The notes below the pieces were generated by a model. It made no database searches. It was given only the letters and a program-made list of their open reading frames with translations, and was not told where the DNA came from. Below are positions 1 through 46,021 of a stretch of DNA of 46,021 bases, in pieces. The position numbers and the translations under genes are program-made. Source of the DNA: Algicola sp. (GTDB lineage: Bacteria > Bacteroidota > Bacteroidia > Flavobacteriales > Flavobacteriaceae); contig JAAEZN010000004.1 of assembly GCA_018222835.1 (NCBI GenBank), positions 9,527 to 55,547 of the forward strand. Direction: 5' to 3'. Within the stretch, counting starts at the first letter, position 1; every line of letters starts with the position of its first letter.

Positions 1-1
1 T

Positions 2-562
2 ATCGCCATGACTTTGGCTCATTATTATGGAACCCTTTGCTATTCGAAAGCTGAAAGACCAGAAGGAATGTATGCAATGCAATGGGTGGAATATTGGGGA
101 GATGATTGGGACAATCAGAAAAAATTAAGCTTTTTAAAAGAAACATTGGATAGGTTGGAAACTGATTTCGGAACTTGGAAAATGCCGTGGGGCGAGGTAA
201 ATAGATACCAGCGTTTGAACGGGGATATCCGTCAACCATTCAACGATGACAAACCCAGCATCCCGATTGGATTTGCCAGTGGAAGATGGGGTGCCTTGGC
301 CGCATACGGGGCTCGCTACGATAACAATACAAAGAAAATTTATGGTACTCGTGGCAATAGTTTTGTGGCAGCTGTGGAGTTTGGTGATAAAGTTAGGGCA
401 AAAACCATGTTGGCCGGTGGTCAAAGTGGGAATCCTAAATCACCACACTTTAATGATCAATCGCAACGCTACGCGGATATGGAATTTAAAGATGCGGCAT
501 ATTATAAGGAGGATGTGCTAAAGCGAGCAAAATTTACGTATTCGCCAGGTGAAAAGTATTGA
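2..562 (+). CDS. Penicillin acylase-family (Ntn hydrolase) protein, C-terminal part
   Basis: The reading frame is open from the first bases of the window, so the 5' part lies outside it. The visible ~186 residues resemble the C-terminal end of the beta chain of penicillin acylase / acyl-homoserine lactone acylase (peptidase S45) enzymes. The key stretch is SFVAAVEFGDKVRAKTML followed by GGQSGNPKSPHFNDQ, which matches the family's conserved G-S-F-V and GQSG-x-P-x-SPHxxDQ end motifs. Family members are exported, self-processing amidases that cleave amide bonds in acylated substrates. The nucleophile Ser at the beta-chain start and the signal peptide are not in view, so activity and substrate cannot be judged. 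It ends convergently with the next gene, eight bases away. Family assignment is good; specificity is unknown. Confidence 0.85.
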   Translation: MAMTLAHYYGTLCYSKAERPEGMYAMQWVEYWGDDWDNQKKLSFLKETLDRLETDFGTWKMPWGEVNRYQRLNGDIRQPFNDDKPSIPIGFASGRWGALAAYGARYDNNTKKIYGTRGNSFVAAVEFGDKVRAKTMLAGGQSGNPKSPHFNDQSQRYADMEFKDAAYYKEDVLKRAKFTYSPGEKY

Positions 563-570
563 TAGGGATT

Positions 571-1236
571 TTAGTTGCCTTCTTCCAAATTGTTGTCCTC
601 TTCCTTTACTATGATCAGGCTGGCCCGTGAACCTGTGGATAGGTTCCATCGGTTGTTGTGGATAACCACGCCTTTATCGTCGGTAACCACAACTTGGGCG
701 GTATTTGGTCCGGAAGAACCTTGATTGAGTGCTTCAAACTCGATTCGGTTAAAACCTTTTACCAAATCTAAGTTGATTCCTTTAAAAGAGCCATCGAGCA
801 AAAGGTTGTACTCGGCCACTTGTCCGTTTACGTAAATCTTGATGCGATCACCGTCCACATATTCGTGGTCACGAGCAACAATGCCAACAAATTTTGCCTT
901 AGTTTTAAAATCGCCCAAATACTGATCACCGAAATGTTCATTGGCACCTTTTTCTTTCTTTTCGATTACTTTGGGGTCAATGACCATATCGTGGCCAGCT
1001 TGCAGTAACTGCCTGTCCGGCAGCATTTTTATACTGGGCTTTTCATTTTTTGGGATAAGGCTCTCGTCAAGTACCGATGGCATTCGAAGTGAAGTACCTT
1101 GGTTGCTTGCCTTTATGTCCAGATTATTTTTATCGCCTATTTTTAAAGGTCGTGTGGTGGGTAAGTCCGACGTTTGTGCAAAAGTCGAAGCAAACCCAAA
1201 TGATAAGCCCAATACGGTGAAAACCAATCTTTTCAT
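571..1236 (-). CDS. Secreted protein of unknown function
   Basis: The 221-residue protein starts with a clear Sec signal peptide (MKRLVFTVLGLSFGFASTFA, cleavage expected before QTSD). It has no lipobox cysteine, so it should be periplasmic or secreted. The C-terminal half (about residues 105-215) is rich in beta-strand-like segments with motifs such as GDRIKIYVNGQ and GFNRIEFEALNQG, suggesting an Ig-like or jelly-roll beta-sandwich. The middle has charged linker sequence. The tail is acidic (EEDNNLEEGN). I do not recognise the family beyond a general likeness to small secreted proteins common in Flavobacteriaceae. It follows the acyltransferase gene on the same strand after 76 bases and could be expressed with it. 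Confidence 0.75.
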   Translation of the reverse strand: MKRLVFTVLGLSFGFASTFAQTSDLPTTRPLKIGDKNNLDIKASNQGTSLRMPSVLDESLIPKNEKPSIKMLPDRQLLQAGHDMVIDPKVIEKKEKGANEHFGDQYLGDFKTKAKFVGIVARDHEYVDGDRIKIYVNGQVAEYNLLLDGSFKGINLDLVKGFNRIEFEALNQGSSGPNTAQVVVTDDKGVVIHNNRWNLSTGSRASLIIVKEEDNNLEEGN

Positions 1237-1312
1237 AGCAAGCTAAAGCAAGAATCTTTTTATAAATTTAGCAAATACCTTGCCACTAACATGATAAATT
1301 GTAGTTAAATCG

Positions 1313-2452
1313 TTAATCTGCAGATTTAATTTTAATTTCTCTTTTTAACCCAAATAGTGGATGCAATAAAGGTATTCTCAAGATTATAAGGTCGTAGATA
1401 AGCCAACTAAGACCAAATGTTCCTACAATCAATACCGTTGCCTTTGGAAAAAGACCCCAATCAAGACTCATGATAAAATATGCAATGCCTACAGTGATAG
1501 TCTGGTGCAGTATATAAAATGGATAAACGGCCCTGTTTGCATAGGCAACCCCTTTGCTTGGTTTGTTCAGGTATTTGGAGGCTGTTGCAAAAAGAACCAG
1601 TATCCAAGACCAAATGTTTACCACTTTTAATAAGGCTTCGGTAAAATGAACCACATAGCCATCTTCAAAAAATAACCATATAATTACTTGACCAAAGAAT
1701 CCGACTAAACCGAGAATCAAGGCCTTGTTCTTGACTTTGACCAATGTTTGCCAAAAGGCATCGCCAGTAGCTATCAATACAAAACCATAAAAGAAAAGGA
1801 TAATACTGAATATAAAGTTGAACCAATCATCCACTAGTGCATGGGTTATGGGGAAAAAGGGTTCGATCAAAGACTCCGCCATATATAGCGGTAACACAAA
1901 AGCATATATGCCCCATGGTTTTTGAATCAATTGTTTGATCCAGACTATAAATTTGGTTTTATGTTTACGTAAATAAACAAACAAAGGGGCAAGTATCCAT
2001 GAGAATACCAAAAGGTAGGGCAAAAACCACAGATGATGCCAGCTCAAGTTGCCTTCGGGATAAACACCATCAAAAGCAACTGTTGTAAAATATTCCCAAT
2101 ACGACCCTGAATAACCTTCCACCAATCGTTCAAAATATACTTGCGGGGGAACTATCAGGATCATTCCTGCTACTAAAGGAATGCCTAAACGTAGCAAACG
2201 TTCCCATGCAAATTTGCCCAGACTCCGTTTGCCCAAGGCGTAGTAAGTCCCCATACCGGATATTACAAAAAGAATAGGAAGTCGCCATTGGTTCAAAAAA
2301 ATCATGGGCCAACGGAGCCAATTGTAAATCTCATTGTTTTTAATGTGCCATCCCCATGGAACAAAAAACATTCCTACATGGTAAAATATAAGTAGCCCGA
2401 ATACAATTACCCTAAGCCAATCTAAATCGAAGCGTCTAATCGTTGATTGCAT
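1313..2452 (-). CDS. Acyltransferase 3-family membrane protein
   Basis: This 379-residue protein has about ten hydrophobic membrane segments and the start typical of the acyltransferase-3 / OpgC-like family. R-F-D-L-D-W-L-R-V precedes the first helix, and the helix ends in FYHVGMFF, whose His25 is the candidate catalytic residue. The segment LPILFVISGMGTYYALGKR is the characteristic second-helix motif, followed by the usual basic patch (FAWERLLRLGIPL). The family moves acyl groups across or within the inner membrane onto sugars or glucans; the acceptor cannot be told here. It lies downstream of the AraC-type regulator on the same strand (91-base gap), so co-regulation is possible. There is no adjacent glucan-synthesis gene that would make OpgC itself likely. 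Confidence 0.85.
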   Translation of the reverse strand: MQSTIRRFDLDWLRVIVFGLLIFYHVGMFFVPWGWHIKNNEIYNWLRWPMIFLNQWRLPILFVISGMGTYYALGKRSLGKFAWERLLRLGIPLVAGMILIVPPQVYFERLVEGYSGSYWEYFTTVAFDGVYPEGNLSWHHLWFLPYLLVFSWILAPLFVYLRKHKTKFIVWIKQLIQKPWGIYAFVLPLYMAESLIEPFFPITHALVDDWFNFIFSIILFFYGFVLIATGDAFWQTLVKVKNKALILGLVGFFGQVIIWLFFEDGYVVHFTEALLKVVNIWSWILVLFATASKYLNKPSKGVAYANRAVYPFYILHQTITVGIAYFIMSLDWGLFPKATVLIVGTFGLSWLIYDLIILRIPLLHPLFGLKREIKIKSAD

Positions 2453-2543
2453 CTGTATGGTTTTTTGCCAAAGATGTGAACGAGCTAAAACAAAACGCAG
2501 TTTTTTGATAAGGGAAACGTCCTGAATTGCAATTATGGAGAAA

Positions 2544-3707
2544 TTACACCTTTTTTTGCTTCATAAAAGCGGATGGGGATTGTCCAGTATGTTTTTTAAA
2601 GGCAGTATAAAATGCAGATTTGGAATTAAAACCAACAGATTGGCCAATGGCTTCGACAGTTAAATGGCCGAATTCTTTGTCCAACAATCTATTCTGTGCC
2701 AGAACAATTCGTTTTTGGTTGATGTAGTCGTTAAAGTTGCCCCCTGTTTCAGAATTGACCAATTTGGAAACCGTGTTGCCATTGGTGCCCAACTTTTCAG
2801 CCACCTTTTTAAGATTGATATTTTGATTCGCAAAGTATTGGGACTCCAAAATAAAGGTCTCGATGGTCTTAAATTCGATAGAATTGCTGGCCATGGTCTC
2901 ATATTTGTCCGCTATCCACGATTTTTCAAAAAAGCGGGACTCGGAAAGAATAAAAAAGGAAGTCAGAAAAATAGTGGCTGTCTGAATGATTCCAATAAAG
3001 TGATCCCCTTTGTCATCTTCAAAATTTATGAATATTAATAACACGGTGAGCATAAAGAGAAAGAAGAAAATAACGGTATTTCTGGAGAATATATATTTAT
3101 CCACTTTTATATTCTTGGGAGTGCCCTGTTCTTTTTTTCTGGTTTTGAGCACCAATAAAAGGGAAAGCACCAAATAATATGCAAAACTTGCCAAAACCAG
3201 CCATCTAAAATAATCTTTGATAATGTGATAGGAGTAATTCATGTTGACAGGAACATACACAAATCCCAAATCTCGATGATAAGCACCTAAATACGCATTT
3301 AGTTTTACTTGAATGGGGCTTAAATAATAGTTGAATTGTGAAACAGCATAAAGAATCGGCAATACAAAATGGGGCCAGTATTTTTTTAAGGTTATGGGCT
3401 TTCGTTTTAATAAAGTAAACAGGAAAAAATAGAGGGTCGGGGTTATAAGGAGTACTAGAAATTCTGTGGAATCGTTCAGATGGATCGTGTATTTCATCAA
3501 ACCAGTGTAGCAGAGATAAATGTCCAAAAACACCAAGCACTGCACTAAAAGAGACCATCCGAACAAGTTAATGGCGGATTTTCGTTTGGTTCTCAAAAAA
3601 ATGACAAAGACCAAGAAAAAACCTTGAACAATCCCCAATAACATTATGTGCGACGCAAAATCGTGCCTTATGGGTATTTGATCAAAAATAACCTTTACAT
3701 CATCCAT
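2544..3707 (-). CDS. Membrane-anchored AraC-family transcriptional regulator
   Basis: In this 387-residue protein the N-terminal ~245 residues hold about seven transmembrane segments and the C-terminal ~105 residues are an AraC/XylS DNA-binding domain. The HTH part includes NINLKKVAEKLGTNGNTVSK (first helix-turn-helix), FNDYINQKRIVLAQNRL (linker), and AIGQSVGFNSKSAFYTAFKK with GQSPSAFMKQ (second helix-turn-helix and end). This 7TM-plus-AraC layout is common in Bacteroidota and implies a membrane-embedded sensor acting directly on DNA. It is divergent from the exported PLP enzyme at 3787 with a 79-base gap, and precedes the acyltransferase gene. The divergent gene and/or the acyltransferase are the obvious candidate targets; the signal is unknown. 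Confidence 0.9.
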   Translation of the reverse strand: MDDVKVIFDQIPIRHDFASHIMLLGIVQGFFLVFVIFLRTKRKSAINLFGWSLLVQCLVFLDIYLCYTGLMKYTIHLNDSTEFLVLLITPTLYFFLFTLLKRKPITLKKYWPHFVLPILYAVSQFNYYLSPIQVKLNAYLGAYHRDLGFVYVPVNMNYSYHIIKDYFRWLVLASFAYYLVLSLLLVLKTRKKEQGTPKNIKVDKYIFSRNTVIFFFLFMLTVLLIFINFEDDKGDHFIGIIQTATIFLTSFFILSESRFFEKSWIADKYETMASNSIEFKTIETFILESQYFANQNINLKKVAEKLGTNGNTVSKLVNSETGGNFNDYINQKRIVLAQNRLLDKEFGHLTVEAIGQSVGFNSKSAFYTAFKKHTGQSPSAFMKQKKV

Positions 3708-3786
3708 GTTGTTGGCTTATATTGTATCTTAACAACAAAGTAATAACAAAAAATTCCATTCTTTTCTTAATCGACCCAACAGCAAA

Positions 3787-5046
3787 ATGAAAAAGAGACA
3801 ATTCTTACGTCATATGGGCCACGCGGCCATGGCTGCTCCTTTGCTGCCGCTTACTTTGGAAAATACCACGAAGAGTAAATTGCCATATCCTGATAAAGAT
3901 ACAGAGGCTTTTTGGGAGAGGATTAGAAAGGATTATGACTTGAAGCCCGATTACATCGACTTGGAAAGTGGTTATTACAATATAATTCCGACCCCTATTT
4001 TGGAAAAATTTACAAAGCACGTACAAAATGTAAATTACGAAGGATCGCATTATATGCGCACCGTGCAATGGGAAAATAAAAATAAGGCTGCGGCCCGTGT
4101 GGCCAAGTTGGTGAATTGCCCGGAAGAAGAGGTGGTCATTACAAGAAATACTACCGAATCCCTTGATATGATTATTGGTGGTTATCCTTGGAGAAAAGGG
4201 GACGAAGCTGTTTTTGCAGTTCAGGATTATGGAGCTATGCAGATTCATTTTCACCAGATGGAGGATCGTTACGGGATTATATGTAAAAAAATATCCCTGC
4301 CCAATCATCCCGAGTCGGATGAGGAAATAGTATCGCTTTACGAGTCCCAGATTACACCAAGAACTAAATTGTTAATGGTCTGTCATATGGTGAATGTCAC
4401 TGGACAGATCTTGCCCATAAAAAAGATCTGTGAAATGGCGCATTCGCACGGGGTAGAGGTGATGGTGGACGGAGCCCATTGTGTAGGGCATATTAATGTG
4501 GATATTTTAGATTTGGATTGCGATTATTATGGAGCCAGTTTGCACAAGTGGCTCGCTACCCCACTTGGGGCGGGCATGTTGTACGTTAAGCAAAGGCATA
4601 TACCCAAAATATGGCCCTTGTTGGGAGGACACGAGAAGGACAATACCAAAATACGAAGGCTCAACCATACAGGGACCCATCCAGTACATACCGACCTTAC
4701 CATAAACGACTCGGCAGATTATCTGGAAATGATCGGCCTTGAGCGTAAAGAAAACCGTATGAGATATCTTCAACGATACTGGAGCGATCAATTGCGCGAT
4801 GTGGAGAACGTGGTGATCAATACTCCTGTTGAGCCCCACCGAAGTTGTGGAATAGCCAATGTTGGCCTAAAAAATATGAAACCAAATGATATGGCCAAAG
4901 TACTGTTGGATGAATTCAATATATGGACGGTGGCCATCGATTTTGAGAATGTTCACGGTTGTAGGATTACGCCCAATGTGTTTACCACTACCGCAGAATT
5001 AGATCGGTTCGTAGCGGCGGTCAAAAAAATGGCGAAACGCGTCTAA
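3787..5046 (+). CDS. Exported class-V aminotransferase-fold PLP enzyme
   Basis: The 419-residue protein has the fold-type-I PLP signatures of the class-V aminotransferase / cysteine desulfurase family. TRNTTESLD (about 119-127) would bind the cofactor phosphate, VDGAHCVGH (227-235) carries the Asp that contacts the pyridine nitrogen, and GASLHKWL holds Lys254, the expected Schiff-base lysine. The N-terminus (KKRQFLRHMG followed by AAMAAPLLPL) looks like a twin-arginine export signal with KR in place of RR. Related bacterial proteins with such leaders include isopenicillin-N-epimerase-like enzymes, but the substrate is unknown. It is divergent from the AraC-type regulator and overlaps the convergent phosphoesterase by four bases. 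Enzyme class is solid; export is inferred. Confidence 0.88.
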   Translation: MKKRQFLRHMGHAAMAAPLLPLTLENTTKSKLPYPDKDTEAFWERIRKDYDLKPDYIDLESGYYNIIPTPILEKFTKHVQNVNYEGSHYMRTVQWENKNKAAARVAKLVNCPEEEVVITRNTTESLDMIIGGYPWRKGDEAVFAVQDYGAMQIHFHQMEDRYGIICKKISLPNHPESDEEIVSLYESQITPRTKLLMVCHMVNVTGQILPIKKICEMAHSHGVEVMVDGAHCVGHINVDILDLDCDYYGASLHKWLATPLGAGMLYVKQRHIPKIWPLLGGHEKDNTKIRRLNHTGTHPVHTDLTINDSADYLEMIGLERKENRMRYLQRYWSDQLRDVENVVINTPVEPHRSCGIANVGLKNMKPNDMAKVLLDEFNIWTVAIDFENVHGCRITPNVFTTTAELDRFVAAVKKMAKRV

Positions 5047-5939
5047 ACTTCTTTATAATCTTGTAGTTTTTCGGGTCCTTCCAATAAAACCCTTACAATT
5101 TGAAGCGTTCCATCGGGTCTGGTATCAATATGCCATTTAATGAGGGAAATTGTTCCGTTTTCAATTTCAATACCGGTTATGCTCCTTGGGTGAACACAGC
5201 TTCCATCGTTAAAAAAAGGAATTTGGCCTGGTTCGGGAAAACGAGGTCGGTGCGTATGCCCGGCCAGGGTAACGAGTAGATTCTTGCTAAGTATCCATCG
5301 TTTAATACGCTTTTCGATTCGGATAAGTTCTTTGTAGTTTTTTGCGGGACTCGTTGGGTCGGCTATGCCTACAACTTGGAGCGGTTTCCACAAGACCCTG
5401 ACCAAAAATCGCCCAATACGCCAGCAAACATAGTTCCACCAATCCGCTTGGTGGCCGTGGATACAAAAAATCTCCTGTTCCGTATCCTTATGTTTCAAAA
5501 TCAATGCCTCATGATAGGTTATGCCCTCAAAAAGTTCTTTGTCGGAGCCATCGATCGGCTCAAAATAATGGGAGAGATGTTTATCTACATAATTTGGATC
5601 GCGATAGACCATATCGTGATTGCCCCATAGCATGTGCAAGCGTTGCTCCAAATGGAACCTGCGTAGCAGCTGATAGACGTTTTTGTGCGCTTCAAAAATG
5701 GAATCAAAACTTAAATTTTCCCATAATTCGTCACCATCGCCCAATTCAATATAATTGAATCCTTCCCGATAATAATGGTTTAGGGCATGGAAGTAAATAT
5801 TGCGATTGTTAGCAAAATCATCGGCAAAACTATTGTCGCCTCGATGGCAATCGCTGAAAAAGATGAACTTGTCTTCCTCGTTGAACCAAATGGTTTTGGC
5901 ATTATTGTAGGCTCGGTCTAACCGGGATGAAGAGGACAT
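5043..5939 (-). CDS. Calcineurin-like metallophosphoesterase
   Basis: The 298-residue protein carries the complete metallophosphoesterase metal-binding set. FFSDCHRGD gives Asp30 and His32, ELGDGDELWE covers residues 65-74, LWGNHDM contains Asn107 and His108, IHGHQADWW covers 160-167, and LAGHTHRP contains the final GHTH (226-229). The spacing and the DELWE segment recall the LpxH-like (UDP-2,3-diacylglucosamine hydrolase) branch, but the protein is longer and there is no lipid A gene nearby, so I do not call it lpxH. No signal peptide is seen, so it should act in the cytoplasm. Its 3' end overlaps the convergent PLP-enzyme gene by four bases. Confidence 0.9.
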   Translation of the reverse strand: MSSSSRLDRAYNNAKTIWFNEEDKFIFFSDCHRGDNSFADDFANNRNIYFHALNHYYREGFNYIELGDGDELWENLSFDSIFEAHKNVYQLLRRFHLEQRLHMLWGNHDMVYRDPNYVDKHLSHYFEPIDGSDKELFEGITYHEALILKHKDTEQEIFCIHGHQADWWNYVCWRIGRFLVRVLWKPLQVVGIADPTSPAKNYKELIRIEKRIKRWILSKNLLVTLAGHTHRPRFPEPGQIPFFNDGSCVHPRSITGIEIENGTISLIKWHIDTRPDGTLQIVRVLLEGPEKLQDYKEV

Positions 5940-6023
5940 GAAAATGATTTTTGCTAAATATCCTTAAAAATGACGATTTGTCCATAAAAATATTGATAAA
6001 AGGAAGGGCATCGTTACTTTTTG

Positions 6024-6031
6024 TAACTTTG
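6024..6031 (+). promoter_or_regulatory. Candidate -7 promoter box (TAACTTTG)
   Basis: TAACTTTG is an exact match to the Bacteroidota -7 consensus TAnnTTTG. It lies 25 bases upstream of the preferred ATG at 6057. No convincing -33 TTG is seen at the usual 19-21 base spacing, so the call rests on one box. Confidence 0.4.
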
Positions 6032-6056
6032 AAGCACAAGTCTCGACTAATTGCGT

Positions 6057-8438
6057 ATGAAGCAAGATTACAATGCTGAAAGTCCTTTGGTTCAGTTAGT
6101 TAGTTTCAATAAGCTGTTGGAGCACTACGACGACCAATTAAATAGCGCCAACGAACATGTTGCCGATCGGGCAAAATATGTGTTGGATGTACAGGCACCG
6201 TACCCTGTATTGCGGGACGGTTTTGCCGACTTGTCCTTGTTGGACGAACACAAGGATATAATCAGAGTTATTTTGGAGGATTCCTTTTCTCCTATCTTGA
6301 CGAAAAACGAGATCAAAACGGCTTCCACTCCTTTTGAGAATTTAGTGTTCAACTCCTCTGAGCGTTTTCGACAAATATTAAAAGATGCCGGGAAGGATTT
6401 TGAACTGGAAATAACGAATATACCCAGAGAGTTCGGTTATATTATGAGAAGTACCGTAATTCTCAAATTCTATTATGGGTACAATCTGGACTTTAAACGC
6501 CCTTTCTTTTATGATATCCCCGACACCAATGGAGTAATGCGTAGGTACCGTATTTTGTACAATGCGGACTTTATGGAAATTATTCCAACCGATAAGGCCA
6601 AGGAGATTACCCAAGAAGATGTTGATGAGCTCTTGGACAACTTTTACAACTTGGATCTATGGAAAGAGAAAATACCGCCCAATAGCTTTATAGCCAAAGG
6701 TTTTGTTATTTCCAATATGTTCGATGTAACCGCGGAGCACTCGGTTTCGGAAATTAAATCCACTCTTATAGGAAAAACCCAAAAGGACAAAGAGTCCTTT
6801 ATGGAGAATTTTGAGGATACCTTTAGGTCGTTTTTTAAGCTGAACGATATTAAAGTGGGCTTTTCAGGATATGATTCAAGTGCGAATCATTTTTTCAAGA
6901 TCTACGGCAAGGGCATGGAGAGTTACATTCTTAATGGTAACGATACGGAGGAATGCGATTCTTCATTTTGTACCTACTCCCATGGTAAACTGTTTAGGGA
7001 AAATAAATATTTTGCCATTTCCAATGTGGAAAAATATTATGAAAAAACAGAGGGCAAGGTCCAACCCTATAAAAATTTGATTGCCCAAGGCATTAAGAGC
7101 GCCATTTTGGCTCCGATAGTCGTTAATGATGATGAGTTTGTGGGTGTGCTCGAATTGGTTTCTGGCAAAGTAAACGAGCTCAATAGTGTAAATGCCAATA
7201 AGCTGGATGATGTTATGCCATACATTATTGCGGCTGTAATGCGTACCATTGAGGAGGAGGACAATCTGATAGATGCGGTTATCCAGCACGAGTGTACCTC
7301 CGTGCATCCGTCTGTCTATTGGAAATTCCAAGAAGAGGCCAAACGTTTTATGGCTACCGAAATGGCGGGTAAGGAACCTGTGTTCAAGGAAATTGTTTTC
7401 AAGAACGTGTACCCATTGTATGGTCAAATCGATATCAAAGATTCTTCAAAGGAGCGGAATCTGGCAATTCAAAGGGATTTAATGATCCAGCTTTCTGAAA
7501 TCAATGATGTTTTGGAAATTGCCTTCAAGAAGAACAAGCTCCCCATTTATGAGGAATTAATGTTTAGGGTGGACAATTATCTGGGCGAGGTAAAAGAAGC
7601 CCTGTTCACCCATACGGAACAAGCTGTTTTTGATTTTGTAAAGGAAGAGGTGAACCCCGTATTCAACCATCTTCAAAAAGATGCCGATACCGATATAACC
7701 ATACTTCTCGATAAATACAACGAGAAGATAGACAAGGCCACCGAGAGCTATTATGATCACCGTAAGAATTATGATGATAGTGTGATGGAAGCGAACATGA
7801 AGCTTGCGGCTTTGCTGGACAAAAGGCAGGAAGAGGCTCAGGATATGTTCCCTCATTATTTTGAGCGTTATAAAACAGATGGGGTGGAGCACAATATGTA
7901 CATAGGAAGCTCCATTGCAAAAGACAAGGAATTTAACGAACTGTTTTTGAGCAACCTTAGGTTATGGCAACTCCAGGTAATGTGCGAAATGGAGAACAGG
8001 TATTATGCCTTAAAACCTCATTTGCCGGTAAAATTGGATGTGGCATCCTTACTATTGGTCTATAGTACCTCTCTGGCCATTCGCTTTAGAATGGACGAAA
8101 AACGTTTTGATGTGGACGGTACGTACAATGCAAGGTACGAGGTCATTAAAAAACGTATTGACAAATCCTATATAAAAGGAACCAATGAGCGCCTTACACA
8201 AAAGGGGAAGCTTTCCATAGTATATTCTCAGCGCAAGGACGAAAAGGAATACCTGCGCTACATAGGCTTTTTAAAGGCCAAGGGCTATTTTACCAACAAT
8301 ATAGAAATCGTTGAGCTCGAAGGAGTTCAGGGTGTATCCGGGTTAAAGGCCATTAGGGTCGAGATCTTATATCAAAAAGATAAAAAGTCTGAAAGAACCT
8401 ACACCTACGACGATCTTATGGCCGAATTGAGCCTTTGA
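6057..8438 (+). CDS. Large GAF-domain cytoplasmic protein of unknown function
   Basis: The protein is 793 residues from the ATG at 6057; an in-frame TTG six bases earlier is a less likely start. There is no signal peptide or membrane segment. A GAF-like domain lies around residues 260-405, best seen in IKSAILAPIVVNDDEFVG, then VLELVSGKVNELNS and a closing helix. GAF domains bind small ligands such as cyclic nucleotides or heme. The rest has no domain I recognise: an N-terminal region of ~250 residues and a C-terminal helical, charged half. No output domain (kinase, cyclase, phosphodiesterase) is visible. It ends one base from the convergent HD-PycTM gene, so the two are neighbours but not an operon. 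Function is unknown; a sensory or scaffold role is inference. Confidence 0.75.
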   Translation: MKQDYNAESPLVQLVSFNKLLEHYDDQLNSANEHVADRAKYVLDVQAPYPVLRDGFADLSLLDEHKDIIRVILEDSFSPILTKNEIKTASTPFENLVFNSSERFRQILKDAGKDFELEITNIPREFGYIMRSTVILKFYYGYNLDFKRPFFYDIPDTNGVMRRYRILYNADFMEIIPTDKAKEITQEDVDELLDNFYNLDLWKEKIPPNSFIAKGFVISNMFDVTAEHSVSEIKSTLIGKTQKDKESFMENFEDTFRSFFKLNDIKVGFSGYDSSANHFFKIYGKGMESYILNGNDTEECDSSFCTYSHGKLFRENKYFAISNVEKYYEKTEGKVQPYKNLIAQGIKSAILAPIVVNDDEFVGVLELVSGKVNELNSVNANKLDDVMPYIIAAVMRTIEEEDNLIDAVIQHECTSVHPSVYWKFQEEAKRFMATEMAGKEPVFKEIVFKNVYPLYGQIDIKDSSKERNLAIQRDLMIQLSEINDVLEIAFKKNKLPIYEELMFRVDNYLGEVKEALFTHTEQAVFDFVKEEVNPVFNHLQKDADTDITILLDKYNEKIDKATESYYDHRKNYDDSVMEANMKLAALLDKRQEEAQDMFPHYFERYKTDGVEHNMYIGSSIAKDKEFNELFLSNLRLWQLQVMCEMENRYYALKPHLPVKLDVASLLLVYSTSLAIRFRMDEKRFDVDGTYNARYEVIKKRIDKSYIKGTNERLTQKGKLSIVYSQRKDEKEYLRYIGFLKAKGYFTNNIEIVELEGVQGVSGLKAIRVEILYQKDKKSERTYTYDDLMAELSL

Positions 8439-8439
8439 G

Positions 8440-9630
8440 CTAAAAAATTAATCTGTCCGGTCCAAAAAACCTGAAAGCAATTCCAAATGCCAGTACGGAT
8501 ACAATAATGCCCAACATGAAAATGTTGTAGGTGACACGCAATATCTTGTACTTTCGGTTCAATACAACCCCTAAATAGTATAGGTCTTTGGTGAGAGAGG
8601 AATAAACATAATCCTTATCCTTGATCAACTCTTCCAATGCCCATTGGTATTCTTTTAGCTCCATTTTATGGAAGTTGCCAAAGAACAAAAGGTTTACCCT
8701 CTTTTTCTCCACATCCTCTTTGGTAAATTTGCCCGATGTAATGTTGGGTCTTGTGGCCAACACGGAAAGTACCATGGAAATTACACTGAACAGAATCAAT
8801 ATAAAGGTCGGGTAGATCATATAGGAATTGGAGGGATTGTCCAGTTTGGTGAACAAATTGGCCAAAACCAAAGAAATTATGATTGCATTTACGGATAGCA
8901 AAATGTTAGCTTTGGTGTCTGCAATATCACTAAGTTTTAGATGATTGCGAAGGGTTACCCGGTATAGGGTTTGAACGCTACGATCTGGACTCTCACTTTT
9001 GTATTTTGCCTTTAAAGCCTCTTTTTTTGCAATCTTCTTTTCATCCTTCTTTTCTTTAAGAAGCTGCTTTAGGTTTTTTTGTTTGCCCTCTTCCCAATTC
9101 TCCTTGGCGTAATCAGTGTAAAAAACATGGTTTCGGAACATTTTAATGTTTTTGTCCCTCCATTGCTTCGATGTATAATCGCCAACACCCAATTCCTCGA
9201 GCTCGTCCTTTAAAAAGTCGGTAGTTTCCCAGTAGCTGCTTTTGGCAAAATGGGAGACATCCGCATCACGGATAATACCTTCCATAAGGTTCGTGGGTTC
9301 TTTGGACATCTTCGTGGCCATTATCAGGGAACATACTTGTTCTATGGTTTCGCTGTCAACATTATTCTCTTTAAGAAAATCCGAAGCAATCTTGCAACCC
9401 TCTTCCTCATGTTCACTCATTCCGTTTACATGACCCACATCGTGAAACCAAGCTGCAAGCAACAATCTTTCATTTTCAGCTGTGTTCAGGTTATAGTAGT
9501 TGAGTAATTCTTTAGTACTTTTAACCACTCGTTCGGTATGTCGCAGGTTGTGGTACAAGAATTTGGAGTCTAGCTTTTTCGTTAATAGATTAGTAACGAA
9601 GAGTTTAGTTTTTTCAACAATTTCCGACAT
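8440..9630 (-). CDS. HD-domain phosphohydrolase fused to a Pycsar-type (PycTM/DUF5706) membrane domain
   Basis: The 396-residue protein has two parts. Residues 1-150 form an HD metal-dependent phosphohydrolase: YHNLRHTERV (His27, His31), AAWFHDVGH (His63-Asp64) and RDADVSHF (Asp122, Asp124). A highly charged Lys/Glu stretch (about 165-215) links to residues 217-396, which match the PycTM/DUF5706 effector domain in TLYRVTLRNHLKLSDIADTK followed by KANILLSVNAIIISLVL. Three hydrophobic segments are visible (about 242-262, 270-294, 366-390). PycTM domains are membrane effectors triggered by cyclic pyrimidine nucleotides in Pycsar defence; HD domains often hydrolyse nucleotides. No pyrimidine cyclase is adjacent, so this may be an orphan, possibly housekeeping, nucleotide-responsive membrane protein. 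Domain calls are good; role is inferred. Confidence 0.85.
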   Translation of the reverse strand: MSEIVEKTKLFVTNLLTKKLDSKFLYHNLRHTERVVKSTKELLNYYNLNTAENERLLLAAWFHDVGHVNGMSEHEEEGCKIASDFLKENNVDSETIEQVCSLIMATKMSKEPTNLMEGIIRDADVSHFAKSSYWETTDFLKDELEELGVGDYTSKQWRDKNIKMFRNHVFYTDYAKENWEEGKQKNLKQLLKEKKDEKKIAKKEALKAKYKSESPDRSVQTLYRVTLRNHLKLSDIADTKANILLSVNAIIISLVLANLFTKLDNPSNSYMIYPTFILILFSVISMVLSVLATRPNITSGKFTKEDVEKKRVNLLFFGNFHKMELKEYQWALEELIKDKDYVYSSLTKDLYYLGVVLNRKYKILRVTYNIFMLGIIVSVLAFGIAFRFFGPDRLIF

Positions 9631-9684
9631 ATCTTCTAATTGGGATATCCAAATTACAAAATTTTGGAATCAACCTTGTGGGAT

Positions 9685-12600
9685 ATGAAGAAACATTACT
9701 TTCTAGCCTCTTTAATTGTTGTTTTGTATAGTTGTGCTACATACGAAACCAAATATGACGAACCCTTCTCCGTAGGTGCCGAATGGGACGACAAAGAAGT
9801 TGAACATACTTTTTATTTGATCGGAGATGCTGGCAAATCTCCCATGGGCGATCTTAACCCGACCCTGAAAAAATTCAAAACAGTTCTTGATCGGGCCGAT
9901 AAGAACAGTACCGTTATTTTTTTGGGAGACAATATCTATCCTGCCGGATTTGTGGATAAGGACAAGGATCTTGATGGGTATGAACATGCAAAACACTATT
10001 TGGATACACAGTTGGCTACCTTGGAGAATTTTAATGGCAAAACCATATTTATTCCCGGGAACCACGATTGGTACAGTGATGGTCTAAAAGGCCTAAAAAG
10101 AGAAGAAGAGTATGTTGAGGACGCTTTGGATGACAATGAAGCTTTTAAACCAGAGAACGGTTGTCCTATTGAAGGCATAGAGATTAATGATAATTTACTG
10201 GTAATTGCCATAGATACGGAATGGTACCTTGTCAATTGGGACAAGCACCCGACCATAAATGATGAATGTGAAATAAAGAACAGGAGCAGGTTTTTTGAGG
10301 AGCTGGAAAGTTTGATCAAAAAAAACAGGGATAAAACTATACTTATTGCCTTGCATCACCCAATGTTTACCTATGGTTCGCATGGAGGCCAATATTCTTT
10401 TAAACAAGGCCTGTACCCTAGCGGTGGAAAAGTACCATTGCCCATTTTAGGGTCAACGATCAACCTTTTAAGGAAAACTTCAGGGGCGACTCAAGAGGAT
10501 ATTTCCAACAGGCGGTACAACGAGTTGAAAAAGAGGATTGTTACCCTTTCGCAATACTCGGACAAGGTGATTTTTGCTTCAGGTCACGAACATACGCTCC
10601 AGTACATCAAAGAGTTTGGGAAACCTCAAATTGTAAGCGGTTCCGGAGCAAAAACGGGAGTAGCTCGCTTGTTGAACGGCAGTAAGTTTTCCACCGGAAG
10701 AAATGGATATGCTATTTTAAAGATTTTTACCGATGGTTCTTCCAAAGTAGAGTTTTACGGAGCAGATGCCGATAATAAAGAGCTTCTGTTCGAGACCCAA
10801 GTCCTCCCCGCGGATAGTCCAGCTAAAAAAGTGGAACTGTCGGATGAATTTCCAGCATATAAAATGGCTTCGGTATATTCGGCGGAGGATATCGATAAAA
10901 GTGGATTCCATAAATGGTTATGGGGCGAGCGGTACAGAAAATATTATGCAACTCAAGTAAAAGCCCCAACCGTTCGGCTCGACACACTTTTTGGCGGGTT
11001 AACGGTAGTTAGAAAAGGAGGGGGCAACCAATCCAACTCTTTAAGACTTGCCGACAAACAAGGAAGAGAATATGTAATGCGAGGTCTGCGAAAAAGTGCC
11101 GAAAGATATTTGCAGGCCATTGCTTTCCAAGATCAATACATAATAGGTCAATTTGAAAATACCTATACGGAAAAACTATTATTGGACCTTTATACGGGAG
11201 CCCACCCATATGCCCCGTTTACCATAAGCAAACTTTCCGATGCCCTTGGTATGTTCCACACCAACCCAAAGTTGTATTACGTTCCCAAACAATCTGTGCT
11301 GGGCGATTATAACCAAGAATTTGGCAATGAACTATATATGATAGAGGAGCATGTGTCCGATGACCACGATAACCTAAAAAGCTTTGGCTATACCAAAAAG
11401 ATTGAGAGCACCTACGACCTAATGGATAAACTCCGTGAAGATGAGGAATACAGTATTGACCACAAAGAATATGTAAAAGCACGTTTGTTCGATATCCTTG
11501 TGGGAGACTGGGACAGGCACGTAGATCAATGGCGTTGGGCTGAGTTTGAGCAGGAAAACGGGAATAAATTATATAAACCCATTCCAAGAGACCGCGATCA
11601 AGTGTATTCCCGCTGGGGCGATGGCCTTATCATGAATTTTGGTTCTAGAGCAGTACCAGCACTTCGGATTTTTGAAGGATTTCACGAAAAGGTAAGAAGC
11701 GTAAAAGGCTTCACTTCGTCCCCAAGAACATTTGCTTTGGATATGGCATTATTGTCCCAAGCTGACTTGGATATGTGGATAGAGCAAGCCAAATTTATCC
11801 AAGATAATCTGAATTCCGAAACTATTGATGATGCCTTTTTAGCTTTTCCCGAAGAAGTTAGGGACGAAACTTTGACCGAGATTAAAACTACCCTTCTTGC
11901 CAGAAAGAAGAATCTTGTTGAAACGGCAAAGAAGTATTTTGCCGTACTCAATAAATATAGTGTGGTAACAGGAACGGATAAAGACGATTATTTCAATATT
12001 GTTTCACTTCCAAATGGAAATGTTGAGGTGCGTGGCTATAGAATTAAAGGCGGGGAAATGACAGACCTGTTCTTTAACAAAATGTACAGTCCAAAATACA
12101 CCAAAGAAATTTGGTTGTATGGTTTGGATGATGATGATGTTTTCAATATTAAAACTGCAGACTCCAAAATAAAAGTACGTATCGCCGGAGGTCAGAATAA
12201 CGACACCTATAAAATATCCGAAGACTCGAAAAAAGTAATGGTGTATGACTTTAAAGCAAAAAAGAGCACGCTAGATGAGGCGTATGCGGGTAAAATAAAA
12301 TTGGTAAACGATTACAATACAAATACGTATGACTTTCTTAATATTAAAGGAAATAGCAATCAAGTACTTCCTACAATAGGATTTAACCCGGACGATGGAG
12401 TCAAAATTGGACTTACCAATACCTACACCTTTAATGGCTTCAGAAAAAATCCATTCACTCAACAACATACCTTTAATGCCGCTTACTTTTTTGCAACAAA
12501 AGGTTTTGATTTGGGGTACAAAGGCGAATTTGCCCATGTATTCAATAAAGTAAATCTGGAATTGAATGCACGGTTTACGAGTCCTAATTTTACACTTAAC

Positions 12601-13398
12601 TTCTTTGGTTTCGGAAACGAAACGGTGAATAATGATGATGGTGAACCTTTGGGATTGGATTACAATAGGGTTCGTATCCGAACATTAAAATTTGCGCCCG
12701 CTTTGGTGTGGAGAGGATTTTACGGGTCAAAAGTAAAGTTTGGCGTTTCCTATGAAAGCGTTGAAATTGAGGAGACCGAAGATAGATTTATCAATGAATT
12801 CTATATTGAAAACGGAGAAGAAAGCCATTTAAACTTTTTAGGGGCAGATGTCTCGTACCAGTATTCCAATACGGACAACAATGCGTTCCCCACGCTCGGA
12901 ATGGCCTTTGGTCTGGAAGGCGGGTTCAAAACCAATTTGGACAATTCATCAAGGTCGTTTGGTTATGTTGTACCGTCGTTTTCCATGGACCACAAAGTTA
13001 CGGCCGATGGTCGTATTGTATTGGCCACTAAGATGAACGCACATTTTACCATTGGGGATGGCTACGAATTTTATCAAGCGGCAAGTATAGGTGGCAATAA
13101 TGGTCTTAGGGGATTCCGCTTCCAGAGATTTACCGGAAAAAAAGCTTTTGTTCAAAGTACCGATTTGCGATATAGCTTTAGGCGAACCAAAACAGGAGTG
13201 CTACCGGTGACTCCAGGTATATACGGTGGGTTCGATTATGGTCGGGTATGGTTCCCGGGAGATGATTCCAAAAAATGGCATAATTCCTACGGAGGTGGGT
13301 TTATTTTGAACGGTGCCGATATCCTATCAGCTAACTTTGGGCTCTTTAACAGTATCGATGGTCTGCGTTTTGCCTTTGGTCTTGGATTAGGTTTTTAG
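9685..13398 (+). CDS. Lipoprotein fusing metallophosphoesterase, kinase-like segment and BamA-type beta-barrel
   Basis: I choose the ATG at 9685 because it begins a lipoprotein signal (MKKHYFLASLIVVLYSCATY, lipobox LYSC); an in-frame TTG at 9640 would bury it. Residues ~35-390 are a calcineurin-like phosphoesterase with LIGDAGKSP, FLGDNIYPAG (~78-87), IPGNHDW (~122-128), ALHHPMF and SGHEHTLQYI (~298). Residues ~420-720 hold a segment with RLFDILVGDWDRHVDQWRW (~600-618) and PIPRDRDQ, reminiscent of HipA/CotH-like kinase catalytic motifs. From ~895 to the end is an outer-membrane barrel with repeated aromatic strands and GGNNGLRGFRFQRF (~1135), the loop-6 type motif of the BamA/TamA family, ending in GLGF. 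It is likely anchored in the outer membrane. The substrate is unknown, and the kinase-like call is inference. Confidence 0.85.
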   Translation: MKKHYFLASLIVVLYSCATYETKYDEPFSVGAEWDDKEVEHTFYLIGDAGKSPMGDLNPTLKKFKTVLDRADKNSTVIFLGDNIYPAGFVDKDKDLDGYEHAKHYLDTQLATLENFNGKTIFIPGNHDWYSDGLKGLKREEEYVEDALDDNEAFKPENGCPIEGIEINDNLLVIAIDTEWYLVNWDKHPTINDECEIKNRSRFFEELESLIKKNRDKTILIALHHPMFTYGSHGGQYSFKQGLYPSGGKVPLPILGSTINLLRKTSGATQEDISNRRYNELKKRIVTLSQYSDKVIFASGHEHTLQYIKEFGKPQIVSGSGAKTGVARLLNGSKFSTGRNGYAILKIFTDGSSKVEFYGADADNKELLFETQVLPADSPAKKVELSDEFPAYKMASVYSAEDIDKSGFHKWLWGERYRKYYATQVKAPTVRLDTLFGGLTVVRKGGGNQSNSLRLADKQGREYVMRGLRKSAERYLQAIAFQDQYIIGQFENTYTEKLLLDLYTGAHPYAPFTISKLSDALGMFHTNPKLYYVPKQSVLGDYNQEFGNELYMIEEHVSDDHDNLKSFGYTKKIESTYDLMDKLREDEEYSIDHKEYVKARLFDILVGDWDRHVDQWRWAEFEQENGNKLYKPIPRDRDQVYSRWGDGLIMNFGSRAVPALRIFEGFHEKVRSVKGFTSSPRTFALDMALLSQADLDMWIEQAKFIQDNLNSETIDDAFLAFPEEVRDETLTEIKTTLLARKKNLVETAKKYFAVLNKYSVVTGTDKDDYFNIVSLPNGNVEVRGYRIKGGEMTDLFFNKMYSPKYTKEIWLYGLDDDDVFNIKTADSKIKVRIAGGQNNDTYKISEDSKKVMVYDFKAKKSTLDEAYAGKIKLVNDYNTNTYDFLNIKGNSNQVLPTIGFNPDDGVKIGLTNTYTFNGFRKNPFTQQHTFNAAYFFATKGFDLGYKGEFAHVFNKVNLELNARFTSPNFTLNFFGFGNETVNNDDGEPLGLDYNRVRIRTLKFAPALVWRGFYGSKVKFGVSYESVEIEETEDRFINEFYIENGEESHLNFLGADVSYQYSNTDNNAFPTLGMAFGLEGGFKTNLDNSSRSFGYVVPSFSMDHKVTADGRIVLATKMNAHFTIGDGYEFYQAASIGGNNGLRGFRFQRFTGKKAFVQSTDLRYSFRRTKTGVLPVTPGIYGGFDYGRVWFPGDDSKKWHNSYGGGFILNGADILSANFGLFNSIDGLRFAFGLGLGF

Positions 13399-14252
13399 TC
13401 GATTTTTAATTTGTAGAGTCTCCTGCCACCATGATTATTTTGCTCATCGGCAATAAAAAGGGTGTTGTTGTCCACAAAACAGACCGATTCGGTTTGTGTA
13501 CTGGTATTTATATCCACAATTTTAATTGATGCCTTGCTAAAGTTTGAAGTGTTAAAATCGGTGAGCAAGAACACGTAACCATAGCTTAAAAGTGCAATTG
13601 TTTTATTGTCCGGGGAAATATCCGCACTGGTCACTGAGCAATGGTCTTGGTCGTTGCACAGGAACAGATTGCCCAAAAACTCAGCTTCATACTCACCTTC
13701 TTTGTCCGGAACGCGATAAATCAGTGTTTCTCCAGAGTATGGTCTTGTTCTATTTTTTGTAAAGATGTAGAGATGGTCATTTAGGTGAAAAAAGCCTTCG
13801 GTATCAAAATATAAACTATCCTTTTTAGGTGGGAACTTTTCTTGTTCTGGGTATTTAAACTCTATTTTCTCTGCATTGGGCTTATTTCTGTCCATTTCAC
13901 CATTGGGTACTTTGTAAATCACCAGATCTTTACGTTCATTGCCGTTATTTCCAAAATCACCAATGTATAGGTTGCCTTGGTCGTCCAGGGCTAAATCTTC
14001 CCAGTCCTTATTTTTGGCATGGTCTATTTTCAATGATTTTTTAATATTACCCTCCTGATCTACCAAATAAACATTGTCCTTGTTGCCGCTATCCTCTACC
14101 ACCCAGACTTTTCCATCTTTGGAGATTTCCATTCCAGAAACCTCTTTCAGTTCGGATGGAAACTTGCCCATAGGCTCCAACTGACCCAAATAGGTTTTTT
14201 GCGCACAGGCCTGTAACGCAATTATAAAAGCAAAGACAAATAATTTATTCAT
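13395..14252 (-). CDS. Lipoprotein with SdiA-regulated/NHL-like beta-propeller
   Basis: The 285-residue protein begins with a lipoprotein signal (MNKLFVFAFIIALQACAQ, lipobox LQAC). The rest shows repeated beta-propeller style blades: LKEVSGMEISKDGKVWVVED, KDWEDLALDDQGNLYIGDFG, SVTSADISPDNKTIALLSYG and TESVCFVDNNTLFIADEQ. The E-x-S-G-M and W-E-D-L-A/G-D-F-G-N-N motifs are typical of a propeller family related to SdiA-regulated and NHL proteins found on Bacteroidota cell envelopes. No catalytic residues are evident, and ligand or partner is unknown. It overlaps the upstream GyrI-like gene by eight bases (translational coupling likely) and the convergent barrel fusion gene by four bases. Confidence 0.78.
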   Translation of the reverse strand: MNKLFVFAFIIALQACAQKTYLGQLEPMGKFPSELKEVSGMEISKDGKVWVVEDSGNKDNVYLVDQEGNIKKSLKIDHAKNKDWEDLALDDQGNLYIGDFGNNGNERKDLVIYKVPNGEMDRNKPNAEKIEFKYPEQEKFPPKKDSLYFDTEGFFHLNDHLYIFTKNRTRPYSGETLIYRVPDKEGEYEAEFLGNLFLCNDQDHCSVTSADISPDNKTIALLSYGYVFLLTDFNTSNFSKASIKIVDINTSTQTESVCFVDNNTLFIADEQNNHGGRRLYKLKID

Positions 14253-15144
14253 TCGGTTCCTCTATGGGCATAAATACCTCCGTGGTCCACTCTAGCTCAT
14301 TTCCCCCCATGTTCGGGTTATTATAGAAAATTTCCAAAGGTTGTTTATCAATAGAGATGTTGTTCTTTTCCGCATAGTCCCAAATAGCATACCAAGCACG
14401 GTCGGAGGTTATGTAATTTCCGTGATAAATGGCTTTAATGGAATTTTTGCTAAAGATTCGTTTATACTCGATGTCTGGATGGTCAGGAAGTCTTTCCGAA
14501 CGTATGATAGGATTGCAAAAGTTATAGGATAGACTATTGTTTTCCAAGTCCCAATCAAGTACTTCTACAAAAGGAGGTCCGTTCAACTTGATTTCTTTTT
14601 CCAGCAAAATGGCATTCAAAAAATTGTAATTGGCCATCATGCCTTTGGCTTTGTCCTCGGGCGTTGTTTTTAATTGGACACAGGCACAGAAGGAAGAGAA
14701 GGTTTCCTCTTCACCTTCAATGGAAACCGTGAAATTTTTAATATGATCGTTCAATAAATCATTAAAATCTAGCAGGAGTTTTCGCGAACCCTTTTCAAAA
14801 TTGGTATCAGAAAAAGGAACGGCCAACCTATTGTTGAACGAATAATTACGATCCTTTATGTTCACCTGTACGGCACTTAAAGAATCGTGAATCGGTTCGA
14901 TTTCCCATTCGTACACATGGATAGAGTCGTTTACAAAAATGGTCTGCTCAAAATGGCGAGGACTTTTGTATTGAATGGGCGAAACGGAGTCAAACCCTTT
15001 GTTCCATGCCTTAACAGTTTCGAATATGGTCCCCGGAATTGCCTTCGCCTTAAAATTTACTTGATAATCCTGCGGCTTTAAAAATAAATACCATAAAACT
15101 GCTCCAACCACAAGGGCCAAGATAATTGAACTGATTTTCCTCAT
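14245..15144 (-). CDS. Membrane-anchored SRPBCC/GyrI-like domain protein
   Basis: The 299-residue protein has one N-terminal membrane anchor (ISSIILALVVGAVLWYLFL), with no lipobox, so the rest should face the periplasm. Residues ~30-160 look like an SRPBCC (START-like) ligand-binding fold, starting FKAKAIPGTIFETVKAWN. Residues ~165-295 resemble a GyrI-like/effector-binding domain: IKAIYHGNYITSDRAWYAIW and KQPLEIFYNNPNMGGNELEW correspond to that family's pocket and its closing strand with a Glu. GyrI-like domains bind small organic molecules. The gene starts an apparent two-gene unit with the propeller lipoprotein (eight-base overlap). The ligand is unknown. The domain order is common in Bacteroidota, but I cite no specific characterised relative. 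Confidence 0.72.
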   Translation of the reverse strand: MRKISSIILALVVGAVLWYLFLKPQDYQVNFKAKAIPGTIFETVKAWNKGFDSVSPIQYKSPRHFEQTIFVNDSIHVYEWEIEPIHDSLSAVQVNIKDRNYSFNNRLAVPFSDTNFEKGSRKLLLDFNDLLNDHIKNFTVSIEGEEETFSSFCACVQLKTTPEDKAKGMMANYNFLNAILLEKEIKLNGPPFVEVLDWDLENNSLSYNFCNPIIRSERLPDHPDIEYKRIFSKNSIKAIYHGNYITSDRAWYAIWDYAEKNNISIDKQPLEIFYNNPNMGGNELEWTTEVFMPIEEPNE

Positions 15145-15166
15145 AACTAAGGAGCAAAAATAGGAA

Positions 15167-16498
15167 TTAACCTTTGGTCATATCCAATTTGCTCACCACA
15201 AATTTACCAAGGTCCCTACCTTGTTTAATTCCAACATCAATTGCCGCTCTATAATGTATGCCCCCGTACATTCTACTTAAGGCAGCCTCGTTAGCTGCTT
15301 GATTAAAAGAAGTAAATGAGCGTACAGGTAGGCCATAGGCTACTTCGGTATCATCATCAAAAGCAAAATCATCACCAAAAATGTCGGTTAAAGCAACAGC
15401 CGCTGCACCTGATACCACACTGTGCCCACTGGTATATTCGGGAAACGGGGGAGTTTGCAGAACGGGCTCCCAGCTATCGTCTATATACTCGTTTATTACG
15501 GTTTCTGGGCGGATTAAATTACTCCTGTATTTCTCGTCCCAACAACTAATAAAGGCGTCTGCGATCGCAATAGAGGTTTTTGTATAGGCATAAACGGTTT
15601 TGGCAAAGTCGGCATTGGTTTTTCTGGAAGCAATTTTGGATATGCCGATCCAATGCGCCCCAGGTGTAATTTTCTTGGTCGCGAACATTAAGTGTCCCCG
15701 TGTTACCGATACATAAGGGTTGCAGTCCCAAAATTGTGCTATGGCAATTTCTTCGGATTTATCGCCTTTGCCGATCATACTTTTGCGCACTTCGTACACT
15801 TCCATTACCTCTTTGTAAAAATCGGAGTCTTTTTCCATGGAGAATTCTGGAGGGGGCACCGGTTTGAACTGTTGAGCCGAATCTATTGCAAAAGGGCGGA
15901 TTTTTTCCCAATGGGGCTCAATACCATTCATGTATGCTGGAGGTGTGGGCTGCCAGCGCGATGGGTCTTCGGAGTTTACGGAGAACTTTGGCATAGTGCG
16001 CGTTTCCTTATAATTGTCCTTATCCATCCATTTACCAATAAAGTCGGAAACTTGCAGGCCATATTGTTTGGAGGCAGTAAAAACAGGTTCATTTTTTTCT
16101 GACCAAATATTGTAAAGGCTATCTCGGAAGCTTTCTATTCTTTCCTCGGAAAAGATAAGTCTCTTGTTTAAATCCATGTGCGCCACCAAAGCTGCTATCT
16201 CGTAGTTGATGTTCTCATCGCTTTCAGGTTTTGGAATGCTTTGCAAACCGGTTACCTGTCCCGCCAAGGAATTATATGAATCATTTTTTAGGGCAATTAT
16301 TTCATAGGCAGCGATATTCGGGTAGGCAAAAATCCTACTGGCAACAGGAGGAGAAAAAATATCATGAATCATGACCTCGATTACCTTGTCCACAGAAGCA
16401 TGGAACTCTTCGGGAGAAATCTCAATAGGTTCCTGTTTTTTTTGGCATGATGCCAGAACCAATACCAATGCTGTGATTATGCTTATTCTTTTTTTCAT
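15167..16498 (-). CDS. PAP2/vanadium-dependent haloperoxidase-type lipoprotein
   Basis: I use the ATG at 16498, which gives a lipoprotein signal (MKKRISIITALVLVLASCQK, lipobox LASC, Cys18). An ATG at 16516 would add six residues and overlap the upstream gene. The 443-residue protein has the PAP2/haloperoxidase active-site set: KYRSNLIRP (Lys323...Arg330-Pro331), PEYTSGHSVVSG (TSGH, 356-359) and SRMYGGIHYRAAID (Ser408-Arg409, His415, Asp421). In this superfamily those residues bind phosphate or vanadate, so both acid phosphatase and haloperoxidase chemistry are possible; sequence alone does not decide. It is the last gene of the susCD-UnbV run on this strand, ten bases after the previous stop. 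Its surface or periplasmic location follows from lipidation. Confidence 0.88.
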   Translation of the reverse strand: MKKRISIITALVLVLASCQKKQEPIEISPEEFHASVDKVIEVMIHDIFSPPVASRIFAYPNIAAYEIIALKNDSYNSLAGQVTGLQSIPKPESDENINYEIAALVAHMDLNKRLIFSEERIESFRDSLYNIWSEKNEPVFTASKQYGLQVSDFIGKWMDKDNYKETRTMPKFSVNSEDPSRWQPTPPAYMNGIEPHWEKIRPFAIDSAQQFKPVPPPEFSMEKDSDFYKEVMEVYEVRKSMIGKGDKSEEIAIAQFWDCNPYVSVTRGHLMFATKKITPGAHWIGISKIASRKTNADFAKTVYAYTKTSIAIADAFISCWDEKYRSNLIRPETVINEYIDDSWEPVLQTPPFPEYTSGHSVVSGAAAVALTDIFGDDFAFDDDTEVAYGLPVRSFTSFNQAANEAALSRMYGGIHYRAAIDVGIKQGRDLGKFVVSKLDMTKG

Positions 16499-16508
16499 GG
16501 CCTTATGT

Positions 16509-19500
16509 TTAATCATTGATTTTATAGACTTGTAGTTTATCGTTATTGAATACCGCTAACAAATATTTTTGATTGTTGATACTAATAGTTTGAAGGTGTC
16601 GAATGGATTTTTTGGTGAAATCCAAGCCCAACTGATTGCCCAACGTAATTTCGTTTTCACTTTTTAATAGAGCGCCTGGGAAAGAATCCAACCTACCATG
16701 ATAAGGTTTTACACCAAAATAATTTCCGCCGAGCAAAACCTCCGATTTTCCGTCACCATCAAAATCATCTACCAAAAACGACATAATGGGAGAAACTTGG
16801 AGATTGTTGGTAAAGGGTACAAAAACAAAAGTTCCGTTATCATTTCTCAGATATCCCGACTTTAGGGTGTTGACTTCAAGTTGAGTCGAGGCCTCCAGCG
16901 CTTCTTTCCCAAATATTTCTTCCATGGTACGCCCGGCAAACGATTTATAGGAGGTGTATTTCTTTTTAAGGAAAACCATTTGTGATGCCAGCCCATCCAA
17001 AGTTTCCAATGGGTAATATTTGCCGTTCTTTTCCATTGCTGTGACCGTTTCGGTCTGTCCGTTCTCGTCAAAATCATTGAAGAACAGTTTTATAGGATGT
17101 TCTTTGGATGCTTTGAACTTTGAATTTGTGCCCCAATTTCCGAGCAGATAATCCGTGTCGCCATCTGCGTCGATATCAAAAGCTTCGATAGCTTGCCAAA
17201 GTCCGGAAATATTTGGCTGCTCTACCTCGGTGAAAATGCCGTTTTGGTTCTTTAAGAATTTAGGAGACATCCATTCTCCAACAATTATAAGGTCGGTAAT
17301 GTTGTCGCCGTCAAAATCACTCCATATAGCATCGGTAACCATTCCTTTGGAATAAGCTTCAAAAGAAGAGTTCACTGTAAAGACACCATTCTGGTTTTCG
17401 AGCAAATAGGAACTGGCTGGAGCACCAAACTTTGCTGTAATGGTATGTCCTCCTATAAACACATCCAAATCTCCATCATTATCAAAATCAAAAGGTCGTA
17501 CTACGGATGAATTTTGGAACTTTTCCGGTAAGGCCGTTAGGCTAAAAACAGTGTCTTTTTTTAGGTAATATGTATCCAGTAAGGGACTTGCCTTTCCAAA
17601 AAAGTCACCACCCCCTGCACTCAAGATCAAATCATTTTTCCCATCATCGTTAAAGTCTGCAATTGCTGCCGAAATGTTTTCCTGAATGGAATCTTTTTGG
17701 AGGCTTTCAATTTTTTGGTCTATAAATATAGAATCTTGCTGAATATAGATTTTTGAGGATTTGTACTTGGAACCACCTAAGAAAATATCGTTTTTTCCAT
17801 CTCCGTTTAGGTCGCCAATGGCCATTGCCGGACCTCTATCGGAGATTTGGTAGGGAATCAGCTTTTCCCGGTTAAAGTCGGTATAGTTGTCCTCTACATG
17901 GGTATAATCCAACCCCAAATTGTTGGCTACGGGCTCAAAAAGCTGTTTTGAAGTCTTGTGCAACGAATTATAATCGAAAGGTTTGGTGTTCTCTGGTTTG
18001 ATGGTAATGGTTTGGTTGACAGGAACATCTCGTAAAACCTGATAGGTTTTGTTGGGCCAAATAATTTTTAGCGAATCGATTTGCTCTTCATCTTTATACC
18101 CAAAATGAATCATATGCTCTGACGATGCTTGGAAACCGCGGGTAGGGAAAAGTTCTTTGAACTGAAGCCCGCTCTTGGTATGGGAATACACTTTGGTCCC
18201 GATTCCGAATGCATTGTTTTTGGTGTATTGGAACCTTAGTTTGATGTAATTGCCCTTACCGTTCGTTTTATTGATGTAAAGGGATGCGGGTTGGCCAATA
18301 TTGTTCGTTACCAAATCCAAGTCGCCATCACCATCTAGGTCCGCCACAGCAGTTGCACCGGAAATTAAAGTGTCTTTGGTGATCCATTTATCCGACATGT
18401 CTTGATAGGATAGGTCTTTTCCTCCTTGGAACACATAATTATGAACATTGCCGGTCGGCATTAAAGCTAGGGCCTGCTGGTCCACTAGCTTGGTATTGTT
18501 TATTTTGTTCTGAATCTGTTCACTGGAAGCAAACTTGATAAAATCCAGGTCGTTAGGTCTTTTTGGAATACCGTTGGAAACAAATATATCTTGTAGGCCA
18601 TCTAAGTCGTAATCGCCAAAAAGTGCACTCCAACTCCAGTCCGTAGCTGCAATGCCACTCATTAAGGCCGTTTCCATAAAATTGCCATCAGGTTGGTTTA
18701 CGAACAACATATTTCTGGTAAACTGGTAATGATATCCGAAACGTTCTATCCGCATTTTTTGGGTTTGGATATTGTCATCTCCTTCGGAGGACTTTAGGGC
18801 TACTTCGTCCTCTGGCAACATGTCCAAAGAAAGTAAATCCGGCCTTCCATCGTTATTGATGTCAGCAACATCGTTCCCCATAGAAAATCTTGAGGTGTGA
18901 CCAAAGTACTTTTTTAAGCTTTCGGTAAAGGTGCCATCGCCGTTGTTTAGGTAATAGTAGTCGTCTTCATGAAAATCGTTCCCCACATAAATATCAGGGT
19001 ATCCATCTTGGTTAAAGTCCGCTATGGCCAAACCAAGGCCATAACCGTTTACTCCTCCATAAATTCCGGCTTCTTCGCTTACATCGGTAAAAGTTCCATT
19101 GTCGTTTCGTAAAAGTTTGTCGCCTGTTTCGTAACGGCGTTCGTACCGAAGATCAAAACGACCAAAAGAGTTTTGGGTGTGCACGGCATGGTTGAGGAGG
19201 TAGAGGTCCAGGTCGCCGTCCAAATCATAATCGAAAAAAGCTGCATTGGAACTGTAGGAATCGAAGTCCAGTCCGTATTTGGCCGCACTTTCGGTAAATG
19301 TGTTGTCCCCGTTGTTGATGTAGAGTTCGTTAAAGCCATTAAACCCATTTATGCCGACCACGGCACATACATAAATGTCCAGAAGTCCGTCCCCGTTCAC
19401 ATCTGCCATTGTTGTCCCAGTGTTCCAAGAACTGTTGCCCTCTACTCCTGCGGTAGCGGAAATATCCTCGAACTTTAGGTTGCCCTTGTTAAGGTATAGT

Positions 19501-19748
19501 TTGTTTTTGACCTGATTTCCTGTAAAGAAAATATCGGGCAGTCCATCATTGTTAATGTCCCCGACGGAAACCCCTCCTCCGTTATAAAAATAGAGGTAGT
19601 CCAAAATACTCAAATCATCGGTCGGGGTAAGGGTATTGGTAAACCCTACTCCCGTTTCTTGTGGACCGGGATTTTTAAATAGGCTCCCTTCCTTTTTACA
19701 AGAAACCAAAACGGCCAATGTAAATAATATGGATAGGGATCTATTCAT
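16509..19748 (-). CDS. FG-GAP/VCBS repeat lipoprotein with ASPIC/UnbV domain (third of three)
   Basis: The 1,079-residue protein has a lipoprotein signal ending LAVLVSCKKEG. It is built of many FG-GAP/VCBS-type beta-propeller repeats, visible as Asp-rich calcium-loop motifs such as VGDINNDGLPDIFFTGN, ADVNGDGLLDIYVC, FDYDLDGDLDLYLLN and DFNDDGKNDLIL. An ASPIC/UnbV domain lies near residues 510-580 (FPTRGFQASSEHMIHFG then DSLKIIWPN). The C-terminal part contains further propeller repeats and ends with a short beta-rich tail. No enzyme motif is visible; such propellers bind proteins or glycans. Its start overlaps the preceding paralogue by eight bases, so translation is probably coupled. The genes are diverged paralogues rather than recent copies. 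Confidence 0.9.
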   Translation of the reverse strand: MNRSLSILFTLAVLVSCKKEGSLFKNPGPQETGVGFTNTLTPTDDLSILDYLYFYNGGGVSVGDINNDGLPDIFFTGNQVKNKLYLNKGNLKFEDISATAGVEGNSSWNTGTTMADVNGDGLLDIYVCAVVGINGFNGFNELYINNGDNTFTESAAKYGLDFDSYSSNAAFFDYDLDGDLDLYLLNHAVHTQNSFGRFDLRYERRYETGDKLLRNDNGTFTDVSEEAGIYGGVNGYGLGLAIADFNQDGYPDIYVGNDFHEDDYYYLNNGDGTFTESLKKYFGHTSRFSMGNDVADINNDGRPDLLSLDMLPEDEVALKSSEGDDNIQTQKMRIERFGYHYQFTRNMLFVNQPDGNFMETALMSGIAATDWSWSALFGDYDLDGLQDIFVSNGIPKRPNDLDFIKFASSEQIQNKINNTKLVDQQALALMPTGNVHNYVFQGGKDLSYQDMSDKWITKDTLISGATAVADLDGDGDLDLVTNNIGQPASLYINKTNGKGNYIKLRFQYTKNNAFGIGTKVYSHTKSGLQFKELFPTRGFQASSEHMIHFGYKDEEQIDSLKIIWPNKTYQVLRDVPVNQTITIKPENTKPFDYNSLHKTSKQLFEPVANNLGLDYTHVEDNYTDFNREKLIPYQISDRGPAMAIGDLNGDGKNDIFLGGSKYKSSKIYIQQDSIFIDQKIESLQKDSIQENISAAIADFNDDGKNDLILSAGGGDFFGKASPLLDTYYLKKDTVFSLTALPEKFQNSSVVRPFDFDNDGDLDVFIGGHTITAKFGAPASSYLLENQNGVFTVNSSFEAYSKGMVTDAIWSDFDGDNITDLIIVGEWMSPKFLKNQNGIFTEVEQPNISGLWQAIEAFDIDADGDTDYLLGNWGTNSKFKASKEHPIKLFFNDFDENGQTETVTAMEKNGKYYPLETLDGLASQMVFLKKKYTSYKSFAGRTMEEIFGKEALEASTQLEVNTLKSGYLRNDNGTFVFVPFTNNLQVSPIMSFLVDDFDGDGKSEVLLGGNYFGVKPYHGRLDSFPGALLKSENEITLGNQLGLDFTKKSIRHLQTISINNQKYLLAVFNNDKLQVYKIND

Positions 19749-22700
19749 TTAGAGCGAAAATCTTTGGTTTATTGTTATTAATGGCGACAATCATAAAAAT
19801 TTTGCCGTTTTTATCCTTGAACTGCTTAAGGTATTTCACTTCTTCCTTTATTTTAAAACCGCTGGCCTCATAATCTTGCCAATCAAAATTTAGATTGCCA
19901 TCACCCAATAACAGATTTCCTTGGCTGGCATCCAATCGAGAAAATTGAGGCTTAAATTCATAGTTGTTACCTGCCATAATCAAATCTAAATTACCATCAT
20001 TGTTGACATCGGCACACATAATGTCACAAACGCAGGATAGTTGTACTCTTGGCGGCAAGTTTTTTATGGTGAATTTACCACCTCCTTCGTTTATAGCAAT
20101 TACCGAAGCAGAGGTTTCTACCTTTTTTACGATGGATTTATCCATAATTTCTTTGGGAAAAAGTTGATGAATGGTGCGATGTGCATAATCCGATGCTTTG
20201 AGATTTTGCTTCTTGAGTGAGGGCAATTGATCTGTAAGCTCTCTTTTTTGATGAATCGGATAGTCTCCGCCATTCTCTTGTATCGTCATAATCTGCTCGA
20301 TCGTGCCGTTGTTGTCATAATCGTTTATGTACAATTTCATGGGAGCATATTCGGTTGGCTTGTAATGCAGGTTAAGGCCCTGATTGCCCAAAATAAGGTC
20401 TTGATCTCCATCGCCATCTAGGTCGGCCGTTTCCACGGTATTCCACCACCCGTACAAACTGTCCAAAGAGGTGGTCATTTTGGTCAGTCTTCGGCCTGTG
20501 TTTTTATAGATTTTTGGTGTGTCCCATTCAGAGGTGACGATAAGGTCGTTTTTACCATCACCATCGATGTCCTCCCATTTGGAATCGGTCACCATTCCAG
20601 CATCTTTAAGGTCGTACGCCAAGCGTTCTGTAACATTGTTAAAGGTACCGTCTCCCATATTTTCGAGAAGCAGGTGGTCGGGAGAAATACCATAAACGCC
20701 AACAACGCTTCTTGATCCAATAAAAAGATCGATATCACCGTCGTTGTCATAATCGTAGGCGGAAATCGTGGAAATATTTTTAAATGTAGAGGGCAGTTCA
20801 TGTTCGGACCTTGAGAAGCTTCCGTTCCCATCATTTAAATATAGTCGTGCTTTATAGGTGCGTTCCATGTTTACCACATTCCCTCCGGAGCCTACCACTA
20901 GGTCAAGGTCTCCATCACCATCGGCATCAAAAAATGATGCAGCAACATCCTCAAATTCCTTGTCTTCTTCAAAAGCGGCTATTTTCTTGGAGGAGAGCTT
21001 TCCATCTCCTCTATGGATGTACAAAGTACCAGGCTGCCCTTTAGCTCCTCCGATATAAAAATCCTCGTTCCCATCGCCGTTAACATCGGCAACGGCCAAT
21101 GAAGGCCCTTCTTGTGAAATTTTGTGAGAGATAAGCCCTTCGTAGTCAAAATCGTTGTAATTATCTTCTTTGTGGGCTGAGACCACATCGGTATTTAATT
21201 CCTTCAGGAAGGATTTTATGGATTCTTTTTTGGGTAGGCTATAGATTTCTTTTGCATTGGCATGATCAATGGTGAAAACTTGATTTGCTTTTGTGTTTTC
21301 AAATTTTTGGGTCTGGTTGTCCGGCCAAATAACCCGAATGGAATCCAAGGCTTTGGTTTTGCCTAGGCCAAATGTCATATCGTACTGTACAGAGGACTGA
21401 AAACCTCTGGATGGTATCAATTCCTGATTTATAATATTTCCGTCAAAGTAGATTTTGGCCAAAGCGCCAATTCCAAATGGATTCGTTTTTGGCCCCTTAA
21501 ACTTTAGTTGGATATAGTTATGATCCAATTGGGAGTCGGTGTTGTTTTTATAGATAAAGGCCGGAGTGTTTACATTATTGATTACCAAATCCAAATCCCC
21601 ATCGTTGTCCAAATCTGCATAGGCGGCCCCATTGGAGCGGGAGGGAAGGTCAAAACCCCAATCTTTGCTTGCATTTTTAAAGGTGATGTCGCCATTGTTT
21701 CGGTATGCGTAATTGGGCTGTGGTTTTACAGGCATTCTGCTGATAATGGAATCTATGGATTCTTTTTTGCCAGTAAGTGCCATTTTTTGAACGATCTCGT
21801 TGGCAAAAAAGTCAACAAAGTCCAAATCCGTAAGATCGTGGTTAATGCCATTGGTTATAAATATGTCTTTTAGGCCATCGTTGTCCATATCGAACATCAA
21901 CCCTGCCCAGCTCCAGTCGGTTGCGTCGATCCCACTGTAGTAGGCAATTTCTGAGAAAGTGCCATTTCCGTTGTTGAGCTGTAAGGTGTTTTGAATGTAT
22001 TGTTGCCCAAAATCCTTACTTTTTTTAAGGTCAAAAATATTGTAGCCTTCAAATTCCATTACGGACTTTACACGAGATTCTTCTTCCGGTAGCATGTCCG
22101 TTATAAAAATATCGTTAAGGCCATCGTTATTGATGTCGGCCACATCAATACCCATGGCGGAAAGACTTAGATGTGACGTCCAGTCTTTGATTTCTTCTGA
22201 AAATGTACCGTCTTTTTGATTGATGTAGAGGTAATCTCTTTCATAGAAATCGTTGGATACATAAATATCCGGATATAGGTCACCGTTAAAATCTGTGACC
22301 ATTACACCAAGTCCAAAACCGATCAAGCTGCCATAAATGCCAGCTTCTTCACTAACATCTACAAATTTGCCATTATCGTTTCTTAGCAACATATCCCCAA
22401 CCCCTTTAAAGATGTCCGGAACACCTTCCCAATCTTGGGCCCTGACCTCACGCTGCTCGGCATAACCTAAACTGCTTACGGGGATATTGCTATTGTTCAA
22501 AATATATACATCTAAGTCGCCATCCTTGTCGTAGTCAAAAAAAGAAGCATGTGTGGTAAATCCGGTTTTAGCGAGATTGTATTCTTCCGCTTTTTCGGTA
22601 AATGTTAAATCCCCATTATTAATGTATAGATCGTTATCATGGTTGTTGCCTTCCATGTTCCCTGCATTACAGACATAAATATCCAACAACCCATCATTGT

Positions 22701-23088
22701 TTACATCGACCATAACCACGCCGGTGGACCACGGTTTATTGCCCAAAACTCCAGCTTTTTCCGAGATATCCTCAAACTGCATGTTGCCCTTGTTTAGATA
22801 TAACCTATTGGGCTCCATATTACCGGTAAGATAAATGTCCTGCAGGCCGTCGTTGTTGATATCGCCAATAGCCACACCACCACCATTATAAAAATTCCGG
22901 TACTTGAAAATATTAAAGTTTTTCTGGTTCTCTACTTTGTTGATAAACGTGATGCCCGTTTCCTCGGGTTCCAAAAGAGTAAATAGGGTTTGTGTGTTAT
23001 TTTCCTCTTTGGGCTCGATGCCTTCTTTGTTGTTACAGGAAACCAGGCCTATTAAAAGGAGAATTGTGGTTGTATATTTTAATTTCAT
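19741..23088 (-). CDS. FG-GAP/VCBS repeat lipoprotein with ASPIC/UnbV domain (second of three)
   Basis: The 1,115-residue paralogue of its two flanking genes has a lipoprotein signal (TTILLLIGLVSCNNKEG). It shows the same order: an N-terminal propeller beginning FYNGGGVAIGDINNDGLQD, repeated D-x-D/N-x-D-G-x-x-D loops (for example FDYDKDGDLDVYILN), an ASPIC/UnbV domain at about residues 535-605 (IPSRGFQSSVQYDMTFG, DSIRVIWPDN), then a second propeller set (DVNGDGNEDFYIGG, DIDGDGKNDLIVTS). It joins the upstream paralogue through an ATGA overlap (stop and start share 23085-23088) and the downstream one through eight bases. Likely anchored in the outer membrane; binding target unknown. Confidence 0.9.
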   Translation of the reverse strand: MKLKYTTTILLLIGLVSCNNKEGIEPKEENNTQTLFTLLEPEETGITFINKVENQKNFNIFKYRNFYNGGGVAIGDINNDGLQDIYLTGNMEPNRLYLNKGNMQFEDISEKAGVLGNKPWSTGVVMVDVNNDGLLDIYVCNAGNMEGNNHDNDLYINNGDLTFTEKAEEYNLAKTGFTTHASFFDYDKDGDLDVYILNNSNIPVSSLGYAEQREVRAQDWEGVPDIFKGVGDMLLRNDNGKFVDVSEEAGIYGSLIGFGLGVMVTDFNGDLYPDIYVSNDFYERDYLYINQKDGTFSEEIKDWTSHLSLSAMGIDVADINNDGLNDIFITDMLPEEESRVKSVMEFEGYNIFDLKKSKDFGQQYIQNTLQLNNGNGTFSEIAYYSGIDATDWSWAGLMFDMDNDGLKDIFITNGINHDLTDLDFVDFFANEIVQKMALTGKKESIDSIISRMPVKPQPNYAYRNNGDITFKNASKDWGFDLPSRSNGAAYADLDNDGDLDLVINNVNTPAFIYKNNTDSQLDHNYIQLKFKGPKTNPFGIGALAKIYFDGNIINQELIPSRGFQSSVQYDMTFGLGKTKALDSIRVIWPDNQTQKFENTKANQVFTIDHANAKEIYSLPKKESIKSFLKELNTDVVSAHKEDNYNDFDYEGLISHKISQEGPSLAVADVNGDGNEDFYIGGAKGQPGTLYIHRGDGKLSSKKIAAFEEDKEFEDVAASFFDADGDGDLDLVVGSGGNVVNMERTYKARLYLNDGNGSFSRSEHELPSTFKNISTISAYDYDNDGDIDLFIGSRSVVGVYGISPDHLLLENMGDGTFNNVTERLAYDLKDAGMVTDSKWEDIDGDGKNDLIVTSEWDTPKIYKNTGRRLTKMTTSLDSLYGWWNTVETADLDGDGDQDLILGNQGLNLHYKPTEYAPMKLYINDYDNNGTIEQIMTIQENGGDYPIHQKRELTDQLPSLKKQNLKASDYAHRTIHQLFPKEIMDKSIVKKVETSASVIAINEGGGKFTIKNLPPRVQLSCVCDIMCADVNNDGNLDLIMAGNNYEFKPQFSRLDASQGNLLLGDGNLNFDWQDYEASGFKIKEEVKYLKQFKDKNGKIFMIVAINNNKPKIFALNE

Positions 23089-26000
23089 TTATTGTTTTTT
23101 TTGACCAAAAAAATGGGAGCGTCATTGTTCATCGTAATGATGAATTCCGTGTTTCCGTTTCTATTGATTTTTTCAATTTTTCTGGCAGCACCGGAGATTC
23201 CCAGACTTTGCTTCCAACTAATATTTCCAAGCTCATTGTTCTGCAATAAAAATCCGTGTGAAGCATCCAATCTACCAAGTTGGGTACTTATCTCAAAATT
23301 ATTGCCGACCATTAATATTTCATTAATCTTTTCTTTACTGTTTTTTACCAAGAGGATATCATTAACTGTGGAGGATTGCACTAATTGAGGTAATTGTTTT
23401 AAAGTAAAATTGTTATTGCCGTCATTTTCAAAATAAGATGTGCCGAGCATGTACACTTTTCTTTTAGTTGCTTGTTCCAGCTTTTCCTCACTAAACAATT
23501 CTTCTAGAGATGCCTTGGCAAAGTCTTTGTAAAAGAGAAATTTCTTGTTTAAAAAAGGCATTTGTTTGGAGAGTTCGTCTTTAGAGGCAAAAGCGGTTTC
23601 TCGATTACCATGGAAATGCGTTACAACGGTTTCAATGGATCCGTTGTCATCGAAATCGTTAATGTAAAGCGTGATAGGTTTATCGATAGATGCTGAGAAT
23701 TTGGTGTTAAACCCCCAATTGCCGGCAAGGAGGTCTAGGTCACCATCATTATCCATGTCGGCAAGTTCTATGCAGTTCCACCAACCATGAGTCTTGGCGA
23801 GCCCATTATCTGTTTGAGGTAAAAGTTGTTTGCCGTTGTTTAGGTAGATGCTTATGGGAACCCAGTGGCCAACTGCAACAAGGTCGAGGAACCCATTGTT
23901 GTCAATATCTTTCCAGACGAAGTCCTTCGTATTGCCCAAAGATTGCAGACCTGGTGCGAATGCCGCGGTAATATCCTTAAAATTACCTTTGCCATCATTT
24001 TCCAAAAGAAATTGATTGCTACTTTCTCCAAATTTTGTTGGCACTGCATTTGAAGAGATAAAAAGGTCTAGGTCACCATCGTTATCCACGTCAATGGCGT
24101 CCACTTTGGATGCATTTACTTCAATTTGATCAAATACTTTTTCATCTTTGGTAAAGGCACCGTTGGTATTCCGGTATAGTCTAGGTTGAAGAGGTTTGCC
24201 AGTGGTAAATTCGTTCCCGCCGCTTACAACGATCAGGTCTATGTCGCCATCATTATCAATGTCAGCAAAAACTTGGTCAATATCTTCGTTTATTGCATCG
24301 ATTTTGAACAACTCGGATTGATGTTCGTTCAAGTTCCCATATTTATCTTGTAGATAAAGTTTTGATGCCTGCTTTTTCCCCCCACAAATAAAAATATCAT
24401 CCAAACCATCGTTGTTGATGTCGGACACGGCTACAGATGGACCTTCGTTGGAGTAGGCAAATGGTATAAGTGGGTTTCGGTCAAAATCCAAGCTAGGATA
24501 TTCCTTGTGCTTAAAATCTAGTGGTGAAGAAGATACTAAGTAGTCCGATGTGCTATTGGCTATAACTTCTTTAAAATAGTTGCCAGATGCATTGGTGTAG
24601 GAAACTTGTAAGACTTGATTGGCCTCTACCTTGTGCAATGTTTGGAACTTACCTTGAGGCCATATAATTTGAATGGAATCGATAATTGAATCCTTTCCAA
24701 TGCCGAAGTTTAGGCTATTATCTTTTGCGGACATAAATCCACGGGTCGCAATATTTTCTTGAACGGATTTGCCATTCTTGTTGTACACAATCACCTTTGC
24801 ACCAACACCAAATGTGTTTTTTGGACTTCCCTGAAACTTGACTTTCAAGAAGCTTCCTTGTTTTAGGGTGTTTTCCATTACAAAGGCTTCTTGGTTAACG
24901 TTGTTTACCACCAGGTCCAAATCACCGTCATTATCCAGGTCGGCATATACACATCCGTTACTGTAAGATGGTATTGGCGGCCCCCAATTCTTGGTTACAT
25001 TAATAAAATCTGCGCCTCCATTGTTTTTAAAAAAGTAGTTTTGCACCTTTTTTTTGGGTAGGCGGTCAATAAGTTCCATGTCCTTGTCCGATAACCCTCT
25101 CTCTATGTTTTGTTGAATTTCTTCATTAGAGATATAGTTGATGTAATCCATGTCGTTGGTTACACCTTGAATACCGTTCGAAATAAAAAGGTCTTTATAA
25201 CCGTCGTTATCATAATCTGCAAATAGGGCGCCCCAGGACCATTCTGTTGCATCTATGCCACTTAAATTGGCAATTTCCCCGAAATTTTCACCATCCAAAT
25301 TTAAATGGAGGGTGTTCTGCATATACTGCGGAGCAAAACCGTTTTTTAGAAATTGCTGATAGACAGGATAGGGGTGCTCCAACCCGGATGTTTTGTAGGT
25401 TTCCAAATCTTCGGGCAGCATATCCAAGGACAAAATATCAGTTAGCCCGTCGTTGTTGATATCGGAAATGTCATTGCCCATGGAAAAGTGAGTGGTGTGC
25501 CCTAGTTTTTTATCATCCGATGAAATAGTTTCTTTAAATGTACCGTCTTTTTGATTTATGTATAGGTAGTCGTTTTCGAAAAAGTCATTCCCAATATATA
25601 TATCGGGATAACCATCGTTGTTTATATCGCTTATGGCGAGTCCAAGACCGTATCCGATAGTGCCTTGAAAAATTCCTGCTTCTTTGGATACATTGGTGAA
25701 TTGACCATCATCATTTCTGAACAGGATATCCCCTGACATAGAATCCACTACTTTACGTTTGGCACCTTTTCCATAGGAGCGGTTGGGATTAACGGAGTGA
25801 TTCATTAGGTACATGTCCAAGTCTCCGTCCAGATCGTAATCAAAGAATGCTGCCTGTGTTGAATATCCAATAAAATCCAAACCATATTCTTGGGATCTTT
25901 CTTTAAATGTTGGAATCCCATCTTCATTATTTCCCTGATTGATGTAAAGTAGATTTTGACCTCGAATAGTTCCGTGATCGCCTACTTTGCAGATATATAG

Positions 26001-26399
26001 ATCTAACAGGCCATCATTGTTTACATCAGCGTGGGTTACCCCTGTGGTCCACCCGGAATCATTGCCAAGGTTGGATGCCAAAGTTGCATCTTTAAAGGTA
26101 AGGTTCCCTTGGTTTAGGTAAAATTTATCCTGTCCTTGATTTGATGTAAAGTATAGGTCGATTAGGCCATCACCATTAAAATCGCCTGCGGCTACTCCTG
26201 CGCCATTATAAAAATAGAGATAGTTTAAGATGTTGAGTTCTGGAGATTGAGAGAGACTGTTGGTAAAATTTATTCCTGTATGGCTGGACTCCTTTAGAAC
26301 AAACATGGTGTTCTCTTGGTTTTTACCACAACTTGATACGGTAAGTGCGATGCCAATAATAATCCAGAATAATCCTCTCATTTCTTTCTTCGGTAGCAA
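23085..26399 (-). CDS. FG-GAP/VCBS repeat lipoprotein with ASPIC/UnbV domain (first of three)
   Basis: The 1,104-residue protein has a lipoprotein signal with lipobox VSSC (about residue 24). The N-terminal propeller opens with YFYNGAGVAAGDFNGDGLID, and many Asp-rich loops follow (ADVNNDGLLDLYIC, FDYDLDGDLDMYLMN, DINNDGYPDIYIGN). The ASPIC/UnbV domain is near residues 525-600 (IATRGFMSAKDNSLNFG, DSIQIIWPQG). The last ~450 residues form a second repeat block. It is the first of the three on this strand, 158 bases after the susD stop, and a strong hairpin terminator lies in that gap. Its expression may therefore depend on read-through from susCD or on an unidentified promoter. Confidence 0.9.
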   Translation of the reverse strand: MLPKKEMRGLFWIIIGIALTVSSCGKNQENTMFVLKESSHTGINFTNSLSQSPELNILNYLYFYNGAGVAAGDFNGDGLIDLYFTSNQGQDKFYLNQGNLTFKDATLASNLGNDSGWTTGVTHADVNNDGLLDLYICKVGDHGTIRGQNLLYINQGNNEDGIPTFKERSQEYGLDFIGYSTQAAFFDYDLDGDLDMYLMNHSVNPNRSYGKGAKRKVVDSMSGDILFRNDDGQFTNVSKEAGIFQGTIGYGLGLAISDINNDGYPDIYIGNDFFENDYLYINQKDGTFKETISSDDKKLGHTTHFSMGNDISDINNDGLTDILSLDMLPEDLETYKTSGLEHPYPVYQQFLKNGFAPQYMQNTLHLNLDGENFGEIANLSGIDATEWSWGALFADYDNDGYKDLFISNGIQGVTNDMDYINYISNEEIQQNIERGLSDKDMELIDRLPKKKVQNYFFKNNGGADFINVTKNWGPPIPSYSNGCVYADLDNDGDLDLVVNNVNQEAFVMENTLKQGSFLKVKFQGSPKNTFGVGAKVIVYNKNGKSVQENIATRGFMSAKDNSLNFGIGKDSIIDSIQIIWPQGKFQTLHKVEANQVLQVSYTNASGNYFKEVIANSTSDYLVSSSPLDFKHKEYPSLDFDRNPLIPFAYSNEGPSVAVSDINNDGLDDIFICGGKKQASKLYLQDKYGNLNEHQSELFKIDAINEDIDQVFADIDNDGDIDLIVVSGGNEFTTGKPLQPRLYRNTNGAFTKDEKVFDQIEVNASKVDAIDVDNDGDLDLFISSNAVPTKFGESSNQFLLENDGKGNFKDITAAFAPGLQSLGNTKDFVWKDIDNNGFLDLVAVGHWVPISIYLNNGKQLLPQTDNGLAKTHGWWNCIELADMDNDGDLDLLAGNWGFNTKFSASIDKPITLYINDFDDNGSIETVVTHFHGNRETAFASKDELSKQMPFLNKKFLFYKDFAKASLEELFSEEKLEQATKRKVYMLGTSYFENDGNNNFTLKQLPQLVQSSTVNDILLVKNSKEKINEILMVGNNFEISTQLGRLDASHGFLLQNNELGNISWKQSLGISGAARKIEKINRNGNTEFIITMNNDAPIFLVKKNNK

Positions 26400-26502
26400 G
26401 GGGGTAAATTAAATAATTCGTTGGCAAGTAGGGGCATGTAATAGATTAATCTTTTTCTAAAGAAGAATTAATAATTGATTAATACGATTCAAGTTAAAAA
26501 GA

Positions 26503-26526
26503 AAAGACCACCGATCGGTGGTCTTT
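26503..26526 (-). terminator. Strong intrinsic terminator after susD
   Basis: A perfect 24-base palindrome (arms of 12 bases, AAAGACCACCGA and its complement) lies 32 bases beyond the susD stop. Read on the minus strand, the stem is followed by CTTTTT, as expected of a rho-independent terminator. It separates susCD from the three UnbV genes and could set a lower expression level for them. Because the stem is flanked by A-rich sequence on the other side, it is best suited to minus-strand transcripts. Confidence 0.82.
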
Positions 26527-26557
26527 CCATCTATAAAACAGCTTAAACTTTGGATTG

Positions 26558-28192
26558 TTAGTAGCCTGGATTCTGAACCAAATTTGGGTTAAGAATAAGT
26601 TGGGCAGCTGGTATTGGGAATAATTGACGGTCTGGATTGCCTATAGCATCTCCTTCTTTAAACTCCCAATCTTTAGTGTACTGTCCAAAACGGATCAAAT
26701 CGTTTCTTCTCCAACCTTCAGTGTACAGTTCTCTTGCTCTTTCGTCCAAGACGTCTTGCTCGGTTACTGAGCCCAGTGGTGCAGCACTTCTGAGTGTTCT
26801 TAAGTTATTGATCATTGATGTTGGGTCACCACCACTTCTTAACATAGCTTCTGCTTTCATCAAATAAGCATCTGAGTATCTAAAGAAAATAATATGGTTG
26901 GCGAAAGCACCATCCCTTGGGTTGTACTTAATCACACGGATACCGGTTACCTCATTGTTGTCCACGAGACTCGGTTGACCGTTGGCAGCACTAAAGAATT
27001 CTCTTGTAAACTCTAGAGGATTACCGCCCCTGTCTTCCAATGCAGCTCCGTTCGGGGCATATTGTTGACCAATCAAGAATCCGTAACCAACATTGGAACC
27101 ATCTACGATTCCATCGTCGTTGTCGTCCGTACCGAAGCTTCCATCATAGGCTACTCCGCCTTCTGTTGGAACAAAACCTCTACGCTCTTCTTGACCGTCT
27201 AGCAAGGTGCCGTTGTTGTTACCTGTATTGCTGTTGGCATCTCCTTCGAATAAGTCATAAAATTCGGCCAAAGTACTGAAGCCGTTCCAGCCACCACCAC
27301 CTAATTCGGTAGAGTTGTAGTGAAGTGTATGGAATATTCTGGCACCTGCTGATGCCTGTGCATACCATATCGTTTCGGTATCGCTTCCTGGAACGAAAAT
27401 ATCAAAGTAATCATCGGCAAGTTCGTATCCATCATTTTCAATTGCATCAACTAAGGAAATTACCTCGTTCATGTCCGCGGATTCCGCTGTTCCAGACCCG
27501 TTGTATATATGTTTGTTCAAGAGTACTTTGGCTTTTAAGAATCTTGCGGCAGCCTTTGTGGCCCTTGCGTTGTCGTCTCCCGCGGCCGAAGTGGGTAGAT
27601 TGGCAATTGCAGTATCCAGATCACTTAGGATAAAGGCAACCGCATCTCCACCTGTCAATACATCGGGATTTGCCAACGGATCGGCAGCTTCCGTGTCTCT
27701 ATACGGTACTTGTCCAAAGTTATCCAAGATAACGAACATAGATAAGCCTCTAATAAATGCAGCATGCCCATTGGCTTCTGTAGAGGAAGCGGATCTAGAA
27801 TCCAATACTTCGCTAGCCTGTAATTGTAGGCCGTTCCATTCGTTCCAAACACCTAGGATATATTGGTGCTCCGGAGTCCATGAATGTTGGTGCAATTGTC
27901 TCCATATTCCATTATCTCCCCAGTCAGAGCCTCTAGTGGGCACTAAAAGGGCGTCTGTGGTTACTTCGTTCAATGCGTATAAGTTTGCCTGTGTGCCAAA
28001 ATAACCATACAAATCATTATACATTGCGGTAACTTGACTGGCAGAAGCCTCGGCAGTTGCTATTCCGGTAAAACCCTCATCCAGTAGAGAATCGGTGGGT
28101 TCTACTTCGAGGTCGGTACAGGCAGTTAGCATAACACTTACTAGCAAGGGAAATGCCAAATATCTGTTTGTTTGTTTTAAAATATTTTTCAT
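26558..28192 (-). CDS. SusD/RagB-family outer-membrane substrate-binding lipoprotein
   Basis: The 544-residue protein has a lipoprotein signal with lipobox LTAC, followed by TDLEVEPTDSLLDEGF, the usual SusD opening. SusD hallmarks include the early FIRGLSMFVILDNFGQVPY segment, the TPR-like ATKAAARFLKAKVLLNKHIY, and the C-terminal ARELYTEGWRRNDLIRFG with FPIPAAQLILNPNLVQNPGY (family end motif). SusD proteins form the ligand-binding lid over a SusC pore on the cell surface. The susC gene is 11 bases upstream on the same strand, so the two form a standard pair. The substrate is not evident from the sequence; the nearby GH13 lipoprotein hints at an alpha-glucan or similar glucoside. Confidence 0.95.
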   Translation of the reverse strand: MKNILKQTNRYLAFPLLVSVMLTACTDLEVEPTDSLLDEGFTGIATAEASASQVTAMYNDLYGYFGTQANLYALNEVTTDALLVPTRGSDWGDNGIWRQLHQHSWTPEHQYILGVWNEWNGLQLQASEVLDSRSASSTEANGHAAFIRGLSMFVILDNFGQVPYRDTEAADPLANPDVLTGGDAVAFILSDLDTAIANLPTSAAGDDNARATKAAARFLKAKVLLNKHIYNGSGTAESADMNEVISLVDAIENDGYELADDYFDIFVPGSDTETIWYAQASAGARIFHTLHYNSTELGGGGWNGFSTLAEFYDLFEGDANSNTGNNNGTLLDGQEERRGFVPTEGGVAYDGSFGTDDNDDGIVDGSNVGYGFLIGQQYAPNGAALEDRGGNPLEFTREFFSAANGQPSLVDNNEVTGIRVIKYNPRDGAFANHIIFFRYSDAYLMKAEAMLRSGGDPTSMINNLRTLRSAAPLGSVTEQDVLDERARELYTEGWRRNDLIRFGQYTKDWEFKEGDAIGNPDRQLFPIPAAQLILNPNLVQNPGY

Positions 28193-28203
28193 TGCTCTTT
28201 TTT

Positions 28204-31200
28204 TTAAAATTTAGCGTTGATCCCCAAGGTTACGGTTCTTGGTCTTGGGAAAGCAGTGTAATCTATACTTGCACTGGGTATGCCAGTACCAAAGTCTCCT
28301 GTAGAAGATGATACTTCTGGATCTAATCCGCTATAGTCGGTAATCAAGAATAAGTTTTGCCCGGTAAGCGACAACCTTAAATTCTTAAGAGCGCCCTCAC
28401 CACTTAGTGGAACGTTGTAACCTATGCTTGCGTTCTGTAATCTAACAAAATCACCTTTTTCCAAATATAGCGTGGAAACCTCTTGGCTAACATTGGTATC
28501 CAAAGCTCTTTGGGTAGCATTTCTTGTAGTTTCGAAAGTTGGTCGGTTCAAGAATGCGTTGGCTGTATTGTTGTAAACAGAGAACCCGAATTGACCTGCA
28601 AAATAAGCTGAAGCATCCCAGTTTTTAACTCTTAGGTTAAGGGATAGACCGGCATTTACATCAGGAAGACCATCTTCTCCCACAAAATCCTTTTGATCAG
28701 GGTTGAAGTTTGGATTTCCACTACTATCTTCGGAATATTCAGCCATATAGTAAGAGAATAAAGATCTACCTTCTCCCAAACGTTGAGCAAAGGCATCAGT
28801 TAGTCCAGGTCCGTTGAGGGAACCAAAGTTTGCAACAACTCCATTTAACCCTTCTACCGTATTCTTGTTGTAAGCAATGTTGAAGGAAGATGAGAATGTT
28901 ACATCTTGAGTTTGGACGAAATCATAGTTCAAAGCAACTTCAATACCTTGATTGATTACTGTTCCATCTTCTAGGTTTTTAAAAACGAATGGATCGGCAG
29001 CTGGAGCAGCGGCACCTTGTCTAAACAATAAATCTTTTGTTTCTTTTCGGTATAAATCAACAGACCCACTGAATCTATCCATATTTATTCCAAAGTCCAC
29101 ACCTATGTTCAAATCCAAAGTGGATTCCCACTTTAAGTCTGGATTTTGTACAGCTACGGTCTGAGCACCTGGTCTAAGAATGTCGCCGCTGTCGGTAATG
29201 CCTGGCTGACCAAAACGGACCCTTCTTAAATAGTTGGCATATCCAAGACCTTCTTGGTTACCGGTGATACCTGCGCCCAATCTCAATTTTAAAGTAGAGA
29301 AGGCGTCTCCAATAAAGTCTTCTTCGTTCAATTTCCAAGCAACGGCACCAGATGGGAAGTAACCGTATTTGTTGTTTTCACCGAATCGTGAAGAACCATC
29401 TGCTCTTACTGTGGCGGTAAACAGGAACTTGTCCATAAGGCTGTAGTTCGCTCTTGCAAAGAAAGATTGTAGTTCATCGGTATTGTCAAAAGTATCTACC
29501 CAAACAGAAGTGTATGAACCAGAAGTGAAGTCCAATGTTGCGGTATCTTCAAAAGGATTGATACTATTTATAAAGGAACCATTAGGGGCATAACCTGCTT
29601 GCTGATAAGGCCCTTCGATACTGTTTCGGATGTTGTTTACATCTTCGATCAACAGTTCGCCCATTGCATCCAATTGAGCAGTTGGCGATTGCCAACCTTG
29701 GGAGTTGAATCCTCTTCTACGAAAATCTTGGAAAGAGTATCCTACGATTACGTCCAATGAAGAATTATCGAAATCCTTTTTATAGTTAAGGGTTGCTTCT
29801 AAAAGTTTACTTGTAGCATTTAAGTTGTTATATGCAGTTTGCCCATTTCCAGTAACCCGGTTAAAGTTATTCGCCTTTCCAGAAATAGAGGTAATGGCAT
29901 CTGCATCTGAATCATCGTAACCTACGCTCACTTTACCAGTTAATTCAGGAGTAATATCGTACTCAGCTGAAAAATTAACCAATGCTCTGTCGGTATGCGT
30001 TACTGACTGGAAATTGGCAAGGTAATTTGCAGGATTCAATTGGTTTCCTTCCAAAAAGAAACTTGGATTTGCCGGCCAAGTTGGGTTGGCGGAATAGGCA
30101 GCACCAATCAAGTTGCCACTTGCACCAGAACCGCCACTAACTGGTGGTGCATCATCGTTTACACGCGAGATGGATGCTTGTAGTGTAAGTCTCAATTTAT
30201 CATCAAGAAAACGATGGCTTGCATTAATTCTTCCAGTAATACGTTCTTGAGCTGATTTTTCGATTACACCAAACTGTTTTCCATAAGAGAATGTACCTCT
30301 TATATTACCACTCCCATAATTTTTGGAATATGAAAGGTTTTGGTTCTGGGAAGCAACCGTTCTTGTGATGTAATCTTGCCAATTGGTGTTATATCCAAAA
30401 TCATTTGCATCTGCAATAGCTTGGCTTCTAAGCGAAGCAGTTGTAGATAGGAACTCATTACTGTCAAAAAGATCATAGTCGTTCGCTGGAGTTGAGATAC
30501 TTAAGTTTGAATTAAATTCCCAAACACCACCTTGACCGGATTTACCGCTTTTTGTTGTAATAATTACAACCCCGTTGGCACCTCGGGAACCATAAATGGC
30601 AGTTGCAGAGGCGTCTTTCAAGATAGACATACTTTCTATGTCGTTAGGGTTGATAAAGTTTAGCGGGTTTCTTGTGGCATTACTACCATTGATTACATCA
30701 CCACCAGATGGTGTTGTAGATTCACCTGATAATGGCACACCGTCCACAACAAAAAGTGGATTGTTGTTGGAGCGGATAGAGTTGGAACCCCTAATTCTAA
30801 GGTTCATTCCAGCACCTGGCTCACCACTCGCTTGAGTAATCTGTACACCTGCTGTTTTACCTTGTATCAATTGTTCGGGTGATGCAATAACACCACCATT
30901 AAAATCCTCGGAGGTTACTGCAGCTACAGAACCGGTCGCATCTTTAATAGTAGTTTGTCCATAACCAATAATCACTACCTCGTCCAAAGCTTGTGCATCC
31001 TCTTCCAAGGTTATATTAACGGTAGATTGTCCATTAACCGCTACTTCTGCGGTTTTGTAACCAATATAGCTGAAAACCAAAGTTGCGGTATCCTCTACAT
31101 TGTTTAGGGTGAAATTGCCGTCAAAATCGGTCTGCGTACCATTGGTAGTACCTTTTACCAATACGCTCGCCCCTGGCAACGGCCCGTTCGCATCCGAAAC

Positions 31201-31287
31201 GGTACCTGATACTGTCTGAGCCTTTACCATCCCAACGCATAAAAATGCACCAAGCAGTAAAAAGCTTTTTAGTAGCGTAATCCTCAT
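28204..31287 (-). CDS. SusC/RagA-family TonB-dependent outer-membrane transporter
   Basis: In this 1,027-residue protein residues 1-23 are a Sec signal. Residues ~25-98 are the carboxypeptidase-D-regulatory-like domain (SGTVSDANGPLPGASVLVKG, DGNFTLNNV, FSYIGYKT). The TonB-box-like LDEVVIIGYG is at 101-110. The plug domain contains NNNPLFVVDGVP and the SusC signature DASATAIYGSRGANGV (225-240). The remainder is the 22-strand barrel, ending RPRTVTLGINAKF. There is no N-terminal STN domain, so signalling through an anti-sigma factor is not expected; the divergent LacI-type gene is the likely regulator. The protein imports oligomers with its SusD partner using TonB energy. Confidence 0.96.
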   Translation of the reverse strand: MRITLLKSFLLLGAFLCVGMVKAQTVSGTVSDANGPLPGASVLVKGTTNGTQTDFDGNFTLNNVEDTATLVFSYIGYKTAEVAVNGQSTVNITLEEDAQALDEVVIIGYGQTTIKDATGSVAAVTSEDFNGGVIASPEQLIQGKTAGVQITQASGEPGAGMNLRIRGSNSIRSNNNPLFVVDGVPLSGESTTPSGGDVINGSNATRNPLNFINPNDIESMSILKDASATAIYGSRGANGVVIITTKSGKSGQGGVWEFNSNLSISTPANDYDLFDSNEFLSTTASLRSQAIADANDFGYNTNWQDYITRTVASQNQNLSYSKNYGSGNIRGTFSYGKQFGVIEKSAQERITGRINASHRFLDDKLRLTLQASISRVNDDAPPVSGGSGASGNLIGAAYSANPTWPANPSFFLEGNQLNPANYLANFQSVTHTDRALVNFSAEYDITPELTGKVSVGYDDSDADAITSISGKANNFNRVTGNGQTAYNNLNATSKLLEATLNYKKDFDNSSLDVIVGYSFQDFRRRGFNSQGWQSPTAQLDAMGELLIEDVNNIRNSIEGPYQQAGYAPNGSFINSINPFEDTATLDFTSGSYTSVWVDTFDNTDELQSFFARANYSLMDKFLFTATVRADGSSRFGENNKYGYFPSGAVAWKLNEEDFIGDAFSTLKLRLGAGITGNQEGLGYANYLRRVRFGQPGITDSGDILRPGAQTVAVQNPDLKWESTLDLNIGVDFGINMDRFSGSVDLYRKETKDLLFRQGAAAPAADPFVFKNLEDGTVINQGIEVALNYDFVQTQDVTFSSSFNIAYNKNTVEGLNGVVANFGSLNGPGLTDAFAQRLGEGRSLFSYYMAEYSEDSSGNPNFNPDQKDFVGEDGLPDVNAGLSLNLRVKNWDASAYFAGQFGFSVYNNTANAFLNRPTFETTRNATQRALDTNVSQEVSTLYLEKGDFVRLQNASIGYNVPLSGEGALKNLRLSLTGQNLFLITDYSGLDPEVSSSTGDFGTGIPSASIDYTAFPRPRTVTLGINAKF

Positions 31288-31380
31288 AAATAATTAATTT
31301 AAGTTTAGTTAATTCAATTCAATTGTTAAACATATATAAAAAAAAGGTTAATGTAAATTTAACTATATTGTAAACTAGAG

Positions 31381-31394
31381 CGAAAACGGTTTCG
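31381..31394. promoter_or_regulatory. Candidate LacI-family operator
   Basis: CGAAAACGGTTTCG is a 14-base near-palindrome centred on CpG with six of seven base pairs symmetrical, the classic form of LacI/GalR-family operators. It sits 94 bases upstream of the susC ATG and 260 bases upstream of the divergent LacI-type gene, an expected place for local control. Binding is inferred from motif form and position only. Confidence 0.6.
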
Positions 31395-31550
31395 TGTTGA
31401 TAACTTTAGGAAATGTTGAATAGGCAGAAATAAATAAACCGATTTGCTTAAATCCCAATATCAAGGGTCATATTTAAGAATACAGTAAAATCTACACTAA
31501 TATAATAAATAAAATGCTTTAACCAATTCATGGTAAAGAGCCTAAAGGGA

Positions 31551-31572
31551 TTGCACAGCCTGTTGGGTGCAA
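31551..31572. repeat. Inverted repeat TTGCAC-N10-GTGCAA
   Basis: Two six-base arms (31551-31556 and 31567-31572) are separated by ten bases, followed on the plus strand by eight A residues. It lies 82 bases upstream of the LacI-type start. It could be a second regulator site (half-sites about 1.5 turns apart centre to centre) or a weak hairpin. Role unknown. Confidence 0.4.
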
Positions 31573-31653
31573 AAAAAAATGTTTCTAATGCGGTCTGGCG
31601 TCTTAATTAAGTAATTTTAGGGCTCCAGAAATTGCCACCTAAATTAAATATAG

Positions 31654-32673
31654 TTGAAGTCAAAGATTACCTTAAAAGATATAGCCAGGGAACTTGAGGT
31701 TTCCATATCAACCGTTTCAAAAGCACTTAAGAACAGCGAAGAGATCAGTAGGGATACCAAAGAGAAAGTACAGGCCTTTGCCAAGCTCTATAATTATAAG
31801 CCCAACAATATTGCCATAAGTTTAAAGAATAAGCGCACCAAGAATATTGGTGTGGTAATTCCGGATATTGTACATCATTTTTTTACAACCGTGATCAGGG
31901 GGATTGAAAAGTATGCCAATGCAAGGGGGTACAATGTCATTGTTTGTCTTTCTGAAGAATCTTTCGATAAGGAAGTTATCAACATGGAGATGTTGGCCAA
32001 TGGAAGTATAGATGGATTTATTATGTCCCTATCTTCCGAAACGCAGGCAAAAGGCGATTACAATCATTTAAAGGAAGTCACCGATCAGGGAATACCTGTG
32101 GTTCTTTTTGATAGGATAACCAATGAAGTCGAGTGCGACAAGGTTATAATAGATGATGAGCTTGGGGCCTATCGCGCAACCCAAAAGTTTATAGATCAAG
32201 GAAAAAGCAAAATAGCCCTGATTACTACCGATGATTATCTTAGTGTGAGCAAGGCAAGGACCAAAGGTTATCGAAAAGCATTGCAAGAAAGTAACCTTGG
32301 CGTTGACGAATCACTGATCCTAAAACTGCCATCCATGGAAATGGACGAGGGGGCCATTAAAACATTTTTAAACGAAAAGAATCCTGATGCAGTTTTGTGC
32401 GTGAACGAAATCTTCGCGGTCTATAGTATGCGGTTGGTCCAAGAAAAAGGGCTAAAAATACCAGAGGACATCTCTTTTATTGGATTTACCGATGGCGTTT
32501 TGTCAAAATATGCCAATCCGAGCCTTTCCGTGGTAGCGCAGCATGGCGAAAAAATGGGAGAGGTTTCGGCGGAAATGCTTATCGATAAAGTAGAAAGCGA
32601 GGCCGAGGAAGAAAGTTATCAAACCAAAGTATTGGAGCCCACCCTGGTCATTAGAGATTCCATTGCACATTAA
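31654..32673 (+). CDS. LacI/GalR-family transcriptional regulator, TTG start
   Basis: The 339-residue protein starts KSKITLKDIARELEVSISTV, the standard LacI helix-turn-helix, then SKALKNSEEISRDTKEKVQAFA and the hinge region. The periplasmic-binding-protein-like effector domain begins near NIGVVIPDIVHHFFTTVIRG and ends with the IPEDISFIGFTDG and VVAQHGEKMG motifs. The start must be TTG at 31654: an in-frame TAG directly precedes it and the next in-frame ATG is more than 100 codons later. The gene is divergent from susC and 29 bases upstream of the GH13 gene, suggesting it controls both directions in response to a sugar. A TTG start may keep repressor levels low. Confidence 0.93.
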   Translation: MKSKITLKDIARELEVSISTVSKALKNSEEISRDTKEKVQAFAKLYNYKPNNIAISLKNKRTKNIGVVIPDIVHHFFTTVIRGIEKYANARGYNVIVCLSEESFDKEVINMEMLANGSIDGFIMSLSSETQAKGDYNHLKEVTDQGIPVVLFDRITNEVECDKVIIDDELGAYRATQKFIDQGKSKIALITTDDYLSVSKARTKGYRKALQESNLGVDESLILKLPSMEMDEGAIKTFLNEKNPDAVLCVNEIFAVYSMRLVQEKGLKIPEDISFIGFTDGVLSKYANPSLSVVAQHGEKMGEVSAEMLIDKVESEAEEESYQTKVLEPTLVIRDSIAH

Positions 32674-32691
32674 TGTAACCAAGTAACTTTC
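32663..32691 (+). promoter_or_regulatory. Candidate promoter for the GH13 gene
   Basis: TTG (32663-32665) and TAACTTTC (32684-32691) are 18 bases apart, close to the Bacteroidota TTG/TAnnTTTG arrangement. The -7 box differs from consensus in the last base. It overlaps the end of the LacI-type gene and would give a very short leader before the ATG at 32703. The gene may equally be co-transcribed with its upstream neighbour. Confidence 0.3.
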
Positions 32692-32702
32692 TTATCTTCT
32701 TT

Positions 32703-34574
32703 ATGAGAACAATTACAGGTCTAATTATAGCCTTGGTCATTGTAGCATTTAATTCCTGCATAGAAAAAACCGAACAAAAGCCTGCCCCGCAACCTATGAA
32801 AAAGAAAGAAGTAGTCTATCAGGTATTCACCCGTCTTTTTGGAAACACTAATACGACCAACAAGCCTTGGGGAACCATAGAAGAGAACGGAGTGGGCAAG
32901 TTTGCCGACATCTCCGAAAAAGCTTTGACCGAAATAAAAAAGTTGGGAGTTACACATATATGGTACACAGGAGTGCCCCATCATGCGGTGATCAATGATT
33001 ACACGGACTATGGTATATCCAACGATGATCCTGATGTAGTTAAAGGTAGGGCCGGTTCGCCATACGCAGTTAAGGATTATTACAACGTTGACCCGGATTT
33101 GGCCATTGACCCATCAAAAAGATTAGAGGAGTTCAAAGAGTTGATCGAGCGAACCCACAAAATAGGTATGAAGGTCGTAATTGATATTGTCCCCAATCAC
33201 GTGGCAAGGAATTATGAAGGAAAGACCAATCCAGATGGAGTGGAGGATTTTGGGAGTTCCGACGATACTTCAAAAGAGTATGATGTAAACAACAATTTTT
33301 ACTACATACCAGGTGAATCTTTTAAAGTACCGGAATGGCAGGAAGGCTACAAACCACTTGGTGGCGAAGAAAACAGTTTGATAGATTCCAAATTTGAAGA
33401 AAATCCGGCCAAATGGACAGGTAACGGCTCAAGATTGGCGCAGCCACATTACAATGATTGGTACGAAACGGTAAAGATTAACTATGGGGTGCGTCCAGAT
33501 GGCACTAAGGACTTTGAAGAATTGCCAGAAACATATAGAGAAAAGGATTATAAAGAACATTACGAGTTTTGGAAAAACAAAACATTACCGGATTCTTGGA
33601 TCAAGTTTAAAGATATTACCCAGTATTGGTTGGACTTGGGGATTGACGGGTTCAGGTTTGATATGGCCGAAATGGTTCCTGTAGAATTTTGGAGCTATCT
33701 CAACTCCAACATCAAAATAAAAAACCCAGACGCCTTTCTGTTGGCTGAAGTTTACAATCCCAGCCTGTACCGCGATTATATCCAGCAAGGCAAAATGGAC
33801 TATTTGTACGATAAGGTCGAACTATACGATAGCATAAAACATATAATGAAGGGTTACGGGTGGACAGATCATATCCCCGTTGTTCAAAAGGGCATGGCAG
33901 ATATAGAACACCATATGCTCCACTTTTTGGAAAACCATGATGAACAACGTATTGCCAGTCCGGATTTTGCGGGCAATGCCCAATTGGGAAAACCTGCCAT
34001 GGTGGTATCGGCAACGATCAGTACTTCTCCCACTATGATTTATTTTGGGCAAGAAGTTGGCGAGCCCGGGCTAGAAGATGCTGGGTTTGGTGACCCTACG
34101 AGGACTTCAATTTTTGATTATATAGGTGTGTCGCATCATCAAAGATGGGTCAATAACAAAAAGTTTGATGGAGGTAAACTATCCGATGAAGAGAAAAATC
34201 TTAGGGATTTCTACAAACGCCTTTTAAACTTCACCATATCAAGCGAAGCGTTGATGGGGGACTATCAAGAAATTCATTTTTACAACAAAGAGCATACCGA
34301 GGGGTACGACCATAGAGTATTGTCTTTTGTGAGATGGACAGCGAACGAAAAATTAATTGTGCTCTCCAATTTTGATGCACAAAAAAATTACTCGTTCAAC
34401 GTTAAAGTGCCAGAAGATGTTATTGCAAAATGGGAATTGAAGGATGGGGAATATCCATTGTCTGATGCTTTGTACGGTATGGTTGGTCCAGATCTGACCG
34501 TAGCCAATGGGAGAGGGTTGATCCAAGTGGATTTGGCACCCCTACAATCATACATTTTTAAACTGGACAAATAG
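32703..34574 (+). CDS. GH13 alpha-amylase-family lipoprotein
   Basis: The 623-residue protein has a lipoprotein signal (lipobox FNSC). It carries the GH13 conserved regions: DIVPNHVA (161-168), GFRFDMAEM with nucleophile Asp320, FLLAEVYN with acid/base Glu349, and FLENHDEQR with the transition-state Asp413. The order and spacing are those of a TIM-barrel alpha-amylase-type enzyme, followed by a C-terminal beta-sandwich of ~90 residues (KLIVLSNFDAQKNYSFNVKV...). Lipidation and the neighbouring susCD make it a SusG-like surface or periplasmic hydrolase of alpha-glucosidic bonds. Exact specificity (amylase, glucosidase, sucrose-type) cannot be told from this sequence. It follows the LacI-type gene by 29 bases. 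Confidence 0.92.
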   Translation: MRTITGLIIALVIVAFNSCIEKTEQKPAPQPMKKKEVVYQVFTRLFGNTNTTNKPWGTIEENGVGKFADISEKALTEIKKLGVTHIWYTGVPHHAVINDYTDYGISNDDPDVVKGRAGSPYAVKDYYNVDPDLAIDPSKRLEEFKELIERTHKIGMKVVIDIVPNHVARNYEGKTNPDGVEDFGSSDDTSKEYDVNNNFYYIPGESFKVPEWQEGYKPLGGEENSLIDSKFEENPAKWTGNGSRLAQPHYNDWYETVKINYGVRPDGTKDFEELPETYREKDYKEHYEFWKNKTLPDSWIKFKDITQYWLDLGIDGFRFDMAEMVPVEFWSYLNSNIKIKNPDAFLLAEVYNPSLYRDYIQQGKMDYLYDKVELYDSIKHIMKGYGWTDHIPVVQKGMADIEHHMLHFLENHDEQRIASPDFAGNAQLGKPAMVVSATISTSPTMIYFGQEVGEPGLEDAGFGDPTRTSIFDYIGVSHHQRWVNNKKFDGGKLSDEEKNLRDFYKRLLNFTISSEALMGDYQEIHFYNKEHTEGYDHRVLSFVRWTANEKLIVLSNFDAQKNYSFNVKVPEDVIAKWELKDGEYPLSDALYGMVGPDLTVANGRGLIQVDLAPLQSYIFKLDK

Positions 34575-34687
34575 TGCCTACCAAACAACCGTCACTTTTA
34601 TTTTTAGGTAAAGTTGGTTTTCTTCAAATAGGAAGAGATATGTTTTTTAATTACAAATTGTATTTTTAACCCTATAACCAAACCACA

Positions 34688-35440
34688 ATGAAAAAAAACT
34701 TACTTATTGCTCTAGGCGCTATTTTGCTTTTAACAAGTTGTGAAATGACAAAATCAAAACCATTGGTAATTGGGCATCGTGGGGCCATGGGCCACGAGAC
34801 CGAGAATACTTTGGCATCGGTACAAAAGGCTTTGGACCTTGGTGTTGATATGATTGAAATCGATGTCTTTAAAATTCAAAGTGGCGAGATTGTGGTTTTC
34901 CACGATCAACGGGTGGATAGGCTGGCCAATGCTGGTGGAAATATTGAAGAGTACAATTTTTTTCAATTGCGACAGCTTATTTTGGATGGCGGACACAAGA
35001 TTCCCATGTTACAAGATGTGCTAAAGCTTATAGATAATAAAGTAACGCTCAATATAGAGCTCAAAGGTGGAGGAACTACGGATAAGGTAAATCAAATAAT
35101 GGACTTTTATGTAGAAAAGAGGGGGTGGAGCATGGATAACTTTGTTATTTCCAGTTTTAAATGGGACGAACTCAGGGCGATGAGGGATATCAACAAAGAT
35201 GTTAAAATCGCTGTATTGACCTCCGAAGACCCACTGGAAGGCTTGAAAGTGGCAAAAGAACTGAATGCCGTTGCCATTAATCCAAATTACAAAACACTTA
35301 CCCAAGAAAACACTGCAAAAATTCAATCGGAAGGATTAAAAGTGTACACATGGACGGTTAACGAACCCGAAGACATTCAAAGAATGGTGGAGTTTGGGGT
35401 CGATGGTATTATTACCAATTATCCAGAACGCGTGAATTAA
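34688..35440 (+). CDS. Glycerophosphodiester phosphodiesterase lipoprotein
   Basis: The 250-residue protein has a lipoprotein signal (LLTSC, Cys18). GDPD-family residues are all present: IGHRGAMGHETENT (His30-Arg31, Glu38, Asn40), DMIEIDV (Glu57, Asp59), FHDQRVDRL (His72-Asp73), the beta-strand Glu in LNIELKGGG, and the end motif YTWTVNEPEDIQRMVEFGVD, DGIITNYP. The family cleaves glycerophosphodiesters to glycerol-3-phosphate and an alcohol, using a divalent metal. It is about the minimal family length. Its stop and the next gene's start share one base (TAATG), so the pair is translationally coupled. With glpF/glpK 1.3 kb away, use of lipid-derived glycerol compounds is a reasonable context. 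Confidence 0.93.
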   Translation: MKKNLLIALGAILLLTSCEMTKSKPLVIGHRGAMGHETENTLASVQKALDLGVDMIEIDVFKIQSGEIVVFHDQRVDRLANAGGNIEEYNFFQLRQLILDGGHKIPMLQDVLKLIDNKVTLNIELKGGGTTDKVNQIMDFYVEKRGWSMDNFVISSFKWDELRAMRDINKDVKIAVLTSEDPLEGLKVAKELNAVAINPNYKTLTQENTAKIQSEGLKVYTWTVNEPEDIQRMVEFGVDGIITNYPERVN

Positions 35441-36705
35441 TGTTCGACCTTATTATTGTTGGCGGTGGTGCAGCGGGATTTTATGCAGCGATCCAAGTAG
35501 CGGAACTTGCGCCAGATTTAGATATTGCAATTTTTGAAAGAGGCAAAACGGTTCTTTCTAAAGTAAAAGTTTCCGGGGGCGGACGCTGCAATGTGACCCA
35601 TGGTGAATTTGTGCCGAAAGATTTGACGGCGAACTACCCTCGGGGCGAAAAAGAGCTATTAGGACCATTCCATAAATATGCCCCAATGGACGTAATGGCT
35701 TTTTTTGAAGAAAGAGGTGTACCTCTAAAAATTGAAAACGATGGTCGAGTCTTTCCCAAAAGTGATTCCTCCCAAACTATTATTGATTGTTTTGTCGGTG
35801 AGGCGAACCGATCGGGAGTGAAAATTTTAAAAAATAGTTCCGTAAAAGACATAAACAAGATTTCCGAAGGTTGGCAGATAACCACAATGAACAAGCATCA
35901 TCAATGCAAAAAATTATTGCTGGCCACTGGAAGCAACCCAAAAATTTGGAAGCTTCTGGATAATATCGGGCATCACATTGTGCCGCCCGTTCCTTCTCTT
36001 TTTACATTCAATATAAAAGACAAAAGAATTAAGGATATCCAGGGATTGAGTACATATGCTTCGGTCGAGGTTTTGCCAAAAAAAATATTTCATACGGACA
36101 AAAAATCACTTAATCTTAAAAGTAAGGTTGTTGAAAATACTTTTCTTTATGCAGAAGGTCCTGTTTTGATAACTCATTGGGGATTAAGTGGGCCGGCAAT
36201 TCTAAAATTATCTGCTTGGGGAGCCAACATTCTTCACGATTACGATTACTCTTTTAGAATAAAAGTCAATTGGTTGCCAGAGTATAGTACCAAATCCATG
36301 GAGGCCTACCTCAAAGAATTAAAAGGGATCGAGGCAAAAAAAACTGTGATGCGCACCAATGTAACCGAACTGCCCAAACGTTTATGGAAAAGGCTGGTCG
36401 AAGCGGCTACTATTACACCGGAAGAGCGCTGGGGGGACATCACAAGAGGACAATTAGAATTGTTGGCCGGGCAATTGACGGCCTCATCTTTTAAGGTGGA
36501 GGGCAAAAGTACCTTTAAAGAGGAGTTTGTTACCGCTGGCGGGGTGGATTTAAAGGAAATCAACTTTAAGACATTTGAAAGTAAATTGCACCCCAATCTT
36601 TATTTTGCAGGCGAGATCATCAATGTGGATGCCATTACTGGAGGGTTCAATTTCCAAAATGCATGGACCGGGGCCTATATAGCTGCACAAGCCATAGTTT
36701 CTTAA
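35440..36705 (+). CDS. HI0933/BaiN-type FAD-dependent oxidoreductase
   Basis: The 421-residue protein has an N-terminal dinucleotide-binding motif (DLIIVGGGAAGFYAAIQVAE), the family-specific KVKVSGGGRCNVTHG, and the C-terminal FAD-contact block AGEIINVDAITGGFNFQNAW followed by TGAYIAAQAI. This HI0933-like family (YhiN/BaiN) is widespread; some members are flavin-dependent reductases acting on bile-acid-like enones, but the role of most is unknown. It is cytosolic by sequence. The start codon overlaps the stop of the phosphodiesterase gene by one base. It is convergent with glpF, four bases away. Confidence 0.92.
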   Translation: MFDLIIVGGGAAGFYAAIQVAELAPDLDIAIFERGKTVLSKVKVSGGGRCNVTHGEFVPKDLTANYPRGEKELLGPFHKYAPMDVMAFFEERGVPLKIENDGRVFPKSDSSQTIIDCFVGEANRSGVKILKNSSVKDINKISEGWQITTMNKHHQCKKLLLATGSNPKIWKLLDNIGHHIVPPVPSLFTFNIKDKRIKDIQGLSTYASVEVLPKKIFHTDKKSLNLKSKVVENTFLYAEGPVLITHWGLSGPAILKLSAWGANILHDYDYSFRIKVNWLPEYSTKSMEAYLKELKGIEAKKTVMRTNVTELPKRLWKRLVEAATITPEERWGDITRGQLELLAGQLTASSFKVEGKSTFKEEFVTAGGVDLKEINFKTFESKLHPNLYFAGEIINVDAITGGFNFQNAWTGAYIAAQAIVS

Positions 36706-36709
36706 GATA

Positions 36710-37438
36710 TTATTGTAAAAGAATAGCGCTCCAGGCGGCTAGGGCCGCTCCTAAAATAGGTCCTACTACGGGAATCCAACTGTAACCCCAGTTATTGTTG
36801 CTCTTATTTTGTAAGGGCAAAAGTGAATGGACAATGCGTGGGCCTAAATCTCTGGCCGGGTTTATGGCGTAACCCGTTGTACCTCCCAAAGAAAGACCTA
36901 TGCCCCATACAATTAGGGATACTGGAAGGGCCCCTAAAGAGCCAAGACCAATAATGGTATTGTCCGTGGTCAGCATGGCATCGGTAAAGAACAAGACCGA
37001 AAAAACCAGTACAAATGTGCCCAACAATTCAGAAAAAAGATTAACAAAGGTGTTGGGTATTGCAGGAGCAGTGCAGAAAACCCCTCGTTTGGTATCGCCA
37101 TCCTCAGTAGCGGAAAAATGATCTCTGTTGACGAGCCAAATGCAGAATGCGGCAAACATGGCTCCAATAAATTGCGCCAAAATATAAGATGGAACTTCAC
37201 TCCATGGGAATTTCCCGGCGACTGCCAATCCAATACTGACCGCAGGATTAATGTGAGCGCCACTATAGGGTCCGGCCACAACAACGCCAGTAAATACAGC
37301 AAAGGCCCATCCAGTAGTGATCACGATCCAACCAGAGCCATTGCCATAGGTTTTTTGAAGAGAAACATTGGCATTTACACCACATCCGAGCACCATCAAT
37401 AGAAAAGTGCCCACAATCTCAGCTATAAAAGGAGTCAT
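36710..37438 (-). CDS. glpF: Glycerol facilitator (aquaporin family)
   Basis: The 242-residue protein has six membrane segments and both half-helix motifs of the MIP family: SGAHINPAVSIG (NPA at 64-66) and GYAINPARDLGPR (NPA at 193-195). The Asp197 after the second NPA is typical of glycerol facilitators rather than water-only aquaporins. The gene follows glpK by 25 bases on the same strand, forming a glpKF pair for glycerol entry and phosphorylation. It is convergent with the HI0933-type gene, leaving almost no gap. No glpD is in the window. Confidence 0.93.
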   Translation of the reverse strand: MTPFIAEIVGTFLLMVLGCGVNANVSLQKTYGNGSGWIVITTGWAFAVFTGVVVAGPYSGAHINPAVSIGLAVAGKFPWSEVPSYILAQFIGAMFAAFCIWLVNRDHFSATEDGDTKRGVFCTAPAIPNTFVNLFSELLGTFVLVFSVLFFTDAMLTTDNTIIGLGSLGALPVSLIVWGIGLSLGGTTGYAINPARDLGPRIVHSLLPLQNKSNNNWGYSWIPVVGPILGAALAAWSAILLQ

Positions 37439-37463
37439 ATAAATGAAGTATTAGTGTTATAAA

Positions 37464-38960
37464 TTAAGGATGTTCCGTCCAGAATTCGAGTGCTTTTATT
37501 GCACGGTACCATTCTTTAATGCCTTGATCGATTGTCTGTCGCTCATTGGTTGGTTTAAAATGTACATCGGTCTGCCAAATATCCTGAATTTCTTGAGGAT
37601 TTTCCCAGTAACCTACGGCAAGGCCCGCCAAATACGCGGCACCCATAACCGTAGTTTCAACAATCTTTGGTCGAACGGTAACGGTATCCAGAACATTGGC
37701 CTGAAATTGCATCAACATATCATTTACCGTGGCGCCGCCATCTACACGCAGTTCTTTAATGGTTATTCCCGAATCTGCCTCCATAGCTTTAAGAATATCC
37801 ATGGTCTGATAGGCAATAGATTCCAGTGCGGCACGGGCAATATGGGCATCAGTGGTTCCCCGAGTAATGCCGAACAAGGTTCCCTGCGCTTTTTGGTTCC
37901 AATGTGGAGCGCCCAAACCTGCAAAGGCCGGTACAAAAACAACGCCTTCGGCATTTTCTACGGAACTGGCAAGTTTTTCTACTTCTGCAGAGGTTTTAAT
38001 GATGTTGAGACTGTCGCGCAGCCATTGTACCACGGCCCCAGCTATAAAAACACTGCCCTCAAGCGCATAGGTAGTTTTTCCGTTGATTTTCCAAGCTACC
38101 GTGGTCAGTAGGTTATTTTTGGAAACAATAGGTTTGTCTCCAATGTTCATCAACATAAAGCAACCTGTGCCATAAGTATTTTTGACCATACCCTGTTTAG
38201 TGCACATTTGTCCGAACAAAGCGGCTTGTTGATCACCAGCAATGCCTGCCATCGGTATTTTTGTGGCAAAAATGTTGGGACTGGTAGCACCATAGACTTC
38301 GCTGGATTGTTTTATGTCCGGAAGCATGCTTTTGGGAATGTCCATTAGATCCAATAACTCATCGTCCCAGGCCATGGTATTTATATTAAAAAGCATGGTT
38401 CGGGAGGCATTGGTCACATCGGTAATGTGCAGTGCTCCGTCCGACATTTTCCAAATTAACCAAGTGTCAATGGTACCCAAGATCAAGCTACCTTCTTCTG
38501 CTTTTTGCCTTGCGCCTTCAACATTGTCTAAAATCCATTTTACCTTGGTGCCGGAGAAATAGGAATCGATGACCAACCCGGTTTTTTTTCGGATAAGGTC
38601 TGATTTTCCTTCGCTCTTTAGTTTATCGCAATAATCTGCGGTTCTTTTGTCCTGCCAAACAATAGCATTATAAATGGGTTCCCCTGTGTTTTTGTCCCAA
38701 ACAACCACAGTTTCACGCTGATTGGTAATTCCAATGGCGGCCAATTGAGTTGATTTAAGACCTTTTTTACTAACGGCCTCTGCGGCGACCCCAGCTTGAG
38801 TGGACCATATTTCGTTCGGATCGTGTTCTACCCATCCTGGTTTGGGGAATATTTGGGTGAATTCTTTTTGTGCCATGGACACAATGGCTCCTTTCTTGTC
38901 GAAGACCACGGCCCGGGAACTGGTAGTGCCCTGGTCCAATGCAAGGATGTATTGGTTCAT
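37464..38960 (-). CDS. glpK: Glycerol kinase
   Basis: The 498-residue protein is full length for the family. It begins [18 protein letters not shown] (phosphate-binding loop of the FGGY/actin-like fold), contains [14 protein letters not shown], the family motif [17 protein letters not shown], and [19 protein letters not shown] near the end. The enzyme makes glycerol-3-phosphate from glycerol and ATP in the cytosol. The gene heads the glpKF pair. The 59 bases to the divergent DUF1697 gene must contain its promoter, but no exact TAnnTTTG box is seen on the minus strand (TAATTTTA is the nearest). Identity is secure. Confidence 0.97.
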
Positions 38961-39019
38961 TTTATTAATTTAATGCGCTTGAATTTACTAAAATTAATTT
39001 GGGTATAGAATCAATCAAC

Positions 39020-39559
39020 ATGGAGAATATATACATAGCTTTACTTCGAGGGATAAACGTTAGTGGACAGAAAAAGATACGAATGGCCGACTTAAGGCAG
39101 GTTTTGGAGAAAAGCGGTCTTCAAAATGTGAAAACCTATATCCAAAGCGGGAATATTGTTTTTGAGAAGGGAACCATCAAAAAGGAAGATTTACGGGAGC
39201 ATATTTTTGATGCCATCCGTCAGAATTTTGGTTTTGATGTGCCTACATTGATAATTCAGAAAGAAGAAATCGAAGAAGTTCTAGATGCCAATCCTTTTTC
39301 TGATAAAGTAAATGTGGATAAATTGTATTATGTCTGGCTCAGAAATTCACCAAAGCAAGAATTGGTAGAAGAATTCAACCAACTTTATTTTGAACGTGAA
39401 CAGTTCCATATTACGGATAAATGTGTGTATTTACTTTGTGAGAGTGGGTATGGCAATGCAAAACTCAACAATAACTATATCGAGGGCAAGCTAAAGGTAG
39501 GGGCCACTACCCGGAATCAGAAAACCATGATAAAACTGCTGGAAATGGTGTCTTCCTAA
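39020..39559 (+). CDS. DUF1697 family protein
   Basis: The protein is 179 residues from the ATG at 39020; an in-frame TTG at 38999 would add seven residues not found in the usual family start. MENIYIALLRGINVSGQKKI followed by MADLRQVLEKSGLQNVKTYI and QSGNIVFE are the DUF1697 hallmarks. The C-terminal GNAKLNNNYIEGKLKVGATT and RNQKTMIKLLEM complete the family pattern. It is a small cytosolic protein conserved in many bacteria; its biochemical role is not known. It is divergent from glpK and overlaps convergent tspO by four bases. Confidence 0.9.
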   Translation: MENIYIALLRGINVSGQKKIRMADLRQVLEKSGLQNVKTYIQSGNIVFEKGTIKKEDLREHIFDAIRQNFGFDVPTLIIQKEEIEEVLDANPFSDKVNVDKLYYVWLRNSPKQELVEEFNQLYFEREQFHITDKCVYLLCESGYGNAKLNNNYIEGKLKVGATTRNQKTMIKLLEMVSS

Positions 39560-40032
39560 GCGTTGAGTTCCCATATTTTATAGTTGAGGGCAGAGGCAAA
39601 AGCGACCCACAACACGTAGGGAACCAGTAAAATTGCGGCAGGTTTGCTAATTACCTTGAACCATTTTATGGTGAGTAGAACCATCGTTAACAAGGCCAAA
39701 ATAACGATCAATCCGCCAAGAGGATTTTTAAGTCCGAAGAAAACAATGCTCCAAAGTGCATTCAATAATAACTGAAATACAAAATGGTACAAGGCCGTTT
39801 TTACCCAGATATGGTGATACCCCTTGGACCAAACAATTCCGGCAGAAACCCCCATCATAATATATAAAGCGGTCCAAACTGGGGCAAAAAGCTCGTTTGG
39901 GGGCGTAAAAGAGGGTTTGTTCAGTGTCAGGTACCAGTCGTTCACGGAACTTTGAGTGGCAATGCTAGATAAAAATCCAATGGCAAGGCATACCAAAATA
40001 CTGATGGTGATGTAAATAACTCTTTTTTTCAT
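39556..40032 (-). CDS. tspO: TspO/MBR-family membrane protein
   Basis: The 158-residue protein has five hydrophobic segments, the standard TspO count. Family motifs are present: WYLTLNKPSFTPPNELFAPVW, then TALYIMMGVSAGIVW, LLLNALWSIVFFGLKNP and the final YVLWVAFASALNYKIWELN. TspO proteins bind porphyrins and other hydrophobic ligands and are tied to stress and tetrapyrrole regulation in bacteria. It overlaps the convergent DUF1697 gene by four bases and is divergent from mvaD with a 93-base gap. No tetrapyrrole gene is adjacent. Confidence 0.94.
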   Translation of the reverse strand: MKKRVIYITISILVCLAIGFLSSIATQSSVNDWYLTLNKPSFTPPNELFAPVWTALYIMMGVSAGIVWSKGYHHIWVKTALYHFVFQLLLNALWSIVFFGLKNPLGGLIVILALLTMVLLTIKWFKVISKPAAILLVPYVLWVAFASALNYKIWELNA

Positions 40033-40099
40033 GGCTGGCGCTACTTCAACTAAATTAAGAATTTATTTGAATCCGATTTACAGTAAGTTTGCCGCTTCT

Positions 40100-40107
40100 T
40101 ATATTTG
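40100..40107 (+). promoter_or_regulatory. Candidate -7 promoter box for mvaD (TATATTTG)
   Basis: TATATTTG matches the Bacteroidota -7 consensus exactly and lies 18 bases upstream of the chosen ATG at 40126. A TTTAC about 18 bases further upstream is a weak -33 candidate. The box covers an alternative in-frame TTG at 40105, which supports the downstream ATG as the true start. Confidence 0.45.
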
Positions 40108-40125
40108 CTGAAACATGTATTCCCA

Positions 40126-41211
40126 ATGACGGAAAAACAATTTTTGCCGGGCAACTATTTAGATCTGCCCAAAAGTGGTAAGGCAACCTGGAAAGCTCCC
40201 AGCAACATTGCTTTGGTAAAATATTGGGGCAAAAAGCCGGTTCAGATTCCTGCCAATCCATCCATTAGTTTTACTCTGGATACTTGTGCTACAACAACAT
40301 CGGTATCCTTTGATAAAAAGGAGGATAATGGTGCTCTATCTTTTGATTTGCTATTTGATGGAAAACCAAAAGAGGACTTTAAGCCCAAGATACACACCTT
40401 TTTTGAGCGGATTAGAGAGTATGTCCCATTTTTGGGCAAGTATCATTTTACGATAGAAACCTCAAATTCCTTCCCCCATAGTAGCGGAATAGCTTCTTCG
40501 GCAAGTGGAATGGCCGCTTTGTCCATGTGTTTAATGGATGTTGAAAAAACTCTGAATCCGAGCATGGCAGAAAATTTGTTCCATGCCAAAGCATCTTATT
40601 TGGCACGATTGGGTTCGGGCAGTGCATGCCGTAGTATAAAAGGGAGCATGGTACAGTGGGGCGCACATGAAAATATCCCAAATAGTTCCGATCTATATGG
40701 AATTGAATATCCGTTCGAAGTAAATTCTGTTTTTAATACTTTTTGCGACACTATTTTATTGGTACATAAAGGGCAGAAACAAGTGAGCAGTACGGTAGGC
40801 CACCAATTGATGCACAATCACCCGTATGCCGATAACCGTTTTCAACAGGCCTTTTCCAATTTGGACAGGCTAAAACCAATATTGGCAAGCGGTGATTTGG
40901 AAGAATTCATCAAGCTAGTGGAAAGTGAGGCTTTGACCTTACATGCTATGATGATGACGAGTATGCCGTATTTTATTTTGATGAAGCCGGATACCTTGGA
41001 AATTATCAATAAAGTTTGGGAATACCGTTCGGAGACCAAGATACCCCTTTGTTTTACATTGGACGCCGGTGCCAATGTACATCTACTCTATCCATTGTCA
41101 GAAAAGGAAAACGTGCGAAAATTTATCAAAGATAACTTGGCCGAACATTGCGAGAACGGGCAATACATTCATGATGGAGTGGGATCTGGTGCCATCAAAA
41201 TAAACAGCTAA
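40126..41211 (+). CDS. mvaD: Diphosphomevalonate decarboxylase
   Basis: The protein is 361 residues from the ATG at 40126. It belongs to the GHMP superfamily and shows the decarboxylase signatures: KATWKAPSNIALVKYWGK (19-36, the family's NIALVKYWGK), HSSGIASSASGMAALSMCL (118-136, ATP-binding loop) and RLGSGSACRSI (161-171). It converts mevalonate-5-diphosphate to isopentenyl diphosphate with ATP, the last step of the mevalonate pathway. A mevalonate-kinase-type gene follows after 142 bases on the same strand, then a prenyltransferase. Together these indicate mevalonate-based isoprenoid synthesis rather than the MEP route. Confidence 0.95.
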   Translation: MTEKQFLPGNYLDLPKSGKATWKAPSNIALVKYWGKKPVQIPANPSISFTLDTCATTTSVSFDKKEDNGALSFDLLFDGKPKEDFKPKIHTFFERIREYVPFLGKYHFTIETSNSFPHSSGIASSASGMAALSMCLMDVEKTLNPSMAENLFHAKASYLARLGSGSACRSIKGSMVQWGAHENIPNSSDLYGIEYPFEVNSVFNTFCDTILLVHKGQKQVSSTVGHQLMHNHPYADNRFQQAFSNLDRLKPILASGDLEEFIKLVESEALTLHAMMMTSMPYFILMKPDTLEIINKVWEYRSETKIPLCFTLDAGANVHLLYPLSEKENVRKFIKDNLAEHCENGQYIHDGVGSGAIKINS

Positions 41212-41285
41212 AAATGAACAGCTAAGCCGATTTTTTACGTTATTTGCCAAGGTTTTTGACCATTGGGAATACTGTTTGCAATGAT

Positions 41286-41334
41286 AAAATTGATTTGTTT
41301 ATCAAATTTTATTAAAAATTAAACAAAATTTGTT
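41286..41334. repeat. Two A+T-rich inverted repeats upstream of the GHMP kinase
   Basis: Between mvaD and the kinase gene are AAAATTGAT / ATCAAATTTT around a TTGTTT loop (41286-41310, one-base bulge) and AACAAA-A-TTTGTT (41322-41334, perfect arms). The first could fold as a weak hairpin. The second has the form of a dimeric regulator site. They precede the start at 41354 and may mark a separate promoter for the kinase gene. Confidence 0.35.
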
Positions 41335-41353
41335 CGTATCTTAGTAGTATTAT

Positions 41354-42292
41354 ATGAAAGGTCCATTATTTTATTCCAAAATATTGTTGTTTGGAGAGTA
41401 CGGCATTATTAAAGACTCCAAAGGATTGTCCATTCCCTATAATTTTTTTAAAGGGGCACTAAAACGGGACAGGAACGATTCTGAAATGGCCCTGAAATCC
41501 AATAACAGTTTAAAAGCCTATGCAGAATACCTTAAAGCACTTGAAGTAAAGGAAGGGGACTTGGTGTCTTTTGATATTGAGGCCTTGGAAAAGGATGTGG
41601 CCGAAGGTATGTATTTTGACAGTTCCATTCCGCAAGGCTATGGAATTGGGAGTAGTGGTGCTTTGGTCGCTGCCATTTATGATCGCTACGCTACGGACAA
41701 GATTACCGTACTGGAAAACCTTACCCGTGAAAAATTACTTCGGTTGAAGGAGATTTTTGGAAAAATGGAATCTTTCTTCCATGGTAAATCTTCCGGATTG
41801 GATCCATTGAACAGTTACCTTAGTTTGCCGATTCTAATTAACTCCAAGGATAATATTGAATCTACCAGTATTCCTTCCCAAAATACCGAGGGTAAAGGAG
41901 CTGTTTTTTTGTTGGATAGTGGCATTACTGGCGAAACGGCCCCAATGGTGCAGTTGTTTATGGAGAACATGAAGCAAGAAGGTTTCCGAAATATGATCAA
42001 AGATCAGTTTATAAAACATACCGATGCTTGTGTGGAAGATTTCTTGAATGGAAATGTAAAATCGTTATTTGGTAACCTTAAACAGCTATCCAATGTTGTT
42101 TTTGACAACTTTAAGCCGATGATTCCATCCAAGTTTCATCAACTTTGGCAAAAAGGTATCGAGACCAACGATTATTACCTTAAGCTTTGCGGCTCTGGTG
42201 GCGGAGGTTACATTTTAGGCTTTACCCAAGACTTGGACAAGGCCAAAAAAGCACTAAAAGGCCATACTTTGGAAGTAGTTTACAACTTCTAA
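41354..42292 (+). CDS. mvk: GHMP kinase, mevalonate kinase type
   Basis: The 312-residue protein opens FYSKILLFGEYGIIKDSKGL, the GHMP N-terminal motif, and has the phosphate-binding loop PQGYGIGSSGALVAAIYD (about 93-110). FFHGKSSGLDPLNSYLS carries the S-G-x-D catalytic segment, and KLCGSGGGGYILGF is the C-terminal GHMP motif. The context, directly after mvaD and before an isoprenoid prenyltransferase, favours mevalonate kinase; phosphomevalonate kinase is the alternative. The gap to the next gene is ten bases, so the kinase and the prenyltransferase are probably co-transcribed. Confidence 0.85.
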   Translation: MKGPLFYSKILLFGEYGIIKDSKGLSIPYNFFKGALKRDRNDSEMALKSNNSLKAYAEYLKALEVKEGDLVSFDIEALEKDVAEGMYFDSSIPQGYGIGSSGALVAAIYDRYATDKITVLENLTREKLLRLKEIFGKMESFFHGKSSGLDPLNSYLSLPILINSKDNIESTSIPSQNTEGKGAVFLLDSGITGETAPMVQLFMENMKQEGFRNMIKDQFIKHTDACVEDFLNGNVKSLFGNLKQLSNVVFDNFKPMIPSKFHQLWQKGIETNDYYLKLCGSGGGGYILGFTQDLDKAKKALKGHTLEVVYNF

Positions 42293-42302
42293 ATACCAAT
42301 CC

Positions 42303-43208
42303 ATGCTTAGTAGAAAAAACAAACTCTTGCTTTTTAAGCTGTTGAGTCTGTTCTCTGTGGTTAGGGGTTACAATATTCTCGTAATCACCTTGGCGCAGTA
42401 TTTGGCATCCATTTATATATTGGCACCCGATATTCCGCTTGGCGAGGTAGTTTTGGATGTAAATCTTTTTCTGATCGTTACCGCCTCTGCTCTTACTATT
42501 GCCAGTGGTTACATCATCAATAATTTTTACGATGCCGAAAAAGATTTGATCAACAAGCCCACAAAAAGTATGTTGGATCGTTTGGTGAGCCAACGGTTTA
42601 AGTTGACCACTTATTTTATCCTTAACTTTTTAACGGTTTTTGCAGCGAGCTATATCTCGTTCAAGGCAGTTCTGTTTTTCTCTGCCTATATTTTTGGTAT
42701 TTGGATCTACTCGCACAAACTTAAACGTATTCCGTTTATTGGAAATTTGGTGTCGTCCACTTTGGCGATTGCACCATTTTTTGTGGTTTTTGTGTATTAT
42801 CAGAATTTCCAGACCGTAATTTTTGTGCACGCCATTTTTCTGTTCCTTTTGATTTTGGCCCGGGAAATGATCAAGGATTTGGAGAACATGGCAGGCGACA
42901 TGGCCCAGAATTATAAGACCATTCCTATTATTTATGGCCCCAAAGTATCCAAAATTATTATTTCATTGTTGATCGTATTTACCTTGGTACCGGCTCTTAT
43001 GCTTATTAAAACTTTCGATGTTGGGTATATGCATCTTTACTTTTCAGCTTGCATTGTGTTGCTTGTGCTGTTCTTGGTCTTATTATGGAGATCCAATGCC
43101 AAAAAACATTATGTTTGGCTGCACAACATCATCAAGTTTATTATTGTGGCGGGCGTTTTCAGTATCCTTTTGATCGATGTGGACGTGGTACTGAACCGAA
43201 TATTGTAA
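42303..43208 (+). CDS. UbiA-family prenyltransferase (geranylgeranylglycerol-phosphate type)
   Basis: The 301-residue protein has about eight to nine membrane helices and both Asp-rich motifs of the UbiA family: IINNFYDAEKD (Asp77, Asp81; N-x-x-D-x-x-x-D) and REMIKDLENMAGDMAQNYKT near residues 187-206. The second motif and the following TIPIIYG resemble the archaeal-type digeranylgeranylglyceryl phosphate synthase branch, a group often seen in Bacteroidota. It attaches a polyprenyl chain from its diphosphate to an acceptor at the membrane. The acceptor in this organism is unknown; quinone or carotenoid-side chemistry are alternatives. It follows the GHMP kinase by ten bases, tying it to isoprenoid supply. 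Confidence 0.85.
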   Translation: MLSRKNKLLLFKLLSLFSVVRGYNILVITLAQYLASIYILAPDIPLGEVVLDVNLFLIVTASALTIASGYIINNFYDAEKDLINKPTKSMLDRLVSQRFKLTTYFILNFLTVFAASYISFKAVLFFSAYIFGIWIYSHKLKRIPFIGNLVSSTLAIAPFFVVFVYYQNFQTVIFVHAIFLFLLILAREMIKDLENMAGDMAQNYKTIPIIYGPKVSKIIISLLIVFTLVPALMLIKTFDVGYMHLYFSACIVLLVLFLVLLWRSNAKKHYVWLHNIIKFIIVAGVFSILLIDVDVVLNRIL

Positions 43209-43245
43209 TTCTTTGTTCTTTAGGTTTTTTGGAATTTAAAAAGAG

Positions 43246-43253
43246 TACATTTG
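43246..43253 (+). promoter_or_regulatory. Candidate -7 promoter box for the pseudouridine synthase gene (TACATTTG)
   Basis: TACATTTG is an exact TAnnTTTG match, 15 bases upstream of the ATG at 43269. An upstream TTG lies 14 bases away, shorter than the usual spacing, so the -33 element is uncertain. Its position argues for the ATG at 43269 rather than the in-frame TTG at 43251. Confidence 0.45.
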
Positions 43254-43268
43254 CAAAAAATTCGACTG

Positions 43269-44108
43269 ATGGCGAAATCAGACAATAGAGGAAGAAGACC
43301 TTCTAAAAACTTCAAGGGAGGAGACAGCAAAAAGCCATTTGCCAAGAGTTACGCTTCAAAACCAAGACAGAGTGACCCGAAGAAAAAATCCAACCCCGAT
43401 GAAATTCGGTTGAACCGCTATATTGCCAACGCAGGTATTTGCTCCCGAAGGGAGGCCGACACCTATATTGCAGCGGGCAATGTTACGGTGAACGGTAAAC
43501 CGGTAACGGAAATGGGGTATAAGGTAAAACGCTCTGATGATGTGCGTTTTGATGGGAAGAGACTCAACCTGGAAAAGAAAGAGTACATTCTTCTGAACAA
43601 GCCTAAGAATTTTATCACTACCACAAGTGATGAAAAAGGGCGTCGTACTGTAATGGAGCTGATTTCGAGTGCATCGAACAACCGTTTGTTGCCCGTAGGT
43701 CGTTTGGATAGGAACACTACAGGATTGTTGCTTTTTACCAACGATGGCGATCTTACCAAAAAACTGACCCATCCCAAGCATAATGTACGGAAGATATACC
43801 ATGTGCATTTGGATAATAGCCTAGATTTATCGGATCTGCATAAAATCGAGGCAGGACTGGAACTGGAAGATGGCCCTATTACTGTTGATAGTATCAGTTA
43901 CATCCAAGGTGCGCCAAAACGCGAGGTAGGTGTGGAAATCCATAGTGGCCGCAACCGTATTGTGCGGCGTATTTTTGAACATTTGGGCTACAACGTAACC
44001 AAGTTGGATCGTGTTATTTTCGCTGGGTTGACCAAAAAAGATTTGCCGCGAGGCCATTGGAGGTACTTAACGGAGCAGGAAATCATTAATTTGAAGAATA
44101 TAAAGTAA
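43269..44108 (+). CDS. rluB: RluB-type 23S rRNA pseudouridine synthase
   Basis: The protein is 279 residues from the ATG at 43269. The first ~45 residues are a basic, low-complexity tail (many Lys, Arg, Ser, Gly), as common in flavobacterial members. Residues ~45-90 form an S4 RNA-binding domain (IRLNRYIANAGICSRREADT). The catalytic domain follows with LPVGRLDRNTTGLLLFTNDG, in which Asp147 is the expected catalytic Asp, and the end motif EVHSG-like VEIHSGRNRIVRRIFEHLGY. The RsuA/RluB/RluE/RluF family modifies single uridines in ribosomal RNA. RluB is the likeliest member, but RluF cannot be excluded. It follows the isoprenoid genes without sharing their function. Confidence 0.88.
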   Translation: MAKSDNRGRRPSKNFKGGDSKKPFAKSYASKPRQSDPKKKSNPDEIRLNRYIANAGICSRREADTYIAAGNVTVNGKPVTEMGYKVKRSDDVRFDGKRLNLEKKEYILLNKPKNFITTTSDEKGRRTVMELISSASNNRLLPVGRLDRNTTGLLLFTNDGDLTKKLTHPKHNVRKIYHVHLDNSLDLSDLHKIEAGLELEDGPITVDSISYIQGAPKREVGVEIHSGRNRIVRRIFEHLGYNVTKLDRVIFAGLTKKDLPRGHWRYLTEQEIINLKNIK

Positions 44109-44140
44109 TCCTTTTCGGTAATTATGGGAGAGGTAGAGTG

Positions 44141-44183
44141 TTACAATAAAAACAAACTCTCTGTAACCCAAAAGTTATTGTAA
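44141..44183 (+). terminator. Possible A+T-rich hairpin terminator after the pseudouridine synthase gene
   Basis: TTACAATAA (44141-44149) and its complement TTATTGTAA (44175-44183) are separated by 25 bases and followed by TTTTTT. The stem is A+T rich and the loop long, so it would be weak. The right arm overlaps the last codons of the convergent lipoprotein gene. Confidence 0.3.
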
Positions 44184-44621
44184 TTTTTTAATCTTTACCA
44201 ACGGCCCAGGGCACAATGCTTTATGACAATTTAAGCAGCTTACTACCATAGTATTGTAAAGACTGTCCACTTCGTTTGTTTTTGCAGACTCCAAATTTTT
44301 GATGCTTTGCAAATAGAGGTCGGCAAACATTTTGTACTGAGCTGAAGCTGCTTTTTCAGGCTCAGTTGCATGGGCGGTTAGCATTTTCTCGTGGTCAATG
44401 ATTAATTCTACAGGTTTTCCGTTTGCTATTTGCTGTTTGATGGATTTTGCTTCATCGAACATCTCTCGCATTAAAGTTGCCAGTTCGCTATCGCCATTTG
44501 GGTTGACCGATTGTTGAATTTTGTTTTCGCCAGTGGATTGCTCCTTCTGTTTTTCCGCACAGGATGTCGAGGTAATTAAAACTACAAGTGAATAGGCAAG
44601 TATTTTAAGTTTGTTCTTCAT
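44175..44621 (-). CDS. Small lipoprotein with a single c-type heme motif
   Basis: The 148-residue protein has a lipoprotein signal with lipobox TSC (Cys21), a charged, likely disordered linker (about 22-45), and a mostly helical body. Near the end is SCLNCHKALCPGP, with CxxCH at 129-133, the covalent heme-c attachment motif. The length and the C-terminal position of CxxCH resemble cytochrome c'-like four-helix proteins, in which the helices precede the heme site. No distal Met ligand is obvious. An additional Cys follows the heme motif (ALCPGP), which is unusual. It lies alone, convergent with the pseudouridine synthase gene. Electron transfer or gas binding in the periplasm is inference. Confidence 0.75.
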   Translation of the reverse strand: MKNKLKILAYSLVVLITSTSCAEKQKEQSTGENKIQQSVNPNGDSELATLMREMFDEAKSIKQQIANGKPVELIIDHEKMLTAHATEPEKAASAQYKMFADLYLQSIKNLESAKTNEVDSLYNTMVVSCLNCHKALCPGPLVKIKKLQ

Positions 44622-44808
44622 TATAAAATATGCTACAATGGCAATTATTGGCCGAATTTACTTTTTTAAGACCATTTTTTCATAAAAGCACAGGTGAATT
44701 CTATTGATTGCTTATTACAGTCAGGTTAAAACAATATGTATTTATCGGATTCATATGCTATTTGAACAGTATTTTCAAATTGAGAGACTAATTGATTAAA
44801 GCTTCCAA

Positions 44809-45582
44809 TTAAACATGATAATCAGGTTTTGTGCAATGATATACCTTCTCCGAGACATCAAACCCATATTTGAATTGTTCTTCCTTTGAAAATGTACTTA
44901 CAAAGTCATCCTCCTTTACCTCGAAACCTACGTTTGCTAACCTGTCTTTATAGTCCTTTCCGTACCACCTTACATGGTCTCGCCTACCGAAGGCCTTCAA
45001 TCTTCCTTTTTCCGTGGTTATGGAAAAATCTTCGTAGGTTGTTTCTCTGTTATAATCAATTGGTACTTGGAATATGCCAAAACCGCCAGGTCTCATAACT
45101 CTGAACAGCTCCGACATGGCAAGTTGATCGTTGGGAATATGTTCTAGAACGTGGTTGCACAGAATAAAATCAAAAGAATTGTCACCAAAAGGAATTTTGG
45201 TGATATCAGCTTCCATAATTTCAGTTTTTCCTTTGTAGTTATAAACGTGTGGAAATAGGTCGCATGGGAAGTATTCTATATCGGGGGTATCCGAAAATAG
45301 ATTATAAAATATTTTTTCTGGGGCAAAGTGAAGCAGTTGCATTGGTTTATGGATCAACTTTTTATCCTGAATATATTTCCAAACCAACCTGTGCCTTTCC
45401 AAAGAACCACAACCGTGGCATTGTGCATTCTTTCTTTTTGTATTGCCAAAGGTTCCAAATTCCCGATAGTTGGAATTGCAGATAGTACAATGGACAACAT
45501 CCCCTTTAAATAATTTCTCCTTTCTTTTTTTCCGGTACTCCCTATGTTTTTCTTTTAAAGAGAATTTGGTCAAACCCATCAT
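44809..45582 (-). CDS. Zinc-ribbon class I SAM-dependent methyltransferase
   Basis: The protein is 257 residues from the ATG at 45582; an upstream in-frame ATG at 45651 would add 23 residues that do not look like the family start. An N-terminal zinc ribbon is visible as CTIC and CHGC (Cys32, 35, 55, 58), then GSLERHRLVWKYI, a motif typical of this methyltransferase group. The Methyltransf_11-type core includes MEADITKIPFGDNSFDFILC, NHVLEHIPNDQLAMSELFRV and MRPGGFGIFQVP. Such enzymes often act in polysaccharide or cell-surface glycan synthesis clusters; the substrate is unknown here. It is flanked by ~190-base gaps on both sides and seems to be a single-gene unit. Confidence 0.9.
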   Translation of the reverse strand: MMGLTKFSLKEKHREYRKKRKEKLFKGDVVHCTICNSNYREFGTFGNTKRKNAQCHGCGSLERHRLVWKYIQDKKLIHKPMQLLHFAPEKIFYNLFSDTPDIEYFPCDLFPHVYNYKGKTEIMEADITKIPFGDNSFDFILCNHVLEHIPNDQLAMSELFRVMRPGGFGIFQVPIDYNRETTYEDFSITTEKGRLKAFGRRDHVRWYGKDYKDRLANVGFEVKEDDFVSTFSKEEQFKYGFDVSEKVYHCTKPDYHV

Positions 45583-45841
45583 AATTTTACTTTTCGATTT
45601 GGCTGTGAAAAGATAAAAATGAGGAAAGCAAAGTGATTTTTTTCCTGCCAATTGACGAATACCCTTTATGAATTGATGGATGTTGAAAACAGAGACGAAT
45701 ACTTCAAAAAAGGAATCAAAACCCTAGACTATAAGGAAACAAATAGAAGATAGTGAACCTCCCATTAGCCTTAAAAATTCCAACATTTGGTCGTAAATTA
45801 ATGGATACTCATATGGAATAGACAGGTTTGGCTTTTTAATA

Positions 45842-46021
45842 TTATCGGTTAAACCAATATGTGAACTTAAGAGTCAACGACCATAGATTTCCTTCGAGCG
45901 GGGATAATTGTTCGTTGTTGTTAAATACCAAAAACAAATCGGAAGCTGGAGCATACCGCCATTGCAAACGGGAGTTGATGCCAAAGTTATTGCTTTGTTC
46001 GTTGTACTGGAAAAGCGTATT
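45842..46021 (-). CDS. C-terminal fragment of an outer-membrane beta-barrel protein
   Basis: The minus strand is open from the window edge to a TAA at 45844-45842, giving 59 residues with the start outside the window. The sequence (QYNEQSNNFGINSRLQWRYA, then PASDLFLVFNNNEQ and a final SLTLKFTYWFNR) has alternating hydrophobic/aromatic strands and a C-terminal aromatic residue pattern typical of outer-membrane barrels. The R-L-x-W-R-Y-x-P-x-S-D-L-F-L-V-F/Y-N pattern recalls the ends of DUF5916/carbohydrate-binding barrel proteins of Bacteroidota. Family naming is tentative; coding status is well supported. Confidence 0.65.
   Translation of the reverse strand, partial: NTLFQYNEQSNNFGINSRLQWRYAPASDLFLVFNNNEQLSPLEGNLWSLTLKFTYWFNR

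What the first reader, a model, noticed from the sequence alone, without database searches (positions are those of the whole stretch)
15167..34574. LacI-linked susCD locus carrying three tandem UnbV propeller lipoproteins and a PAP2/haloperoxidase
Seen: susC and susD, three ~1,100-residue FG-GAP/ASPIC-UnbV lipoproteins joined by 4-8 base overlaps, then a PAP2/haloperoxidase-type lipoprotein, with LacI and GH13 genes divergent. Known: typical glycan loci pair susCD with SusE/F-like lipoproteins and several glycoside hydrolases. Here the accessory slots are taken by very large calcium-loop propellers and a phosphate/vanadate enzyme, and only one GH is present. Inference: this is a distinct surface uptake or processing system, in which the UnbV proteins may bind the substrate or partners and the PAP2 enzyme may dephosphorylate or halogenate it. 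The substrate is unknown.
Basis: partly seen in the sequence, partly recalled or inferred. Interest (0 to 1): 0.72.

Follow-up and report, generated by a model that had tools for sequence, protein, structure and literature searches.

The report
Sugar-uptake locus with iodine-oxidising enzyme
A marine bacterium carries, next to an outer-membrane sugar importer, three giant calcium-loop lipoproteins and an enzyme that very probably oxidises iodide, and this combination recurs in many related bacteria, which gives an enzyme of unsettled role a likely set of partners.

Summary
The 'PAP2/haloperoxidase' is a vanadium iodoperoxidase (VIPO): 73% identical over 444 residues to the solved Zobellia enzyme 4cit, with its active-site residues kept in 184-188 of 188 homologues. 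UnbV lies immediately upstream of VIPO in 50 of 61 same-family and 22 of 43 class-level stretches. A Gemmatimonadota plasmid has LacI-SusC-SusD-UnbV-VIPO-UnbV. The three UnbV genes are old, position-fixed classes. UnbV is also a wider SusCD partner: 11 of 13 UnbV loci picked away from VIPO sit behind susCD. A LacI-type operator lies between lacI and susC in 22 of 22 testable loci, and a hairpin terminator between susD and unbV in 49 of 60, so susCD and unbV-VIPO look like two coupled modules. Linked catabolic genes, where seen, are alpha-glucoside/sucrose/trehalose or xylose type. Best reading: sugar-regulated SusCD uptake coupled to iodide/H2O2 oxidation at the cell surface. Enzyme family and recurrence are strong; the role is inferred. 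Ten searches of the held library showed no paper reporting the link; the key 2014 VIPO paper was not held.

The parts
13395..14252 (-). NHL/SGL-type lipoprotein, end of the unbV-VIPO gene run
   Evidence: NHL over cut-off, SGL below it; lipobox; 8-base overlap with the next gene
14245..15144 (-). GyrI-like domain protein with an N-terminal hydrophobic stretch
   Evidence: PF06445 over cut-off; directly behind VIPO in 93 junctions of the compared loci
15167..16516 (-). Vanadium iodoperoxidase (VIPO), lipoprotein
   Evidence: 73.0% identical over 444 residues to 4cit; active-site residues conserved; lipobox
16509..19748 (-). UnbV3, double-propeller FG-GAP/ASPIC-UnbV lipoprotein
   Evidence: PF07593 72.7 bits; model pLDDT 87.9; CRTAC1 match; 12 Dx[DN]xDG motifs
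19741..23088 (-). UnbV2, same architecture
   Evidence: PF07593 70.1 bits; 12 motifs; own position-fixed class
23085..26399 (-). UnbV1, same architecture; start may be the ATG at 26381
   Evidence: PF07593 73.2 bits; 11 motifs; own position-fixed class
26501..26528 (-). Hairpin terminator between susD and unbV1
   Evidence: 12 pairs, T-run; a like hairpin in 49 of 60 loci, 0.1 of 60 in shuffles
26558..28192 (-). SusD
   Evidence: PF07980 and PF14322 over cut-off; nearest solved relative Bacteroides SusD 3ck7
28204..31287 (-). SusC
   Evidence: TIGR04056 667 bits, cut-off 368
31381..31394 (.). LacI-type operator CGAAAACGGTTTCG between lacI and susC
   Evidence: a like site in 22 of 22 testable loci
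31654..32673 (+). LacI-family regulator, divergent from susC
   Evidence: PF00356 and Peripla_BP over cut-off
32703..34574 (+). GH13 alpha-amylase-family lipoprotein
   Evidence: PF00128 over cut-off
34688..35440 (+). GDPD-family protein behind GH13; link to the system uncertain
   Evidence: PF03009 over cut-off; also beside GH13 near VIPO in L132

Best explanation
The locus joins two modules. Module 1 is a LacI-controlled SusC/SusD importer for a small sugar or oligosaccharide, here perhaps an alpha-glucoside (GH13 beside it). Module 2 is unbV1-unbV2-unbV3-VIPO-gyrI-SGL: three double-propeller, calcium-loop lipoproteins that work with a vanadium iodoperoxidase. Proposed working: the sugar relieves LacI and raises susCD; read-through past the hairpin after susD, or a separate promoter, gives lower amounts of UnbV and VIPO; UnbV proteins sit in the slot of surface glycan-binding proteins and hold VIPO near the transporter; VIPO uses H2O2, from the alga or from sugar oxidation, to oxidise iodide to HOI, which removes peroxide and fixes iodine at the cell surface while the cell feeds. 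Shown: gene content, enzyme family, active site, recurrence, operator-like site, terminator-like hairpin. Inferred: LacI binding, surface location, scaffold role, read-through, iodide as the natural substrate, peroxide or iodine role.
For: VIPO: 4cit match and conserved active site. UnbV next to VIPO in most loci, same strand, often overlapping, order flipped but adjacency kept in a few (L192, L214, L215, L218). All 61 VIPO genomes of the family have UnbV. UnbV behind SusCD in 11 of 13 loci without VIPO. Operator-like site in 22 of 22 lacI-susC gaps. Hairpin in 49 of 60 susD-unbV gaps. Sugar-catabolic neighbours. Arenibacter sp. C-21 takes up iodine only with glucose, O2 and Ca2+, and has at least five VIPO homologues (PMC5064120, whole text); two other Arenibacter species have SusD, a reversed SSS gene, then UnbV-UnbV-VIPO (L114, L127).
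Against: No expression, binding or activity data. SusCD is not obligatory (Zobellia uliginosa; SusC and SusD both seen in only 41 of 61 and 14 of 43 stretches). UnbV absent from 6 of 61, 7 of 80 and 13 of 43 stretches (some end with the contig). In L038, L043, L106, L110, L118 xylose genes lie between UnbV and VIPO. Over all 44 loci UnbV tracks SusC (r 0.91) better than VIPO (0.80). The hairpin argues against one simple operon, and no operator-like site was found in the susD-unbV gap in 60 loci. Carriers on land or in fresh water (Gemmatirosa, Hymenobacter, several Flavobacterium species) make iodide as the only natural substrate doubtful. Most stretches show no catabolic gene of the sought types: neither kind in 32 of 61, 54 of 80, 36 of 43.
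Confidence: 0.45

Rival explanations
1. UnbV proteins are simply the large glycan-binding partners of this SusCD class, and VIPO is a neighbour with an independent stress role, kept nearby by shared chromosomal position.
For: UnbV occurs with SusCD without VIPO in 11 of 13 picked loci; many VIPO loci share the same downstream chromosomal neighbour (metallophosphoesterase-barrel gene); over 44 loci UnbV tracks SusC more closely than VIPO.
Against: Adjacency persists in other families of the class and in another phylum, at unlike chromosomal places and sometimes with flipped order; all 61 VIPO genomes have UnbV; junctions overlap in 57 of 142.
Confidence: 0.2
2. VIPO makes hypoiodous acid or other oxidants as a weapon or signal-quencher against competitors on algae; SusCD only makes its expression depend on food.
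For: Enzyme family; many hosts are marine and algae-linked by name. Antimicrobial and signal-quenching roles of haloperoxidases are recalled, not from a call.
Against: Does not explain the UnbV partnership or the carriers on land.
Confidence: 0.17
3. The PAP2 protein is a phosphatase that removes phosphate from a glycerophosphoryl or phospho-sugar substrate taken up by SusCD; GDPD, GlpF and GlpK nearby would use the products.
For: PAP2 superfamily domain; GDPD, MIP-family channel and FGGY-family kinase genes in the window.
Against: 73% identity to a solved iodoperoxidase; the four solved sequences matched at E<=0.1 are all haloperoxidases; the window's GDPD family was seen in 1 of 80 named and 0 of 61 family stretches (in many loci the matching place lies outside the stretch).
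Confidence: 0.07

Closest known systems
Zg-VIPO1, vanadium iodoperoxidase of Zobellia galactanivorans (PDB 4cit, 4usz)
   Same: Full-length match, 73% identity, same active-site residues. The Z. uliginosa homologue, 98.4% identical to 4cit, lies behind three UnbV genes and before gyrI and SGL, as in the window
   Different: In Z. uliginosa no susCD lies directly upstream; the partners have not been described in any paper that I saw
SusCD/RagAB uptake systems and polysaccharide utilization loci
   Same: SusC and SusD over curated cut-offs, LacI-type regulator, one GH13
   Different: No SusE/F-type gene or GH series; accessory slots hold three 1,100-residue UnbV proteins and a haloperoxidase
CRTAC1 / ASPIC-UnbV proteins
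   Different: A second propeller (598-1079) follows; lipoprotein; found as three distinct paralogues
Glucose-, oxygen- and calcium-dependent iodine uptake of Arenibacter sp. C-21 (PMC5064120, whole text)
   Same: Flavobacterial host; at least five VIPO homologues; a role of haloperoxidase was proposed there
   Different: The genes are not proven, gene neighbourhood is not described there, and I did not examine the C-21 genome

Membership tests
Vanadium-dependent iodoperoxidase (Zg-VIPO1 group) | Full-length homology to a characterised member | tested here: met
   4cit: 778.9 bits, residues 4-447; 73.0% over 444
Vanadium-dependent iodoperoxidase (Zg-VIPO1 group) | Vanadate-site residues (identity of the site recalled from the VHPO motif) | tested here: met
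   K329, R336, H365, R415 in 188 of 188; S363 185, G364 184, H421 187
Vanadium-dependent iodoperoxidase (Zg-VIPO1 group) | Iodide-specific, vanadate- and H2O2-dependent activity | not testable with these tools
   Needs an enzyme assay
SusCD (RagAB) uptake pair | SusC/RagA-type TonB-dependent barrel next to a SusD-type lipoprotein | tested here: met
   TIGR04056 667 bits over 368; PF07980 73 bits over 23.1; adjacent
SusCD (RagAB) uptake pair | Glycan binding and import | not testable with these tools
   -
Classical polysaccharide utilization locus | SusE/F-like binding protein and several glycan-active enzymes beside susCD | tested here: not met
   Pfam found one GH (GH13) and no SusE/F-type domain in the ten proteins scanned at the locus
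ASPIC/UnbV (CRTAC1) proteins | UnbV_ASPIC domain with FG-GAP repeats | tested here: met
   PF07593 70-73 bits over 23.4 and FG-GAP_3 in all three
ASPIC/UnbV (CRTAC1) proteins | CRTAC1 fold | tested here: met
PAP2 phosphatases | Phosphatase activity | not testable with these tools
   The domain is shared by both enzyme kinds; nearest solved relatives are haloperoxidases

The most novel reading that the evidence does not exclude
Probability: 0.2. Interest if true: 0.82.

Novelty: new variant of a known kind. Interest (0 to 1): 0.6.

Why it matters
The vanadium iodoperoxidases of flavobacteria have a structure and an activity but, as far as I could read, no settled role. Their most frequent partner here is a very large protein class of unknown function that is itself a common partner of SusCD. 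That gives named genes for deletions, a predicted inducer class, and a molecular candidate for the sugar- and calcium-dependent iodine uptake reported for a marine flavobacterium. It also points to a SusC-SusD-UnbV type of uptake system for which the NCBIfam scan had no model: the three UnbV proteins matched none at E<=0.001.

Tried and rejected
Recent tandem duplication of UnbV: rejected; in 50 loci with three UnbV genes the best hit of each copy in another locus is always the copy at the same position.

UnbV-VIPO fusion in Gemmatirosa (1461- and 1580-residue ORFs): rejected; VIPO matched only residues 1027-1453 of the first and UnbV residues 472-1564 of the second, the rest being what I take for G+C-rich frame artefacts.

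A wider LacI regulon in the own genome: besides the window's site, two exact sites were found; one lies in a gap beside, one at the 5' end of, genes with no sugar-uptake look by eye. With one mismatch the true pattern (6 and 7 hits) was below the reversed control (9 and 11). So the regulator looks local.

An operator in the susD-unbV gap: none at 11 or more of 13 in 60 gaps.

A fixed xylose link: xylose genes in only 10 of 61, 6 of 80 and 1 of 43 stretches.

A specific GH13 link: the window's GH13 type was seen in 1 of 80 named and 0 of 61 family stretches, but most stretches end before that place, so this says little.

Literature: ten paper searches. Several listings were capped (20 of 285, 20 of 46, 20 of 56). 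The strict one (three of 'VCBS repeat', SusD, haloperoxidase, Bacteroidota) found 0 papers; UnbV with Flavobacteriia 0; one search found 2, neither holding SusD. PMC5064120 was read whole. PMC9296495, PMC8490876, PMC11871015, PMC8072126 and PMC10643221 were seen as passages. PMC5613140 holds none of six terms sought. Fournier 2014 and Amachi 2007 are not held; Barbeyron 2016 was not looked up.

The C-half of UnbV was searched as part of the whole model, not alone; no absence of folds is claimed. No viral-contig scan, phage or E. coli search, and no search of the large protein database was made.
Full report
What is there. The window lies in one contig of a 3.5 Mb genome; the closest named loci by VIPO are mostly Muricauda strains (87-89%). 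The reported genes are all present at the reported places. On the minus strand run susC, susD, then, after 158 bases, three UnbV genes, VIPO, a GyrI-domain protein and an NHL/SGL-type lipoprotein. lacI, GH13 and GDPD run the other way. UnbV1, 2 and 3 carry 11, 12 and 12 Dx[DN]xDG calcium-type motifs. The own genome has two further UnbV genes on other contigs; one is divergent from a SusC-type ORF, the other stands at a contig edge.

The enzyme. In the solved-structure search at E<=0.1 the PAP2 protein matches four sequences, all haloperoxidases, the first being 4cit/4usz at 778.9 bits. Identity to the aligned 4cit residues is 73.0% over 444. The residues that I recall as the vanadate site are conserved in 188 aligned homologues (some of the same genome): K329, R336, H365 and R415 in all, S363 in 185, G364 in 184, H421 in 187. 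The Zobellia uliginosa homologue, 98.4% identical to 4cit over 442 residues, has three UnbV genes directly upstream and gyrI and SGL downstream, as in the window (L044 and L108 are the same genome). So the studied enzyme itself very probably belongs to such a run; Z. galactanivorans was not among my loci.

Recurrence. In 149 same-family genomes, one for each genus, 61 match the window VIPO at E<=1e-20 and 114 have UnbV. All 61 VIPO genomes have UnbV, against 53 of 88 others. I read the neighbourhoods of 61 strong family matches, of 80 named loci (the best 80 of 582, so biased to close kin and overlapping the family set), and of 43 of the 92 class-level matches, which come from 53 of 295 genomes. 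UnbV lies immediately upstream on the same strand in 50 of 61, 68 of 80 and 22 of 43, and immediately downstream in a further 2, 0 and 3. These counts include a few short or weak pieces (L088, L198, L200). UnbV over 150 bits is somewhere in the stretch in 55, 73 and 30, so it is missing in 6, 7 and 13, some of which end with the contig. SusC and SusD are both in the stretch in 41 of 61, 14 of 80 (10 kb flanks often end before them) and 14 of 43 (distant SusCD can be missed by my models). On plasmids, Hymenobacter volaticus has TonB receptor-SusD-VCBS protein-one annotated gene-VIPO in two ORFs; Gemmatirosa kalamazoonensis, of another phylum, has LacI-SusC-SusD-UnbV-VIPO-UnbV-SusC-SusD; Adhaeribacter swui has VIPO with no UnbV annotated or found in 31 kb.

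Controls. Of seven weaker PAP2 relatives (28-36% identity), two lie between UnbV genes behind SusD and five have no UnbV in the stretch. Of 13 UnbV genes picked away from VIPO, 11 lie behind SusC and a SusD-place gene, one of these with one more gene between; in L237 the SusD-place gene was not matched by my model. So UnbV is a common partner of SusCD, and VIPO joins a part of these systems.

Two modules. Between susD and the first UnbV gene a hairpin with a T-run was found in 49 of 60 loci under a strict rule, against a mean of 0.1 of 60 in 20 dinucleotide shuffles and 13 of 60 on the opposite strand (a few loci are from the same genome). The hairpin sequences differ between most loci. This gap has a median of 112 bases and no overlap in 60, while UnbV-UnbV junctions overlap in 124 of 182 and UnbV-VIPO in 57 of 142 (starts are mechanical, which favours overlaps). 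In several genera xylulokinase-, xylose isomerase- and symporter-type genes stand in this gap; in L038, L043, L106, L110 and L118 they stand between UnbV and VIPO instead. In 25 main-type loci protein distances correlate best inside modules: SusC-SusD r 0.88 and PAP2-UnbV3 r 0.64, against 0.26-0.37 across. In all 44 loci every pair correlates at 0.76-0.97, and there UnbV-SusC (0.91) exceeds PAP2-UnbV (0.80), which is against two cleanly separate modules. The species tree was not removed. In 13 loci with three UnbV genes and susCD the picture is mixed: UnbV2-PAP2 0.76, UnbV1-PAP2 0.51, UnbV3-PAP2 0.51, SusC-PAP2 0.55.

Three UnbV classes. In 50 loci with three UnbV genes, the best hit of each copy in another locus is always the copy at the same position. 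The triplet is old and its members are distinct. A second arrangement, UnbV-x190-UnbV-UnbV-VIPO, recurs too; the x190 lipoprotein of L062 matched no Pfam or NCBIfam model at the limits used.

Regulation and sugar. A near-palindrome CGAAAACGGTTTCG lies at 31381-31394 between lacI and susC. In 22 of 22 loci with lacI divergent from susC, the window included, the region holds a site matching 12 or 13 of 13 defined bases, with 0 of 100 simple shuffles reaching it in each. Neighbouring genes in other loci include trehalase, GH97, GH65, GH32, a GH100-like protein and sugar-permease-type genes, or xylose isomerase over its curated cut-off with a xylulokinase-type gene below its cut-off. At least one gene of the alpha-glucoside or sucrose set is in 19 of 61, 20 of 80 and 7 of 43 stretches, a xylose gene in 10, 6 and 1, both in 0, 0 and 1, and neither in 32, 54 and 36 (flanks are short). 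For the window an alpha-glucoside is a guess from GH13 and from a SusD nearest, among solved ones, to the starch SusD.

Location. Lipobox-like starts were found in 147 of 190 VIPO, 265 of 341 UnbV, 56 of 67 SusD and 39 of 58 SGL ORFs (starts are mechanical). Acidic residues after the cysteine, a surface-export mark in this phylum by recall, are usual in SusD (two or more in 46 of 56), less so in VIPO (46 of 147) and UnbV (80 of 265), and nearly absent in SGL (0 of 39). Surface exposure of VIPO and UnbV is suggested at most.

Mechanism. From these facts I prefer a sugar-regulated SusCD uptake system whose UnbV partners bring an iodoperoxidase to the cell surface, where it would remove peroxide and fix iodine during feeding. 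The closest physiology is Arenibacter sp. C-21, whose iodine uptake needs glucose, oxygen and calcium and whose genome has at least five VIPO homologues (PMC5064120, whole text). Two other Arenibacter species here carry SusD, a reversed symporter gene, then UnbV-UnbV-VIPO (L114, L127). In Z. galactanivorans one VIPO gene, vIPO3, was up on Ascophyllum compared with alginate or maltose (PMC9296495, passages); which locus holds vIPO3 was not checked. Against a purely iodide role stand carriers on land and in fresh water. Expression, binding and activity remain untested.

Novelty. Each part is known; the conserved joining of SusCD, UnbV and VIPO was not seen in ten searches of the held library (limits under Tried and rejected). 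The two papers most likely to mention it were not read: Fournier 2014 is not held and Barbeyron 2016 was not looked up. I file it as a new variant of a known kind.

Noticed in passing
window 8440-9630 (-): HD domain joined to a PycTM (Pycsar effector) membrane domain (PF18967 E 7.8e-38; PADLOC PycTM 65 bits). It lies beside the metallophosphoesterase-barrel gene in 35 of the compared loci, which looks like a core gene and not a defence island.
   Followed up: partly
window 9640-13398 (+): 1252-residue protein with a metallophosphoesterase domain and a weak C-terminal outer-membrane barrel match (ShlB, below cut-off); a frequent downstream neighbour of the VIPO run (48 loci).
   Followed up: partly
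window 6051-8438 (+): 795-residue ORF with no Pfam or PADLOC match, found with the two genes above in 34 loci.
   Followed up: no
L062:10386-10958 (-): About 190-residue lipoprotein between UnbV genes in the second locus type, with no Pfam or NCBIfam match.
   Followed up: no
window 34688-38960: GDPD gene, a flavoprotein-type ORF, then an MIP-family channel and an FGGY-family (glycerol-kinase-like) gene near GH13; a possible glycerol link of the alpha-glucoside side.
   Followed up: no
L049, L111, L113 upstream of UnbV1: A symporter-type gene, a sulfite-oxidase-type molybdenum protein (PF00174, on L113) and a protein of about 155 residues stand where susCD would be, before UnbV1-UnbV3-VIPO.
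   Followed up: no
L093 (family stretch): VIPO behind ORFs that by eye look like the cytochrome/DUF1553 and DUF1501 proteins of Planctomycetes.
   Followed up: no
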